A DNA stretch of 64,000 nucleotides, from NCBI GenBank assembly GCA_037349105.1, contig JAYJMM010000120.1, positions 930,001-994,000 of the forward strand. The letters run 5' to 3'. A program made the translations under genes and the position numbers. Below, in pieces: positions 1-64,000 of this stretch (within the stretch, counting starts at the first letter, position 1; the number at the start of each line of letters is the position of its first letter). The notes beneath the pieces are model-generated. The model was given only the letters and a program-made list of their open reading frames with translations. It searched no databases and was not told the DNA's origin. Source of the stretch: Limnomonas spitsbergensis. Its lineage: Eukaryota > Chlorophyta > Chlorophyceae > Chlamydomonadales.

Positions 1-180
1 TACCAGCCGGCACAGGATCTGTTGCGCCAGCTGCACCCGCAGGCAGAAGCGCCTGTACCGATGTTTCGTGTCCGAGTGATCCAGGGGTCACAGCTCCAAA
101 GGTTGAACCCACTGGCCTCCTTGCCCCTCCCAGCATGGAGGGATTGTCGGGTGTTGGGCTGCATTGGCTTATTGAGATGA
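1..180 (+). CDS. possible C-terminal end of a gene entering from the left (partial)
   Basis: Frame 1 is open from the first base to a TGA at 178-180. It gives about 59 residues, including the stretches QDLLRQLHPQAEAPVP and FRVRVIQGSQLQRLN. The composition is compatible with a last exon, but no domain is recognisable and no splice site can be checked because the window starts inside it. It may equally be a chance open stretch. Confidence 0.25.
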   Translation, partial: YQPAQDLLRQLHPQAEAPVPMFRVRVIQGSQLQRLNPLASLPLPAWRDCRVLGCIGLLR

Positions 181-1177
181 AACGTGGGTTGGAAATGGAG
201 CGGCCGCTTGCCAAGAGGAGGCAAAAATCTGGAAGGTGACAAGCTTGCTTTTGGCCCCTTCCTAAAGAGCTGGTCACTTGTTTCCTGGTTTGGAAGCCAA
301 GATTGAAGACCAGGAATCGAATTTTCATGTTTGAGCAATGCCATACTGGACGACAAGTTACCGGTATACAATGTACTGTGTTAAGAGCGGTGTTGAAATA
401 CATCTGCTAGGGGAGGGTTTAGAGGTATAGAATCGTATTCAGCATCATGTTCATGTTCTATGAGCATACAAATATTTATTATGACTTGTGAGTGTGGAAA
501 TTGGAAAACATCAGTCGAGAAATTGTTTGAGATTCTTTGGGACAGAGATTGGGCCGTCATATTAAATCCGAAGCCAAGAGCATCTGCCTGAATTTGCATG
601 GAGCCTGCCATTTCTTCATCAATGTTTAGTTAGGCAGTTGGCACTATGACACGCACCTCCATGATGCTTCACTAGCAGACTCCTCTTGCCTTTAGTTGCT
701 TTCTTTTTTCCTCCCGACCAGACAGTTGGGCGCCCACGAGGCCGAGCCTTTTTGAGCAGGGCCCAAAGGTGTAGTGTCATTGACTAGGAATCTGCTTCAG
801 GCAATGGGTTGGACTTCGGAAACGACTCTGCACTATCTCAGGGGTACAGGCGTCCTGCAGAGTGCGGCCGTGTCGTGACGGTTGGGGGCTTGATTTGGCA
901 CACGCAGGGGCTGCGCTGATCACAACGCCAAACTGCTGTGGATGGTCTGACACAGAACAGCTGTCCACGATGTGCATAGTTATTTCAGTTATGTTTGCCC
1001 ATGCTTCTGATAATGCAGCAAACATAGCCACATGTAGGTGGCACCTTGATAGCTTCAGCAAGTCACGTCCAAGCCGTAGGTTGTGTGGCTGAATTTGCAT
1101 GGAGCCTGCCTTTTGTTAAGGTGTCCATGCGTTCAAGAGTAGGCTAACGAACAGGGATCAGCAGGTTTCACGTAAGC
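181..1177. other. intergenic stretch without a convincing gene
   Basis: No supported coding region. It holds a LINE 3'-end fragment (683-785) and a 22-bp direct repeat at 588-609 and 1,089-1,110 with the core ATTTGCAT (octamer type). The two repeat copies are about 500 bp apart, and short minus-strand frames starting in them have similar first residues (MQIQ...). That suggests an old duplicated fragment rather than two genes. Confidence 0.5.
683..785 (+). mobile_element. LINE 3'-end fragment (5'-truncated copy)
   Basis: It matches the 3' end of the LINE at 4,960-5,070: a pyrimidine-rich run, then GACAGTTGGGCGCCCAC, GGCCGAGCCTT, GCAGGGCCCA and finally GTGTCATTGAC. No coding part is left, as expected for a dead-on-arrival insertion. 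Two reverse-oriented pieces of the same tail lie near 15.1 and 63.1 kb. Confidence 0.7.
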
Positions 1178-1193
1178 GGCGTTTAAAAACACC
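1178..1193 (-). terminator. histone H4 mRNA 3' hairpin
   Basis: On the minus strand, 34 bases past the H4 stop, the sequence reads GGTGTT-TTTA-AACGCC. This is a 6-bp stem with a 4-base loop and one G-U pair. It is nearly identical to the hairpin after the neighbouring H3 gene and has the geometry of the replication-dependent histone 3'-end processing signal. Confidence 0.8.
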
Positions 1194-1226
1194 TGTTTAG
1201 GTTGGGATATTGACTGGGAATGATGT

Positions 1227-2191
<965 letters not shown>

Positions 2192-2258
2192 ACCTTGAAA
2201 TCAAGAAGGGACTTGTCTGCGTCCAAGAAATAAACAGGGACTTGCCCACCCTCAAACA

Positions 2259-2278
2259 GGTGTTTTTAAACACCACCA
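2259..2278 (+). terminator. histone H3 mRNA 3' hairpin
   Basis: GGTGTT-TTTA-AACACC followed by ACCA, 68 bases after the H3 stop. It has a perfect 6-bp stem, a 4-base loop and a downstream ACCA, matching the replication-dependent histone 3' processing element in size and flank. Confidence 0.88.
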
Positions 2279-2599
2279 TACGATCCACCACTTCCAGACG
2301 GAGAGATATCCCAGATGCGCTCCATGTTTGAATATACACTTCCTAAGAGCGCCTAACACTCGAATGCTAAAAAGGCACGTCGATTATACCATTATGCAGA
2401 TGCCGTGACATGGTAATGCAGGCCATGGCTTTGATATGCAAGGGGACTTCACATCTGGCATCCATGCGTCCACCAAGATGGTAACTAAGCATGAGGCTTT
2501 CACCAAACATTTCAAGCACCTGAAGTAGCGATACAGAGAAAACCAAAATGGTATCTTCATTTTTCACTCAATACAACATAGGGATTCAAATTATTTCAT
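2279..2599. other. short intergenic stretch, nothing recognised
   Basis: About 320 bases between the H3 hairpin and the first LINE homology. Only short antisense frames are open, and no domain, repeat or RNA gene is visible. Confidence 0.5.
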
Positions 2600-5090
2600 C
2601 AGGCCTTGACAGTTAGACATATCCCTAGTCCCAACAAGCAATTGTGTATAGAAGCATTTAAGCGCCTGACAGGGAAATTGGGTCACCATTCCCATGATGG
2701 TACTCCCGTCTGTTTCAGACAACTATGGAATGACTGCCCACTCAGCCACCTCCTCTTCAGTCTATATATCAGCGATCTGCCGGGCAAGATCGCAGCCCAG
2801 TGCCCGGCAGAGGGCATTGTGCTGGGGGCGGGGCAAAGACTCAGGTGCCTCTTATATGCTGATGATCTCTCCCTGCTAGCCAGTAGCCCGGCAGGGTTGC
2901 AGCACATGCTTGATGCCCTGCATGATATGCGGCGGTCAAACAGCTCCAGGTGAACGTCAGCAATACAGAGATTGGATTTGGCAGCCGCTTAGCAGCGCAG
3001 CGCAGGCAATCAGCCCATACTTGCATGTACGGCCCCGATAGAATAGCGCTGAAGCGTGTCCAAGAATTCACATTCTTGGGCTCAACCAGCTCCAGAGCGG
3101 CAGCATGAGGGAGGCCATACAAGGAAGAGAGGGGCTTTTGGCTGCCGCGTTGCAGCGTGTCCGTCGCATGGCCGCCAAGGTGCGCCTCAGGCGTCATCTG
3201 CCTACATGCATCTGGTTGGCGTCTGTCTATGCAGCGCCTGCGGCCAACTACGGTGATGTGGTGTGGGCCACCGATCACCTCAGGCCGCAGCATTGCCCCA
3301 GCTTCCTCCAGCATCTGCGCCACACTGCAAGGCTACCTCCGTCCGCTGCCAGTTGGGGGGTCATGAGTTGGGAGCTGCAGATCCAGCCGCTACAGCGAAG
3401 TTGGTGGCAGAACGTACTTCGCTTCTACAACGCCGCGGTCGCACCAGCAGCACAGCAAGACAGTCCACTCATGGCCGCAGCCATGGCGGCCGACATGGAG
3501 CTCGCTGTCAGGCAGGGCACCGGAGGGAACAATTGGTGCAGGAAATTGCTAGGTGCTTTGGAGGAGCTGGAGCTAGGATCAGCCGTCCCCAAACTGTGTC
3601 AGACAGCGACTGACCTGCAGCCGCTGCCTGTCCCATAGGTGCTAGCGCTAGTTGATGCAGCATACGAGCGGGCGCAGCTGGATGCGGCTGGCAGAGGGGA
3701 CCCCAGAGATCCTGCCACTGAACACAGGTCTACGGCGGCCTACGCACCTAGTTTCAGTCTACGGCGGGCGTGCTGGCACAGGCCAGGGGCCGCACCAATC
3801 AAAGGGAGTATGCTTGCATGCGCACGAACTTAAGGCCGTGTGTAAGAGGTAATAGGTGTGCGGGTGGAGCACTAGTATATATAGTCGGAGTGATCCGATC
3901 CTGACTACTCTAGTGCCCTTTTCTCGTAGTGGCATAAAGTCCACTCTCACACTGTGGCTTGGCGCCGTCAGCAGCGATGGCGGATTTCAAACCGCCAGCC
4001 TCGATGCAGCTGCCCCAGATCTCCAGGCAGCCTGCCCGGTGCAAGAGCTGCGCAGCCTATAACCACCCCATACTGCAAGGCAAGCTTATGATGCTTTACA
4101 TGACGATCTTCGGATCTGCAGCCGCATCTAGCTCTACGCAGCTAGGCTGCCAGGCACGCATGGGAGCGGGCTAGGTGACACTGTTCAAATGTGCGTATGT
4201 GCTAAGCGCAAGGTGGCCACAGTCACCAAAAAGTGCCTAATTAAAGGGGAGGAAGAGTGGGGGAAGGGGCAAGGACTGGATTACAACAATTTTCAGCGTC
4301 TCGCCAGCCTACACAGCCGGCCACCGGCCATGGCTGAAGGGCCAATATGTCACTGGCAGCTCAAACTGTGCCCCATGCTCTCATTTTTTGCGGGTGGTAG
4401 TAATAGATGCTGGATCTGCTCATAAAAAATGCATGGTTTGAGTCAGTGCTTTAGTCTCACGATCAGCAACGCAAACGCACCCCTAAGCATGCCAGCATGG
4501 TGGCAAGAGACTTCACTGCTCTCTGGCAGTATGGAGGGGGTGGGGGACATACGTCACATGCGCTTTCCACTCATGCGCACTCGTGACCCACCCATGCTCA
4601 TGCACGGCTGACACTCGAGGACGGCGCAGCGGTCAGCAGCATGACAGACAGTGCTGCCAACGGTGTTGGGCAAGGGGAGATGGCGAGCATGTGGAGGATG
4701 CGCTTCATGTCTGCTTCCAGTGCCCTAGCGTGAAGGAGAGGCTTAGGGAGAGAGGTTGGGCAGGCCCCCCGGAGGGCGCCACAGACTTTCAACAGTCGTA
4801 CCGGAGCAGGCTTGGATGGGAAGCTCTGAAACTTGTTGAGGACGCCGTACGCTTTGTTGAGGTCTAGTATTATTGCTTTTCTTTGCCTTGGGGATTAGGC
4901 TTGACAGGGGCAAGGGTACTTCAGACTGCCTTTTCCTTTTAGAGGGGGTATTTCTCCTTTGTGCTCTTCTCCTTCTTTCCCTCTTACCTTCAGTTTTTTT
5001 CTTCCAACGGGACAGTTGGGTGCCCACACGGCCGAGCCTTCTTAAGCAGGGCCCAGAGGTGTCATTGACCCATGGAATGACAGAACCATG
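2600..5090 (+). pseudogene. broken, 5'-truncated LINE (non-LTR retrotransposon)
   Basis: The element starts inside the reverse transcriptase palm. A frame at 2,606-2,953 has CPLSHLLFSLYISDLP and the catalytic box YADDLSLLA, with the usual Gly before CPLS lost. A second frame (3,105-3,638) is the thumb region (ANYGDVVW, WWQNVLRFYN, NNWCRKLLGAL). A third (to 4,867) ends with a CCHC-type knuckle (CQRCW ... H ... CFQCP). The parts lie in different frames separated by stops, and about 0.7 kb near 3,850-4,580 has no LINE similarity and may be a nested insertion. The 3' tail (GACAGTTGGGTGCCCAC, then GTGTCATTGAC) recurs elsewhere in the window. No endonuclease domain remains. Confidence 0.85.
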
Positions 5091-5483
5091 CTGCATTCGT
5101 TAGTTGCTAATTCCTGTCCGTATCATTGCAAGCTGTGGAGATCAGGGGTGCAGTCCAACGTCTTAAAAATACACGGTAAATAAACGAACGCGTCAAAAGA
5201 GATGAGGGACCTCAATGCAATTCTCATCAACTGAGGTCTATCTCAAGCTATTGGTAGTACCCCTCGAAATCTGGTTCAGGGCCGTGTGGGCCAAAAGCAT
5301 TTCATGCTGAAGTCTCCATGCATATCCCTATCACATTTCACATTGGAAGGCATGCAACGACTCATGCTGAAAATTTCCCAATCATCATGTGTGATGCTCT
5401 CCTGGACTGCAAATATGCGATGCATGCTGCTGTATGTAAGCTAAAATCCTGCAAAATTGTGGCGCTGAAAAAGCCGTAGCAGC
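5091..5483. other. region downstream of the large gene, nothing recognised
   Basis: It lies between the LINE tail and the stop codon of the large minus-strand gene, so it should contain that gene's 3' UTR. No clear polyadenylation signal (TGTAA type) is visible on the minus strand, and no open frame of interest. Confidence 0.4.
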
Positions 5484-8400
5484 TCAAGGTTGGACGTTGA
5501 GTGAGGTGATAACTAGTTTTGTTTGTTTGCCGTAGATGTCACTAGCCCAGTACCAGAAGCCATAAGAGGCGGCATCTAGACGAGCGCCAGCGCACGTGCG
5601 CGGCACTGAGACCGCATATGTCCCACTGGGGTCAAAGATGGGGTAGACGCCAGAGAAGACAATCTGCATGCATTCGTCAGATGAGGGAAGGGGAGGGATG
5701 AGTATTTGACAGCATGCGACTCAGGTTCTTTCCATTTGCTCCATCTAGCCCTTCTGCAAAAGACTTGAATGCATGGACAAATTGGATGGGTGCACAATGT
5801 AAGAATAGCAGCTGATAGTGCCTCATCCCCCCTAGGCAATGACCCCACCAAGCTTCAGGAGCAAGAGCCGCCCCATACCTCATGCACTAAGGACAATGCA
5901 AAGTGATCGTCCACCCCTCCAGGCAGTGGCCCTACCGAGCCTCATATCCAAGAGCCCCCCCATACCTCGTTCACGTTTATGACCAGGCGGTAGTAGACCA
6001 AGGCTGGACGGTTGGTCTTGAAGATAAAGGTGACGTTGAGGCCAGTGGAGTTGACCTGGGTCACTTGGCTGTCAAAGCTTAGCGTCACATTGTCCTTCAA
6101 GGAGAAGGGCACGAGTACTGGCTGCTGGGGGGCACCTGCTGGAGGCAAACGGGTTGATCGTCACGCTCCAGGAAGATCTTGGAGGGGGATGGCAGGGCAT
6201 GGCTGTCTTTTTGTTTGCGGGTGCCTTAGATTTAAATTGCCTTCCCTTGCGTATGATTTTTTCGAATTTTACTTGCCTCAGGGCAATCATTTCGTATTTT
6301 TGATGCCCATGCAGCAAACTATGGACAAATCTCGCGACTTCCGAATGGAGATAGGCGTTGGCAATCAAAATTTCTAATTCTTAATGGACCCTCAACATTC
6401 ATCAAGAGAAAAGGCAAGGCACAAATCCAGTACATGTGGGAAGAGACATGTTGCGTTCAGGCACATCTAAAGTCCCGTTAACTCACAAACACGGAACAGG
6501 AATACCGTAGACTTGATTTGCCTTCCCTTGGGTATCAAAACATGTCTTCTTTACATGCTGCCCTCAGGGCAAATTGTCGGAAATCTCAGTTTCATGCCGA
6601 TTTTCCTACTGAAAACCGGCATGAAAATCGACGGTTAGTAAATTCATGGATCCCTCAACCCCGAATGACGTAGGGAAGGCAATGCAAAGCTACAGTGCAT
6701 GTGGTAAGTTGGTTTCAAGTTCCCCATGCACCCCGCTTGGCAACCAACACACACTGCGGCACAAATTAAAACAGCATGATGCCGCTGACTCGACTTCCAC
6801 TTAGCCACCCGATAGCACCGAGTGTCCCTTTCCCAAGACCTGCGTGTGCCACGGCCCCAAGTGCCGTGTGAGAGTCTACAACTATGGGATTGACCCAAGC
6901 ACTAATTAGTAATTACCTGTTAAGAGTTTAGGGCTCAGGGTTTATTGCTGCCGTCAGTGCAGTACGTGTCCACTTATTACCTGCTTGGGGTTATCGGTCC
7001 AGGGTTTGTTACAGCTGTCAGTGCAAACTTATTACCAATTCAGGGTTTAGGGTTAAGAGTTCGTTGCTGCTGTCGGTGCACACTTACCCGTTTGAGGTTG
7101 TGTTGAGATATTGGTAAGCATGAAGGGAGCTTGCTGCACGTTTGAAATCTGGACCATCGGAGGGATGCTTGAGCAGGGGGCGTAGGCTGCTGCTCCACAG
7201 ACGCTCGCCACCACGCCCTGCTGCACCGCTGGTGCCCTGTGTCATGCGCAGGAGGGCGTAAAGAAGGATACATGCGAATATACTGTTGGACCTTGAACGT
7301 TTTGATTCGTGAGGAACACGGGCCCTGCTGCACCGCTGGTGCCCCGTGTCATGCGCAGCAGGGCATTAAGAAGGATGCAGGCGGTCCCAAAAATACAAGA
7401 CACTTATCGTCTTCATTCGTGAGGAACACGGGCATTGTTCACAAGAAGCAAAAAAGGCAGATGCCGCACTGGTGCAACAATCAACCCCCCACATCAGGCC
7501 GTTGATGGAGATGCCATGTGATACGTGCACCCTAAACCCTAAACCCTAAACACCCAAGGATCACCTGCAGATGACTGTCCAGCCCTGGTAGTTTGGCATC
7601 CTGTCTTGCGCTGCCACATACAAGGAAAGCTCCATCGACGCGTATTGACTCACGGTGACTGCAAACGTGCAGGAGTCACTCAGGGTGCACCTCCGCACGG
7701 GTTCAGGCTTTTCAGGGTTCATTCCTTCATGTTCAGGCTTTTCAGGGTTCATCCCTTCGGGTTCAGGCATTTCAGGGTTCATCCCTTCAGGTTCAGGCTT
7801 TTCAGGGTTCATTCCTTCATGTTCAGGCTTTTCAGGGTTCATCCCTTCAGGTTCAGGCTTTTCAGGGTTCATTCCTTCAGGTTCAGGCTTTTCAGGGTTC
7901 ATTCCTTCATGTTCAGGCTTTTCAGGATTCATTCCTTCAGGTTCAGGCTTTTCAGGGTTCATCCCTTCAGGTTCAGGCTTTTCAGGGTTCATCCCTTCAG
8001 GTTCAGGCTTTTCAGGGTTCATTCCTTCAGGTTCAGGCTTTTCAGGGTTCATTCCTTCATGTTCAGGCTTTTCAGGGTTCATCCCTTCATGTTCAGGCTT
8101 TTCAGGGTTCATTCCTTCAGGTTCAGGCTTTTCAGGGTTCATCCCTTCAGGTTCAGGCTTTTCAGGGTTCATTCCTTCAGGTTCAGGCTTTTCAGGGTTC
8201 ATCCCTTCATGTTCAGGCTTTTCAGGGTTCATTCCTTCAGGTTCAGGCTTTTCAGGGTTCAATCCTTCAGGTTCAGGCTTTTCAGGGTTCATCCCTTCAG
8301 GTTCAGGCTTTTCAGGGTTCATCCCTTCATGTTCAGGCTTTTCAGGGTTCATCCCTTCAGGTTCAGGCTTTTCAGGGTTCATTCCTTCAGGTTCAGGCTT

Positions 8401-11400
8401 TTCAGGGTTCATCCCTTCAGGTTCAGGCTTTTCAGGGTTCATCCCTTCAGGTTCAGGCTTTTCAGGGTTCATTCCTTCAGGTTCAGGCTTTTCAGGGTTC
8501 ATCCCTTCAGGTTCAGGCTTTTCAGGGTTCATCCCTTCATGTTCAGGCTTTTCAGGGTTCATTCTTCGGGTTCAGGCTTTTCAGGGTTCATTCTTCGGGT
8601 TCAGGCTTTTCAGGGTTCATCCCCCGGGTTCAAGACACCTCCGAATGTGCGTGATGAGGTACGATCCTGAATCAGACTCACGACAAGGGCAGTGGAGATC
8701 CTTCAAACTAGTACAGGGCAAGCAAAGCATGTGCTGCATCATTCATTGTTGGCTTACTGGTTCTGCATGTCAGCTGCGCCTCTGTGGCACCATCGAGGAA
8801 GCTGTATGGGTTGGCGGGCAGGTCGGTCTGCAACCACATGCAGGCAGCATGTCAGTGTGGTCAAGACACGACGCAGGCAGCATGTCAGTGTGGTCAAGGC
8901 ACGACGCAGGCAGCATGTCAATGTGGTCAAGGCACGACGCAGGCAGCATGTCAGTGTGGTCAAGACACGACGCAGGCAGCATGTCCGTGTGGTCAAGACA
9001 CGACGCAGGCAACATGCTAGTTCTGTCCCAACACTATATCAGAGTTTTAATGTCAGCAAGACATGTGGCCATGCCCCACAAGCAGAGCCTATTCAACATG
9101 TGACAGTCGTGTGCCACAAGCAGAGCCTATTCAACATGTGACAGTCGTGTGCCACAAGCAGAGCCTATTCAACATGTGACAGTCGTGTGCCACAAGCAGA
9201 GCCTATTCAACATGTGACAGTCGTGTGCCACAAGCAGAGCCTATTCAACATGTGACAGTCGTGTGCCACAAGCAGAGCATATTCAACATGTGACAGTCGT
9301 GTGCCACAAGCAGAGCCTATTCAACATGTGACAGTCGTGTGCCACAAGCAGAGCCTATTCAACATGTGACAGTCGTGTGCCACAAGCAGAGCCTATTCAA
9401 CATGTGACAGTCGTGTGCCACAAGCAGAACCTATTCAACATGTGACAGTCGTGTGCCACAAGCAGAGCCTATTCAACATGTGACAGTCGTGTGCCACAAG
9501 CAGAGCCTATTCAACATGTGACAGTCGTGTGCCACAAGCAGAGCCTATTCAACATGTGACAGTCGTGTGCCACAAGCAGAGCCTATTCAACATGTGACAG
9601 TCGTGTGCCACAAGCAGAGCCTATTCAACATGTGACAGTCGTGTGCCACAAGCAGAGCCTATTCAACATGTGACAGTCGTGTGCCACAAGCAGAGCATAT
9701 TCAACATGTGACAGTCGTGTGCCACAAGCAGAGCCTATTCAACATGTGACAGTCGTGTGCCACAAGCAGAGCCTATTCGACATGTGACAGTCGTGTGCCA
9801 CAAGCAGAGCCTATTCAACATGTGACAGTCGTGTGCCACAAGCAGAGCCTATTCAACATGTGACAGTCGTGTGCCACAAGCAGAGCCTATTCAACATGTG
9901 ACAGTCGTGTGCCACAAGCAGAGCCTATTCAACATGTGACAGTCGTGTGCCACAAGCAGAGCCTATTCAACATGTGACAGTCGTGTGCCACAAGCAGAGC
10001 CTATTCAACATGTGACAGTCGTGTGCCACAAGCAGAGCATATTCAACATGTGACAGTCGTGTGCCACAAGCAGAGCATATTCAACATGTGACAGTCGTGT
10101 GCCACAAGCAGAGCATATTCAACATGTGACAGTCGTGTGCCACAAGCAGAGCCTATTCAACATGTGACAGTCGTGTGCCACAAGCAGAGCCTATTCAACA
10201 TGTGACAGTCGTGTGCCACAAGCAGAGCCTATTCAACATGTGACAGTCGTGTGCCACAAGCAGAGCCTATTCAACATGTGACAGTCGTGTGCCACAAGCA
10301 GAGCCTATTCAACATGTGACAGTCGTGTGCCACAAGCAGAGCCTATTCAACATGTGACAGTCGTGTGCCACAAGCAGAGCCTATTCAACATGTGACAGTC
10401 GTGTGCCACAAGCAGAGCCTATTCAACATGTGACAGTCGTGTGCCACAAGCAGAGCATATTCGACATGTGACAGTCGTGTGCCACAAGCAGAGCCTATTC
10501 AACATGTGACAGTCGTGTGCCACAAGCAGAGCCTATTCAACATGTGACAGTCGTGTGCCACAAGCAGAGCCTATTCAACATGTGACAGTCGTGTGCCACA
10601 AGCAGAGCCTATTCAACATGTGACAGTCGTGTGCCACAAGCAGAGCATATTCAACATGTGACAGTCGTGTGCCACAAGCAGAGCCTATTCAACATGTGAC
10701 AGTCGTGTGCCACAAGCAGAGCCTATTCAACATGTGACAGTCGTGTGCCACAAGCAGAGCCTATTCAACATGTGACAGTTGTGTGCCACAAGCAGAGCCT
10801 ATTCAACATGTGACAGTTGTGTGCCACAAGCAGAGCCTATTCAACATGTGACAGTCGTGTGCCACAAGCAGAGCATATTCAACATGTGACAGTCGTGTGC
10901 CACAAGCAGAGCCTATTCAACATGTGACAGTTGTGTGCCACAAGCAGAGCCTATTCAACATGTGACAGTCGTGTGCCACAAGCAGAGCATATTCAACATG
11001 TGACAGTCGTGTGCCACAAGCAGAGCCTATTCAACATGTGACAGTCGTGTGCCACAAGCAGAGCCTATTCAACATGTGACAGTCGTGTGCCACAAGCAGA
11101 GCCTATTCAACATGTGACAGTCGTGTGCCACAAGCAGAGCCTATTCAACATGTGACAGTCGTGTGCCACAAGCAGAGCCTATTCAACATGTGACAGTCGT
11201 GTGCCACAAGCAGAGCCTATTCAACATGTGACAGTCGTGTGCCACAAGCAGAGCCTATTCAACATGTGACAGTCGTGTGCCACAAGCAGAGCATATTCAA
11301 CATGTGACAGTCGTGTGCCACAAGCAGAGCCTATTCAACATGTGACAGTCGTGTGCCACAAGCAGAGCCTATTCAACATGTGACAGTCGTGTGCCACAAG

Positions 11401-14400
11401 CAGAGCCTATTCAACATGTGACAGTCGTGTGCCACAAGCAGAGCCTATTCGACATGTGACAGTCGTGTGCCACAAGCAGAGCCTATTCAACATGTGACAG
11501 TCGTGTGCCACAAGCAGAGCCTATTCAACATGTGACAGTCGTGTGCCACAAGCAGAGCCTATTCAACATGTGACAGTCGTGTGCCACAAGCAGAGCATAT
11601 TCAACATGTGACAGTCGTGTGCCACAAGCAGAGCCTATTCAACATGTGACAGTCGTGTGCCACAAGCAGAGCCTATTCAACATGTGACAGTCGTGTGCCA
11701 CAAGCAGAGCATATTCAACATGTGACAGACGTGTGCCACAAGCAGAGCATATTCAACATGTGACAGTCGTGTGCCACAAGCAGAGCATATTCAACATGTG
11801 ACAGTCGTGTGCCACAAGCAGAGCCTATTCAACATGTGACAGTCGTGTGCCACAAGCAGAGCCTATTCAACATGTGAAAGTCGTGTGCCACAAGCAGAGC
11901 CTATTCAACATGTGACAGTCGTGTGCCACAAGCAGAGCCTATTCAACATGTGACAGTCGTGTGCCACAAGCAGAGCCTATTCAACATGTGACAGTCGTGT
12001 GCCACAAGCAGAGCCTATTCAACATGTGACAGTCGTGTGCCACAAGCAGAGCCTATTCAACATGTGACAGTCGTGTGCCACAAGCAGAGCCTATTCAACA
12101 TGTGACAGTCGTGTGCCACAAGCAGAGCATATTCAACATGTGACAGTCGTGTGCCACAAGCAGAGCCTATTCGACATGTGACAGTCGTGTGCCACAAGCA
12201 GAGCCTATTCAACATGTGACAGTCGTGTGCCACAAGCAGAGCCTATTCAACATGTGACAGTCGTGTGCCACAAGCAGAGCCTATTCAACATGTGACAGTC
12301 GTGTGCCACAAGCAGAGCATATTCAACATGTGACAGTCGTGTGCCACAAGCAGAGCCTATTCAACATGTGACAGTCGTGTGCCACAAGCAGAGCCTATTC
12401 AACATGTGACAGTCGTGTGCCACAAGCAGAGCCTATTCAACATGTGACAGTTGTGTGCCACAAGCAGAGCCTATTCAACATGTGACAGTTGTGTGCCACA
12501 AGCAGAGCCTATTCAACATGTGACAGTCGTGTGCCACAAGCAGAGCATATTCAACATGTGACAGTCGTGTGCCACAAGCAGAGCCTATTCAACATGTGAC
12601 AGTTGTGTGCCACAAGCAGAGCCTATTCAACATGTGACAGTCGTGTGCCACAAGCAGAGCATATTCAACATGTGACAGTCGTGTGCCACAAGCAGAGCCT
12701 ATTCAACATGTGACAGTCGTGTGCCACAAGCAGAGCCTATTCAACATGTGACAGTCGTGTGCCACAAGCAGAGCCTATTCAACATGTGACAGTCGTGTGC
12801 CACAAGCAGAGCCTATTCAACATGTGACAGTCGTGTGCCACAAGCAGAGCCTATTCAACATGTGACAGTCGTGTGCCACAAGCAGAGCCTATTCAACATG
12901 TGACAGTCGTGTGCCACAAGCAGAGCCTATTCAACATGTGACAGTCGTGTGCCACAAGCAGAGCATATTCAACATGTGACAGTCGTGTGCCACAAGCAGA
13001 GCCTATTCAACATGTGACAGTCGTGTGCCACAAGCAGAGCCTATTCAACATGTGACAGTCGTGTGCCACAAGCAGAGCCTATTCAACATGTGACAGTCGT
13101 GTGCCACAAGCAGAGCCTATTCGACATGTGACAGTCGTGTGCCACAAGCAGAGCATATTCAACATGTGACAGTCGTGTGCCACAAGCAGAGCCTATTCAA
13201 CATGTGACAGTCGTGTGCCACAAGCAGAGCCTATTCAACATGTGACAGTCGTGTGCCACAAGCAGAGCCTATTCAACATGTGACAGTCCGTGTGCCACAA
13301 GCAGAGCCTATTCAACATGTGACAGTCGTGGTGCCACAAGCAGAGCATATTCAACATTGTTGACAGTACGTGTGCCACAAGCAGAGCCTATCAACATGTG
13401 GACAGTCGCTGTGCACAAGCAGAGCCTATTCAAAATGTGACAGTCGTGTGCCACAAGCAGAGCCTATTCAACATGTGACAGTCGTGTGCCACAAGCAGAG
13501 CCTATTCACATGTGACAGTAGTGTGCCACAAGCAGAGCCTATTCAACATGTGACAGTCGTGTGCCACAAGCAGAGCCTATTCACATGTGACAGTCGTGTG
13601 CCACAAGCAGAGCCTATTTCACATGTGACAGGTCGTGTGCCACAAGCAGAGCCTAGTTCAACATTGACAGTCGTGTGCCACAAGCAGAGCCTATTCAACA
13701 TGTGACAGTCGTGTGCCACAAGCAGAGCCTATTCAACATGTGACAGTCGTGTGCCACAAGCAGAGCACTATTCAACATTTGACAGTAGTCTCGTGTGCCA
13801 CAAGCAGGAGCCTTCACATGTGAGTCGTGTGCCAACCTAGTGACAGTCGTGTGCCACAAGCAGAGCCTATTCAACATGTGACAGTCGTGTGCCACAAGCA
13901 GAGCCTATTCAACATGTGACAGTCGTGTGCCACAAGCAGAGCCTATTCAACATGTGACAGTCGTGTGCCACAAGCAGAGCATATTCAACATGTGACAGTC
14001 GTGTGCCACAAGCAGAGCCTATTCGACATGTGACAGTCGTGTGCCACAAGCAGAGCCTATTCAACATGTGACAGTCGTGTGCCACAAGCAGAGCCTATTC
14101 AACATGTGACAGTCGTGTGCCACAAGCAGAGCCTATTCAACATGTGACAGTCGTGTGCCACAAGCAGAGCATATTCAACATGTGACAGTCGTGTGCCACA
14201 AGCAGAGCATATTCAACATGTGACAGTCGTGTGCCACAAGCAGAGCCTATTCAACATGTGACAGTCGTGTGCCACAAGCAGAGCATATTCAACATGTGAC
14301 AGTCGTGTGCCACAAGCAGAGCCTATTCAACATGTGACAGTCGTGTGCCACAAGCAGAGCCTATTCAACATTTGAAAGTCGTGTGCCACAAGCAGAGCAT

Positions 14401-17165
14401 ATTCAACATGTGACAGTTGTGTGCCACAAGCAGAGCCTATTCAACATGTGACAGTCGTGTGCCACAAGCAGAGCCTATTCAACATGTGACAGTCGTGTGC
14501 CACAAGCAGAGCCTATTCAACATGTGACAGTCGTGTGCCACAAGCAGAGCCTATTCAACATGTGACAGTCGTGTGCCACAAGCAGAGCATATTCAACATG
14601 TGACAGTCGTGTGCCACAAGCAGAGCCTATTCAACATGTGACAGTCGTGTGCCACAAGCAGAGCATATTCAACATGTGACAGTCGTGTGCCACAAGCAGA
14701 GCATATTCAAGCTGCTTCTGGCCTTAATCAACAACTGACAGTTGTGCACCAGGCCCAGGCCCGCACCTGCAGCTCCAGCGTGGTGTTGAGCCCCGACAGC
14801 TGCAGAGAGACCAGGCCCGTGGCCACTGGTGCGCACAGGGCTGCATCGGTGCAGTTGCAACGCGAGGCGGGCAGGACGGCTCCCGACATGACCTCGGCGA
14901 CTGTCGGCTGCCCAGTCACACAGGACAGGTTCCTGCCAGAAGGGTGAGGGGGAGGGGGAGAGGTGGACGGGATGAGGAGGACGGCAAGATTATGGAATGC
15001 AGATTCTGTGCAGTCCCGTGGGGGCGCCAGGAGGCGATTCTGTGCAGTCCCGTGGGGGCGCCATGAGGCGATTCTGTGCAGTCCCGTGGGGGCGCATAGG
15101 GCTCGTGTTGATGAAGGTACAACTCTGGGCCTTGCTAAAAACAGGCTCGGCCGCGTGGGCGCCTAGTTAAACACACAGGGCTCGCCCCCCTGTGGGGACG
15201 CACAGGGCTCGCCCCCCCGTGGGGACGCACAGGGCTCGCCCCCCTGTGGGAACGCACAGGGCTTGTGTGCATTCAAGTGGATGCACTGCTTGAGGCTGCC
15301 CGTGATGGCTAAGATGTTTAGTGAATTAAGGTGTTTTTCCCCAAGGGGAATACTGTTGAAGAAAACGAATCTTCAAAAAGAAGGATGCACCTGAGGACAT
15401 ATGCCTCATGGGGGGGGGAGCAAGAGGAGTGCAGTGTCATAAATCGCACTGTGCAGTGCATGCGGATTCAGCGGCCAGCCAGATTCACCTCACGTTTCAA
15501 GCCATGGGGCCTGCTTCCTGTTCAGGTTATGCTTCTCACCTTTTCATTAATCCTAAAACATGAATTTCATGCCATGTCTGCAGTCCTGTCTAGGGTGTAG
15601 GGTGAGGGATTTAAACCCTTAATTCTGAATTTCATGCCGTGGGGCTCATTATCCTGTCCACCCCAGAAAAAGGATGGCAGTGCTCACCAGTACAGGGCAT
15701 AGCTGACAACGGCTGGCTTGTCCACGCTCAGTGGCACCTGTGCGGTGAAGCTCCGTGACCCGGCCACTGGGCCCTGCAGCGGCCCAATGGAGGTGAAGGA
15801 CGGCGCGGTGGTGTCGGGCGTGAGCACACCGCTGATCACCGTTACCGTGCTGACTAAGAGGTCCGAGGAGCGGACGGTGAGCACGACGGAGTAATTGGTG
15901 GCCGGGAGTAACCCGGTCAGCACCTGTGAGTGATAATGGAAGAAAGGTGCAAGGAACAGCTGTCAATATCAATCAGCTCCTTTGGGAGAGGCGGTCCGAG
16001 GAGTTGGCTGTGAGCAGGACACAGTAATTGGTGGCCGGGAGTAACCCGGTCAGCACCTGAGAAGGATAATGGGGGAGAGGTGCAAGGGAGAGCTGTCAGT
16101 ATCAATCAGATCCCATGGGGTGGGGAGAGAGGTTGGGTGGAGGTAAAGGAAGCTTTGGGTATGATCGGGAGCACTGGCCTGAACAGAGCACGGATAGATG
16201 CTGAGGTGCCGCTGCCTGGGCAGCTCGATTGCTCCTCTGTGCACTGGCACAGGGTGTGGAACCTACACATGGCATCCAAACACATCCCTGAGTTGTCGCT
16301 GATCTCCCCTCCTGCTCACCTTCCCTCCCCACATCAATATAAAAAGAATTGCCTCACCCGCATGGCTGTGAATGAAGACCCCCCAGCAACAGAGCGTTTT
16401 TGGCCCCCTGGTCATCCCTGAGGACCACAGCACTTTGCCTGCTTGGACTCACCACCGTGTGGCAGGCCCACTCACCAGTCCTTGGCCTGCCTAGGCACAT
16501 GACGTCAACATGCTGCTGCACTCACCCTCCTCCAAAGGAAGGCCCAGGGGAGCAGAGCGTTACCCCCCACCAGTCCCTGGCCCGCCTCGGCACATGACTT
16601 TAACATGCTGATGCAAATGAAGGCCCTAGGGAGCATGGCGCTACCCCCCACCAGTCCTTGGCCCGCCTAGGCACATGGCATTCACACACTGCTGCACTCA
16701 TCCTCCTGCAAATGAAGGCCCAGGGGAGCTGAGCGTTACCCCCCACCAGTCCTTGGCCTGCCCAGACACATGACGCTAAAATGGTGATGCACTCGTCCTC
16801 CTGAAAACGAAGGCCCCGGGGAGCTGAGGAATGCCGGCATTGGTCATCGCCGAGGACGGCAACGCTTTGGCTGCTATGAACAACCAACCAGAAAGTGCCC
16901 GTATTCACCCGTCCATAGCTTTCCCAGGCACATGACATTCACGCACTGCTGCTCCCACCTTGCCGTAAATGAAGGCCCCGGGGAGCTGAGCGCTGCTGGC
17001 GTTGGTCATCTCGAAGCCGCTTGCCTCCACCTCGGACGCCAGCGGCAGCGCCGCACTCCCCCCGGTCGCAAAGAGCTGGGCCGAGGGCAGCACCAGGCAG
17101 TGCAGCGTGAAGGCGGCGCTCATGTTGGCCAACACGGTGAACGAGGTGTTCCTCACGCGGATCAC
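5484..17165 (-). CDS. large gene, exons 46-52: final FN3-like sandwiches and C-terminus
   Basis: Exons: 16,959-17,165; 15,688-15,923; 14,767-14,932; 8,758-8,827; 7,565-7,658; 5,966-6,124; 5,484-5,663. Signatures: VRNTSFTVLANMSAAFTLHC; LTGLLPATNYSVVLTVRSS then TPDTTAPSFTSIGPL; VNSTGLNVTFIFKTNRPALV; and the end FWYWASDIYGKQTKLVITSL. The protein stops exactly at a sandwich boundary, without a second membrane helix or GPI-type tail. The donor of exon 50 is unsure: TGCAG|GTGATC looks better, but GGACA|GTCATC (exon start 7,576) keeps phase. A missing small exon near 7.1 kb is possible. Confidence 0.7.
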
Positions 17166-18410
17166 CTGGGGGGGAGGGGCATGCGGCCAGGGAGGGAGGG
17201 GGGCAGGGTTTAGGGATGAAAAGGTCAGGGGCAAGGGAGGAAATGGTCAGACGGGTGAAAGACTGGGGGTCAGGGGTGAAGGAACACGGCCAGGGAGGGA
17301 AGGGGTTAAGGGGTTTAGGGGTTCAGGTTCAGGTTAAGGGGTTAAGGGTTTAGGGTTTAGGGGTCAGGTTTTAGGGGTGAACATATCAAGGGCAGGGGAG
17401 GATATCGCCCGAGAGGTTAAGGTCGGGGGTCAGGGGTGGAGGAGCGCAGCCAGGGAAGGACGGATCAGGGGTCCGGGGAGGGGTCCGGGGAGGGAATGGT
17501 CAGGTGAGGGGTGAGGTGAGGGGTCTGGGGAGGGGTCAGGGGAGGAAATGGTCAGAGTGGAAGACGGCCATGGGCACTGGTCATGGCCTCATGGGTAGGA
17601 GGCCGGTGAGCAGGGGGAATTGCGGCCAGATGGGAAGCCATATGTGTTCAGGGGCAAAAATGTCAGGGGTCAGAGGCCCTTGGGGATGTATAGGCACCGA
17701 GTGGCAGGGTGGCTTTTTAAGTGCGGACATCGATCTGGTCACCATCATTTGTAAGAAAACTGTTTTCATGATAATAATTTGATCCGAGCCGGGGATGGTG
17801 CCTTCTCCTGCAGTTTTTCTTAGGGTTGAGGGTTTACCCTAAATCCTACACCTTACACTCTCAACTGTAATTTGCTCTGGGCCAGGGATTGTGCCTTCTC
17901 CTGCAGTGTTTCTTTTTTCGGACACAAGCCCACCTTCAACAGGCCCCGCCCTGCGGCCGCCAAAGGCCTGATTGGGACTGAAGCATGACCCGCCTACGAC
18001 GGGTCCATTAGGCACTTTGGCTGGCCGCAACTTGGGCCTCTGGCCCCAGTTGGCCAGAGTGTAGCTGACATGTAGCCGAGTCACGAAAAAAGAAACACCT
18101 CTCACCTGCCGCCGCCAAAGGCTGATTGGGACCGAAGCACGACCCGCCTACGGCTGATGCATTAGGCGCTTTGGCTGGCCACAACTGGGGCCACTGGCAG
18201 TTTGGCCGGAGTAACTAGCTGACATGTAGCCGAGTCACGAAAAAAGCGACATTTCTCACCTGGGGCCAGCCCGACAGAAAGGTGTCCTCCACACTCAGTG
18301 TGATGGATGCAGACAGCTCAACGAATGTCGCGGTCAGCTGGGTCGTTCCAGCCTGCATGACACCCATGCAAAGGAAGGTATTTCGAATTTTCGACTGTTT
18401 CACGACAAGG

Positions 18411-18441
<31 letters not shown>

Positions 18442-21400
18442 ACACACACATATATCGGTCGTTTATTCCCAAGCAGTGTGTCAAGGAGGGGGGGGGCAGC
18501 GCCTCATGGGGCTCTTTACCCCAAACTTACACACGCAAACAAATTCCAATGCAAGGGAAGGCCTCTCGAAATGTTTCACGACAACACACACACACACACA
18601 GGTATCGTATGTCTCCCCCTGCAATGTCTCAAGGAGAAGGGGCAAGGACTCAAGGGGCTCTTCGTCCCACACAGACGGATTGCTGGGTCATCGTGGGAAC
18701 CCCGGGATGCAGGTTTGGGGGGTAAGGATTTAGGGTTTAGCTTTATTCGTATTTTTAACCCTAACCCCTTAACCCTGACCTACCCAAGAGGATCAGTCAC
18801 ACCGGGTGTGCTGCCGAGCTGCTCCTCAAACTGCCGCCATTTGCACGGCAGCTGGAATTGAGCTTGCTCTTCCCCCACCAGCCCCTCGCGGCCCAGCATG
18901 CAATGAAGGGCCCATCAGGTATGCACACTCCTAAACACCTCCACTACGACTCCCCACTGCATCCAATCAATCCACACTGTCCACACACACACTGTCCGCA
19001 CCGCAACAGGCAGGATGAGGTTGGCCAGGGCGCCCTTGGTCAGCAGCGGGTTACCGACCAGCGTGGCCACCGCTGCGTCCTCGATGCTGATGACGGCCTG
19101 GGCGGCGGCAGCACCCCCTGCTGCCTGCTGCGGCACCCCATTGAGATCGTACAGCTTGCAGCCGGCAGCGCCCGGCAGAGTCAGGGCCAGGCTGCAGTTA
19201 CTCAGCTGAGCCATCGCCCACACAGTCCTGAGGCAGGGAGGGAGAGGGGCAGGGGGGGGTGAGAAGGGTCAGGGCCAGGCTGCAGTTGCTCAGCTGAGCC
19301 ATCGCCCACACAGTCCTGAGGCAGGGAGGAACAGGGGCAGGAGGGAGGGAAGGGTCAGGGCCAGGCTGCAGTTACTCAGCTGAGCCATCGTCCGCACAGT
19401 CCTGAGGCAGGGAGGAACAGGGGCAGGAGGGAGGGAAGGGTCAGGGTCAGGCTGCAGTTGCTCAGCTGAGCCATCGCCCACACAGTCCTGAGACAGGGAG
19501 GGACAGGGGCAGGGGGGGAGAGATGGGTCAGGGCCAGGCTGCAGATGCTCAGCTGAGCCATCACCCACACAGTCCTGAGACAGGGAGGGACAGGGGCAGG
19601 GGGGGAGAGAAGGGTCAGGGCCAGGCTGCAGTTGCTCAGCTGAGCCATCGTCCACACAGTCCTGAGGCAGGGAGGAACAGGGGCAGGAGGGAGGGAAGGG
19701 TCAGGGCCAGGCTGCAGTTGCTCAGCTGAGCCATCGTCCACACAGTCCTGAGACAGGGAGGGACAGGGGCAGGAGGGAGGGAAGGGTCAGGACCAGGCTG
19801 CAGTTGCTCAGCTGAGCCATCACCCACACAGTCCTGAGGCAGGCAGGAACAGGGGCAGGAGGGGGAGAAGGGTCAGGGTCAGGCTGCAGTTGCTCAGCTG
19901 AGCCATCGCCCACTCAGTCCTGAGACAGGGAGGGAAAGGGGCAGGAGGGAGGGAAGGGTCAGGACCAGGCTGCAGTTGCTCAGCTGAGCCATCGCCCACA
20001 CAGTCCTGAGGCAGGGAGGAACAGGGGCAGGAGGGAGGGAGGGGTCAGGGCCAGGCTGCAGTTGCTCAGCTGAGCCATCGTCCACACAGTCCTGAGGCAG
20101 GGAGGAACAGGGGCTGGGGGGGGAGAGAAGGGTCAGGGCCAGGCTGTAGTTGCTCAGCTGAGCCATTGCCCACACAGTCCTGAGGCAGGGAGGGACAGGG
20201 GCAGGAGGTGGCTTCAGAGGAATCAGAGGCAGGGGGGGGACAGCGGGAAACATCATCAAAGCTCGGGCCATTGCACGAGCAGAAGGCAAGTACTTACCCT
20301 CAGGTGAATGCTAGCCTCTTGCTGAATAGCATTGGAGGAGCATTGGAGGCAAGGAGGGGGGAGGCAGGCGGGGACAGAAGTGAAGGCCAGGCAGCTGCAA
20401 GAGGAGCTGGACACACCAGCATCGATCACGGGCCGGCAAGACTCACAACCAACCCCCATGACCGACATGTCTACACTTTACATGCCCATCGTGGGCATCA
20501 ACGCACCTCCTGTTCGCCCCTGGACATTGTTTCAAATCCAGCAGCCTTCCCCCACTCCTGGAACGGCCTGTGGGAAAGCACGTATCTGCCATTATACACC
20601 CCCCCCCCCCTCCTCCCAATGCGCACCACCATGCGCGCCACCAGCACAGAAAAAGAAGACGCTATGCCCCCCTAGGGGCATGCGCTTCGAGGGAGCAGTG
20701 CAGTTCAGGGCCGAAGCCACAACCGCACCGTTACCATGGCCACCAACACATATCCCTGAGCACGCCCCCTCCCATCCCTCAACACACAAACACACACCTC
20801 GTCTCGTAACTGTTCCAGTCACACTTGAGGAGCCTCACGGGTGCGGAAGAGACAGCTGGCGTTGGGGCCAGGCTGGTGTTCGTCGCTGGGGTGGCGCTTG
20901 TAGAGCCCGGCAGCAGGTAAAGGTTTATCTGAGAGGCCGAGAGGACGCGCGACGTGTTGTACTGCACCAGCTGGGGGGAGCGCGGGAAGGACACCTCGGC
21001 GGAGACGATGCAAGCGCCGGGGGAGGTCGCGGAAGGCTGGGTCTGGAGCGTGGGCATGCCGTCGGAACCTGCCAAAGATGAGAGGGCACACGGGGGGAAG
21101 GAGTCAGTGGGAGGCGTGGGAGGGCAGGCAGCTGCCTCTGCTGTGCACCAGTAAGATGGAATGGGGACAAGGGATGCGGTGTCCGGATGATGACGGGAGC
21201 GGTGCCGGTAAGCTTTACCATGCTTCCATGGAGGAAGTCTGAGAATGGTAGAACAAATGCAATTATAGGTGCGTTACAAAGTGTGTGGGCTTTGGGGCTT
21301 AGAGGTTAGACCCTGTCACTTATTCCGAGTCCCCTGGATGCTGATATAGGATTCATACTGATAAACTTTAGAAAGAGAACTGCCCTCCCTCGGACGTGAA

Positions 21401-24400
21401 TGAATTCATTATCCCATCCCTGCCCTCAGGCTATTCATTTGACCCAAACTCTCAATAAATGACTAAAAATTGGCGCTGACAGTCGAGAAGCAGTATTGTG
21501 ACGTTTGTAACCCAATAACCCGCAGCCCCAAACAAAGTTCATTACGAGGAAAGTTCTAGGACATCAACAGGTTGTAAGCCTTGGGCATTTGAATGCACAT
21601 GGTACCGTATACTGACCCACGACAATTTGACACAGATCAGTGCCCGAGTTCACAGTCAGAGTCGTGGCAGCATCGGTGGTGAAGTCCCTCACAGAGCCGT
21701 CGGAGAACGAAACAAGGACTGCCAGCGGCAAGGAGGTCGGCACGGAGATCGGGCTCTGCAGGATGCGGGTGGGCACAGGAGTGGAACTGGGGTGTAAGTA
21801 AGTATGTAGATGACTGGTATGCGGGTGGGCACAGGAGTAAACCTGGGGTGTAAGTATGTAGATTACTGGGATGAGGTTAGCATGCTCGTTTTGGTCAGCA
21901 CCCAGCGAGGAGTCTTCCAATTATTCTACGTCAGGGGAAATGGGATCCAAGTCTTCACAGCCTCATACAGGGATAAGGGTGTGGGGCTTAAGGTGAATGC
22001 TTAAGGTGAACCCTAAACCCGTCACGTTTTCCTGGTTTCAGACAGTTGCCCCCCCCCCCAACACACACATTCACGGTCACGATTAAACAACCTCTACCCC
22101 TGCAGCGCAAGGCCTAGCCCGTCCCCCCCTTGCATTCCTGCTCTATTTGTTATCATACTTATTACGTCCTATTTTAAATCGTAAGTTATGGGCACTGCTG
22201 CTGATGTCGACTGCTGCACCTACCACGGCCAGAGTGAGTAGCTTCCTTCATCCACGCACTTGTTTTTTTGCGTACCATGTCTGTTTACTTATTATCTATT
22301 ACCGGTACGGTATTATTTATTCTTATTTATACTATATTATTTATTTATTATCTATCGGTATTTATTAACCATCTTTTTACGCTATCATCTTTTTCTTTAT
22401 TTAAGCTGTACCCGAGAGGCCGCCTGGTCGGGGATGGAGATCCAGGGCAGGAGTTGGAGCTGGGCGATGGCCACCGGCTGAGGCAGGACCACGCTCACGG
22501 TGCCTGATGTGGTCCCCATGGGGATGGAGGAGCACAGGGTCCAGGAGGAGAGTAGGCCGGGGCCACACACAGCCGTGTCACCCAGCTGGGAGGGAGCAGA
22601 AGAGGCAGGGAGGCAGAGTGGGTGGTAATAACAGCTTGCTTTAAGGGGGCAGAGGGGGGTGAGGACCAAATATCCTCTGCAAGGGGGAAGCGGGGTGGCT
22701 GGAGGGAAGGGGAGTTGGGAGCAGGGGGGGGGGGGGGCAGGGGGCAGGGGGAGGGGCGGGTGGGTTAAAGGAGTAGGGGGGCAGGGCGGGGTGAGAACCA
22801 AATTACCAATACTTGGGGTTGGTGAGGGGGCAGGGGGACACGGGGGTGGTGATGATGAGAACCGATGAGTACTTTGAGGAGGAAGGGGGGGGGCAGGGTG
22901 GGAAGGGAGACAGGGGAGCAGAGTGGATGGGGTCCACTGCTTGCTCGCATGGCAGCATCGTTTAAGGCAGCATCCTGGAGAGGACTAACGGGAAGCGAGC
23001 AAGGCGTGGAAGGGCGCATTCATCTGGCCACCATGCTGGCCACCATGCCACCATGCTGGCTGTTAGTCTTCTGTTGTTGCTTTTGTTCTTGTCGTCGTCT
23101 CTGGTCAGTAGATCTGTAACCTGGGAAGGATAGATCCGTCCTTCCAGACCCCAAACCGATCATAACAGATCCCGCCGAGCTTACAGATGCATTGACGGTG
23201 ACGACGGGGCTGTTGTAGGCCGGGTTGGTGCCGAGGCTTAACAGGCTGGGAGAGCTGATGGCCTGGGTGGTCACCTAGAGGCAAGCAGCAGCCATATGAG
23301 GGAATCAAGCAGGTAGGGACAGGGACCTAGAGCTTAGCAGAGGGGAAGTGGCAATAGGCTGGGAGTGCTGATGGCCAGGGTGGTCACCTAGAGGCAAGCA
23401 GCAGCCATATGAGGGAATCAAGCAGGTAGGGACAGGGACCTAGAGCTTAGCAGTGGGGAAGTGGCAATAGGCTGGGAGTGCTGATGGCCAGGGTGGTCAC
23501 CTAGAGGCATGCAGCAGCCATATGGGGAATCAAGCAGAGAAGCATGCAGCAGCTACGTAGGAGAGTCAGGTCTGTAGGGAGAGGGGCATAGGACACAGAT
23601 GTGGGGTAGGGTGAACAGGTTGGGCGAGCTGATCACCATAGTGGCCACCGAGAGGCATGCAGCAGCAATATAGAAGGGAGGGTCAGGTGAATGGAAACAG
23701 GGATATAGGGCTTAGCTGTGGGGAAGTGTGAATGGGTTGGGAACGCTGATGGCCTGGGTGGTCACCTAGAGGCATGCAGCAGCCACGTAGGAGGGTTGGA
23801 CGTGAAGGGAGGGGGGCATAGGGGAAGCTGGGGCCCAGCCCTGGCTTCTTTTGCTTCCTGTCTCTCTGTGTCCTAGATTCACCCCTTTCGCACATATTTA
23901 TAGCTTCCCAACCGGTTCGCTCTGCCTGGCGCTTTAGGAACAAGCTGTGGGTGATTGCGTTTTCTTATACCCCCCCCCCCCCCCTGCCATGCTCCCCCCT
24001 CCAGCCATAACTCCCCCCCCCCCTGCCATGCTCCCCCCTCCAGCCATAACTCCCCCCACACCACCAATACCTACCCGGCTCATGTCCGTCACGTCAGCCA
24101 CAGTGCCGTCCCCATAGGTGACCAGTGTCCTCACGTCCGCCTGCACGCCCACCCAGTTGAGATCCTGCATCGAGGCAAGCAAGCAAGGTGAGCAGGCACG
24201 CAGAGGAAACTGCACCTCTTTCCTCACGATGCTTCCCCCCTGCATCCAGGCAAGCAAGCAAGGTTCAGCAGGCAAGCAGAGGCAACTGCACCTCTTTCCT
24301 CACGATGCTTCCCCCCTGTAGCCAGGCAAGCAAGCAAGGTTCATCAGGCAAGCAGAGGCAACTGCACCTCTTTCCTCACGATGCTTCCCCCCTGCAGCCA

Positions 24401-27400
24401 GGCAAGCAAGCAAGGTTCAGCAGGCAAGCAGAGGCAACTGTACCTATTTCCTCACGATGCTTCCCCCCTGCAGCCAGGCAAGCAAGCAAGGTTCAGCAGG
24501 CAAGCAGAGGCAACTGTACCTATTTCCTCACGATGCTTCCCCTGCAGCCAGGCAAGCAAGCAAGGTTCATCAGGCAAGCAGAGGCAACTGCACCTCTTTC
24601 CTCACGATGCTTCCCCCCTGTAGCCAGGCAAGCAAGCAAGGTTCATCAGGCAAGCAGAGGCAACTGCACCTCTTTCCTCACGATGCTTCCCCCCTGCAGC
24701 CAGGCAAGCAAGCAAGGTTCAGCAGGCAAGCAGAGGCAACTGCACCTCTTTCCTCACGATGCTTCCCCCCTGTAGCCAGGCAAGCAAGCAAGGTTCATCA
24801 GGCAAGCAGAGGCAACTGTACCTATTTCCTCACGATGCTTCCCCCCTGCAGCCAGGCAAGCAAGCAAGGTTCAGCAGGCAAGCAGAGGCAACTGTACCTA
24901 TTTCCTCACGATGCTTCCCCCCTGCAGCCAGGCAAGCAAGCAAGGTTCAGCAGGCAAGCAGAGGCAACTGCACCTCTTTCCTCACGATGCTTCCCCCCTG
25001 CAGCCAGGCAAGCAAGCAAGGTTCAGCAGGCAAGCAGAGGCAACTGTACCTATTTCCTCACGATGCTTCCCCTGCAGCCAGGCAAGCAAGCAAGGTTCAT
25101 CAGGCAAGCAGAGGCAACTGCACCTCTTTCCTCACGATGCTTCCCCCCTGTAGCCAGGCAAGCAAGCAAGGTTCATCAGGCAAGCAGAGGCAACTGCACC
25201 TCTTTCCTCACGATGCTTCCCCCCTGTAGCCAGGCAAGCAAGCAAGGTTCAGCAGGCAAGCAGAGGCAACTGCACCTCTTTCCTCACGATGCTTCCCCTG
25301 CAGCCAGGCAAGCAAGCAAGGTTCATCAGGCAAGCAGAGGCAACTGTACCTATTTCCTCACGATGCTTCCCCCCTGTAGCCAGGCAAGCAAGCAAGGTTC
25401 ATCAGGCAAGCAGAGGCAACTGCACCTCTTTCCTCACGATGCTTCCCCCCTGTAGCCAGGCAAGCAAGCAAGGTTCATCAGGCAAGCAGAGGCAACTGTA
25501 CCTATTTCCTCACGATGCTTCCCCCCTGTAGCCAGGCAAGCAAGCAAGGTTCATCAGGCAAGCAGAGGCAACTGCACCTCTTTCCTCACGATGCTTCCCC
25601 CCTGCAGCCAGGCAAGCAAGCAAGGTTCATCAGGCAAGCAGAGGCAACTGTACCTATTTCCTCACGATGCTTCACCCCTGTAGCCAGGCAAGCAAGCAAG
25701 GTTCAGCAGGCAAGCAGAGGCAACTGTACCTATTTCCTCACGATGCTTCCCCCCTGTAGCCAGGCAAGCAAGCAAGGTTCATCAGGCAAGCAGAGGCAAC
25801 TGCACCTCTTTCCTCACGATGCTTCCCCCCTGCAGCCAGGCAAGCAAGCAAGGTTCAGCAGGCAAGCAGAGGCAACTGCACCTCTTTCCTTGCGATGCTT
25901 CCCCCCTGTAGCCAGGCAAGCAAGCAAGGTTCATCAGGCAAGCAGAGGCAACTGCACCTATTTCCTCACGATGCTTCCCCCCTGTAGCCAGGCAAGCAAG
26001 CAAGGTTCATCAGGCAAGCAGAGGCAACTGCACCTCTTTCCTCACGATGCTTCCCCCCTGCAGCCAGGCAAGCAAGCAAGGTTCAGCAGGCAAGCAGAGG
26101 CAACTGCACCTCTTTCCTTGCGATGCTTCCCCCCTGTAGCCAGGCAAGCAAGCAAGGTTCATCAGGCAAGCAGAGGCAACTGCACCTCTTTCCTCACGAT
26201 GCTTCCCCCCTGTAGCCAGGCAAGCAAGCAAGGTTCAGCAGGCAAGCAGAGGCAACTGCACCTCTTTCCTTGCGATGCTTCCCCTGCAGCAACAGCCTTT
26301 CCTTACCCAGACTGGCCCCACCACTGAAACACACTTGGCACCCGGACCACAGGTGCTGCCAACAGGTGCTGCCAACAGGTGCTGCCAACAGGTGCTGCCA
26401 GCAGGTGCTGCCAACAGGTGCTGCCAGCAGGTGCTGCCAACAGGTGCTGCCAACAGGTGCTGCCAACAGGTGCTGCCAACAGGTGCTGCCAACAGGTGCT
26501 GCCAACAGCCAGGCAAACAGGACATGCTCGGTTACAAGACGGACAAGCTGAGCGTTCAGAGTTCAGGGTTCACCGTTCAGGGCTCATTTATACAGGGGGG
26601 AGGCATGCTATCGTCCCTGTAGCCCCTAGGTCCCTCCGCACCCTCCCAATTACTCCCCCTGTGGCCTCTCCCTACCCTCCTAGGTTCCCGACGGTACTCC
26701 CCCTTTGGCCCCCAAGTATCTCCCTACCCTCACAGGTCACATACGGGACCCCCCCTGTGACTCCTCCCTACCCTCCCAGATTGCAAGCTCCCCCTGTGGC
26801 TCCCAAGTATCTCCCTACCCTCCCAGGTCACATACTAGGGCTCTCGCCCTGCGGCCCCTAGGCCCCAGCCGGCCCTCCCAGGTTGCAACCTCCCCCTGCA
26901 TCAATCTGCTCTGCATAAATCCCTCTCCATGACAGCCTACCTAGTGCCACGGCCGAGCAGGGGGCGTCCAAAATCCACATAACAAGCTAACCCGGTGGCA
27001 TCCATCTGCTTTGCAGCAAATGGCTTCCACTCGATCCATGGTAGCCTACCCAGCGCAACGGCCGAGCAGGGGGCGTCCATAATCCAGGCCACTCAATGTA
27101 ACATTTGTAAATTCGAAATCCCGCCACCCGCGCACGTCGGATGTCATGTGGCCCCCGCACGGACCTGTTTTGGAGTCATGCGCAGCGTGAGTGTCTGCAT
27201 CAGCCCCGGCGAGGGGGAGGCGCCATCCACCGCAAAGTCAAAGCCAGTAACCGCAAGTGTCGACATCCCAACGACGCACACCGGGCTGGATCGGTGGGAA
27301 AGGGAGAAGCAGGAGGGAGGGGGACAAGCCAAGGCCGGTCAGATTATATTCATGGAGATGTAAGCAGTAAGCCACCCAGTCCATTGAGTTCATGGTTAAG

Positions 27401-30400
27401 GGTTTAGGGTTTAACTATTTTTTGCTAGTGTGCTCTCATTGGTTGAGGCAATTCGTCATATGATACCACTGATTTAATGTTCCGTACCACTGTACCTGTT
27501 AAGGCACCACCTCATATGATAAGACGGACTGAAGGTTCCATGCCACAGTTCCTGCTCGATCGCATGCATCGTCAGCGCTGCTTGCACATGCCTGTTGCTT
27601 CATGGCAAGCATCGTGTGAGCAGTGCCGTGCAATTACGCCATAATTCAGAAATCGTGTTAGGAATTACTGTACCTCACGGGTAAATGTAGCTCAATTTGC
27701 CTTGCAATCACGGTGACTGAAACTCAGCTATGCAATTTAGCCACCGTAAGGACCATAATTGGCACACCACTGATTGTGAGCACTGCTTGCCAGGTCCTTG
27801 ATGGCAAGCATTGCGGGCACTGCTTGCACACATACCTGTTGCTGATGTTGACAAAGATGGAGGCCGAGACAGCGGCGTTGAAGGAGGCCAGGCGGATGCC
27901 AACCAGGTTCTGTGCGCCAAGGCCCTGGTGCATCAAGGGTGTAGAATTAAGGGTTGAGGGTGCATCAAGGGTTTGCAATAAGGGAGCATTAAGGTTTAAG
28001 GTTTGAGGGTGTATCAAGGTTTCAGCGTTTAGGGTGTATTGAGGGTTGAGGGTGAATCAAGGTTTCAGGGTTTAGGGTGTATTGAGGGTTCAGGGAGTAT
28101 CAAGGTTTCAGGGTTTAGGGTGTATTGAGGGTTCAGGGAGTATCAATGTTTCAGGGTTTAGGGTGTATTGAGGGTTTAGGGTGCATCACGGTTTCAGGGT
28201 TTAGGGTGTATTGAGGGTTGAGGGTGTATCAAGGTTTCAGGGTTTAGGGTGTATTGAGGGTTGAGGGTGTATCAAGGTTTCAGGGTTTAGGGTGTATTGA
28301 GGGTTGAGGGTGTATCAAGGTTTCAGGGTTTAGGGTGTAATGAGGGTTGCGGGTGAATCAAGGTTTCAGGGTTTAGGGTGTATTGAGGGTTAAGGATGCA
28401 TCAAGGGTTTAAGGTTAAGGATGCATCAAGGGTTTAGGGATTTTAGGGTCAAGGTTGCATCAAGGACCGGAAGAATGAGATGAAGCATGATACAAGAGGC
28501 CGAGCAAGCTGCATGGGCTTGCATGATGATGTCTTGTGCTTCAAAGGTGATGTCATGGGCTTCAAAGGTGATGTCATGGGCGTGCAACTCTTTAGACAGA
28601 GTCGCGATAATCTTATTTGCCATCCTTCCTCTTTGGATGCTGCAACCAAGGGTTGTCAGCCAGTCCCCGTAATTCCAAGTAATAAAATGGATACTAACAT
28701 TATTGCTGTTCGCATCATAATTATGCATCACGGAAATAATACTGTTATCAAAACAGTCTAATCGTTATATGGTTTCTTTCTTCCCCTTTTAGCCAGCTTG
28801 CCACTCCCCTTATGGCCCCCCCTTGCTGAGTCTTGGGTGGATGCCAGCAGGGGGCCATGGGAGCGACCCCCTGCGGTACGGAAACATGATATGCTACACC
28901 AGGAGGGCAGGGTTAAGGTTTCAGGGTCAAAAATCTAGGGTTGAAAATATAAACCCTAAACCCAAACATCTGTTGTTCCCCCCAGGCCTGCAATTGCTGA
29001 ACCACTCAACTGCAATTCGTCCACATCCTGCCCACCATAATAGCAGACATGCTCACCGCCTGCACCTTCAAGGGGTGCACCCAGAACCTGGCGACACCCG
29101 TCACATCCGCAGTGGCACGCAAGAACCTCGGAGACAAGCAGCCATCACCTACTGAGCGTCTGAGCCACCGTACCGTTTGCTCACCCTGATAGAGGTGCCC
29201 ACCACCTGCACCCTGGAGGGGTCATCGGACTGGAACCTGGCGACGCTCGTCACATCCGCACCGTCCACAGAGTCCCTGGTGTCGCTCCCGCCGTTGGTCC
29301 AGGACGCGTACAGCCTCAACGCCGACGTCTGGTACACCCCGACGCAGCCGGGGGGCGTCGGGCCGGTGTTGATGGGTAGGACCTTGTTGAGGGTGACGTC
29401 GTCGGTGGAGAGCTGCAGCGAGGTGGGGAACCACACTTGGATCGACACCTGCAGAGGCAGGCAGATGGAGGCAGAGGGACAGGGCAGTCAGGTAGGCAGG
29501 CAGAGGGACAGGGCAGCACCTTGTTCGAGATGGCAGATTATTAGCGCAGAGCACTCGCGGCACAGAATTAACTCCCCAGACAGATGCCGCTCCTGTCTGA
29601 CAGGGCCCGCCCTTGGACGGAGACCTGCCGAGGCGTGCAGAGGGACAGCAGAGCGTGGCTGTGGTGGCAGGGTTCGTTTTTCTGAGTGGCCCCATGTATG
29701 GCCAGCTATGCTGCATGGGCCATGTAGGTGTATGTAGGTCAGTCAAGGTTTACCCCCAATTGGAGGGACAGGGGAGCACCTTATTCGAGATGGCATCAGC
29801 AGTGGTGAGCACTTGCGGCAAATAACTGGGTGCTCCCCAGGCAGATGCCGCTCCCTTCTATCAGGCCCCCACCCCCCTTGCCCAGCCACGCTCCTGTGGA
29901 TTCCTCTACCTGGTCCTTTCGAAAAAGGCTGTGGGTGGCGGCCATCTTGACACTACAAATCTTCAGGGCCAACACAGCCCAATCTGATATTGCATGCACG
30001 CCCAATTTGCATACAAATGCATCTTACACACCTTACACACCCGATTTGCTCTAGCATACAAGCCCCGTGCATAAACGGCCTCGGCCCACACCCGAATTGT
30101 TTTTTTAACCCTCAGGCCACACTGAGGGCTCAGCTTAACTTCTATCTTCCCAGCCAGACCGCCCTTCCTGCACCCACCAGCACAGCCAATATCCAGCCAG
30201 CTTCCTTCAGGGTCATTCCTAGGCCCCTACCACACCCACCATCGGCATGAGATCCCTGACGAGGACCAGCTTTTGTCAAATTTATTGCTTAGGGTTTAGG
30301 GTTTAAGGTTTACCAGGCCCCACCCATGCGCACCATTGCCGTCAGGTTGCCGTCATTGACATGCACCCTGATGAGCGCCCCCTTGGCGGCCGAGCCGTGC

Positions 30401-33400
30401 GTCGAGCGCACTAGCACGCTGCAGCTGACGTCCACCTCGAACGCGTCTGCCGCCGCCGCTGACGCAGCCAAGCAGGCATCGGGTGTTTGCGGCTGCAGCG
30501 CAGAGGCGGCCAGGTTCATGGGGAAGGAGGCGATGACGACAGACTGCACGGTGGCCGCGACATTGTCCTGCATAGGATAGGGAGCACCAGCACCATCGTC
30601 ATGAGATCAGCATAATCAGCATAAGATCATCGCAACCAACATTTGAAATTCATCAGAAACAACATTATATGATCAGCATCAGTTCATCAGCATCAGCAGC
30701 TCTTGACAGCCTAGCATTCATATGGTTTGAATGTTTGAACAGGACTGTCCATGCCGTCCATGTGTTAGAAGGCTAAGAGTGTTCTTGACAGACATCAGGA
30801 GCAGGCCTGTCAACAGTCTGAACAACACAGGTAGAAAGCATGATGACCCGCCCCTCACCCATGCCGTCCATGCGGTCATACGCTAAGAGGGCTCCTCACA
30901 GACATCAGGAGCCAGACTGTCAGCAGCCTCAGCACAGGTAGAAGGCATGATGACCCGCCCCGCACCCATGGCGCTGGCCACAGCCGTTTTGTACACACCA
31001 GTCACAAAACACAGTTTTGCTCTGTAGCTCTTACATTACTGAAGAGTGAAGACCAGGTGATACAACATTGCTTAGGTGCATGCATGATCACTGCCCCCCT
31101 TTCACCCGTGGCACGATGCGCCAGGTTGTGAAATCTGTCACGTGCTTACGTTGCTGAAGACCGCGGTGTTAAACAGGTCGGAGGAGGAGGACCATGCAAA
31201 CAGCCCCACTGGGGAAGACGCGGCCATGGTGACGTATCCGGAGTCCGAGTGCTGCCCCGTCCTACGTCGCAGTGTTTAGGGTTTACTTATCAGGGTTCAA
31301 TGTTTAGGATATAGTGCTCAGGGTTAAATGTTTAGGGTTCAGTGCGTTAGGCTTGAGGGTTTAATGTGTAGGGTTCAGTGCTCAGGGCTTAATGTTTAGG
31401 GTCCTGACTTCTGACCACTGGGCGGCCGCCACTGGGCCGATTGTTGCCCAGCCTTGACAGGCCTATAGCCGGTGGCCCAATCTGCAGGGCTTGCTGCACT
31501 ATGCCCTGCGGCCGGCGGCTAGGTTGTAGCTGAAGTGTACCTGAAGCGTAGCTGAAGTGAAGCTGAAGCGCTTGGACATCAACACGGGTTCACCACCTGC
31601 AAGTTTTCCGCTGTCTTCTACCATGGTAAGTCTTTGTGAATCATCTATAGTTCGGTGCTCTTGCAGAGTGAGCATCTAGGAAAAGTGCAAGATCGGGATT
31701 GGCTGCTGATTTGCAGTGCTGCTCACTGCCCCCACATCATCTATTCGGACCACCAGCTTGTCAGTGGAGTTGCCTCTCACGCTGCCCGAGGCGTGCCAGC
31801 GGTAGATGCTGCTCATGGACCCCACGTCATCTATTTGGAACACGAACCTGTCTGTGGGGAGTGCGGGCTAGACGCTGCCCAAGGCATGCCAGCAGTGCTG
31901 CTCACCTGACATCATCTATTTGGACCACTAGCCTGTCAGTGGGGTAGATGCTGGCATCAGGGCCGATGGTGACAATGGGCGTCTGGCCGCTGACGATGGA
32001 GTCAGCCAGCGAGAAGTAGACATGGGCGAGCGTGACTGACGGGCCGAGGTACCTGCACGTGGAGGAGGCGATGGGGCGAGAGATGCAATGGGAGGAGGGG
32101 TGGAAAGCTGGGCTAGCCAAGTTCACAGGAAGTCTTGGCTGGCCAAGCTTGACAAGGAGAGGGGGGTGATGCAAAGGGAGGAGGGGTGGGCATCTTGGCT
32201 GGCCAAGCCTGTGCAAGTGGACATCAGGGAGATACTTGGCGGGCCCAAGTGCATGGTATATTGAGGGGTGGGCTACTGTGAGGTCGTGAGGGTGTGAGCT
32301 ACTGTGGGGTGTGAGCTACAGTGGTGTGAGGGTGTGAGATATTGTGGGTTGTGAGCTACAGTGGAACCTTAAACCAAAACGAACAACAAGAATAAGCACT
32401 GGCTACATCAAACATAGGTCCTAGGTGCATGTGCATGGAATATTGGGAGGGGGGGGGGGGGGGGGGGCTGTGGGGAAATCGCAACACCAGGTGCTTGCAA
32501 AGAGAGGGGGGGCGCAAGGCAGCTTTAGTGGAGATGCATAAGGGGGATGGGAGCTACCTTGGCTAGCCCAGCTTGAGCAATGAGACATGTGCAGGTAGGG
32601 TTGTGTCAGTCTCTGGCAAATCTCCAGCACCCCATAGGAGAGAATGCAGAAGAAGGGTGGCACATGGTGGACCCAGCGGGAAAGAGGACCAAAGCGGCGA
32701 TGCAGGCTGTGTACCATAGTCGCCCCCCCACCCCACCCTCCTTCCCCTCCATCCCACACTCCTTTGAGACGACGCAGGCTGTGCACCATGCTCACACCCT
32801 CCACTTCCCCACTCCCCTGATACAGAAAAAGTAATCACCCATTTGGAAGGGCTTCAGCCCCCTTGCCACCGATAAATGGCTACCGCCCCACTCCTTCCCC
32901 TCCACCCCATACGCCCCTGACTTGATTGGACCCGAAAGTAGCCGCACAGCAGAATCCGCCACGTTTCTATTAGCTACGCTAATCGTCCGGGCGGGTCGCC
33001 TCTAACTTCTGGAACCCAAATGTAATGTACGGGGTTACCTGGGGTCTGCTCCACCAAAGGTGGAGTGACCCCGGGGTTCCCTGACCTGATGGGCCCCGAC
33101 TGTAGCCGCACAGCGGGATCCGCCACGATTCTATTAGCTACGCTAATATAAACGGGCGGGCTGATTAAAAAAAGGGCAAGGCGGCCAGCACCCCGCTAAC
33201 AGTACCGTGGCGGATCCTGCCTCGTCGGTTCCACAGACCTCTTACCCACTTGCCCTGCCAGGCCCGCTGCCCCCCCCTGTCCTGCTGCCTCCTTGTGCCA
33301 CTGCTCCCCCTCTGCTCTGCCGCCCCCCCCGCGCACATGTTGCTCGAGGTGGTTGGTGTGGTGCTCGTGAGGTACACGTAAGTAACATCGGCAGTGCCCG

Positions 33401-36400
33401 CCTGCAGGGTCACCGTCACCTGATCCCACAGCACCGAGCCCTCCGCTTTGATGAAAGACATGCGGTTGCTGGCGAACGCCTGCAGGGCAGTACAGGGAGC
33501 AGCACCAGCTCTTACGGCGGGTGTCCTCTTACAGGACACGGCAAGCAAGACAATCAGATGGCTGTGCTCATCAACCCTGCCAGCAAATGCTTGCATGGCA
33601 GCACTCGTCATACGCCTCTCCTATAGTGTGTTCCGCTATCTACACATCTCCTACACCTCTTATATTTGACTACATTACTACACCAATTAGAAAGGGTCTA
33701 ATGATGGAAAAGACTAGCAGTGCAGCACAAGCTCTCTCATGACCAGACAAGCAAGACAGAAGACAGGCGGCGGTGCTCAAGCATACACAGCACCAGCTCT
33801 TACAGGATATGACCAGCAAGACAGAAGATGTTTTAATGTTTCGTTTGTGGTTTCCTCCTGGTTCGCTCTGCCTGGCCCTTTCGCAAAAGGCTGTGGGTGG
33901 TTGCATCAACTTTGTAACATCAACGGAACACAGGCGGTGGTGCTCAAGCATACGCTGCACCAGCTCATACAGGACACGGCCAGCAAGACAGACAGATGGC
34001 TGTGCTCCTTGCGGTTGCTGGCAAGCCGTAAAGGGCAGCACACGCAGCGCCAGCCCTTACAGGACGTGACTAGCAAGACAGACGGCTGCGCTTGTTGCGG
34101 GGCACAGGTGATGCTCCGACAACAGATGCAGGTGCTTATGAATCAGGCACACATCAAGCAGTGTCCTATGCAACACTGGGCAGTGACCTGGCAGTGACCT
34201 GACGGTGGCAAGGCATCGAATCTTTACTCACTATGATGAATCCCCCGGTCGCTGCAAAGGGCCCGGCCCTGAAGGATGTGTGGTTCCTGTCCTCCCTCTC
34301 ACCACTGTAACGTCAACCCCCAAGGCTGGTTTGCTGCTAAGGACCCGAACCTCTCACCACTTGCATATTGACCGCCTACCCTCTAATATTTAGGGTTCCT
34401 CCTTCTTACCTCTGGCGCATTGGCCCCCATCCGTTAGTAAGGCACGTTGAACCCCATCCTCTAGGGTGTATGATTCCCCTCCCCCCTCCCACCACTTGCA
34501 CCTTGACCCCCCTACCCTTGGGCTATATGATTCCCCTCCCCCTTCTCACCACTAGCACATTGACCCCCCTCCCCTTGGGCTATATGATTCCCCTCCCCCC
34601 TCCCACCACTTGCACCTTGACCCCCCTACCCTTGGGCTATATGATTCCCCTCCCCCTTCTCACCACTAGCACCTTGACCCCCCTCCCCTTGGGCTATATG
34701 ATTCCCCTCCCCCTTCTCACCACTTGCACCTTGACCCCCCTCCCCTTGGGCTATATGATTCCCCTCCCCCTTCTCACCACTTGCACCTTGACCCCCACCC
34801 CCCCTTCAGACTGTATGATTTCTCTCCCTGTTCTCACCACTGGCACGTTGAAGCCCCAGACTGGGTCACTCCCAGGGACCACAGCTGTCAGCGTCACCTT
34901 GAACACCTCGCCAGCATGGAGCGGCCTGCATCGACAGGAGAGGCAAAGGGGGTATCATGGCAAGCTACATGGGAAGGGGCGGTCCATTGTTATGAAGGCA
35001 AGCTACATGGGAAGGGGGGGTCCATTGTTATTAAGGCAAGCTACATGGGAAGGGACGGTCCATTGTTATTAAGGCAAGCTACATGGGAAGGGGGGGTCCA
35101 TTGTTATGAAGGCAAGCTACATGGGAAGGGGGGGTCCATTAGTTGTTATTAAGGCAAGCTACATGGGAAGGGGCGGTCCATTGTTATGAAGGCAAGCTAC
35201 ATGGGAAGGGGGGGTCCATTGTTATGAAGGAAAGCTACATGGGAAGGGGGGGTCCATTGTTTTTAAGGCAAGCTACATGGGAAGGGGGGGTCCATTGTTA
35301 TGAAGGCAAGCTATATGGGAAGGGGGGGTCCATTGTTATTAAGGCAAGCTATATGGGAAGGGGGGGTCCATTGTTATCAAGGCAAGCTACATGGGAAGGG
35401 GCGGTCCATTGTTATAAAGGCAAGCTACATGGGAAGGGGCGGTCCATTGTTATTAAGGCAAGCTACATGGGAAGGGGGGGTCCATTGTTTTTAAGGCAAG
35501 CTACATGGGAAGGGGGGGTCCTTTGTTATTAAGGCAAGCTACATGGGAAGGGGCGGTCCATTGTTATTAAGGCAAGCTACATGGGAAGGGGGGGTCCATT
35601 GTTTTTAAGGCAAGCTACATGGGAAGGGGCGGTCCATTGTTATTAAGGCAAGCTACATGGGAAGGGGGGGTCCATTGTTATCAAGGCAAGCTACATGGGA
35701 AGGGGCGGTCCATTGTTATTAAGGCAAGCTACATGGGAAGGGGGGATCCATTGTTATTAAGGCAAGCTACATGGGAAGGGGGGGTCCATTGTTATTAAGG
35801 CAAGCTACATGGGAAGGGGGGGTCCATTGTTATTAAGGCAAGCTACATGGGAAGGGGGGGTCCATTGTTATAAAGGCAAGCTACATGGGAAGGGGGGGTC
35901 CATTGTTATTAAGGCAAGCTACATGGGAAGGGGGGGTCCATTGGGGGTGTCCCGCGATGCCAGCCAGGCAGAGGCCAAGGCCCCATGAAAGAAATAAAAC
36001 AACGCCCCCCTAGGGGCGTGCGGGTTGAGGAAACAGCGCAGCTCGGGGCCGAGGCCACGTCCGCACCATTACTATCTACCGGCCACGTGCAGGTAAGGCA
36101 GGGTCGTCAGATTCCAGATTGACTGACCCTGTCCAGGAAACCACTACAGCACCACACCTTGCTCAACTAATATAACAGTCCTGGGGTCTAGGGTCAAGGA
36201 TTCAGAGCATCTAACCCTAAACCCAGCCTGGGCTCCGAGCCACGCCGCAATGTTCGTTTCGAGAAGCTGTGAGCGATGGAGACGTTCTCACCTGTAAGGC
36301 AGTGTGACCAGCAGGCCGGCCGCCGTGTCTGGCGGGACGAGGACAGGATGCACCGGCACTCCCTGCAGGACAATGTCTGCCGGCGCCGACGACGCCACCA

Positions 36401-39400
36401 GGGCCTCCCTGTGAGCAAAATGGACGAGGTGGGATGCCTTGGGCCCAGCAGGCCCCCCTGCTCGCATGTTTGTGTGAATAATCTGACATCATACACATAC
36501 ACACACACACACACAATGCACACGCACACACTGCATGTATGGAGATGCACTGCTGCCTGTCTGCTGCACGGGCTTTACGGGCGGCAGAGGCTCACAACAT
36601 TCTTCTCAGCCCGCTGGGATCTGTTCTCCAACCCTACCTGTGATGGGTTCGACCCTTAGCCCCAAACCACGTCCTTCACACTCTTCACACCCTCACCCCC
36701 TGATCAGCCCTCACCCCTCCACACCCTGGTAGGGACCCTCCTCCCCCTCGCCCCCCCCCCCCCCACAAGGCCTGCCGGCCTCGGTTTCATGCCCACACTT
36801 TCCCACTCAGACACACTTATTCACACCCCTGGATCCTATAAATCAAGTCCAGATCTAAGAAGGACAACACTGCCCAAACCCGCACCCAAGGTACACATCC
36901 AGAGTGACGGAGGCGTAGGACGAGCTGCCGGGGCCTGGGAACCTGGCACTGGGCACAGTCCCCTGGCAGTTCCCCACGCCGCTGCCGGGCAGTCCTGTGG
37001 CCAGGACGCAGGCCGGTAGCACAAGCTGCCCGCCAACTACAGGGGAGGAGGCATTGGCGCTGTCCCTGAAGCTAAGGACGGGAAGCACGCGGAGGCCTTG
37101 CGTCGCCACGAGCGTGCGTCGGTCAGCGTCCAGGAGCTGGAAGGCAAGCCCCAGGGCCTGCCCCGCGGTGTCGTTGTCCTCGAGGTACAGCGTGGTTGTG
37201 CGCAGCAACAGCCGAACGCTGGCGGGGGCCAGCCTGGCAGGAGGGGTGCAGAGAGAGAGAGAGGGCGCGGAGGGTTCAAGCAGCAGGGTGCAGTGTAGGA
37301 CTATATGCTGCGTGCGGCGGGGATGGCTGTGGCAAGTACATAGTTTGTCAGGTAGATAATAACATGACTGTATACGCGATCACCATATTAAAGGAAAACA
37401 TGCAGCTATTGGCCTGCCTTACCTGGTCCCTTCAGGAGGACCGCGCAGGGTTAAGCCACGATGAGCTCTGTCCCATCATTAACGCCCAACCCCTAAATCC
37501 ATTATAAGCCCAAATCCTTAACCCTAAACCCATGATAAGCCCAACCCTTAACCCATGATAAGCCCAAACCACTCACCCGGTGACATTGAACGAGAAGGCA
37601 TCCAGCGGTACGCCCCCCGCCTTGAGCAGTACGGCGCGGCCGAGGCTAGAGCCGCCCGCTTGCATCATGAACGCTCCAAAGTCCTGGCTCCAACTCACGT
37701 CCCCGCCGCCGCTGCTGTTCAGGATCTGTTTGAGCGGGCCACGCGGAAAACCCGCGAGGCCGGGGCCGAGGCTGGTGGTGAAGCGCAGAGAGGCCAGCAG
37801 GCCAGCCGCTGGGCAGCTGCTGCTAGGCGGGGCTTCCACGAGGGTAGCGTTTGCTCTGATGTGGCACCGGGCAGGGCGGGGCGGGGGACGCCGGCGATTG
37901 AAACACGATATAGCCGAACGGAGCAAAACACAGGCAACAAACCCTTTACCCTGAAACCCTAGACCCATAGTGCAAAGCGCAGGCAGCAAACACTTAACCC
38001 ACGGTGCAAACCACAGGCAGCAGAAATAATGGACTGAATTAAATAGCAGCTACTGTGGCAGCTAACAGCGAAGATTGTCAGCCACATCCAGTGTAGTCAG
38101 CATCTGTCTGTGCAGGATGCAAGAAGAGGCGTTTGCCTTGCGAGGAGTCCTAACTTATAGGGGCCCCCGTCGGAGAGGCCTGCGAGAAGAGTCGTTGTCA
38201 CTTACAGGGTTATGTTGCTGTTGTTGGGTACGTAGGTGGGTTTAGGGTTTAGGGTTTTAAAACTAGTCATCACTTACAGGGCTATGGTGCTGTTGTTGGG
38301 CACGTAGGTGGGAGGCACCCAGCCCTCGATATCCTGTGTGCAACAGGCAACGGCAGCCATCGAGTGAGAGATGGCACAGGAGCATGCAGAGAGTCGTCGA
38401 TTGGGGGCAGGCAACGGCAACGATGGGGTGAGTGATGGCACAGGAGCATGCAGAGAGTTGTTCATTGGGTTCAGACAGCAGCAACGATCGGGTGAGAGAT
38501 GGTACAGGAGTACGAGGAGTGACGTTTGATGCAGTCAGGAGCCACAGAATGCCATGGAGGAGGGGGCGGGGAGGCGCCGACAGCATGCGGCATCATATTG
38601 CATGTGATGGAAAACTAGGCATCATGTTGCACCAAATGGGAGGGCAGGCCACCCCCTCATGAAAACACTTATTGCCAACCCTGTCATGAAAACCAGGCTC
38701 TCCCATGGCAGGACCAGCTGCATGGGCTGCATGGGCTGCATGGTGTCGAAATCTCGGCTCAGGCACATCCAGTAAGCTGCATCTATTTTTAATCTTGATG
38801 GCACATGAAAAGATCGCATTCAAGAATCACCTTGAAGAATCGCATTGGCACCGAGTGAGAAGCGCCTGGTAAATTGTATAAAAATGCACACACCCATGCC
38901 CCTCCCTAAGTTTGCTTGCGCTCCCATCCCACCTGAGCCATCCCATACAGCCGCAGAAGGTTCCCATCAGCGACACACAGCGTCGTCGACACGTTGGTGC
39001 CTGCCTTCAAGATCACGATGCTGCCGCTGAAATTACCAGACGTGGGCAGCAGGAGGTCTGTCTCGGCGCTCGGTGCTGCGGCCCCTTCGTGGACGGCCAG
39101 GTAGTAGAGGACGCCTGCACGCGAGTCCCACAGCTTCGCTTGCTCTCCCAGCTTCTGGCGATTGGGATCCACACATGCTCATCTGCCAATCAGGATCTAG
39201 CTATCCAGATCTGGCTGGCAGGATCCACCCATGTAGATCTGGAAGCAGGATCTAGCTATCCAGATCTGGAGAGCGAGACCTACCAATCCTTGATAGTCCT
39301 AAGAACAAGCCAGCTCCCCCCAGCCCTGCATACATCTTGCCCTGTAGTGTTTGCTCTGTAAGTACCCTCCTGGTCGGCCCACGCTTATGGCCTACCCCCT

Positions 39401-42400
39401 TGCATCCTCCTGGCCGGCCCACGCTCGTCCGACACCCAACATTTGTTCTCCGGCCGGCCTAAGGTCCCCCCTCCGCCCCTCACCTGGCTTGCTGGAGGCC
39501 ACGGTGATGGTATAGACGTTCTTAGGCAGCTCGTAGGAGGTTGCAAACACGGTAATAACTGGCGGCAAGGAGTCCGGCGTGCGGGCCGACCTACGTCAGG
39601 GCAGCCAGGGGGGAGGAGCTACTGAGAAGGTAGTGAGGTGAGGGAGGGGCCAAGGTGGATGTGGTAAACATGGCGATGACACCGGAGGCGGGGGAATTGG
39701 TGTGTGGGCTGTGAAGTACGTCAGGGCAGCCAGAGGGGAGGAGACATTGGGAGGCAGTGAGGTGAGGGAGGGGCTGAATCAGGTCATAAGTAGACCAGCT
39801 TTACAAGTCTTTCTTTCTATCAAACCCAGATCCCAGATCCTGATCTTGCAGAACAAAACTTCGATATTCAAGTGCTCTGGCCCGTTGCTTACATGTAAGG
39901 TTTAGGTAGGGTGGTGGCCTGGTGGGGGCGGCTTCTCTTGTAACATGGCGATTATTTATCACGATCATGGTACGGTACGTCTAATGCCAGGAACCGCGAG
40001 CACCCAACGGAATGAAGCCTCCTCCACCCAGCCACCCACATAATGGTGGTCATATTCGCCTGTCGGTTGCCCACATCGTCTTCTGCCACGAGGTACACAT
40101 CGTACCACGTTCCCCTTTTCAACCCCGTCGCGTTGATGGATGCGCTCTCATTGCGGTAGAAGGCTAGGAAGGTCCCCATGGAGGCAGGTTGCGGGCCCTG
40201 CAAGAGAGGGGCGTTGGCAGGTACAGGGTTCAGAGACATAGAGGGTGTTGGGTTAAGGGTTTGGAGGGTGTTGGGTGCAGGGTCTAGAGGGTGTTGGGTA
40301 CAGGGTGTTGGGTACAGGGTTTAGAGGGTGGGTAAAGGGTGTTGGGTACAGGGTGTTGGGTACAGGGTTTAGAGGGTGGGTAAAGGGTGTGGGGTACAGG
40401 GTGTTGGGTACAGGGTTTCGAGGGTGGGTAAAGGGTGTTGGGTACAGGGTGTTGGGTACAGGGTTTAGAGGGTGGGTAAAGGGTGTTGGGTACAGGGTTT
40501 CAAACCCTTGACCCTGGAGGCAGGTGACGGGCCCTAAAAGAGAGGGGCCTGGATACGTTCAGGTCTATAACCCTGACCCTGCATCTTGAAGACCGGTAGG
40601 GACTAGGGGGCCCTACAGCAGAAGGGGATAAATGCAATTACTGGTCGAGACCCCACACCCCGGACCGTGGAGACGGGTTATGCAAGGGCATTTCGAAAGC
40701 AAGGGGGGGGGGGCATTTCAAGATTCCAGTTCCAGCCATTCTGTGTGTGTTCAGGTCCACCAGGGCTTGCTTGCTAGTTCTCTTGCACTAAGGATCCATC
40801 ATAAGCCTAGCAGGCTGCCTCTGGCTACCGGGCTTCTTGCGGCAATACCCGGCCTGAGACCCTGCCCCCGGCCCAGTCAATTTGTGTGCTGCACGTGTTC
40901 AGTACTATTCCAAAGTATTTCAAGTGCATCCTGTCCACAGGGCTTCTACATAAAATATGGTTTCGGAGCCCACCCGGGGATTCAGGGTCAAAAGTTCCGG
41001 AGCCCACCTGGGGTCAAGGGTCTCAAAATTTTCGGAGCCCAGCTGGGGTTAGTGGGTTCAAAGTTCCGGAACCTGTCTGTGGGTCCAGCGTCAAAGGTTC
41101 CGTAGCCCACCTGTGGGATGCTGAGGTCGAACACTTGCTGGGGCGTGGGTGGTGTGGAGGGGCTGGTCAGGATGATGCAGAACACGGCGCACTTCCTCTT
41201 GTCCAGCTTCGCGGAGATGGCGAGGGAGGTGTCGTCCAGGCCGGTGGCAGACACCGCTGAGGAGCAAGGACAAGGTGGCAGGATTTACGCGCAGCAGGCT
41301 GACGTCCGTGGCTGAGCCTGGGTGCCTGAACGGCTGGCCGCGTGGTCTTAATGCCTAGGCCTGCTTGTTTGTTGGCCCAGGCCTGGAAGCCCGCATGTCT
41401 ATGTCTGTGCATCAATGAGACCTAGCATGCCTGTGCCTGATAGCCTGCAGCCCTATGTCTGATTGCTTGCATGCCAAGCCTGACAGCCTGCAGCCCTATG
41501 CATGTGCAGCAAGTGCATGTCTAAGATTGGTATCTGATTGGTATCTGATTGGTATTTGATTGGGATCTGAGTGTGATCTGATTGGGATCTGATTGGGATC
41601 TGTGTGGGATCTGAGTGGGATCTGATTGAGATCTGATTGGGATCTAGTGAGATCTGAGTGGGATCTGATTGAGATCTGATTGGGATCTGAGTGGGATCTG
41701 AATGGGATCTGATTGGCATCTGATTGAGATCTGATTGGGATCTGAGTGGGTTATGAGTGGTATATATGAGAGGAACCCAGGATGAGTGAGACCGGTGTGT
41801 GCCTGTGCCTCATTGCCTGCATGTCTGTGCATGTGCATGCACGCCAATGCATGTGCATGAAAGTCCTGAAGTCCCCAAGTCTTATGCTCGTCAAGACTTC
41901 TCCTAGCAGATATTTTGCATGGAAATCGATACATGCCTGCAAAGGCCCATGCATGTGGACCATGTGCATGCCAATGCAGACATGCATGCATGACTATACA
42001 CGTGCATGGGTGGGACCTGCGTGGGACCCACCCAGAAAGAGAGAGACCATTGCATGCCTGTCTGATTGACTGCATGCCTATGCATGTGCGACATATGCCG
42101 GCCTATGCCTGATTGCATGCAAGCCTACACAACTATGCATGTGCATGCCTGCATGCACATGCATGTGGAGCATGTGCATACCGATGCAAACATGCATGCC
42201 TGTACATGTGCATGAGTGGCCTCTGAGTGGATGAGAGAGGCCTTAACATGCCTTTGCCTGATTGTTTATGCAGGCCCATGCATGTGCATGAGTGAAAAAT
42301 AGCGGTAAAACTACAAGACCGGTCACCTGTGGGCCAGCGAGCTATGTGTGAACCTGGGTGGCTAAACTCTCACACCTACCCAAGAAGACGGGCGGGGTGA

Positions 42401-45400
42401 CATCTGGGGTGGCGAAGAGCACCTGCTGGACCGTCTCGTTCACATTGCCGCTGGAGTCGCGAGCAGCCAGCCACAGGATGTATGTCCTTCAAAACAGGGA
42501 GAGCCTTAGGATTCAGGGATTAGGTTGTAAGGTTTAAAGGCTTGGTGTGCAACGGCCATGTCGTTTGGGGTTAAGGGTTTAAAATGCAGGGTTTTTAAGG
42601 CCTAAGGGGGTGCAACAGCCATGCCGTTTTTTCTACGTGGAAGGGATCTCAGACAGTGAAGTGCCAAGGCCGAGGGGACAGGAGGACAAAGGCGACAGAA
42701 GACGCGGGGAGATGCCGGAACAATCACGCGGCAAAAGCAATACAGCTTCTTGGCAGCTCATTGACTGGGATGGACTTCCTCTCAAAGAGGCTACGTGGCA
42801 GGATCGATAGACACGTGCCAAACTATGTGCTTGACAGAGGCACCATGACCTGGTGGCAAGCAAAGTGGCTCCATGACTAGAATGCACCTCCCCTGACATC
42901 CCCTGCATCAGAGCGCACGCAACCACACTGGACTGACGGCTGGGCGGTTAATACTGGGCCGACTGAAACGCAACCTTGACCGGCCAATGGCCCCTGTGCA
43001 TACGTTTGGTCTCCGGCCATTGGTCTGAGCAGCAGGGCTTCGTAAATCAGGCCCGCCCAGCCAGAAGATGTGATGCAGCAGAATCGTGGCTGAAGCACCC
43101 TGCGATCAGCAGTGCTCCCCCTCTCACCGGTTGCTCGTAAGGTTTGACAGAGACGTGTTAGGGTTCAGGGTTACTGAAGCTTCACCCTAAACCCTAAACT
43201 TACTGATTGCTTGTAAGGTTGGACAGAGTTAAGTGTTAGGGTCTGGGTTTTAGGGTGACTTAACCTTCAACCCTTGACTCACCGATTGCTTGTAAGGTTT
43301 GAAATGGAAGTGTTGTACTTAATGCTGGACGTAGGAATCGGAATCTCCCCAAAGGCCAGGGGTGGCGCGGGGGGCCCTGGCAGGCGAGAAGAGTTCTGCT
43401 TCAGGATGTCGCCTGCGGAGGTGTAGCTGCCACCATCCACACTGGAGTTGCTGTTCGCATACGTGAGAACGAAGGCTGCGGCCCCCCGCTTGTTCAGCCA
43501 TGCAGCAAACGTCACGTTGCATGTGAAGGAGGACTTCCTGAAGGTCGGGGCGACGAGGAATGGTGGGGTTCAGGAGGCAAGGTGTTGCTGGGTGAAGTTG
43601 GGAAGGAGGTGCTGGGTACAGGCAACAAGCAATCTTGGGGTTCAGGAGAAGGGGAGGCCAGTGAGCTGCAAGGTAGATTGATACGCATGCGTGAAGCACA
43701 CAAGGAAACCCATTTTGGTTGTCGATATCAGACAGAACAGACTGTTGTGCTCCCAATAAGCTCATCTGACCCATCACACAACACCATAATGAAGAAATCT
43801 TTGGCAAGCAAGAAGCAGTTCGGTAGCATGCTCAGCAGAAATTTCAAATTTGATGTGTGGCTGTTTTTGAATTGACAGATCTGGTGGAAGCTCCCCTAAC
43901 ATGCATTCCCACATGCATGCGCCCCATGCATGCTTGGGGGAGCATGCATGCAGGGAGCATGAATGCTCCCCAAGCATTCCATGCAAGCATCTATCCATGC
44001 AAGCATCTATCCATGCATAAATCGGATGTGTGGGGAGCAATCATGCATGCATACAGACATGCATGCATGCTCCCCGCACCTGTTGTGTGTGTACACACAC
44101 ACACATGCATCCATGCATGCTCCCCACACAACAGGTGCATGCATCCGATCACATCCGATCACATCAGATGCATGATGCCCCTCACATCAGATGTATCTGA
44201 TCCGATCGGATCGGATCACATCAGATCGCAAGCATGCTCCGAATTACATCATAGCACATCAGAACTTCACATCCGAATCATCCGATGCATGCTCTCAATC
44301 ACATCACATCGCATAGCATCCAATACTTGCTCCTTGCACGGATACCCGGCCCCCCTCATCCGATACTTGCTCCTTGCACAGAAACCCCGTCCCCACTCAT
44401 CACCTGTCGCACGACACGGATCCGTCCGTGCCGTCCAGGAGGGATACGCGCACCACTGGTGGCGTCACGTCCGGGGTGTCGAAGGGTAGCGACAGTGGGA
44501 CCGCCTGCTTGTTCTTGAAAGAAGTTGTGTCCTGAGCCGCCAAGCATAGGAGGTAGCTCGAGGCATCCTGCATCAGGAGCAAGACAGGCGGCAGTGGGGG
44601 GAGGGGGACAGAGCAGCTGGCAGATAGCACTTGACGGACACATCCCTACACAGGCCTCCTCGCAGCAAGACAGCCTCATCATTTCAGCCATTGAATTACT
44701 ATCTGCCCAGCCCCCCACCACCACACAATCCACTAGGCCATGCGCCTGCCTGATTCTCACCCCTGAGCGCGTAGACCACAGACCTGTACATCCCCTCCCA
44801 CCCACTCACCCTCCCCTCAGGGATGCACTTCTCCCCTTACATCCCTCATCCTCTCCCCTAGCCCTCCCCCCCTCCTCCTCATCTCCCTCCCCTCAAAAGA
44901 TAGACAAACAGCGTAAGCTGATGTCGCGTGTGCCTCGAGTGGTTCGCGGTTCACACATCCGCCCACACCACTTTTCCCCCCTCGAGCCCCTCACCCACCG
45001 GCTGATCACCAGCAGCTTCCCCTCCCGGCGCCTCTCGCCCTCTACCTGAATCCCCTCCCTCCCTGCCCCTACTCTCCCCCCCCACCCACCCCTCTCCCTC
45101 CCCACCCCACCTGTAGGCCCCCAATGGTGGTGACAGAAGCTGACAGCGGGTTGTACAGATAGGGCTCACCCACCAGCACGCCGCTGGAGCCAGCAGGAAC
45201 GACCTGATTGTAAATCTAGACATGAAAGAGGGGCATATGCAGTCAGAGATTGGATGCCACGGGGCCCCTGTTACGACGGCACACAGTAAGAAATACGAAG
45301 CCAGGGGACCTCTCCTATGGGTGCCTAGGGACCTCTCCTACGGGTGCCAGCCGCCGCTGGAGCCAGCAGGAACAACCTGATCGTAAATCTAGACATGACA

Positions 45401-48400
45401 GAGGGGGATATGCAGTCAGACATACAACACCTGGGGACCTCTGCTGTGACCACCAGCACACCGCTGGGTCTTACTGGAGCAAGCTGGTGGGGAATCGTCA
45501 CACACACTGATACATAATTACACAGGACAGAGGTGCACAGCCAGAGAACCCAACTCAAACAAATAAATATAATTAAGTCACTACTTGCATGTTTCAAAAT
45601 TTGAGGCTGTCAGACCTCTTCCCAGCTCTCGTATGTTTTTTTATGCGAGGACCCTGCTATCCCTGATGGAGCTGCTGCCCAGCTGCTCGCCTGCTGTACA
45701 GAAGGGCATGCCGTCAAGTCCTTAGACAGCCCGTACTGATACGATATGATGACGGGCTTGTCCAGCTGCAGGACGAGGGGGGAGGGGTTAGGGTTTAGGG
45801 CAGCGGAGGACCAGGTGGACAAAACAGCAAAAGGCAGTTGGGGCAGTAACGGCACGGACAAGACACCCTAATGCATTACACGACAAGATATGGGAAGATA
45901 TGCGATGTCATGATGTCACATAGAGCATGCTTGTTCATACGGATGGCTTGGAGTGCATATAAGCGGCTCCGTGAGCACATACAGCTAAGGACAAACTCAC
46001 ACATGTACTCGTATGCAGCACGCCTTGAGTGCACGCCTCACCACGAATTGGGGTAATAAAGACTGACTATAGGAGACTGCCATCATATCATATACTTAAA
46101 AGGATACGGTATGTAATTTTCAATATATTGTGTGAACTCTGGTGGTCCTAATGGCCATAAAGAAGATGCCACCGGATACTCATAATGGAGACTGCCAACC
46201 TGAATGCAACGTACCTTTCTAAACCACTATTTGGTGCTTTTATTACCGTAGATTTGCTTTACCCTCCCTCACAATGAACGTTGTTTGGGGGTGAGGGATC
46301 CATACAATTACTAATTATCGGCAGTCAACGCTAGTTTTCAGTCAGAAATTAAGTTTTTTTTGTGTCCACAGTTTGCCCGGAGGGCAGCATTAAAAGAAAT
46401 ACCTTTTGGTGCCCTAGGGAAGGCAAATCAAATCTACGATATTCCGGCCCTTGATAAAATCTTTCCCACCTGCACCGAGAAGTTTGCGCTGTGCCCCGCC
46501 GGTGTGACCCGGTAGTCAAGCCACTGGGGCGGGTTGTTGTCGTCGGTGTGAACCAGCTTCTTGGTGAAAGACTGGGTACGTGTGAGTGGGAGCAGGGCAT
46601 CAGATGTGGGAGCGGGGCGAGGGGGAGCAGGAGGGCAAGTGGAAGACTGGAGACGGCAAGTGGGAGACTGGGCAAGGGCAAGTGGGAGCAGCGCATCAGA
46701 CTGCAGGAGAGGACCCCCGGCCGCTGTCAGGAGGGCAGGGCATATCATGAGCGGTATGCCCCAAACAACTGCAACACACGACTGCTCCAATCCCGGCAGG
46801 GAAGTTGTATTTTGATATTTGATTTCAAACCAGTATTTTGTTTTCATATTTGTAACCGTTCTGATCTGCGAGCCTAAGTTATCTGCAGCCACACATTTTG
46901 TGCACGGGGGACGTGCACATGTCGCATGCATCAAATGTGATGCTCTGTTTGACTTTAAGAACTTATCAAACAACTTCACAATGGCTCAAGTCCCTGAATG
47001 TGCAGAGCCCTACCACGAACCCCGGCCCTGCTCCTCCCCCCTCTCCCACCTGCTGCATGCTTGGGTTCCGGATTTAGGGAACCCTGAAACCTCTGATCTG
47101 CTGCACGCTTAAGTGAAGGGTTCAGGGTTTAGGGGCAGATAAAGCCTCTTACCTGTTGCAGACTTGGGTTCGGGGTTCAGGGTTTAGGGACACATAAAAA
47201 CCTCTTACCTGCTGCACATTTGCATAGGTGTCCTTAGCAAGGAGGAACATGACATAGTTGGTGTTGGAGCTGATACCCTCCTGGAACACCAGGCTGCATG
47301 ACCGAGAGGCAGACCCGGTCTGGCACAGCTGCGTGGCCGTCAAAGGACCCTGGGTGCGCGGTGACAGGGGCAAAGGGGAGGGATGGGGGCGGGGGTGAAA
47401 GCAGGGCTTAGGTGGGTGGCAGGGCTCGGTTGGGTGGCAGGAGCAGGTTACAGGTGGGTGGCGGGAGCAGAAGGACAGGGATGGAAGCTGGGGTGAAAGC
47501 TGGGTGCGCGTGTGCAGCATGAGCAAGATGTATGGAAGTAAAAGACGGAGTTCGGAGGCGGTGGAGAGGGATAGGGCAGCGTTTTCTTTTGCACGGGTTA
47601 GTTTGTGAAAAGCGACAGACGTCTCTCAGCAGGGGTCCACTGGCTCGCCTGCACTACCGGCGGCCAGCTCAGGGAGACTGTGACGTTGCCCGCCAGCTCC
47701 TGCACTACCGCGAAGGCGTAAACCTCGCCCGGCTTGTCCATCTCGATTTGAAGGGTGAAGTTGGTGAACCCTGTCAGCCTGCGGGTGCAATGGGGGAGAG
47801 GACAGGGTTAAAGGTTCAGGTTTAGGGTTGAAGATTCAGGGGGTGAATCAGTGACTTTTTTTTGTCAGAAATAGCAGCAGGCTATGAATAAAGGTTTCAA
47901 TAATGTATATATTTTGTCAGAAGTAGCATCAGACCATGAAACGGCGCTTGAATATTTAATCCCCCTTTTTGTTCCTTTTCTGATATTTTTTTGTCAGAAT
48001 AGCATCAGGCTGAAGGCTGTGCCCCACCTGGCCCGCCAGTACCCCTGCATGGGATTATTGCAAACTGGTAATTGGGCAGTCGCAACTCCCTGAACTAAAG
48101 GTGACATGTAGCTGAATATAAATATATAGCTGACTCTGTAGCTGAAGCACCCAGGCCCACCGATACCGACTGCATGATTTAGCCGAATTGCAGCTGAAGC
48201 ACTCCAGAATAAAGAGTTTCCCACGCAGCCCGCTGGTTTTCCCACTGTGAGATGATGATGAACACTGGCCACTGAGCACCTCTTATCTGTAGCTGACTTG
48301 TAGCTGACTTGTGGCTGGATTGTAGCTGATTGTAGCTGAAGCACCCTAGCCCTCAGGTACTCACTGCGTGATGTTGATGAACACTGGCGGGGTGAGGTCC

Positions 48401-51400
48401 ACGGTCATGATATCTGCCAGGTACAGCTGGTAGTTGTAGAAGACGTCGGCGGTGACAATCTTGATCGAGTACAGGGTGCCGTTCTGCCAGGCGCAAGAGA
48501 ACAAGCGAGCAGAGGGTGGTAGACAGGGGTGGAAATGATGAATCCCAGGTTGAAGGTTGAGGGTTGAGGTTGACAATCTTGATCAAATACAGGGTGCCGT
48601 TCTGGTTGCAAGGGCACAAGCATGCGTTTAGAGCGTGGTATACAGGGGCGACGTTGATGATGCGCGGGGTTGGGGGTGCCATCATGTGCACATTGCATAT
48701 TGCTGGGTCATGATTGGGTGCTGTGGCCGCATCATGGGCGCAGCGCTCACCTGCAGCTGAGGCACGGGGAATCGCCCCCACCGCATAACATTTCCCCCCG
48801 GGCCAGGTGCTGCACATTGCATACTCCTGGGTTCGGTTTAGGAGATGTGTCCGCGACATGGGCGCAGTGCTCACCTGCAGCTGAGTCACGGGGAACCGCC
48901 CCCACTGCGAAATGTTGGCGACCGCGAGGCAGTCCTGATGTATGATGGTCTCGTCGGTCGCGTCAAAGAAGGTGTTGAACATCTACAGGCGGCAGCCGGG
49001 AGCAGGTCAAGGGGGGGGGGGGTCTCGGAGCAGCACGTGTGAGCAGGTCACACAGCTCAGACAGAGGAGACTGGTCTCATACAGACCCTGAACCCTGAGC
49101 CCTAACATGCAGGTAGGAGGTGGGCAGTCTGTATTGGATCTAGGGTTTTGGGTTGTAAGGTTTTGGGGTGCAAGATTTCTCGAGCAGGCAGAGCTCACTG
49201 AGCATGTGCAAACTCTGCAGCAGCAAGCCCTCAGCGCTCCACCCAGGCCCGTGTCACAGGGTAAAGGCACATGGGACATGGTATGGGAATGGAAAATTGA
49301 AATAAAACCTCTCCCAGGCCATTTCAAATGAAATTGTAACCTCACCCAAGGCATTTTAAACATATGGAAACGTGACCCAAGGCATTTCAAATAATATTGA
49401 TGCCTGACCATACCCAAGACATTTCAAATAATATTGAATCGTGACTTAAGGCATATTGAAAGCTCGCTTAACCTTTGTCACACAACATTAAAACCTCACC
49501 TTCGGCATTTCAAATGATATTAAAACCTCACCCAGGCCACGTCGCATGATATTAAAACCTCACCCAGGCCACGTCGCATGATATTAAAACCTCACCCAGG
49601 CCACGTCGCATGATATTAAAACCTCACCCAGGCCACGTCGCATGATATTAAAACCTCACCCAAGCCACGTCGCATGATATTAAAACCTCACCCAGGCCAC
49701 GTCGCATGATATTAAAACCTCACCCAAGCCACGTCGCATGATATTAAAACCTCACCCAGGCCACGTCGCATGATATTAAAACCTCACCCAAGGCATTTCC
49801 AATCAGATTAAAACCTCACCCAGGCCACGTCACATAATATTAAAACCTCACCCAAGCCATGTCGCATGGCACTGAAGCAGTGCATGGCGGCTCCCATGCC
49901 GCCCCCATTGAGGGCTGCGGCGGGAGGTAGGGGGAAAAGCCCAGGCGGATCAAGCCTGGGTCTGCCTGCCGCAACCGCCGCAACCCAAGGTCGGATACGG
50001 GACTCGGCCATGCAGACGCCTGGCCGCGGGATAGCCGTCGGCGTGCCCCGGTGAAGAGGGTGGTCGCCACAAGGCCCGAGGTGGACTGTGGCGCAAGCTG
50101 TGAACAGGGGGGGGGGCGGGGGAACGGTCATCGAAATTGTCAAGAGGATTTGTTGCTGATTTTTTAGCAATATCAGCAAAATACATGTCTTGCTTATGAA
50201 CACGCGTGTGGCGACTCATCCATTACTCAGTTTCCATTTGACTTGTGATATGTTCCAAGCAGAGTCCTTAAGCATGAGTTGCAATACGTGGACGAGCCGC
50301 GTGTTTTAGACGTGAATGTCTCAGGTTCAAGACCCTCTCAGATGCGGGCTAGTGAGCTGCAAGCAGGCTTCAAAACTCGCAGGATGGACAAGGCACACAC
50401 AGGGTCCTGCTCTAGGCACGATCTCCGTGTCATGGATGCCCTGGCCTCAGCAAGAAAGAAAGAAGGAAAACTTCGCCCCCATGGGGGCGTGCGGGTCAAG
50501 GGAACAGCGCAGCTCGGGGCGGATGGCCTCAGCAATCCTGTGGCCTCAGATATCCGATGGCCTCAGAAATCCAATGGCCACAGCCATCCAATGCCTAAGG
50601 GTGGAGGGGGGGGGGTATCTATCCAAGGCAGTATCCACGCGTCCCTTCCGGGAGGTGGTGTGTTGTTTGAGGGGTGGCCATGGTGTCCTCAGGCATGCTT
50701 ATCTCATTTACTCCTGAAGGTGACATATACTGCCGTCCCGCCATCTCGACATATTGCTCGAACACGGCCCTTTACGTCGCGGCGGCCCCCTGATCCAGTG
50801 TATTAGGCACCTGGCTGGTCTGGTTGGCTGGCCGGGAGACCAGGAGGTACACAAAGCCTTGCTTGTCCTGCTGCACGCGGTCCACCGTGAAAGAGTAGGG
50901 ACCGATCTGGCTGTCCACCTGCGGAGAAGGAATGGTTCAGGAATCATTAAGGAATCATTAAAGAATAATTAAGGAAGGGCAAGAGAAGGAGCAGGCTTGG
51001 ATGCAAAGGATTGGGGTTAAGGGTGCAGGCTTCGGCTTTAGGCTCAGGGTCCAGGCTTTAGTTTCACGCTTGGGGACCGATCTGACTGTCCACCTGCGGA
51101 ATCCAGGGCAAGAAAAGGAGCAGGCTTGGATGAAAAGGATTGGGGTTAAGGGTGCAGGCTTCGGCTTTAGGCTCAGGGTCCAGGCTTTAGTTTCACGCTT
51201 GGGGACCGATCTGACTGTCCACCTGCGGAATCCAGGGCAAGAAAAGGAGCAGGCTTGGATGCAAAGGATTGGGGTTAAGGGTGCAGGCTTCGGCTTTAGG
51301 CTCAGGGTCCAGGCTTTAGTTTCACGCTTGGGGACCGATCTGACTGTCCACCTGCGGAATCCAGGGCAAGAAAAGGTGCAGGCTTGGATGAAAAGGATTG

Positions 51401-54400
51401 GGGTTTAGGGCTCATGCTTCAGCTCCAGGCTAAGGGTTGAGGCTTAGGGTTTAGGCTAAGGGTTGAGGCTCAGGTCTCACGCTTAGGGTTTTGGCTTCAG
51501 GCTAAGCATTTAGGCTCATTTAGGGGTTGCAGGGTCAGGTTTCAGGGTTACGGGTTTCAGAAGGCTTGGAGATTCGGGTTCAGGGCGCAACCAGGGTCTT
51601 CGTACCATTACCTTGGTCAGGTTCGACAGCTGCGGAGGCTGATAGGACGGGTAAGTTGTGACAGCCTGCAGCACAGTGGCCGCTCCATCATCGCGGAGCC
51701 CATCCGCTGACTCTGTCGAAAGGTACACCTGGATGGATGGCAAAAAAGAGCTGAGGCAGGCCCATAGCTGATATAGTGCGGGGGCATGCCTTGGTAGCGG
51801 ACAGGGCAGGATGCTTGTATCATCTCAGATTGTGCGTTTAAAGAAACAGTTAGTCTGGTACCGGTATGGCCAAAGCAGACCTAATCTTCGGGCATGCCTT
51901 GGTTGCAGGTAGGGCAGGGTAAATGGGGGGGGGGGCATCCATCTGCCAAGATCGTACATCTAGAGATGCAATACGCCTAGTTAGGCCTTAGATGACCTGA
52001 TGCTGGGGCATGCCTTGGTTGTAGGTAGGGCAGGGTGGGATGGGGGTGGACAGGTGTTAGCCCAGGCTGTACAATTGGAGATACAATATGTCCAGTAAGG
52101 CCAGAAGCGCACTCGTTGCCAGCCAGCAGACGCGCATGGCAGGGTCTTGCATGCTGGGGGCACCCATACAAACACACTGCGTGTACCGCATGTACTGCCG
52201 CCAATGTCAGGGTGAGTGCCGCAGCATACTCGCTACATCTACTGCATGCAATACTGCCGGTGCCTGGCTGGGGGCCACCCTTGCAGACATCGCACATGCT
52301 ACAGACAATGCACATACTGGTGCCTAGGTGGGTGTTACAGCACACACACTGTCCGCATGACAGCCGATGCCTGGGTGGGATGTTGCAGCAGCACACACAC
52401 TGCATGCACAACAGACGGTGCCTGGATGGGAGTCAGACTTGCACACGTGAGGCACATGCCGGTACCTACTGAGATCCACCCTGGATCCCCCCCACACGCA
52501 CTACACATGCTGCAGGGAACGCACGCTCTGCAGCCTTGCCTGGTGGGTACAGGGTTTTAGGATTTAGGGTCTAAACCCTACACCCTAAGCACTGCACAGG
52601 CTGCAGACAACGCATGCACTGCAGCCGGTGCGCGGGCAGGTGCGCTGCTCTTGCAGACAACGCACTGCAGCCGCTGGTGCCTTGGCAGGCGCTCTGCTCT
52701 TTCAGACGATGCAATGCAGCCGCCGGTGCCTGGTGGGATCCCCCCTTGCACATGCATTACACCTGATGCCAGGTGGCATCCTCCCATGCATAAAATGCAC
52801 GCTCTGCAGACAAGGTACTCACAACAGCCGCCCAGCCAGTATCTGAGCAGGTGCTGTCCTTGCAGAAAATAAAACACTTAAGCCGGTGCCTCTGGCTTAG
52901 TGCTGAAGCGCACCAGGTAGGTCGTGTTAGGGGCAATGGCCTGCAGCGACACATCACACAGCTCCAGCCAGCAGGGGGCGGCCATGACGCAGGCGCCGGC
53001 GCCAGCCCCATCGCTCTGTCCGATGCGACAGGTGAACGTGCTTCCCGCCTGGGACACCGGGATGGCCCCTGCAGCCATGACGCCGCCGGGCCACGGGGGA
53101 GAGGCAGATAGCAGCGGCAGCACCGGAGGAGCGCCCCGGAAGCTGGAGTACACGTTGCCTTGCCGTGCAAACAGCTGCCGGGTGGGACCAGAGGGGCAAG
53201 TATGGTGGGAAGGAGACGGCCAAAAACCCACTGAGGCAAACAGCAGTGGCAGCCAAGGTGGACGGGACAAGAGGAGCGAGAGGGGAGAAAGGCCTGGCAA
53301 TAATTGGCACAAGGGCATACTGGTGAGCATAGGCATATACGGGTGAGCATGGGCATACTAGTGACCAAGGCCATACATGCGAGCAAGGGTAGGCTAAAGG
53401 TCAACCGGCCAGGGTAGGAGATGCTGAATGCATGGTGTCACGCATGGAGGCCGTGACACGTTGCTGATCCGCAGATCAGCTGATCGAGCTGATCGGGCAG
53501 CTCCTCCCTGTGTCCCATTTTCAGAACACAGGGTGTTGTGGTTGTTGCAGTCTGCGGTGTAACCGCTCCTACTGGGTGTTCCTGCCTTCAATCCCGCCAT
53601 CCTTTGATCCTTGTATGCCCTGCCGAGCTGCCAATTCCACCATCGATTTTAGCCCCCGCCAGCTTTAAATCCACCGTGCTTGTAAGCTCTTACGAGCTGC
53701 GATTCTCACCATCACTGTTGACACTCACCAGTTTCAATCCCACTATCCTTGTTTAAACCCTTATCAGCTTCAATGTATGTGGTGCATTTTTGCTACATTT
53801 AAGCCACTTGCTAGCCTGCAACTAAGGGGGCCTGAAACCTGATGCAGAAAGCCATGCTGCTTGGTAACCCATCATGGATTGGTCCCAATGGGCCCAGCGG
53901 AAGCCCACGGCTGTGCACAGGAGCCCCCCTCCAAGGGCTTAGGGTTAAGGATTTAGGGTTAGGTGACAATTAAGGTGACGGTGAATCTCAGGCACGGCTG
54001 GAGGCACTGGAGGTCCCCCCCCAAATGGTACAATGTGCACCAGGGACCTTAGGACCGGCCGGTTCCCAGACAGAATCGGCGGAAAGACAGAACCCCGGGG
54101 TAAAGCTAGACGGGGCTCCGGCAAAGCCGGAATGAAAGGGGGGAACTATATTGTGCTCTAGAGAGAATAACCAGGGTTTGTTCTTTCGTGTTTCAGCTAC
54201 ATGTCAGCTACACTTCAGCTACACGTCAGCTACACTGTGAGGCTGACCTCAGGCCCTAGGTGTGTCCAGATATGCTTGTCGGCCGCCCGGCCGCTGGCCG
54301 GTCAGAATTTTGTCCCAATTTGGTCTCCGACGACTTCTGGGCGGCCCGCTGATGGTGACATTGGAGAAAAGGAGAAACGAAACACTGGGAACAACACAGG

Positions 54401-57400
54401 CCCGCCCCCCCCGCTACCCACCCCCTGCTCACCTCTTGGTGCACAACCGCATAGTAGACGGTGCCTGGAGCGCTGATCTGGAAGGTGATGTCCAGCGCAG
54501 ACTCGCTGGTCGCAGACACCGAGGGGGGCAGGGTGAAGGATGGAGCGACAGGCGGCGGCGCGGGCGGGCGCGGGCGGGGCGGGTGGCGGCGCGGGCGGGG
54601 GAGCAGGGGCGGGCGGGGATGGAGATGGTGGGAAAGGGGCTCCGAAAGGCTGGACACTGATAGGGGGGGAGTGAAAAGGGAGGGGGGGAGATGGGGGCGG
54701 GGAAGGGGAGGGGGGAGGAGACGTGTATGTAGGCGGAGGCGGGGAGGGCGATGGAGGTGGAGAGGCCGGAAAGGCGGGAGGCGGAGGTGGGGGTGGGGCT
54801 GCCGCTGATGTGCTGAAAGACGTCATTTTCACGCCGGTGCCGGAGGGCGTTGAGGCTATCATCACGTACGAGGTCTGTGAGAGAGGCGGGGGGGTGGAGT
54901 TCAGGGGGGGGGGTAAAAAATGGCCGCTGGGACACATAAAAGCAAATATAGGGATAAGCATGGATGACTTCAAAAAATCAACAAGTCAATGAATGTTAGG
55001 CCTGATCAGTCATAGATTTACAAGAATGTACAAGAATGCACGCTGATGATGACAAGACTTGGAATGACTTGCTGGTAAAGTGCCGATGCCGAGCGATGTC
55101 CTGATTCATATATATATATATATATATATATAAGAGATGGTTGCTCACCTAGAGCAAAGGCCGAACGGGTGGCGTCCATAATCCATGCCTCAGGGCATAT
55201 CCTTTATTTATTTGTTCATACCAGTATATATAAGAGTGGATGAGACGCCTGACACGCCCTCTCACCTGGGGTTGTAGATTGGGACAGGCCAGGCAGCTGT
55301 TGGGTGTGACGGACCTCAGGGAGAGCTGCTGGCACTCCAAGCTGCTGTCGGTAGGCACCGACAGCACTGTCAAGGTGTAGGCGACAGAGGCTTGCAGCTG
55401 ACGCAGCCCGCAGGCGGTGGCGAGGGGTGCGAGTGGATTGCCAGTTTGGCCCTGTGCAGGATCATCGGGGGTGTGCAGGGCCAGGGGGGGAGGAGGGGAG
55501 GAGGGGGTTTCCACGCATATCCACAGCCGTGTGGCTCTGTAATCAATGACAAAACATGACAGGAAGATCCCTGGCCCTGAGGGTGGTAGGGCAGGTATCA
55601 TAAGGATTGCTATGCTATGCTATGCTATGCCTAAGGAAGTGCAGGACACAGGGAATGATGAGGAGGGTAGGGTGGGCTTCCACATCGGTAGACAGTTTCT
55701 GCCAGCAGCTAGTTTTCAACAAACTACCGTAGATTTGATTTGCCTTCCCTAGGGTATGGACACATGATTTCTTTCAATGCAGCCCCCAGGGCAAGTTTTC
55801 GAAACCCGAAACTCTCGAATTCTGACTGAAACTGACATCGACGATCGATACTAAGTATCTTCATGTTTCCCGCAACCCAAACAACACTAATTATAGGGAA
55901 GGCAAAACAAATCTACCGTACCCGGAAACAGGCACCCCATGTCTTAGATCCCAGGCTCACATTGATGAGGGCGAGGATGTCGCTGGCGGAGATGTTGGTT
56001 AGCGTGATGGATGCCAGCTGGCGGCGCTGGGCCGGTGTGGTGTTGGGGAGGATGGCATAGTACAGGGTCTCGCTCTGAGGAGACATGACCTGGGGGGGCA
56101 GAGCCATGCAGGCAGCCATGCAAGCAGCCATGCAGGAATATACTTAAAGAGAGTGGATTTCCACGCGTGTGGCTTTTTAGTCAATGTCAAAATATGACAG
56201 GGAGATCCCTGACCCAGAGGGTGACGCAGGGCCCTGCAGGACACAGGGAGTGAGGATGGTAGGGCGGGTGTCATTAGCGTGGCGCAAGAAGTGCAGGACA
56301 CAGGGAATAACAAAAATCACGGAAAGAGATGCAGGGGCTCTGATCACCTACGTGGAGGCAGCGTTTATCTCATACGCCTTTCAACCTGGAGGGGCATGAG
56401 GCCTATCCAAGGACTTGTATGGGTTTTGTGCATGTGTGGTGTGTGTGTGACATGTGTGACATATCATACATGTGTGACATGTGTGTGGTGCAAGTGTGAC
56501 ACGAGTGGTACATGTGTGACGTGTTCGGTACATGTGTGCTACGTGCAGTACACGTGAGACTCGCATGGTACAGGTATGACATCCGTGGGGTGCGATCTCC
56601 TGCCAGACGTGCCTGGAAGCTGGCCGAGGTGGGGCCTGCCGTCCCATTGGCACTGAAGCTGCCCGCGTCACTGAACGCAGCCGGACGGCCCCGGGACGAT
56701 GCGTCGTCGTTGTTGCCGTTCCAGGGGACCAGGAACGCCAGCAGCAGGGCCACCGCCAGCAGCAGGAACAGCAGCCAGATGAAGGCGAGGAAGTAGATAC
56801 GGTGCTGCTGGTATTTGATGTAGACCCAGGTGGCCCACCTGAATGGTGTAGGGGGGGAGGGGAGAGGAGGGGGTATTCAAATCATGGAGTTGGCCGGAGG
56901 AGTGATGGGCGAGGGGGCGCTGATATTGGCGATGGGCATCCAGCAGAGCAACAGGCTAGGATGCTTCAGGCCCATGGCTATTTCAGGATGCCTCAGATCA
57001 GCTGAAGGGGACCGCTGAGCACCCAAGCTGGATGAAAGGGGACCGGACCTTGACCGACCTAAGCGGCCACAGGCCTCCTGGGCAGCAGGGCTTGCTACAC
57101 CAGGGCCTCCCCCCTCAGACATGTTGGCTGAAGTGCAGTTGAGGGGCGCTGAAACAACCAGCGCCTCAGGCGAGACTGAAGGTTTAAGAGTGCCCGGCGG
57201 ACATTTCTCCTTCGTTTAAAACAACGGATCCTTACGCTGCCCAGCATCCTCTTTATTTTCTTGATTGTCTGGCAAAGCTAGATTTGGAAGAGAAAAGTAT
57301 CCGGGGAATCTCTGGGGCCTTGACAGCAGCCAGGACGGGGCCGTGGGTGAGCATCAGGGTTCAAGGGAGGACACGGGAGTACGGGGTACGGGGTACGGGA

Positions 57401-59136
57401 GTACGGGGCACGGGAGTACGGGGTACGGGAGTACGGGGTACGGGAGTACGGGGTACGGGAGTACGGGGCACGGGAGTACGGGGTACGGGAGTACGGGGTT
57501 CAAGGGTGCACTTGGAGAAAGTGTTCCAATTTGGGGTATAGGATTGAGGGTAAACCCTCAACCCAGGATGGTGGTTCGGGTGAATGTTAGTTGTTGAGGG
57601 AATCACGCACTTGAAGAGGGTGGTTGGGTTAAGAGTTCAGGGTTAGAACACGAACCCTGAATGCAGGATGGGGACTTGGGTAAGTGTTGGTCGCTGAGGG
57701 AATCGTATACTTAGGAGAAAGAAAGGAAATGGAGGCCCACTGGGAGCCTGCAGAGGGAACAGCGCAGCTCGGGGCCAAAGCCACACCGTTACCATTGCCA
57801 TAGAGGGAGTCACGCACTTGAAGAAGGTCGGCCTGGTCTGGACGTGTGGCGGCAGAAAGAGGATGGCGGTTGGCCGCCGAGCGGTCCCGGCAGGTGCTGC
57901 AGCGGCCGGTCCCGGGACTTCAGACCGCAGCTGTGAGGGAGCAGTCGGGATCTGTAGCATCAGCGCCTTTGCAGTCTTGATGCGACGCTGGTCGGGGCTC
58001 TCAACATGAGCCTCGAGCACGTCCTGCCCTTGCACTACAGCTTCAGCCGCGGCCACCTTGGCTTCTGCGTTTGCTTTCCCAACTCTGAGCTTCTTGATCT
58101 CAGCCTGTCTTGATTGCAGCTGGGCTTGCAGTCCGCTGGATGGTCGCACAGGTAGACACAGGGGGTGTGAGCATGGGCAGGACGTCGTGAATCCGTGGCA
58201 TCAGTGCCGATACTATCGCAATGGTCAGGCCTATCAACTGCGCTGCAGCTAAACAAAACTGTTTCAGGCAGGTGGTACATGCTGTGTCCTTCTCTCTTGC
58301 CAGCTTGGATACGTGCCCATGCCCCCTGAGGCTCACACGTCTCATTTCACCGTCGAGCAACTCTGCATGATGGGCCTTGCTACCTGATCTCTTTCTGGTC
58401 CTGGTCGTACAGTCCCCGAAAGAACTCATACAAGTTGTTGATCTCAAGCTGTATGCGGCCCTGCAGCTCCGAGTCGCTCACGTCCAGGTGTCGAATCACC
58501 GGCTCCACCAGCACGTCCTCCTGCATGCAACAGCGCGGCCATGCGCATGTGGGGGTCGGCTGTCATGCCTGATTGCCGAGATGCATGTGACCCTTATTTC
58601 CATGCATGTTGTTCCAGGCATGCAGGCTGGGAGCGTGCTTCAGCAATGATTATTGATGCATTCATGCATGCATGGTGTGTGTATGCGCTATGCAGCTGTG
58701 TCGGGTATCTGGGGTAGGACTACTCACAGTGCCAGTGGTTCCATCCCGCACTGTCTCCACCACCATGTAGCTTGGATAAGAGATTGGTTGACCTGATGGG
58801 CCTTGGAGGCTTGAAGGACCTGGCCGGCTGTGCACAACAGGATCCTGTGATGGCGGCCTCGTGATGACCGCACGAGCGTCAGCTAGAGGGTTGGTTGTAA
58901 TGCTGTCCCAACCTTCTAATGCAGCGCTGGAGGCCATCCGACGGTCTGCGTGTATGGCTGCGTTACAGATGTTTTCGTGTAGGCTTCCAATAGCTCAAGC
59001 TGAGGCATGGAAACTCACCATACAGCCTGCTGGCTCTTGTCAGGTGGGCTGGGGACCATCCTGGGGCTGGGCCTGACAGCTCCTCCTCCTCTTGCGGGCC
59101 AGATGGGGGCGCGCGTGAGAGACTACTTCTCTCCAT
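5484..59136 (-). CDS. giant multi-exon membrane-anchored FN3-like/cohesin-like/BIG2 ectodomain protein
   Basis: One gene threaded by hand through about 52 exons; nearly every intron is GT-AG and exon phases agree at almost every junction. The predicted protein is about 2,850 residues. The start is ATG at 59,136 in a good context (GCCATGG); the exon frame is open further 5' but has no ATG. Order: cytoplasmic segment with coiled coil, one transmembrane helix (about residues 277-300), FN3-like sandwiches, Pro-rich spacer, more sandwiches, a cohesin-like stretch, three BIG2-like domains, a Cys cluster, and three sandwiches ending in a TGA at 5,484. Many N-x-S/T sites fit a glycosylated ectodomain. 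Only about 16% of the span is coding. Weak points: exon 8 is one base out of frame, the exon 50/51 junction, and the exon 17 donor. I recognise no named orthologue; a surface adhesion or matrix role is inference. It could be two genes, but unbroken phase argues against that. Confidence 0.75.
6225..6431 (+). mobile_element. MITE-like inverted-repeat element, copy A
   Basis: Left end AGATTTAAATTGCCTTCCCT, right end on the opposite strand containing TTTGTGCCTTGCC, internal CTCAGGGCAA. A degraded member of the family seen more clearly at 55,725. It lies in the intron between exons 50 and 51, and its counterpart in the inverted duplication is at about 63,305-63,510. Confidence 0.6.
6503..6695 (+). 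mobile_element. MITE-like inverted-repeat element, copy B
   Basis: Starts TACCGTAGACTTGATTTGCC and ends in the inverted form TAGGGAAGGCAATGCAAAGC. The internal CTGCCCTCAGGGCAAATTG is shared with copies A, C and D. About 190 bp and no coding capacity, in an intron of the large gene. Confidence 0.75.
7701..8635. repeat. 30-bp minisatellite, about 30 copies
   Basis: Unit of GTTCAGGCTTTTCAGGGTTC plus ten more bases, with T/C and G/T variants. It lies in the intron between exons 49 and 50, just past the exon 50 acceptor. Because 30 is a multiple of three and the unit lacks stops, it creates long open frames on both strands (NPEKPEPEGM on minus, FSGFIPSGSG on plus). The acceptor that keeps phase (TTTGCAG|TCACC at 7,659) lies on the exon side of the array, so the array is spliced out. 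Confidence 0.85.
8834..9015. repeat. 33-bp tandem repeat, about 5.5 copies
   Basis: Unit containing GCAGGCAGCATGTCAGTG and GGTCAAGACACGAC. It abuts the acceptor of exon 49 (8,827), and its CTGC motif repeats the acceptor side. It yields only spurious frames. Confidence 0.85.
9066..14712. repeat. 38-bp satellite, about 148 copies, filling one intron
   Basis: Unit: GTGCCACAAGCAGAGCCTAT followed by TCAACATGTGACAGTCGT. It fills nearly all of the intron between exon 48 (ends 14,767) and exon 49 (starts at 8,827 on the minus strand). Few variants occur (GAGCCT/GAGCAT, TCAAC/TCGAC, CAGTC/CAGTT). Read on the minus strand, the unit resembles sequence just after the exon 48 donor (GTGCACAACTGTCAGTTGTT). 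There are no unique spacers, so this is not a CRISPR array. Confidence 0.95.
14999..15260. repeat. two small tandem repeats plus LINE tail piece
   Basis: A 36-bp unit (GATTCTGTGCAGTCCCGTGG) occurs three times at 14,999-15,096. A 29-bp unit (ACAGGGCTCGCCCCCC) occurs three times at 15,176-15,260. A reverse-oriented LINE tail fragment lies between them (15,113-15,168). All are in the intron between exons 47 and 48. Confidence 0.7.
15113..15168 (-). mobile_element. LINE 3'-end fragment, reverse orientation
   Basis: On the minus strand it reads GGCGCCCACGCGGCCGAGCC followed by GCAAGGCCCAGAG, matching the LINE tail at 5,010-5,060. It is very short and lies in an intron. Confidence 0.6.
15924..16130. 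repeat. copy of exon 47 acceptor side in the upstream intron
   Basis: The stretch at about 15,990-16,110 (GGTCCGAGGAG ... GTAATTGGTGGCCGGGAGTA, then CCCGGTCAGCACCTG) repeats the 5' part of exon 47 and its acceptor at 15,870-15,970. The copy has a degraded coding part, so it is a pseudo-exon boundary. Confidence 0.8.
16470..16958. repeat. about 115-bp tandem copies of the exon 46 donor boundary
   Basis: Four or five degenerate units contain AAATGAAGGCCC, GGGGAGCTGAGCGTTAC and CACCAGTCCTTGGCC. The first part equals the end of exon 46 (TAAATGAAGGCCCCGGGG at 16,965-16,990) together with its GTGGGAG/GTGAGT donor side. They lie immediately 3' of the exon. Confidence 0.8.
17166..17900. repeat. G-rich intron with telomere-like and GGGGTC runs
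   Basis: Degenerate repeats of AGGGGTCAGGGG, GGGTTTAGGG and GGTCAGGTGAGGGG fill the first 450 bases. The rest has no recognisable feature. No coding frame is supported. Confidence 0.6.
17930..18260. repeat. about 155-bp tandem duplication including the exon 45 donor
   Basis: Two copies (about 17,945-18,106 and 18,107-18,260). Both carry CCAAAGGC.TGATTGGGAC, TGTAGCTGACATGTAGCCGA, GTCACGAAAAAAG and then the donor context CTCACCTG. Only the second copy adjoins the real exon 45. Confidence 0.8.
18261..20394 (-). CDS. large gene, exons 43-45: Cys cluster and Ig-like strands
   Basis: Exons: 20,298-20,394; 19,002-19,205; 18,261-18,353 (about residues 2,352-2,482). Exon 43 is Cys-rich (SCLAFTSVPACLPPPCLQC), perhaps disulphide-bonded with the Cys in exon 42 (LLKCDW). 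Exon 44 (LSNCSLALTLPGAAGC ... ISIEDAAVATLV) and exon 45 (TATFVELSASITLSVED) look like further Ig-like strands. Exon 44 is taken to start at CTGAGTAAC after GGCTCAG because only that acceptor keeps phase; the same acceptor is repeated in the array upstream. Confidence 0.65.
18409..18612. repeat. (CA)n microsatellites
   Basis: Two CA-dinucleotide runs (about 18,411-18,450 and 18,584-18,600) in the intron between exons 44 and 45, within a weak tandem duplication (CATGCAAAGGAAGG / AATGCAAGGGAAGG). Confidence 0.85.
19206..20200. repeat. 86-bp array carrying the exon 44 acceptor, 11 intronic copies
   Basis: Each unit contains GGCTGCAGTTGCTCAGCTGA and CCACACAGTCCTGAGGCAGG. On the minus strand that is intron, GGCTCAG acceptor and the first about 28 bases of exon 44. 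Copies recur every about 86 bp from 19,290 to 20,160. The real exon 44 is the lowest-coordinate copy, the only one that runs into further coding sequence. Confidence 0.92.
20646..20745 (+). mobile_element. short interspersed element family S1, copy 1
   Basis: An A/G-rich start (GAAAAAGAAGAC), then a palindrome CCCCCCTAGGGGCATGCG, then GGGAGCAGTGCAGTTCAGGG, CCGAAGCCAC and CCGCACCGTTACCATGGCC. Three more copies in the same orientation are at 35,986, 50,454 and 57,715, all in introns. No coding capacity; SINE-like, class unknown. Confidence 0.65.
20798..29448 (-). CDS. large gene, exons 35-42: three BIG2-like Ig domains
   Basis: Exons: 29,185-29,448; 27,836-27,924; 27,165-27,285; 24,075-24,164; 23,185-23,274; 22,412-22,585; 21,617-21,755; 20,798-21,068 (about residues 1,939-2,351). 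Three copies of the bacterial Ig-like group 2 pattern are visible: LYASWTNGG ... DVTSVARFQSDDPSRV, then VRTLVTYGDGTVADVTDMS, then LAVLVSFSDGSVRDFTTDA. Before the first, SIQVWFPTSLQLS resembles a conserved stretch I associate with animal TMEM132 proteins, which also combine cohesin and Ig folds. That link is inference. All phases match. Confidence 0.75.
21756..21870. repeat. two copies of exon 41 acceptor flank
   Basis: The sequence next to the exon 41 acceptor (GCGGGTGGGCACAGGAGT ... GGGGTGTAAGTA) is duplicated once about 57 bp further upstream. The rest of this intron, to 22,411, is A/T-rich between 22,140 and 22,400 with nothing recognised. Confidence 0.65.
22586..23184. other. introns around exon 40, G-rich, no gene
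   Basis: Contains two diverged copies of a G-rich segment (GGGGTGAGGACCAAAT near 22,660 and GGGGTGAGAACCAAAT near 22,788) and otherwise no recognisable feature. Short frames here are not supported by domain or phase. Confidence 0.5.
23275..23800. repeat. about 118-bp array carrying the exon 39 acceptor, about 5 copies
   Basis: Units contain GGGAGTGCTGATGGCCAGGG, TGGTCACCTAGAGGCA and AGCAGCAGCCATATG. On the minus strand this is the exon 39 start (GTGACCACCCAGGCC) preceded by its CCTCTAG acceptor. The copies are at about 23,350, 23,465, 23,620 and 23,740; the true exon is at 23,274. Confidence 0.85.
23899..23960 (+). mobile_element. short interspersed element family S2, copy 1
   Basis: GGTTCGCTCTGCCTGGC followed by an A-containing spacer and AGCTGTGGGTG, shared with 29,899, 33,849 and 62,207. 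Non-coding and intronic; the clearest copy is at 33,849. Confidence 0.5.
24165..26284. repeat. 76-bp array carrying a 3' splice site, about 28 copies
   Basis: Unit: CAGCCAGGCAAGCAAGCAAG ... AGAGGCAACTGCACCTCTTT ... CACGATGCTTCCCC. It starts exactly at the exon 38 acceptor (24,165), and on the minus strand every unit keeps a CTGCAG or CTACAG acceptor-like site. Variants GTTCAGC/GTTCATC and CACCTC/TACCTA alternate in blocks. The open frames here are repeat artefacts. Confidence 0.92.
26351..26512. repeat. 13-bp minisatellite, about 12 copies
   Basis: Unit ACAGGTGCTGCCA. On the minus strand each copy has a GGCAG acceptor-like site. It sits 5' of a strong donor-like TCTGG|GTAAGG at about 26,286, but no exon joining exons 37 and 38 in phase could be formed from it. 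Confidence 0.8.
27925..28445. repeat. about 42-bp telomere-like minisatellite, about 11 copies
   Basis: Unit GTATCAAGGTTTCAGGGTTT followed by AGGGTGTATTGAGGGTTGAG. It begins directly at the exon 36 acceptor (27,924) and contains TTTAGGG-type heptamers. No coding role. Confidence 0.85.
28446..29040. other. intron part without recognised features
   Basis: Only a small duplication (TTCAAAGGTGATGTCATGGG, two copies near 28,540-28,580) and telomere-like CCCTAAACCC near 28,955. No gene supported. Confidence 0.5.
29041..29184. repeat. copy of the exon 35 donor boundary in the downstream intron
   Basis: The stretch 29,050-29,135 (CATGCTCACCGCCTGCACCT ... GAACCTGGCGACACCCGTCA) repeats the donor end of exon 35 (TGCTCACC ... 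CCTGCACCCT ... CTGGAACCTGGCGACGCT) with decay. It is a pseudo-exon end. Confidence 0.8.
29449..29860. repeat. about 250-bp tandem duplication next to the exon 35 acceptor
   Basis: Segments with GGGACAGGGCAGCACCTTGT and GAGATGGCA ... GCAGATGCCGCTCC occur at about 29,505-29,610 and again at about 29,765-29,860. No coding sequence. An S2 element copy follows at 29,899. Confidence 0.7.
29899..29950 (+). mobile_element. short interspersed element family S2, copy 2
   Basis: ACCTGGTCCTTTCGAAAAAG then GCTGTGGGTGGC, matching copies at 33,849 and 62,207. Intronic and non-coding. Confidence 0.5.
30334..37233 (-). CDS. large gene, exons 28-34: unidentified domain and cohesin-like stretch
   Basis: Exons: 36,895-37,233; 36,292-36,408; 34,838-34,925; 33,337-33,479; 31,906-32,052; 31,150-31,261; 30,334-30,567 (about residues 1,546-1,938). 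Exon 28 (LLLRTTTLYLEDNDTAGQA) lacks the TPP.F signature and I do not recognise it. Exons 29-31 read RPLHAGEVFKVTLTAV, then WGFNVPVAFASNRMSFI, then WDQVTVTLQAG. That is the pattern of a cohesin fold: a G-E-x-F-x-V first strand, later a strand with a bulky residue at the point of change. Exons 32-34 continue as beta strands (LAHVYFSLADS, GALIRVHVND). Cohesin assignment is by pattern only. Confidence 0.65.
30568..31149. repeat. intron with a 115-bp tandem duplication
   Basis: GACATCAGGAGC..GCCTGTC ... AGGTAGAAAGCATGATGACC occurs at about 30,790-30,870 and 30,901-30,975. A decayed copy of the exon 33 donor side (CTTACATTACTGAAGA) lies near 31,030. Otherwise nothing recognised. Confidence 0.6.
31262..31660. 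repeat. telomere-like repeats and GTAGCTGA motif run
   Basis: 31,270-31,400 has GTTTAGGGTT and GGGTTCAGTG variants. 31,521-31,575 has repeated GTAGCTGAAG / GAAGCTGAAG, a motif that recurs near 18.06, 18.22, 48.1-48.35 and 54.2 kb. No gene. Confidence 0.6.
31720..31905. repeat. about 90-bp copies of the exon 32 donor boundary
   Basis: Two intronic copies (CATCATCTATTCGGACCACC at 31,735; CGTCATCTATTTGGAACACG at 31,826) repeat the donor end of exon 32 (CATCATCTATTTGGACCACT at 31,911). All are preceded by GCTGCTCA.. donor context. Only the third copy is joined to the rest of the exon. Confidence 0.88.
32919..33165. repeat. 83-bp direct repeats flanking an 80-bp palindromic core
   Basis: Direct repeats at about 32,919-33,002 and 33,083-33,165 share TAGCCGCACAGC, GATCCGCCACG and TTCTATTAGCTACGCTAAT. 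Between them GGGGTTACCTGGGGTCTG and GTGACCCCGGGGTTCCCT form imperfect inverted repeats around CCACCAAAGGTGG. This may be a small unclassified element; it does not derive from an exon boundary I could find. Confidence 0.65.
33480..34200. repeat. about 105-bp degenerate copies next to the exon 31 acceptor
   Basis: Units with CAGCACCAGCTCTTAC, AGGACACGGC, AGCAAGACAGA and GATGGCTGTGCTC recur about five times. Some carry GCGGTTGCTGGCAAGCCGTA, a decayed copy of the exon 31 start (GCGGTTGCTGGCGAACGCC at 33,463). An S2 element copy is inserted at 33,849. Confidence 0.75.
33849..33928 (+). mobile_element. short interspersed element family S2, copy 3 (clearest)
   Basis: GGTTTCCTCCTGGTTCGCTC, TGCCTGGCCCTTTCGCAAAA, GGCTGTGGGTGGTTGCATCA and then TTTGTAACATCAAC. 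It aligns along its length with 62,207-62,285 inside the last SEN54 intron. Non-coding. Confidence 0.65.
34430..34837. repeat. about 57-bp array carrying the exon 30 donor, 7-8 copies
   Basis: Unit: TTGGGCTATATGATTCCCCT plus CCCCCTTCTCACCACTTGCA and CCTTGACCCCC. On the minus strand each unit is a donor boundary: coding-like CAAGTGGTGAGAAG mirrors exon 30's real donor at 34,838 (TTCTCACCACTGGCACGTTG on plus). The array lies immediately 3' of that exon. Confidence 0.92.
34950..35945. repeat. 38-bp minisatellite, about 26 copies
   Basis: Unit AAGGCAAGCTACATGGGAAG then GGGGGGTCCATTGTTATT, immediately upstream of the exon 30 acceptor. It shares its length with the 9-14.7 kb satellite but not its sequence. 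Open frames over it (YMGRGGPLLLRQATWEG) are artefacts. Confidence 0.95.
35986..36085 (+). mobile_element. short interspersed element family S1, copy 2
   Basis: GAAAGAAATAAAAC, then CGCCCCCCTAGGGGCGTGCG, GGAAACAGCGCAGCTCGGGG, CCGAGGCCACGTCCGCACC. It directly follows the 38-bp array. Same orientation as the other three copies. Confidence 0.7.
37577..45765 (-). CDS. large gene, exons 17-27: FN3-like sandwiches, third block
   Basis: Exons: 45,616-45,765; 45,111-45,215; 44,404-44,567; 43,283-43,537; 42,380-42,486; 41,111-41,256; 40,028-40,197; 39,484-39,590; 38,933-39,177; 38,278-38,333; 37,577-37,855 (about residues 951-1,545). Domain starts are very regular: TPDVTPPVVRVS, TPDVTPPVFLGAVS, TPDSLPPVITV. 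Each is followed by a central strand (KPVIISYQYG, AVFCIILTSP, GVLYYLAVHEG) and a closing strand with an acidic turn (TYILWLAARDSSGNVNE, WYDVYLVAEDDVGNRQ). This is an Ig-like/FN3-like beta-sandwich repeat. The exon 17 donor (GAG|GTCTGA) was chosen by phase and is the least certain. Confidence 0.75.
38196..38277. repeat. copy of the exon 26 donor boundary
   Basis: CACTTACAGGGTTATGTTGC, then TGTTGTTGGGTACGTAGGTG at 38,199-38,239 repeats exon 26's donor end (CACTTACAGGGCTATGGTGC) at 38,271. It is joined to a TTTAGGG run instead of the rest of the exon. Confidence 0.88.
38342..38500. repeat. about 62-bp tandem repeat, 3 copies
   Basis: GATGGCACAGGAGCATGCAG and AGAGTCGTCGATTGGG recur three times just upstream of the exon 26 acceptor. 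Confidence 0.75.
40240..40520. repeat. about 57-bp GGGTACAGGG minisatellite, about 5 copies
   Basis: Unit GTTGGGTACAGGGTTTAGAG then GGTGGGTAAAGGGT. Telomere-like G-rich, in the intron between exons 22 and 23, near the exon 23 acceptor. Confidence 0.85.
40960..41110. repeat. about 45-bp copies of the exon 22 donor flank
   Basis: Three or four degenerate units (TTCCGGAGCCCACCTGGGGT, TTTTCGGAGCCCAGCTGGGG, TTCCGTAGCCCACCTGTGGG). The last adjoins exon 22. Each contains an AGCCCACCTG donor context. Confidence 0.8.
41515..41765. repeat. 11-bp minisatellite (GATTGGGATCT)
   Basis: About 22 units of GATTGGGATCT / GAGTGGGATCT / GATTGAGATCT. It is followed by a long stretch (41,800-42,300) rich in CATGCATG and TGCATGTG words. 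All in the intron between exons 21 and 22. Confidence 0.9.
42487..43125. other. intron part, no gene recognised
   Basis: Holds telomere-like GGGTTAAGGG near 42,575, a stretch with several GGCC-rich words at 42,940-43,090 and no supported coding frame. Confidence 0.5.
43126..43282. repeat. two copies of the exon 20 donor boundary
   Basis: CACCGGTTGCTCGTAAGGTT (43,127) and TACTGATTGCTTGTAAGGTT (43,200) repeat the exon 20 donor end CACCGATTGCTTGTAAGGTT (43,280). They are separated by GGGTTCAGGG/CCCTAAACCC words. Confidence 0.9.
43880..44340. repeat. CATGCATGC and ATCAGATC-rich intron stretch
   Basis: 43,880-44,150 is rich in CATGCATGCTCCCC words. 44,150-44,300 is rich in ATCACATCAGATC. Low-complexity, no coding frame; in the intron between exons 19 and 20. 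Confidence 0.7.
45216..45490. repeat. copies of the exon 18 acceptor boundary
   Basis: 45,350-45,425 (CCGCTGGAGCCAGCAGGAAC, then AACCTGATCGTAAATCTAGA) repeats the exon 18 start and acceptor at 45,180-45,225. A more decayed third piece (CACCAGCACACCGCTGG) follows at 45,450. Confidence 0.88.
46244..46441 (-). mobile_element. MITE-like inverted-repeat element, copy C
   Basis: On the plus strand it starts TACCGTAGATTTGCTTTACC and ends CAAATCAAATCTACGATA. The internal GCCCTCCGGGCAAACTG, read on the minus strand, gives the orientation. About 198 bp, non-coding, just upstream of exon 16 within an intron. Confidence 0.75.
46470..53174 (-). CDS. large gene, exons 9-16: FN3-like sandwiches, second block
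   Basis: Exons: 52,914-53,174; 51,612-51,728; 50,811-50,918; 48,875-48,982; 48,365-48,483; 47,658-47,778; 47,209-47,349; 46,470-46,571 (about residues 592-950). Domain starts are visible as TVDLTPPVFINITQ and PPQWLDYRV; central strands as DKQGFVYLLVS and KPGEVYAFAVVQE; final strands as NTTYL joined to VYLSTESADG, and NTNYVMFLLAKDTYANVQ. Each sandwich is split over two to three exons, with introns inside the domains. All phases match. Adjacent introns contain copies of the boundaries of exons 9, 11, 12, 13 and 15. Confidence 0.75.
46572..46720. repeat. degenerate repeats next to the exon 16 acceptor
   Basis: GTGGGAGCAG.GCATCAGA and GCAAGTGGGAGACTGG words recur four to five times, starting from the exon 16 acceptor side (AAAGACTGGG). 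No coding support. Confidence 0.6.
47110..47208. repeat. copy of the exon 15 donor boundary
   Basis: CCTCTTACCTGTTGCAGACT at 47,147 mirrors the true donor end CCTCTTACCTGCTGCACATT at 47,201. TTCAGGGTTTAGGG lies between. Confidence 0.8.
48095..48350. repeat. GTAGCTGA motif cluster
   Basis: Eight or more GTAGCTGA words (TGTAGCTGACTTGTAGCTGA) in the intron between exons 13 and 14. Related runs are at 31.5 kb and, reversed, at 54.2 kb. Confidence 0.65.
48560..48800. repeat. copies of exon 13 acceptor and exon 12 donor boundaries
   Basis: 48,571-48,606 (GACAATCTTGATCAAATACA, then GGGTGCCGTTCTG) repeats the exon 13 start. 48,737-48,790 (GCTCACCTGCAGCTGAGGCA, then CGGGGAATCGCCCCCAC) repeats the exon 12 end. 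One intron thus carries copies of both of its own boundaries. Confidence 0.88.
49300..49866. repeat. 31-bp minisatellite, about 12 good copies
   Basis: Unit TTAAAACCTCACCCAGGCCA then CGTCGCATGATA, clearest at 49,520-49,790, with degenerate units from 49,300. In the intron between exons 11 and 12. The rest of this intron, to 50,453, has no recognised feature. Confidence 0.9.
50454..50527 (+). mobile_element. short interspersed element family S1, copy 3
   Basis: AAGAAAGAAAGAAGG, then CGCCCCCATGGGGGCGTGCG, GGGAACAGCGCAGCTCGGGG. Truncated at its right end compared with copies 1, 2 and 4. Confidence 0.65.
50994..51400. repeat. 121-bp array carrying the exon 11 acceptor, 3.4 copies
   Basis: Each unit contains GGGGACCGATCTGACTGTCC and ACCTGCGGAATCCAGGG. 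On the minus strand this is the exon 11 acceptor (CCGCAG) and its first about 20 bases (exon at 50,900-50,918: ACCGATCTGGCTGTCCAC). Copies are nearly identical to each other. Confidence 0.92.
52160..52890. repeat. about 65-bp degenerate repeats near the exon 9 donor
   Basis: Words TGCAGACAACGCA, CACTGCAGCCG and GCCGGTGCCTGGGTGGG recur about ten times. The last, AAGCCGGTGCCTCTGG, leads into exon 9. No coding frame keeps phase. Confidence 0.65.
53175..54432. other. intron between exons 8 and 9, little recognised
   Basis: Contains three diverged units near 53,590-53,770 with TCCTTGT.TG/CTTGTAAGCTC and CCAGCTT.AA words, a telomere-like TTAGGGTTAAGG (53,940) and a reversed GTAGCTGA run (54,193-54,240). 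No gene supported. Confidence 0.5.
54433..54874 (-). CDS. large gene, exon 8: proline-rich spacer plus FN3-like start, one-base frame break
   Basis: The exon starts TSYVMIASTPSGTGVKM, then about 80 residues of Pro, Ser and Ala with (SP)n and PPSPSPPP runs of the hydroxyproline-rich glycoprotein type, then the sandwich start APSFTLPPSV ... APGTVYYAVVHQE. The spacer and sandwich are in different frames: the exon is 442 bases where 441 (or 3n) is needed. The slip lies in the very G/C-rich stretch near 54,545-54,600. I see no intron there with usable sites, so an assembly slip or a real frameshift is likely. Confidence 0.65.
54875..55265. repeat. intron with an (AT)n microsatellite
   Basis: An AT/TA dinucleotide run at 55,108-55,133. 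The fragment AGGCCGAACGGGTGGCGTCC at 55,158 also occurs, diverged, near 26,952 and 27,060 (GGCCGAGCAGGGGGCGTCC), so it is a small dispersed repeat. Confidence 0.6.
55266..56838 (-). CDS. large gene, exons 5-7: transmembrane anchor and first FN3-like domain
   Basis: Exons: 56,613-56,838; 55,961-56,089; 55,266-55,451. Exon 5 begins WATWVYIKYQQHRIYFLAF and runs into an uninterrupted hydrophobic helix rich in Leu, Ala and Val, then VPWNGNNDD: a signal-anchor, cytoplasmic side N-terminal. The first sandwich follows (TSASFQ joined to VMSPQSETLYYAIL), ending in a Cys-containing exon (SCLACPNLQPQ). The exon 5 donor reads CAG|GCACGT, so this intron appears to be GC-AG. No nearby GT gives a joined frame that aligns as well with other domains. 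Confidence 0.72.
55452..55724. repeat. dispersed duplicate of a 120-bp intron segment
   Basis: The segment at about 55,508-55,650 (TTTCCACGC ... ACATGACAGGAAGATCCCTG ... GTGCAGGACACAGGGAAT) recurs in the next intron at about 56,158-56,310. Includes a (GCTAT)n pentamer run at 55,609. Confidence 0.7.
55725..55920 (+). mobile_element. MITE-like inverted-repeat element, copy D (best preserved)
   Basis: Terminal inverted repeats of about 28 bp: TACCGTAGATTTGATTTGCC at the left, and the matching inverted CAAAACAAATCTACCGTA at the right. The unit is 196 bp with no open frame. TA at both outer ends suggests a TA target, as in Tc1/mariner-type non-autonomous elements. It lies in the intron between exons 6 and 7. 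Confidence 0.8.
57361..57720. repeat. GTACGGG microrepeat and copies of the exon 4 donor boundary
   Basis: 57,374-57,500 is a run of GGGAGTACGGGGTACGGG. 57,592-57,622 (GAGGGAATCACGCACTTGAA, then GAGGGT) and, more decayed, 57,693-57,715 repeat the exon 4 donor end (GAGGGAGTCACGCACTTGAA at 57,804). Confidence 0.85.
57715..57800 (+). mobile_element. short interspersed element family S1, copy 4
   Basis: GGAGAAAGAAAGGAAATGG, GGGAACAGCGCAGCTCGGGG, CCAAAGCCACACCGTTACCA. The palindromic box is altered (GGCCCACTGGGAGCC). It ends 17 bases from the exon 4 donor. Confidence 0.65.
57818..59136 (-). CDS. large gene, exons 1-4: cytoplasmic N-terminus with coiled coil
   Basis: Exons: 59,019-59,136; 58,728-58,945; 58,384-58,520; 57,818-58,135, about 264 residues. 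The segment starts MERSSLSRAP, is polar and Pro/Ser-rich, then has an acidic helical part (LEINNLYEFFRGLYDQ). Exon 4 holds a short coiled coil (LQAQLQSRQAEIKKL) followed by an Ala-rich helix. There is no signal peptide. Because the first hydrophobic helix comes only after this part, it should lie in the cytoplasm. Phases 1, 0, 2, 2 all match. Copies of the exon 4 donor side lie downstream near 57,595 and 57,695. Confidence 0.7.
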
Positions 59137-59450
59137 GGCTCTCCTTCCTGTCGAAGCCCTCTTGCTTCCTGATGTGAGGTCGGTGAGCAACAGGTACCGG
59201 TCGTCAAAAATCAAACAGGTTGGGCAAAACCGGGCCTCATAGTTGACCACGAATATGAAGCGGTGTTTTCTAGAACGTTTGGTGTTAATTGAGGTTGTCT
59301 AATTCAGAATGTTTGAAGCAAAATCAAGTGCAACAGCCCCGAAACCAGAAAAGTGACAGAGAGGACGCCAAGTCGCCATCATGGAGACGGCCATCAGCTA
59401 TCATCACATATTCATAATCCCACAACGACGATAGGATACACCTAACTATC
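59137..59450. promoter_or_regulatory. divergent promoter between the large gene and SEN54
   Basis: 314 bp separate the two start codons on opposite strands, so both promoters and 5' UTRs must lie here. The stretch is more A/T-rich than its flanks around 59,250-59,350. I see no TATA box or other factor site I would trust. Confidence 0.5.
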
Positions 59451-62400
59451 ATGTCTCTTTCGGCCTCGATTTTCAGAAGAGGTGGCCCAAAGAAAGAACT
59501 TCTTAATGGAGGGGTTGCTGCCGCAAGTGAGGGATGTGCTGTCGACGACAATGACGAAGAGCCGCTGGTCACGATTCAGGAGATGCGAGAAGTGATATCC
59601 ACCCCTCGGTCAGGGTGAGTGTTGATGTCATACCCTTGCATGGAGAGCAAGGGCATGCTCCAATGTTATGCTTGTTTTGCTTTCTAAACCACGTCAGGAA
59701 CACTGGAGCTCTGGCTACCAGGATTTATTTGTTTAAATATGCAGCACAGGAATATGATTAGACAAACGACTATGTATCTTTTGCAGGAAGGACTATTCTG
59801 CTGCCATTTGGCGGCCTGAGATGAGAGCAGCTGAGCTCGTCAAGATCAGGAAGGGAACGGCACAGGCTAATGGTGGGTTTCGAGTGAATCAACCTGAAGC
59901 CTGTGCCTTCATGACCATACGAACAAGATCTTAACACAGACAGGAACCCTCCATCTCCTCAGGTTTCTCATTCAGGAAAAAACCCTACCTTCACATTGAG
60001 GAGGCCATGTGAGTACCTGCACTCCAGCAGGGGAAATTTCAATGCCATGCATAAGTGCTACCTGGTCAGACTTGAACCAACGGGTATGAAACGCTCCACT
60101 TGATGCCGTGATGGAATATATTGTGTGTGCAGATTCTTGGTCGACCGAGGGGACCTGATGTTCTTTGTCGAGGTCCAGGGTCAGCAACGGCTGCTATCAG
60201 TGCAGGAGGGCTACGACCTCATGGTGGGTTGGAAGCTCCCAACCCCTGTGAACATCACCGGCAAGGCCTAACAAGTGTTTACCTGTGTTACCTGTCAGTC
60301 AGTGGTGCGCTGATTCAAACTGAAGAACTGACTCACTCACACTGGCTCTGCTTGTTGCCCAGGTGGCTTGCGGCGTCACGATGGAGCGGTACATTGTGTA
60401 CTGCCACCTCACACGCAGCGGCTACCTTATCATGAGGTACAGTCAAGCTGCGGTACCAACCTAGACGGGTGTGGCCTTTGACCTGACCGTGCGGTCGTGT
60501 CCCACCTGGTCTAAAACTAGCCCACAGTTGACAGGCATGCCCATGAATTAGGCCATCAGGCTGTACCCCTCTTGCCCTTGAACCTGACCTCCAGTTGACA
60601 GGAATGCCCTTGAAGCTCCCCCCCGCCAAATTTGGGGAATCAGGCTTGCAGTGGTGCTTTTACGCAGGCACCCGAGCCAGTGGATACTTGAGGCAGGGGA
60701 GTCCCCTCAGGAGATCTGGCGAGGGTGGGCGTCCATCCCGGGAGATCCCGATGCCCCCTCTCATGCTCCAGCAGCCGCAGTCCCAGGCGCAGTCTCCAGC
60801 CCGTCGGGACAGGCCGCCGGAGGAGCATCCAGCCTGGGGGGGCAGACGCAGGGAGGCCAAGTTGACTTGCAGCAGCACAGGCGCAAGGTGTACCCTTCCG
60901 GCCACACGCCGGAGCCTTCAGCAAATCAGGAAGGCGGGGCACCCGCCGGCTTGGTGGAACCCCAGCAAGGCGGATCGATGCAAGAAGCAGCGAGCCTGAG
61001 TGCGCTGGATGCAGCGGACGGGGAGGCGCACAGGCGGTGGTATCACGCCCCTGGCCCAGAGCACCCAGGCCTACAGGGCGTGCCGGCGAGCTGGTTTGAG
61101 GAAGTGCCGAGGTGTGATGGGAGCCTCAGGTTGTATAGTAGCACAATCCGGCTGAACCTGTGCCGTATCGAGCAGTATTGTGGCACTTCGGTAGTACAAT
61201 CCAGCTGACCCTGTGCCGTATTGCGCCGTATCATGCCGTATCGTGCTACCATGGCAGCTTGTATGAATGCGGGCCTAGCTCATGTTTGGGATGTTGTTCA
61301 CAAACTTCCAAGGCCCGCTCATGCGTGGCTGGTTGTTTATGACTTGCGGAGGCTTGCCTGCAACTCCGTCCCTCAGTCCTGGTCCAGCCTTTTGTTTGGA
61401 GGTGGGCATCAATGTCCGCCGCCCATGCAGGCACGCTGTTGTGGAGTCCCCCGGGGATCTGTTACGGCGGATTCGCCCGCGCCTCAAGCCGCTGGGGAGC
61501 ATCCCGGACGGCCCGCATCTGGGCGTGCCGTCATCCAGAAGCAGACTGGTGAGGCGGGAGGCATCAGGGGGGTCCATGACCCTAAGTATGACCCTAAGCA
61601 TGACCCTAAACACGACCCTAAGCATGACTTAACACTTGCTCCTGAGCTCGTTTGCTTCACCGGGCTGTAAGGTACTTGCATGAAGGCTGTAGCGTTGCAT
61701 GCATGAAGGCTGTAATGTTGCATGCATGAAGGCTGTAATGTTGCATGCATAAAGGCTGTAACGTTGCATGCATGAAGGCTGTAAGGTTGCATGCATGAAG
61801 GTTGTAAGGTTGCATGCATGAAGGCTGTAATGTTGCATGCATAAAGGCTGTAACGTTGCATGCATGAAGGCTGTAAGGTTGAAACCCTAAACCCTAAACC
61901 CTTAACCCTCTCTTTCCAGGTCTTTGACGTATATAAGCCTGGGTCTAAGGTGGCACGTTCAAAAAGACAGTTCCCGGAGCCCATGTACCATTTGGCGCTA
62001 TGCATCGGCAAGCCTCCCAGCCCGCAGGTGAGGTCACACTCCCTCCAGGCCCGAGTGCAAGCAGGGTGTTTCCTCTGGTCAAGATGAGCCACCGTTTGAG
62101 TAATCGGCATTGGCGTGGTGGGCTCCTTGGACTTAGGCTCATCCTTGAACGTTCCTCTCTGCCTGTTTTATTCTTCCGTTGTTTGGTGCATTATGGTTTG
62201 TTGCAGGTTTCCCCCTGTTTGCTCTGTCTGGCCCCTTCGAAAACGGCTTTGGGTGGTGGTGTAACCTTTGTTACAACCTTCAACAGCAGTGCAAATCTGC
62301 TCATGTTTACCTCATGGCTATGTGTAGTGTTCACGAGATCACCTCCTTGTGACTTGTTACAGGAGCTTCGAGATGCTGAAGACCATGGCAAGGCTGCTGG

Positions 62401-62491
62401 AAGGCAGGTGCCTGTCATGTGGGCAAGTGTGGATAACACGATCATTAGTTTTTTCCAGATAGGCCGTGTAGATTTACTGCCACTGCTTTAA
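59451..62491 (+). CDS. SEN54: tRNA-splicing endonuclease subunit Sen54
   Basis: Sen54 is the non-catalytic subunit of the nuclear tRNA-intron endonuclease, working with Sen2, Sen34 and Sen15. Exons I can fix: 59,451-59,614; 59,787-59,872; 59,963-60,008; 60,133-60,223; 60,363-60,436; 60,668 to about 61,111; 61,920-62,027; 62,363-62,491. The Sen54 N-terminal domain is clear: RAAELVKIRKGTAQANG, GFSFRKKPYLHIEEA, FLVDRGDLMFFVEV, LSVQEGYDLM, MERYIVYCHLTRSGYLIMR. The C-terminal nuclease-like fold is also clear: VFDVYKPGSKVARSKRQFPE, then PVMWASVDNTIISFFQIG. The acidic middle exon is long and Gln/Gly-rich, and its 3' end and any exon between 61,111 and 61,919 are unresolved. The start ATG precedes a basic stretch and a phase-correct donor. 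Confidence 0.88.
61137..61250. repeat. about 64-bp tandem duplication in SEN54
   Basis: TAGCACAATCCGGCTGAACC, then TGTGCCGTATCG, is followed about 64 bp later by TAGTACAATCCAGCTGACCC, then TGTGCCGTATTG. It lies at or just after the presumed end of exon 6. Confidence 0.75.
61675..61882. repeat. 23-bp minisatellite in a SEN54 intron, about 9 copies
   Basis: Unit GCATGCATGAAGGCTGTAAT plus GTT, with G/C/A variants. It ends in ACCCTAAACCCTAAACCC (61,883-61,901) and then the CTCTTTCCAG acceptor of the exon at 61,920. Confidence 0.9.
62207..62285 (+). mobile_element. short interspersed element family S2, copy 4
   Basis: GTTTCCCCCTGTTTGCTCTG, then TCTGGCCCCTTCGAAAACGG, CTTTGGGTGGTGGTGTAACC, TTTGTTACAACCTTCAAC. 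It is inside the last SEN54 intron and aligns with 33,849-33,928. Confidence 0.6.
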
Positions 62492-63123
62492 CGAGGAACA
62501 AGGCGGGTGGCAAGGATGGCATGCTGATGCCCGTTGGTTAGCTCCATCTTGGTTTATGTTTAGGACGGTGCATACCCGCTACGCCCTGCTGAACGCTCGG
62601 ACGCGTGGGGCTGGTAGGGAATGTTGAAGCTCAATTTCAGCTACCACGCACAGCCAGGACCATGGTGAAGCCATGCCACCCTTGTATGTGAGGAGGCAGG
62701 AACATTTAACCCGGCGATCCATGGTTTATGCGAGATACTGAGATCATTAAACGGTAGCATGGATTACTTCAGTAGCCTAGATGAACGTGCGATTGTTTGT
62801 GGTTTGTTTTTTATGAACGTCACATAAGCCTCATACCAGTCCAGGATGACGGGACTGCTAGCTTGAGCCTCAGTCTTGGAGGTTCGGGTGGTTAGGGTGA
62901 GGGCTTGAGTTTCAACCGTAAACCCCAAGCACGTACTAAGTGGGCTCGCACTGCACTGACAGCAGCAGCAAACCCCAAGCAGGTAATTCATTCGTGCATG
63001 GGTAAATTCCACAGCTGTAGACTCTCAAGCAGCACGTGAGGTTGTGTCAGCCGCAGGTGTTGGCAAAGGGACACACAGTGCATCGTCGGTTTGGCAGTGG
63101 AGTCAGCGGCATCCTGGTCAATA
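62492..63123. other. downstream of SEN54, nothing recognised
   Basis: Should contain the SEN54 3' UTR. No conserved domain in the short frames. A TGTAA word, the green-algal polyadenylation type, occurs at about 63,126, but its use is unproven. Confidence 0.4.
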
Positions 63124-63180
63124 ACGTGTAACCTCTGGGCCCGCTCAAAGCTCGGCCGCGTGGGCGCCCAACTGTTCAGA
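63124..63180 (-). mobile_element. LINE 3'-end fragment, reverse orientation
   Basis: On the minus strand: GAACAGTTGGGCGCCCACGC, GGCCGAGCTTTGAGCGGGCC, CAGAGGT. This matches the LINE tail near 5,010-5,060. Confidence 0.65.
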
Positions 63181-63304
63181 AGCGGCATCCTGGTGATTTC
63201 AGTTGTGTTGGGCGTTAAGCGTGATGCGTGGGGCTCACCCCAAAAGCAATTTACCACAGGTCCTGGAGATGTGCCTGAAAGCAATTTGGCTATTACCATG
63301 GGTC

Positions 63305-64000
63305 CTGGAGATGTGCCTTACCTTTCTTCTTGATGAATGTTGAGGGGTCCATAATAATACTGAATGTGGATCGTCAACGCCGGTATAAAGACGGAAATTA
63401 TGTCCATGTCTTTTCTGCCGGCAAACAAAAAAGAAAATTGCCCAGAGGCCAGCTTAAAAATTAATTAATTAATTAAGAAAAATCATACGCAAGGGGCATA
63501 TTATGATCTATGTCCAAGGTAATAGCATCAGCAAACAAAAGAGCATCCAAGCCCAGCGACCCCCACAGTGACCCCCCTCGAAGATTTATAATGAGCCGGC
63601 ACTAAAAGCAAAGCGATGCCGGAGTACCCCTTTGCCTCCAGCAGGTGAACTCTAGCTGCCAGTACTCGTGCCCTTCTCCTTGAAGGACAATGTGACGCTC
63701 AGCCTTGACAGCCAAGTGACCCACATCAACTCCACTAGGATCAACATTACCTTTATCTTCAAGACCAACCGGCCAGCCTTGGTCTACTACCGCCTAGTCA
63801 TAAACGTGAACGAGGTAGGGGGGGTGCTCTTGGATATGAGGCTCGGTAGGGCCATTACCTGGAGGGGGGGACGGTCATTTTGAATTGTCGTTGGTGAATG
63901 ACGTACGGGGAGCCTCTTGGACCTGAAGCTTGGTAGGGTCATTGCCTGGGGGGGATGAGGCATTGTCAGCTGATATCGTCAAGTTGTCCACCCATCCAAC
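63305..64000 (+). repeat. inverted duplication of 5,783-6,430 reaching the window end
   Basis: Read on the plus strand, this segment matches the reverse complement of 6,430 down to 5,783: MITE copy A remains, the next-to-last exon of the large gene, its donor, and both tandem copies of the flank that follows (CTTGGATATGAGGCTCGGTA and CTTGGACCTGAAGCTTGGTA). Homology still runs at position 64,000. Upstream of about 63,305 I see none. Confidence 0.88.
63668..63816 (+). CDS. second copy of the next-to-last exon of the large gene (partial gene or gene fragment)
   Basis: About 49 codons are intact (PFSLKDNVTLSLDSQVTHIN ... RPALVYYRLVINVNE), followed by a GTAGGG donor. Compared with 5,966-6,124 there are about a dozen base changes. 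Amino-acid changes are mostly conservative (L/F, I/V, I/L, H/Q; one G to R), and both N-glycosylation sites NST and N-I/V-T are kept. The upstream frame has a TAG just before, so an acceptor at CTCTAG|CTGCCAG is implied. Earlier exons of the gene are not seen upstream, so this may be a duplicated 3' fragment. Confidence 0.6.

Follow-up and report, generated by a model that had tools for sequence, protein, structure and literature searches.

Tandem copies of splice junctions in the introns of a large gene from a green alga

The large gene on the minus strand of the window, which is a 64,000-nucleotide stretch of Limnomonas spitsbergensis DNA from a genome of 260 Mb, contains copies of its own splice junctions within its introns. 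Copies that span the junction are present in the own intron at 22 of 98 junctions, namely 11 of 49 donors and 11 of 49 acceptors, and they are distributed over 18 of the 49 introns. The repeat unit thus spans the exon–intron boundary at both the 5′ and the 3′ boundaries. These copies are real and well above chance. In a control against random 600-base stretches of the gene's other introns, 0 of 392 comparisons gave a match at the junction, and at none of the 16 positions tested did the rate exceed 2%, so that a chance origin of the copies is rejected. The initial annotation, which had described introns of this gene as holding copies of their own splice boundaries, is therefore borne out in part, and it was also right that both boundary types are involved. 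The orientation had to be corrected, as the gene is encoded by the minus strand. Tolerated minisatellite growth across splice junctions, of the type called 'mirages' in amphioxus, probably explains the copies. The phenomenon is already named in lancelets and is found here in a green alga at high density.

The large gene and its exon set

The large gene (5484..58520, minus strand) contains 50 homology-supported exons and is a homologue of CEUSTIGMA_g215.t1 from Chlamydomonas eustigma, a species of the order Chlamydomonadales. Among the 8000 best-sharing candidates scored in the protein search, this hypothetical protein of 2909 amino acids is the best homologue, showing 49% identity over 82% of the query, for which the joined translation of most exons was used. 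The same query also matched proteins from Tetrabaena socialis (33%) and Trebouxia (26%), giving three proteins in all. Aligned with the C. eustigma protein, the first part of the model, comprising 43 exons, shows an identity of 46.9% over 2357 aligned columns.

The exons were called with tblastn anchors from the homologue, combined with a home-made splice-aware gene finder. Eleven of 61 hinted exons were dropped from the main count for insufficient support by the homologue. Eight of them are located at 58728-58766, 57059-57074, 48751-48756, 38278-38333, 29057-29065, 22069-22070, 16526-16529 and 16476-16486, and the other three are 90-base exon calls within an array of 86-base units. The dropped exon at 38278-38333 had given two junction matches in an earlier 42-exon set. 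Donor 22412 was placed by hand in the 50-exon set. All junctions are homology-based predictions and some boundaries are uncertain, for example that of exon 15 (46470..46700, minus strand). Here homology favours acceptor 46571, which has a weak splice-site score and a copy 96 bases upstream, and the gene finder began the exon at 46700, swallowing this upstream copy.

Junction-spanning copies lie on the intron side

A copy was defined as an ungapped match covering 6 or more bases to either side of the junction, with a shift of 8–600 bases into the intron and a score of at least 16. With score limits of 14, 20 and 30, the number of the 98 junctions with a copy is 24, 17 and 12, respectively, and for the earlier set of 42 exons the count was 19 of 82. 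A check by gapped alignment regained a spanning copy for 15 of those 19 matches and none for the other four. The copies are 81–98% identical to the junction, from which they differ by substitutions. They carry 6 to 64 exon bases, and only 6–9 bases in 8 of the 22 matches.

The copies had been reported to lie always on the intron side, and in agreement with this none of the 98 junctions has an exon-side copy; among exon positions, 6 of 795 have a copy inside their own exon. This arrangement needs no special mechanism because it follows from geometry: one copy stays with the full exon, and the rest are intron by definition.

In the 42-exon set, tandem arrays detected by TRF with a period of at least 10 take up 38.4% of the intron sequence (45,222 bases) and 5.0% of the exons. 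The introns are rich in arrays, but the description of them as filled with boundary copies is too strong, since two of the largest arrays span no junction and a further one barely reaches one. The first is a TRF array of 38-base units with about 148 copies, which lies within one intron (9076..14710) and spans no junction. Another of the largest, at 7700-8623, likewise spans none, and the array at 24164-26284 barely reaches a junction with a score of 14 and 7 exon bases.

Copied acceptors

All copied junctions are on the minus strand. The clearest case is the TRF array of 86-base units at 19180..20208, whose 12 copies take in the acceptor plus as many as 48 bases of exon 19002-19227, and 11 of 11 copies keep the AG. 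Residues 2391-2408 of the C. eustigma protein match two inner copies of this array with E<0.05, and parts of the same residues match six weaker inner copies. The whole exon is aligned to this protein only at the outermost copy (19229-19008); the match of an inner copy does not extend beyond residues 2391-2408. A 133-base duplication at 15860..16113, found by both TRF and tblastn, contains an acceptor together with 64 bases of exon 15688-15923; in the tblastn search, residues 2558-2597 of the C. eustigma protein match the copy at 15937-16053.

Two further arrays include acceptors. The array of 113-base units at 23243..23537 carries 32 bases of exon 23185-23274 and keeps the AG in 3 of 4 copies, and the 129-base array at 50976-51445 (feature 50811..51445) carries 21 bases of exon 50811-50918 and keeps it in 3 of 3. 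Copies farther from the acceptor are found 173 bases upstream of exon 45111-45215, with 37 bases of this exon (45111..45430, outer end approximate), 336 bases upstream of acceptor 40197, with 19 exon bases (40040..40560, outer end approximate), and 107 bases upstream of acceptor 7236, with 22 exon bases (7088..7385, outer end approximate). The acceptor of exon 21621-21786 has a copy 56 bases upstream (21621..21880), its boundary being uncertain, with a score of 30 that becomes 15 at the alternative acceptor 21755. An array of 33-base units at acceptor 8827 (8758..9016) includes only 6 exon bases. The copy 125 bases upstream of acceptor 39590 (39484..39750) also has 6 exon bases and is weak, with a score of 16 and no counterpart in the gapped check.

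Copied donors

Both junctions are copied in the intron at 48484-48874 (48365..48982), where the shift is 124 for the donor and 118 for the acceptor, with 31 exon bases each. The donor at 48365 has a copy as well, 194 bases downstream and with 8 exon bases (48120..48483, outer end approximate). Among the donor-side arrays, 32-base units are repeated 11 times at the donor of exon 49852-50097 (49514..49868) and include 9 exon bases. The donor of exon 34838-34925 is included in seven copies of a 57-base unit (34442..34851) with 14 exon bases, and 6 of 6 copies keep the GT. At exon 43283-43537 the array consists of 79-base units (43123..43314) and carries 17 exon bases.

The repeats at the donor of exon 16959-17165 (16473..17000) hold 34 exon bases, with the GT kept in 1 of 2 copies, and those at the donor of exon 41111-41256 (40960..41119) hold 6. 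Donor 31906 is copied 175 bases downstream with 37 exon bases (31690..32052, outer end approximate), and donor 5966 is copied 87 bases downstream with 9 (5850..6135, outer end approximate). The remaining two donor copies gave none in the gapped check: a 154-base duplication at exon 18260-18352 (17950..18262) with 8 exon bases, and a weak, C-rich 39-base repeat at exon 24075-24164 (23974..24080) with 6.

Junction copies compared with neutral expectations

The initial annotation considered the pattern too regular for ordinary random minisatellites. The overlap of repeat units with junctions was examined in the large gene and in seven others, and whether there is an excess depends on the null. 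Per-base repeat coverage of the own introns predicts 22.3 junction matches against the 22 seen (30.6 if either copy direction counts), whereas a founder null that counts one unit per array predicts 13.9, giving an excess of about 1.58-fold (P ~0.011). At scores of 14, 20 and 30 the founder null expects 15.2, 10.4 and 6.3 matches, with P between 0.008 and 0.016. Neighbouring junctions are not fully independent in these comparisons, and the sample is small.

In a neutral simulation of uniform duplication, limited to the donor side and run with four hand-chosen settings of 500 introns each, the junction rate was 0.93–1.05 of the founder-collapsed null and 0.35–0.48 of the per-base coverage. The founder-collapsed null is therefore the fitter one, because expanded copies inflate per-base coverage and overstate the neutral expectation. 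For the same reason, the reading that matches equal intron coverage and that no excess exists is rejected.

The position profile was taken over the 154 ends of 77 introns. Repeat coverage rises from 2.6% at −60 through 8.4% at −30 and 17.5% at the junction to 22.7–24.7% at +20 to +60, and is 16–21% from +80 onwards. Over these 154 intron ends there is no coverage peak at the junction, only a smooth climb from exon into intron. Counting paired ends that are covered at the junction alone versus at the inner position alone, we obtain 2 versus 10 (+20), 9 versus 17 (+30), 9 versus 18 (+40) and 9 versus 20 (+60); farther in the pairs are about even, with 17-18 (+100), 18-16 (+160), 18-22 (+200) and 16-16 (+250). 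The acceptor side is densest, its coverage being 26–30% at +30 to +60 versus 17–24% at +100 to +300. The simulation gives a steeper course, with coverage of 12.8% at the junction and 35% at +300, a difference that may stem from the chosen settings or from the biology.

Pure uniformity fails on three grounds: the count is 1.58 times the collapsed null, the intron ends show a surplus, and the profile is flatter than simulated. The position profile assigns the excess to the intron ends, most strongly on the acceptor side, and not to the junction itself. A mild excess at intron ends thus appears to remain over the neutral founder null. The surplus may stem from a pyrimidine tract prone to slippage or from a copy on the exon side that decays more slowly.

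Arrays in other genes, flanking DNA and the genome

In seven other genes with 28 introns, taken from 180 kb and chosen by eye from the gene-finder output without homologue check, 5 of 56 junctions are copied, compared with 5.8 expected from coverage and about 3.4 from the collapsed null (rate 0.061). One donor and one acceptor among these five matches carry 6 exon bases each, and another donor belongs to a repetitive sequence with a long open frame. The rate of copied junctions is 9% in these genes versus 22% in the large gene, so junction copying is not confined to the latter.

TRF coverage is 28.9% in the left and 58.9% in the right flanking 50 kb, so that tandem repeats make up 59% of the right flank, twice the share of the left. 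Eight 10-kb loci elsewhere give 3.5–26.9%, and one Markov-1 simulated sequence contained no TRF arrays (coverage 0). Three units were searched in the genome. The 86-base unit has at least 12 matches, with 12 of 12 in its own array, and the 113-base unit at least four, with 4 of 4 in its own intron or exon. The 38-base unit has 44 of its 49 listed matches in its own array and five on another contig at 73–75% identity. Since these matches fall at the units' own places and hardly elsewhere, the units look locally made. A derivation from transposons is unlikely for the three units, which the genome search found at their own place.

Decoy splice sites and their possible use

The initial annotation anticipated that rows of decoy splice sites would be left behind, and the 42-exon set confirms this. 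The splice dinucleotide (GT or AG) is kept in 32 of 38 junction-spanning copies. For neighbouring dinucleotides the figure is 275 of 374, and where the same dinucleotide occurs at another place in the units it is kept in 77 of 104 cases. Looser criteria give 36 of 38 decoys versus 614 of 792 neighbours, and decoy retention is 33/40 and 29/32 at other score limits. The decoys are thus not purged. Their higher retention could mean that they are used, but two arrays contribute 17 of the 38 counted copies. At 17 of the 22 junctions the best shift cannot be divided by 3, about the share expected by chance, and the use of an inner copy would therefore mostly break the frame.

The predicted C. eustigma protein contains the motif IPGEAASL twice, the second copy following after 19 residues (residues 2228-2254), which corresponds to a 19-residue tandem insertion. 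It is located between the segments that match exons 38 and 39 (22412-22585 and 21621-21786). The shuffled protein contains 0.04 such repeats on average, and the actual one has a single other repeat, TPDVTPPV, at a distance of 137; no such repeat occurs in the other two homologous proteins. Directly behind the first IPGEAASL copy the sequence reads V-S, possibly the translation of a GTGAGY donor. The insertion is likely a donor-side mirage in the relative, as judged from its predicted protein, and was perhaps used in frame.

Discussion

Tandem duplications resembling minisatellites over 5′ or 3′ exon–intron boundaries are described as 'mirages' in the amphioxus reports, which name the genes Adh3, globin BflGb6 and BflGb9, TnC and PGBD5, and state that splicing is left intact and that a route to new introns is proposed (PMC3087553, PMC3902484). 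The algal copies agree with them in that the unit spans the 5′ or 3′ boundary and many copies keep AG or GT; the units described from amphioxus measure about 10–160 bases, and many, not all, of their copies have AG/GT. A copy number that differs from haplotype to haplotype is a further trait of mirages. Unlike the amphioxus cases, those found here belong to a green alga, lie in 18 of the 49 introns of a single gene and are known from a single sequence. In human IFI6 (6-16), as described with reference to Turri 1995, minisatellite units act as extra splice donors (PMC4526556). Both cases share repeat units that offer several donor copies, but downstream units are described as used donors in IFI6, whereas inner-copy use in the algal gene would mostly shift the frame. 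The account of potato RdRp describes an intron gained via tandem duplication across an intron–exon boundary (PMC4974935), an indication that the route to intron gain raised in the initial annotation is feasible. There too, by that account, a duplication over the acceptor boundary carries the splice signals along; a new intron arose in potato, whereas none is shown in the large gene. In their passages on long introns and satellite DNA, discussions of Chlamydomonas genomes concern these features and not junction copies (PMC8226300). In the literature searched, with most subscription papers outside its reach, no report of junction copies in green algae was found.

The copies described here extend junction-spanning minisatellites from chordates to a green alga, and their density in one gene permits statistics. 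They share with ordinary intronic minisatellites the range of periods, the local origin and the presence in flanking DNA, and differ from these in that the unit includes the junction, so that splice sites are copied.

In the explanation that we consider probable, minisatellites would arise and grow throughout this genome region and would be near-neutral in introns. A tandem duplication across a junction would produce the order exon–intron–exon–intron, in which the outermost junction, joined to the full exon, would keep being spliced; the mRNA would thus be unchanged. The inner copies would then be plain intron with an intact decoy GT or AG, and later slippage would add copies, so that the junction copies would line up within the intron. 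Alignment with the homologous protein suggests that splicing takes place at the outermost site. Slippage during replication or repair presumably underlies the arrays, which appear to be nearly neutral; a copy that changed the exon would in most cases disappear.

The excess over the founder null raises the question of a duplication process, tied to introns or splicing, that favours junctions and intron ends; it might act at the ends of introns through R-loops or transcription-coupled repair, for example. The calibrated neutral null is exceeded about 1.6-fold in the large gene (22 against 13.9) and about 1.5-fold in the seven other genes (5 against about 3.4), and coverage is highest in the terminal 20–60 intron bases, as such a process would predict. 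We nevertheless regard it as unlikely, for the junction itself shows no coverage peak, the paired ends favour +20 to +60 and are about balanced farther in, DNA outside the gene is array-rich too, and the excess is modest in a small sample of partly dependent junctions. The same observations qualify the recurring duplication of junctions put forward in the initial annotation: tandem duplication does recur in the gene, but the smooth rise without a peak at the junction, a count that per-base intron coverage alone predicts, and the array-rich surroundings give no support to a process aimed at junctions. It is similarly doubtful that recurrent mutation in this algal lineage favours intron ends, chiefly upstream of acceptors, and makes intact decoys at about one junction in six that are occasionally recruited; the in-frame 19-residue duplication at the homologous junction in C. 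eustigma hints at such recruitment in the lineage. If an intron-end process with recruited decoys were true, splice-site choice and the gain of introns could be studied in this lineage as in a natural laboratory.

Selection on the junction copies as alternative splice sites or small alternative exons, comparable to the IFI6 minisatellite, appears very improbable. The decoy dinucleotides are kept somewhat more often than their neighbours, and the C. eustigma insertion looks as if a copied donor had been used in frame; against this, nearly half of the counted copies (17 of 38) come from two arrays, the shifts ignore the reading frame at about the chance rate, and the relative's case is a predicted protein. 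Hardly credible is the view that the arrays are assembly errors or that the gene models are wrong. Gene models did take decoys for exons, as with the three unsupported 90-base calls in the 86-base array and the acceptor of exon 15, but the copies differ from their junctions by substitutions, the exons are anchored by a homologue (47% identity over 2357 columns for the first 43-exon part), and no matches to other introns were obtained in 392 comparisons. Tolerated growth of minisatellites across junctions remains the preferred reading. Gene finders err at such arrays by taking decoys for exon. Moreover, where intact and almost identical splice sites line up next to the true one, they offer a natural test of how the spliceosome chooses, and raw material for the gain of introns.

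Other features of the locus

In the paralogue comparison, a duplicate was found for the last part of the large gene only. Two histone-like genes, together with the 3′ terminal part of the large gene, recur as an inverted duplicate with 86–88% identity at the other side of the gene. The one copy is located at 1083-2734 and 5074-6154, and the other copy occupies 63626-64000 and the next 2.3 kb. We take the histone-like genes to be H3 and H4. Dispersed repeats at 3437-3836, 4598-4887, 46232-46442 and 55724-55921 are common to the flanks and to several 10-kb loci on other contigs, at 76–87% identity. About 11.3 to 5.0 kb left of the window, a predicted exon of 6378 bases starts with many LTAAASAP-like units, forming a coding minisatellite. 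Short TTTAGGG/CCCTAAA runs, which resemble telomere repeats, are found within the gene span at 7529-7551, 17300-17376, 30289-30312, 31273-31402 and 38238-38257.
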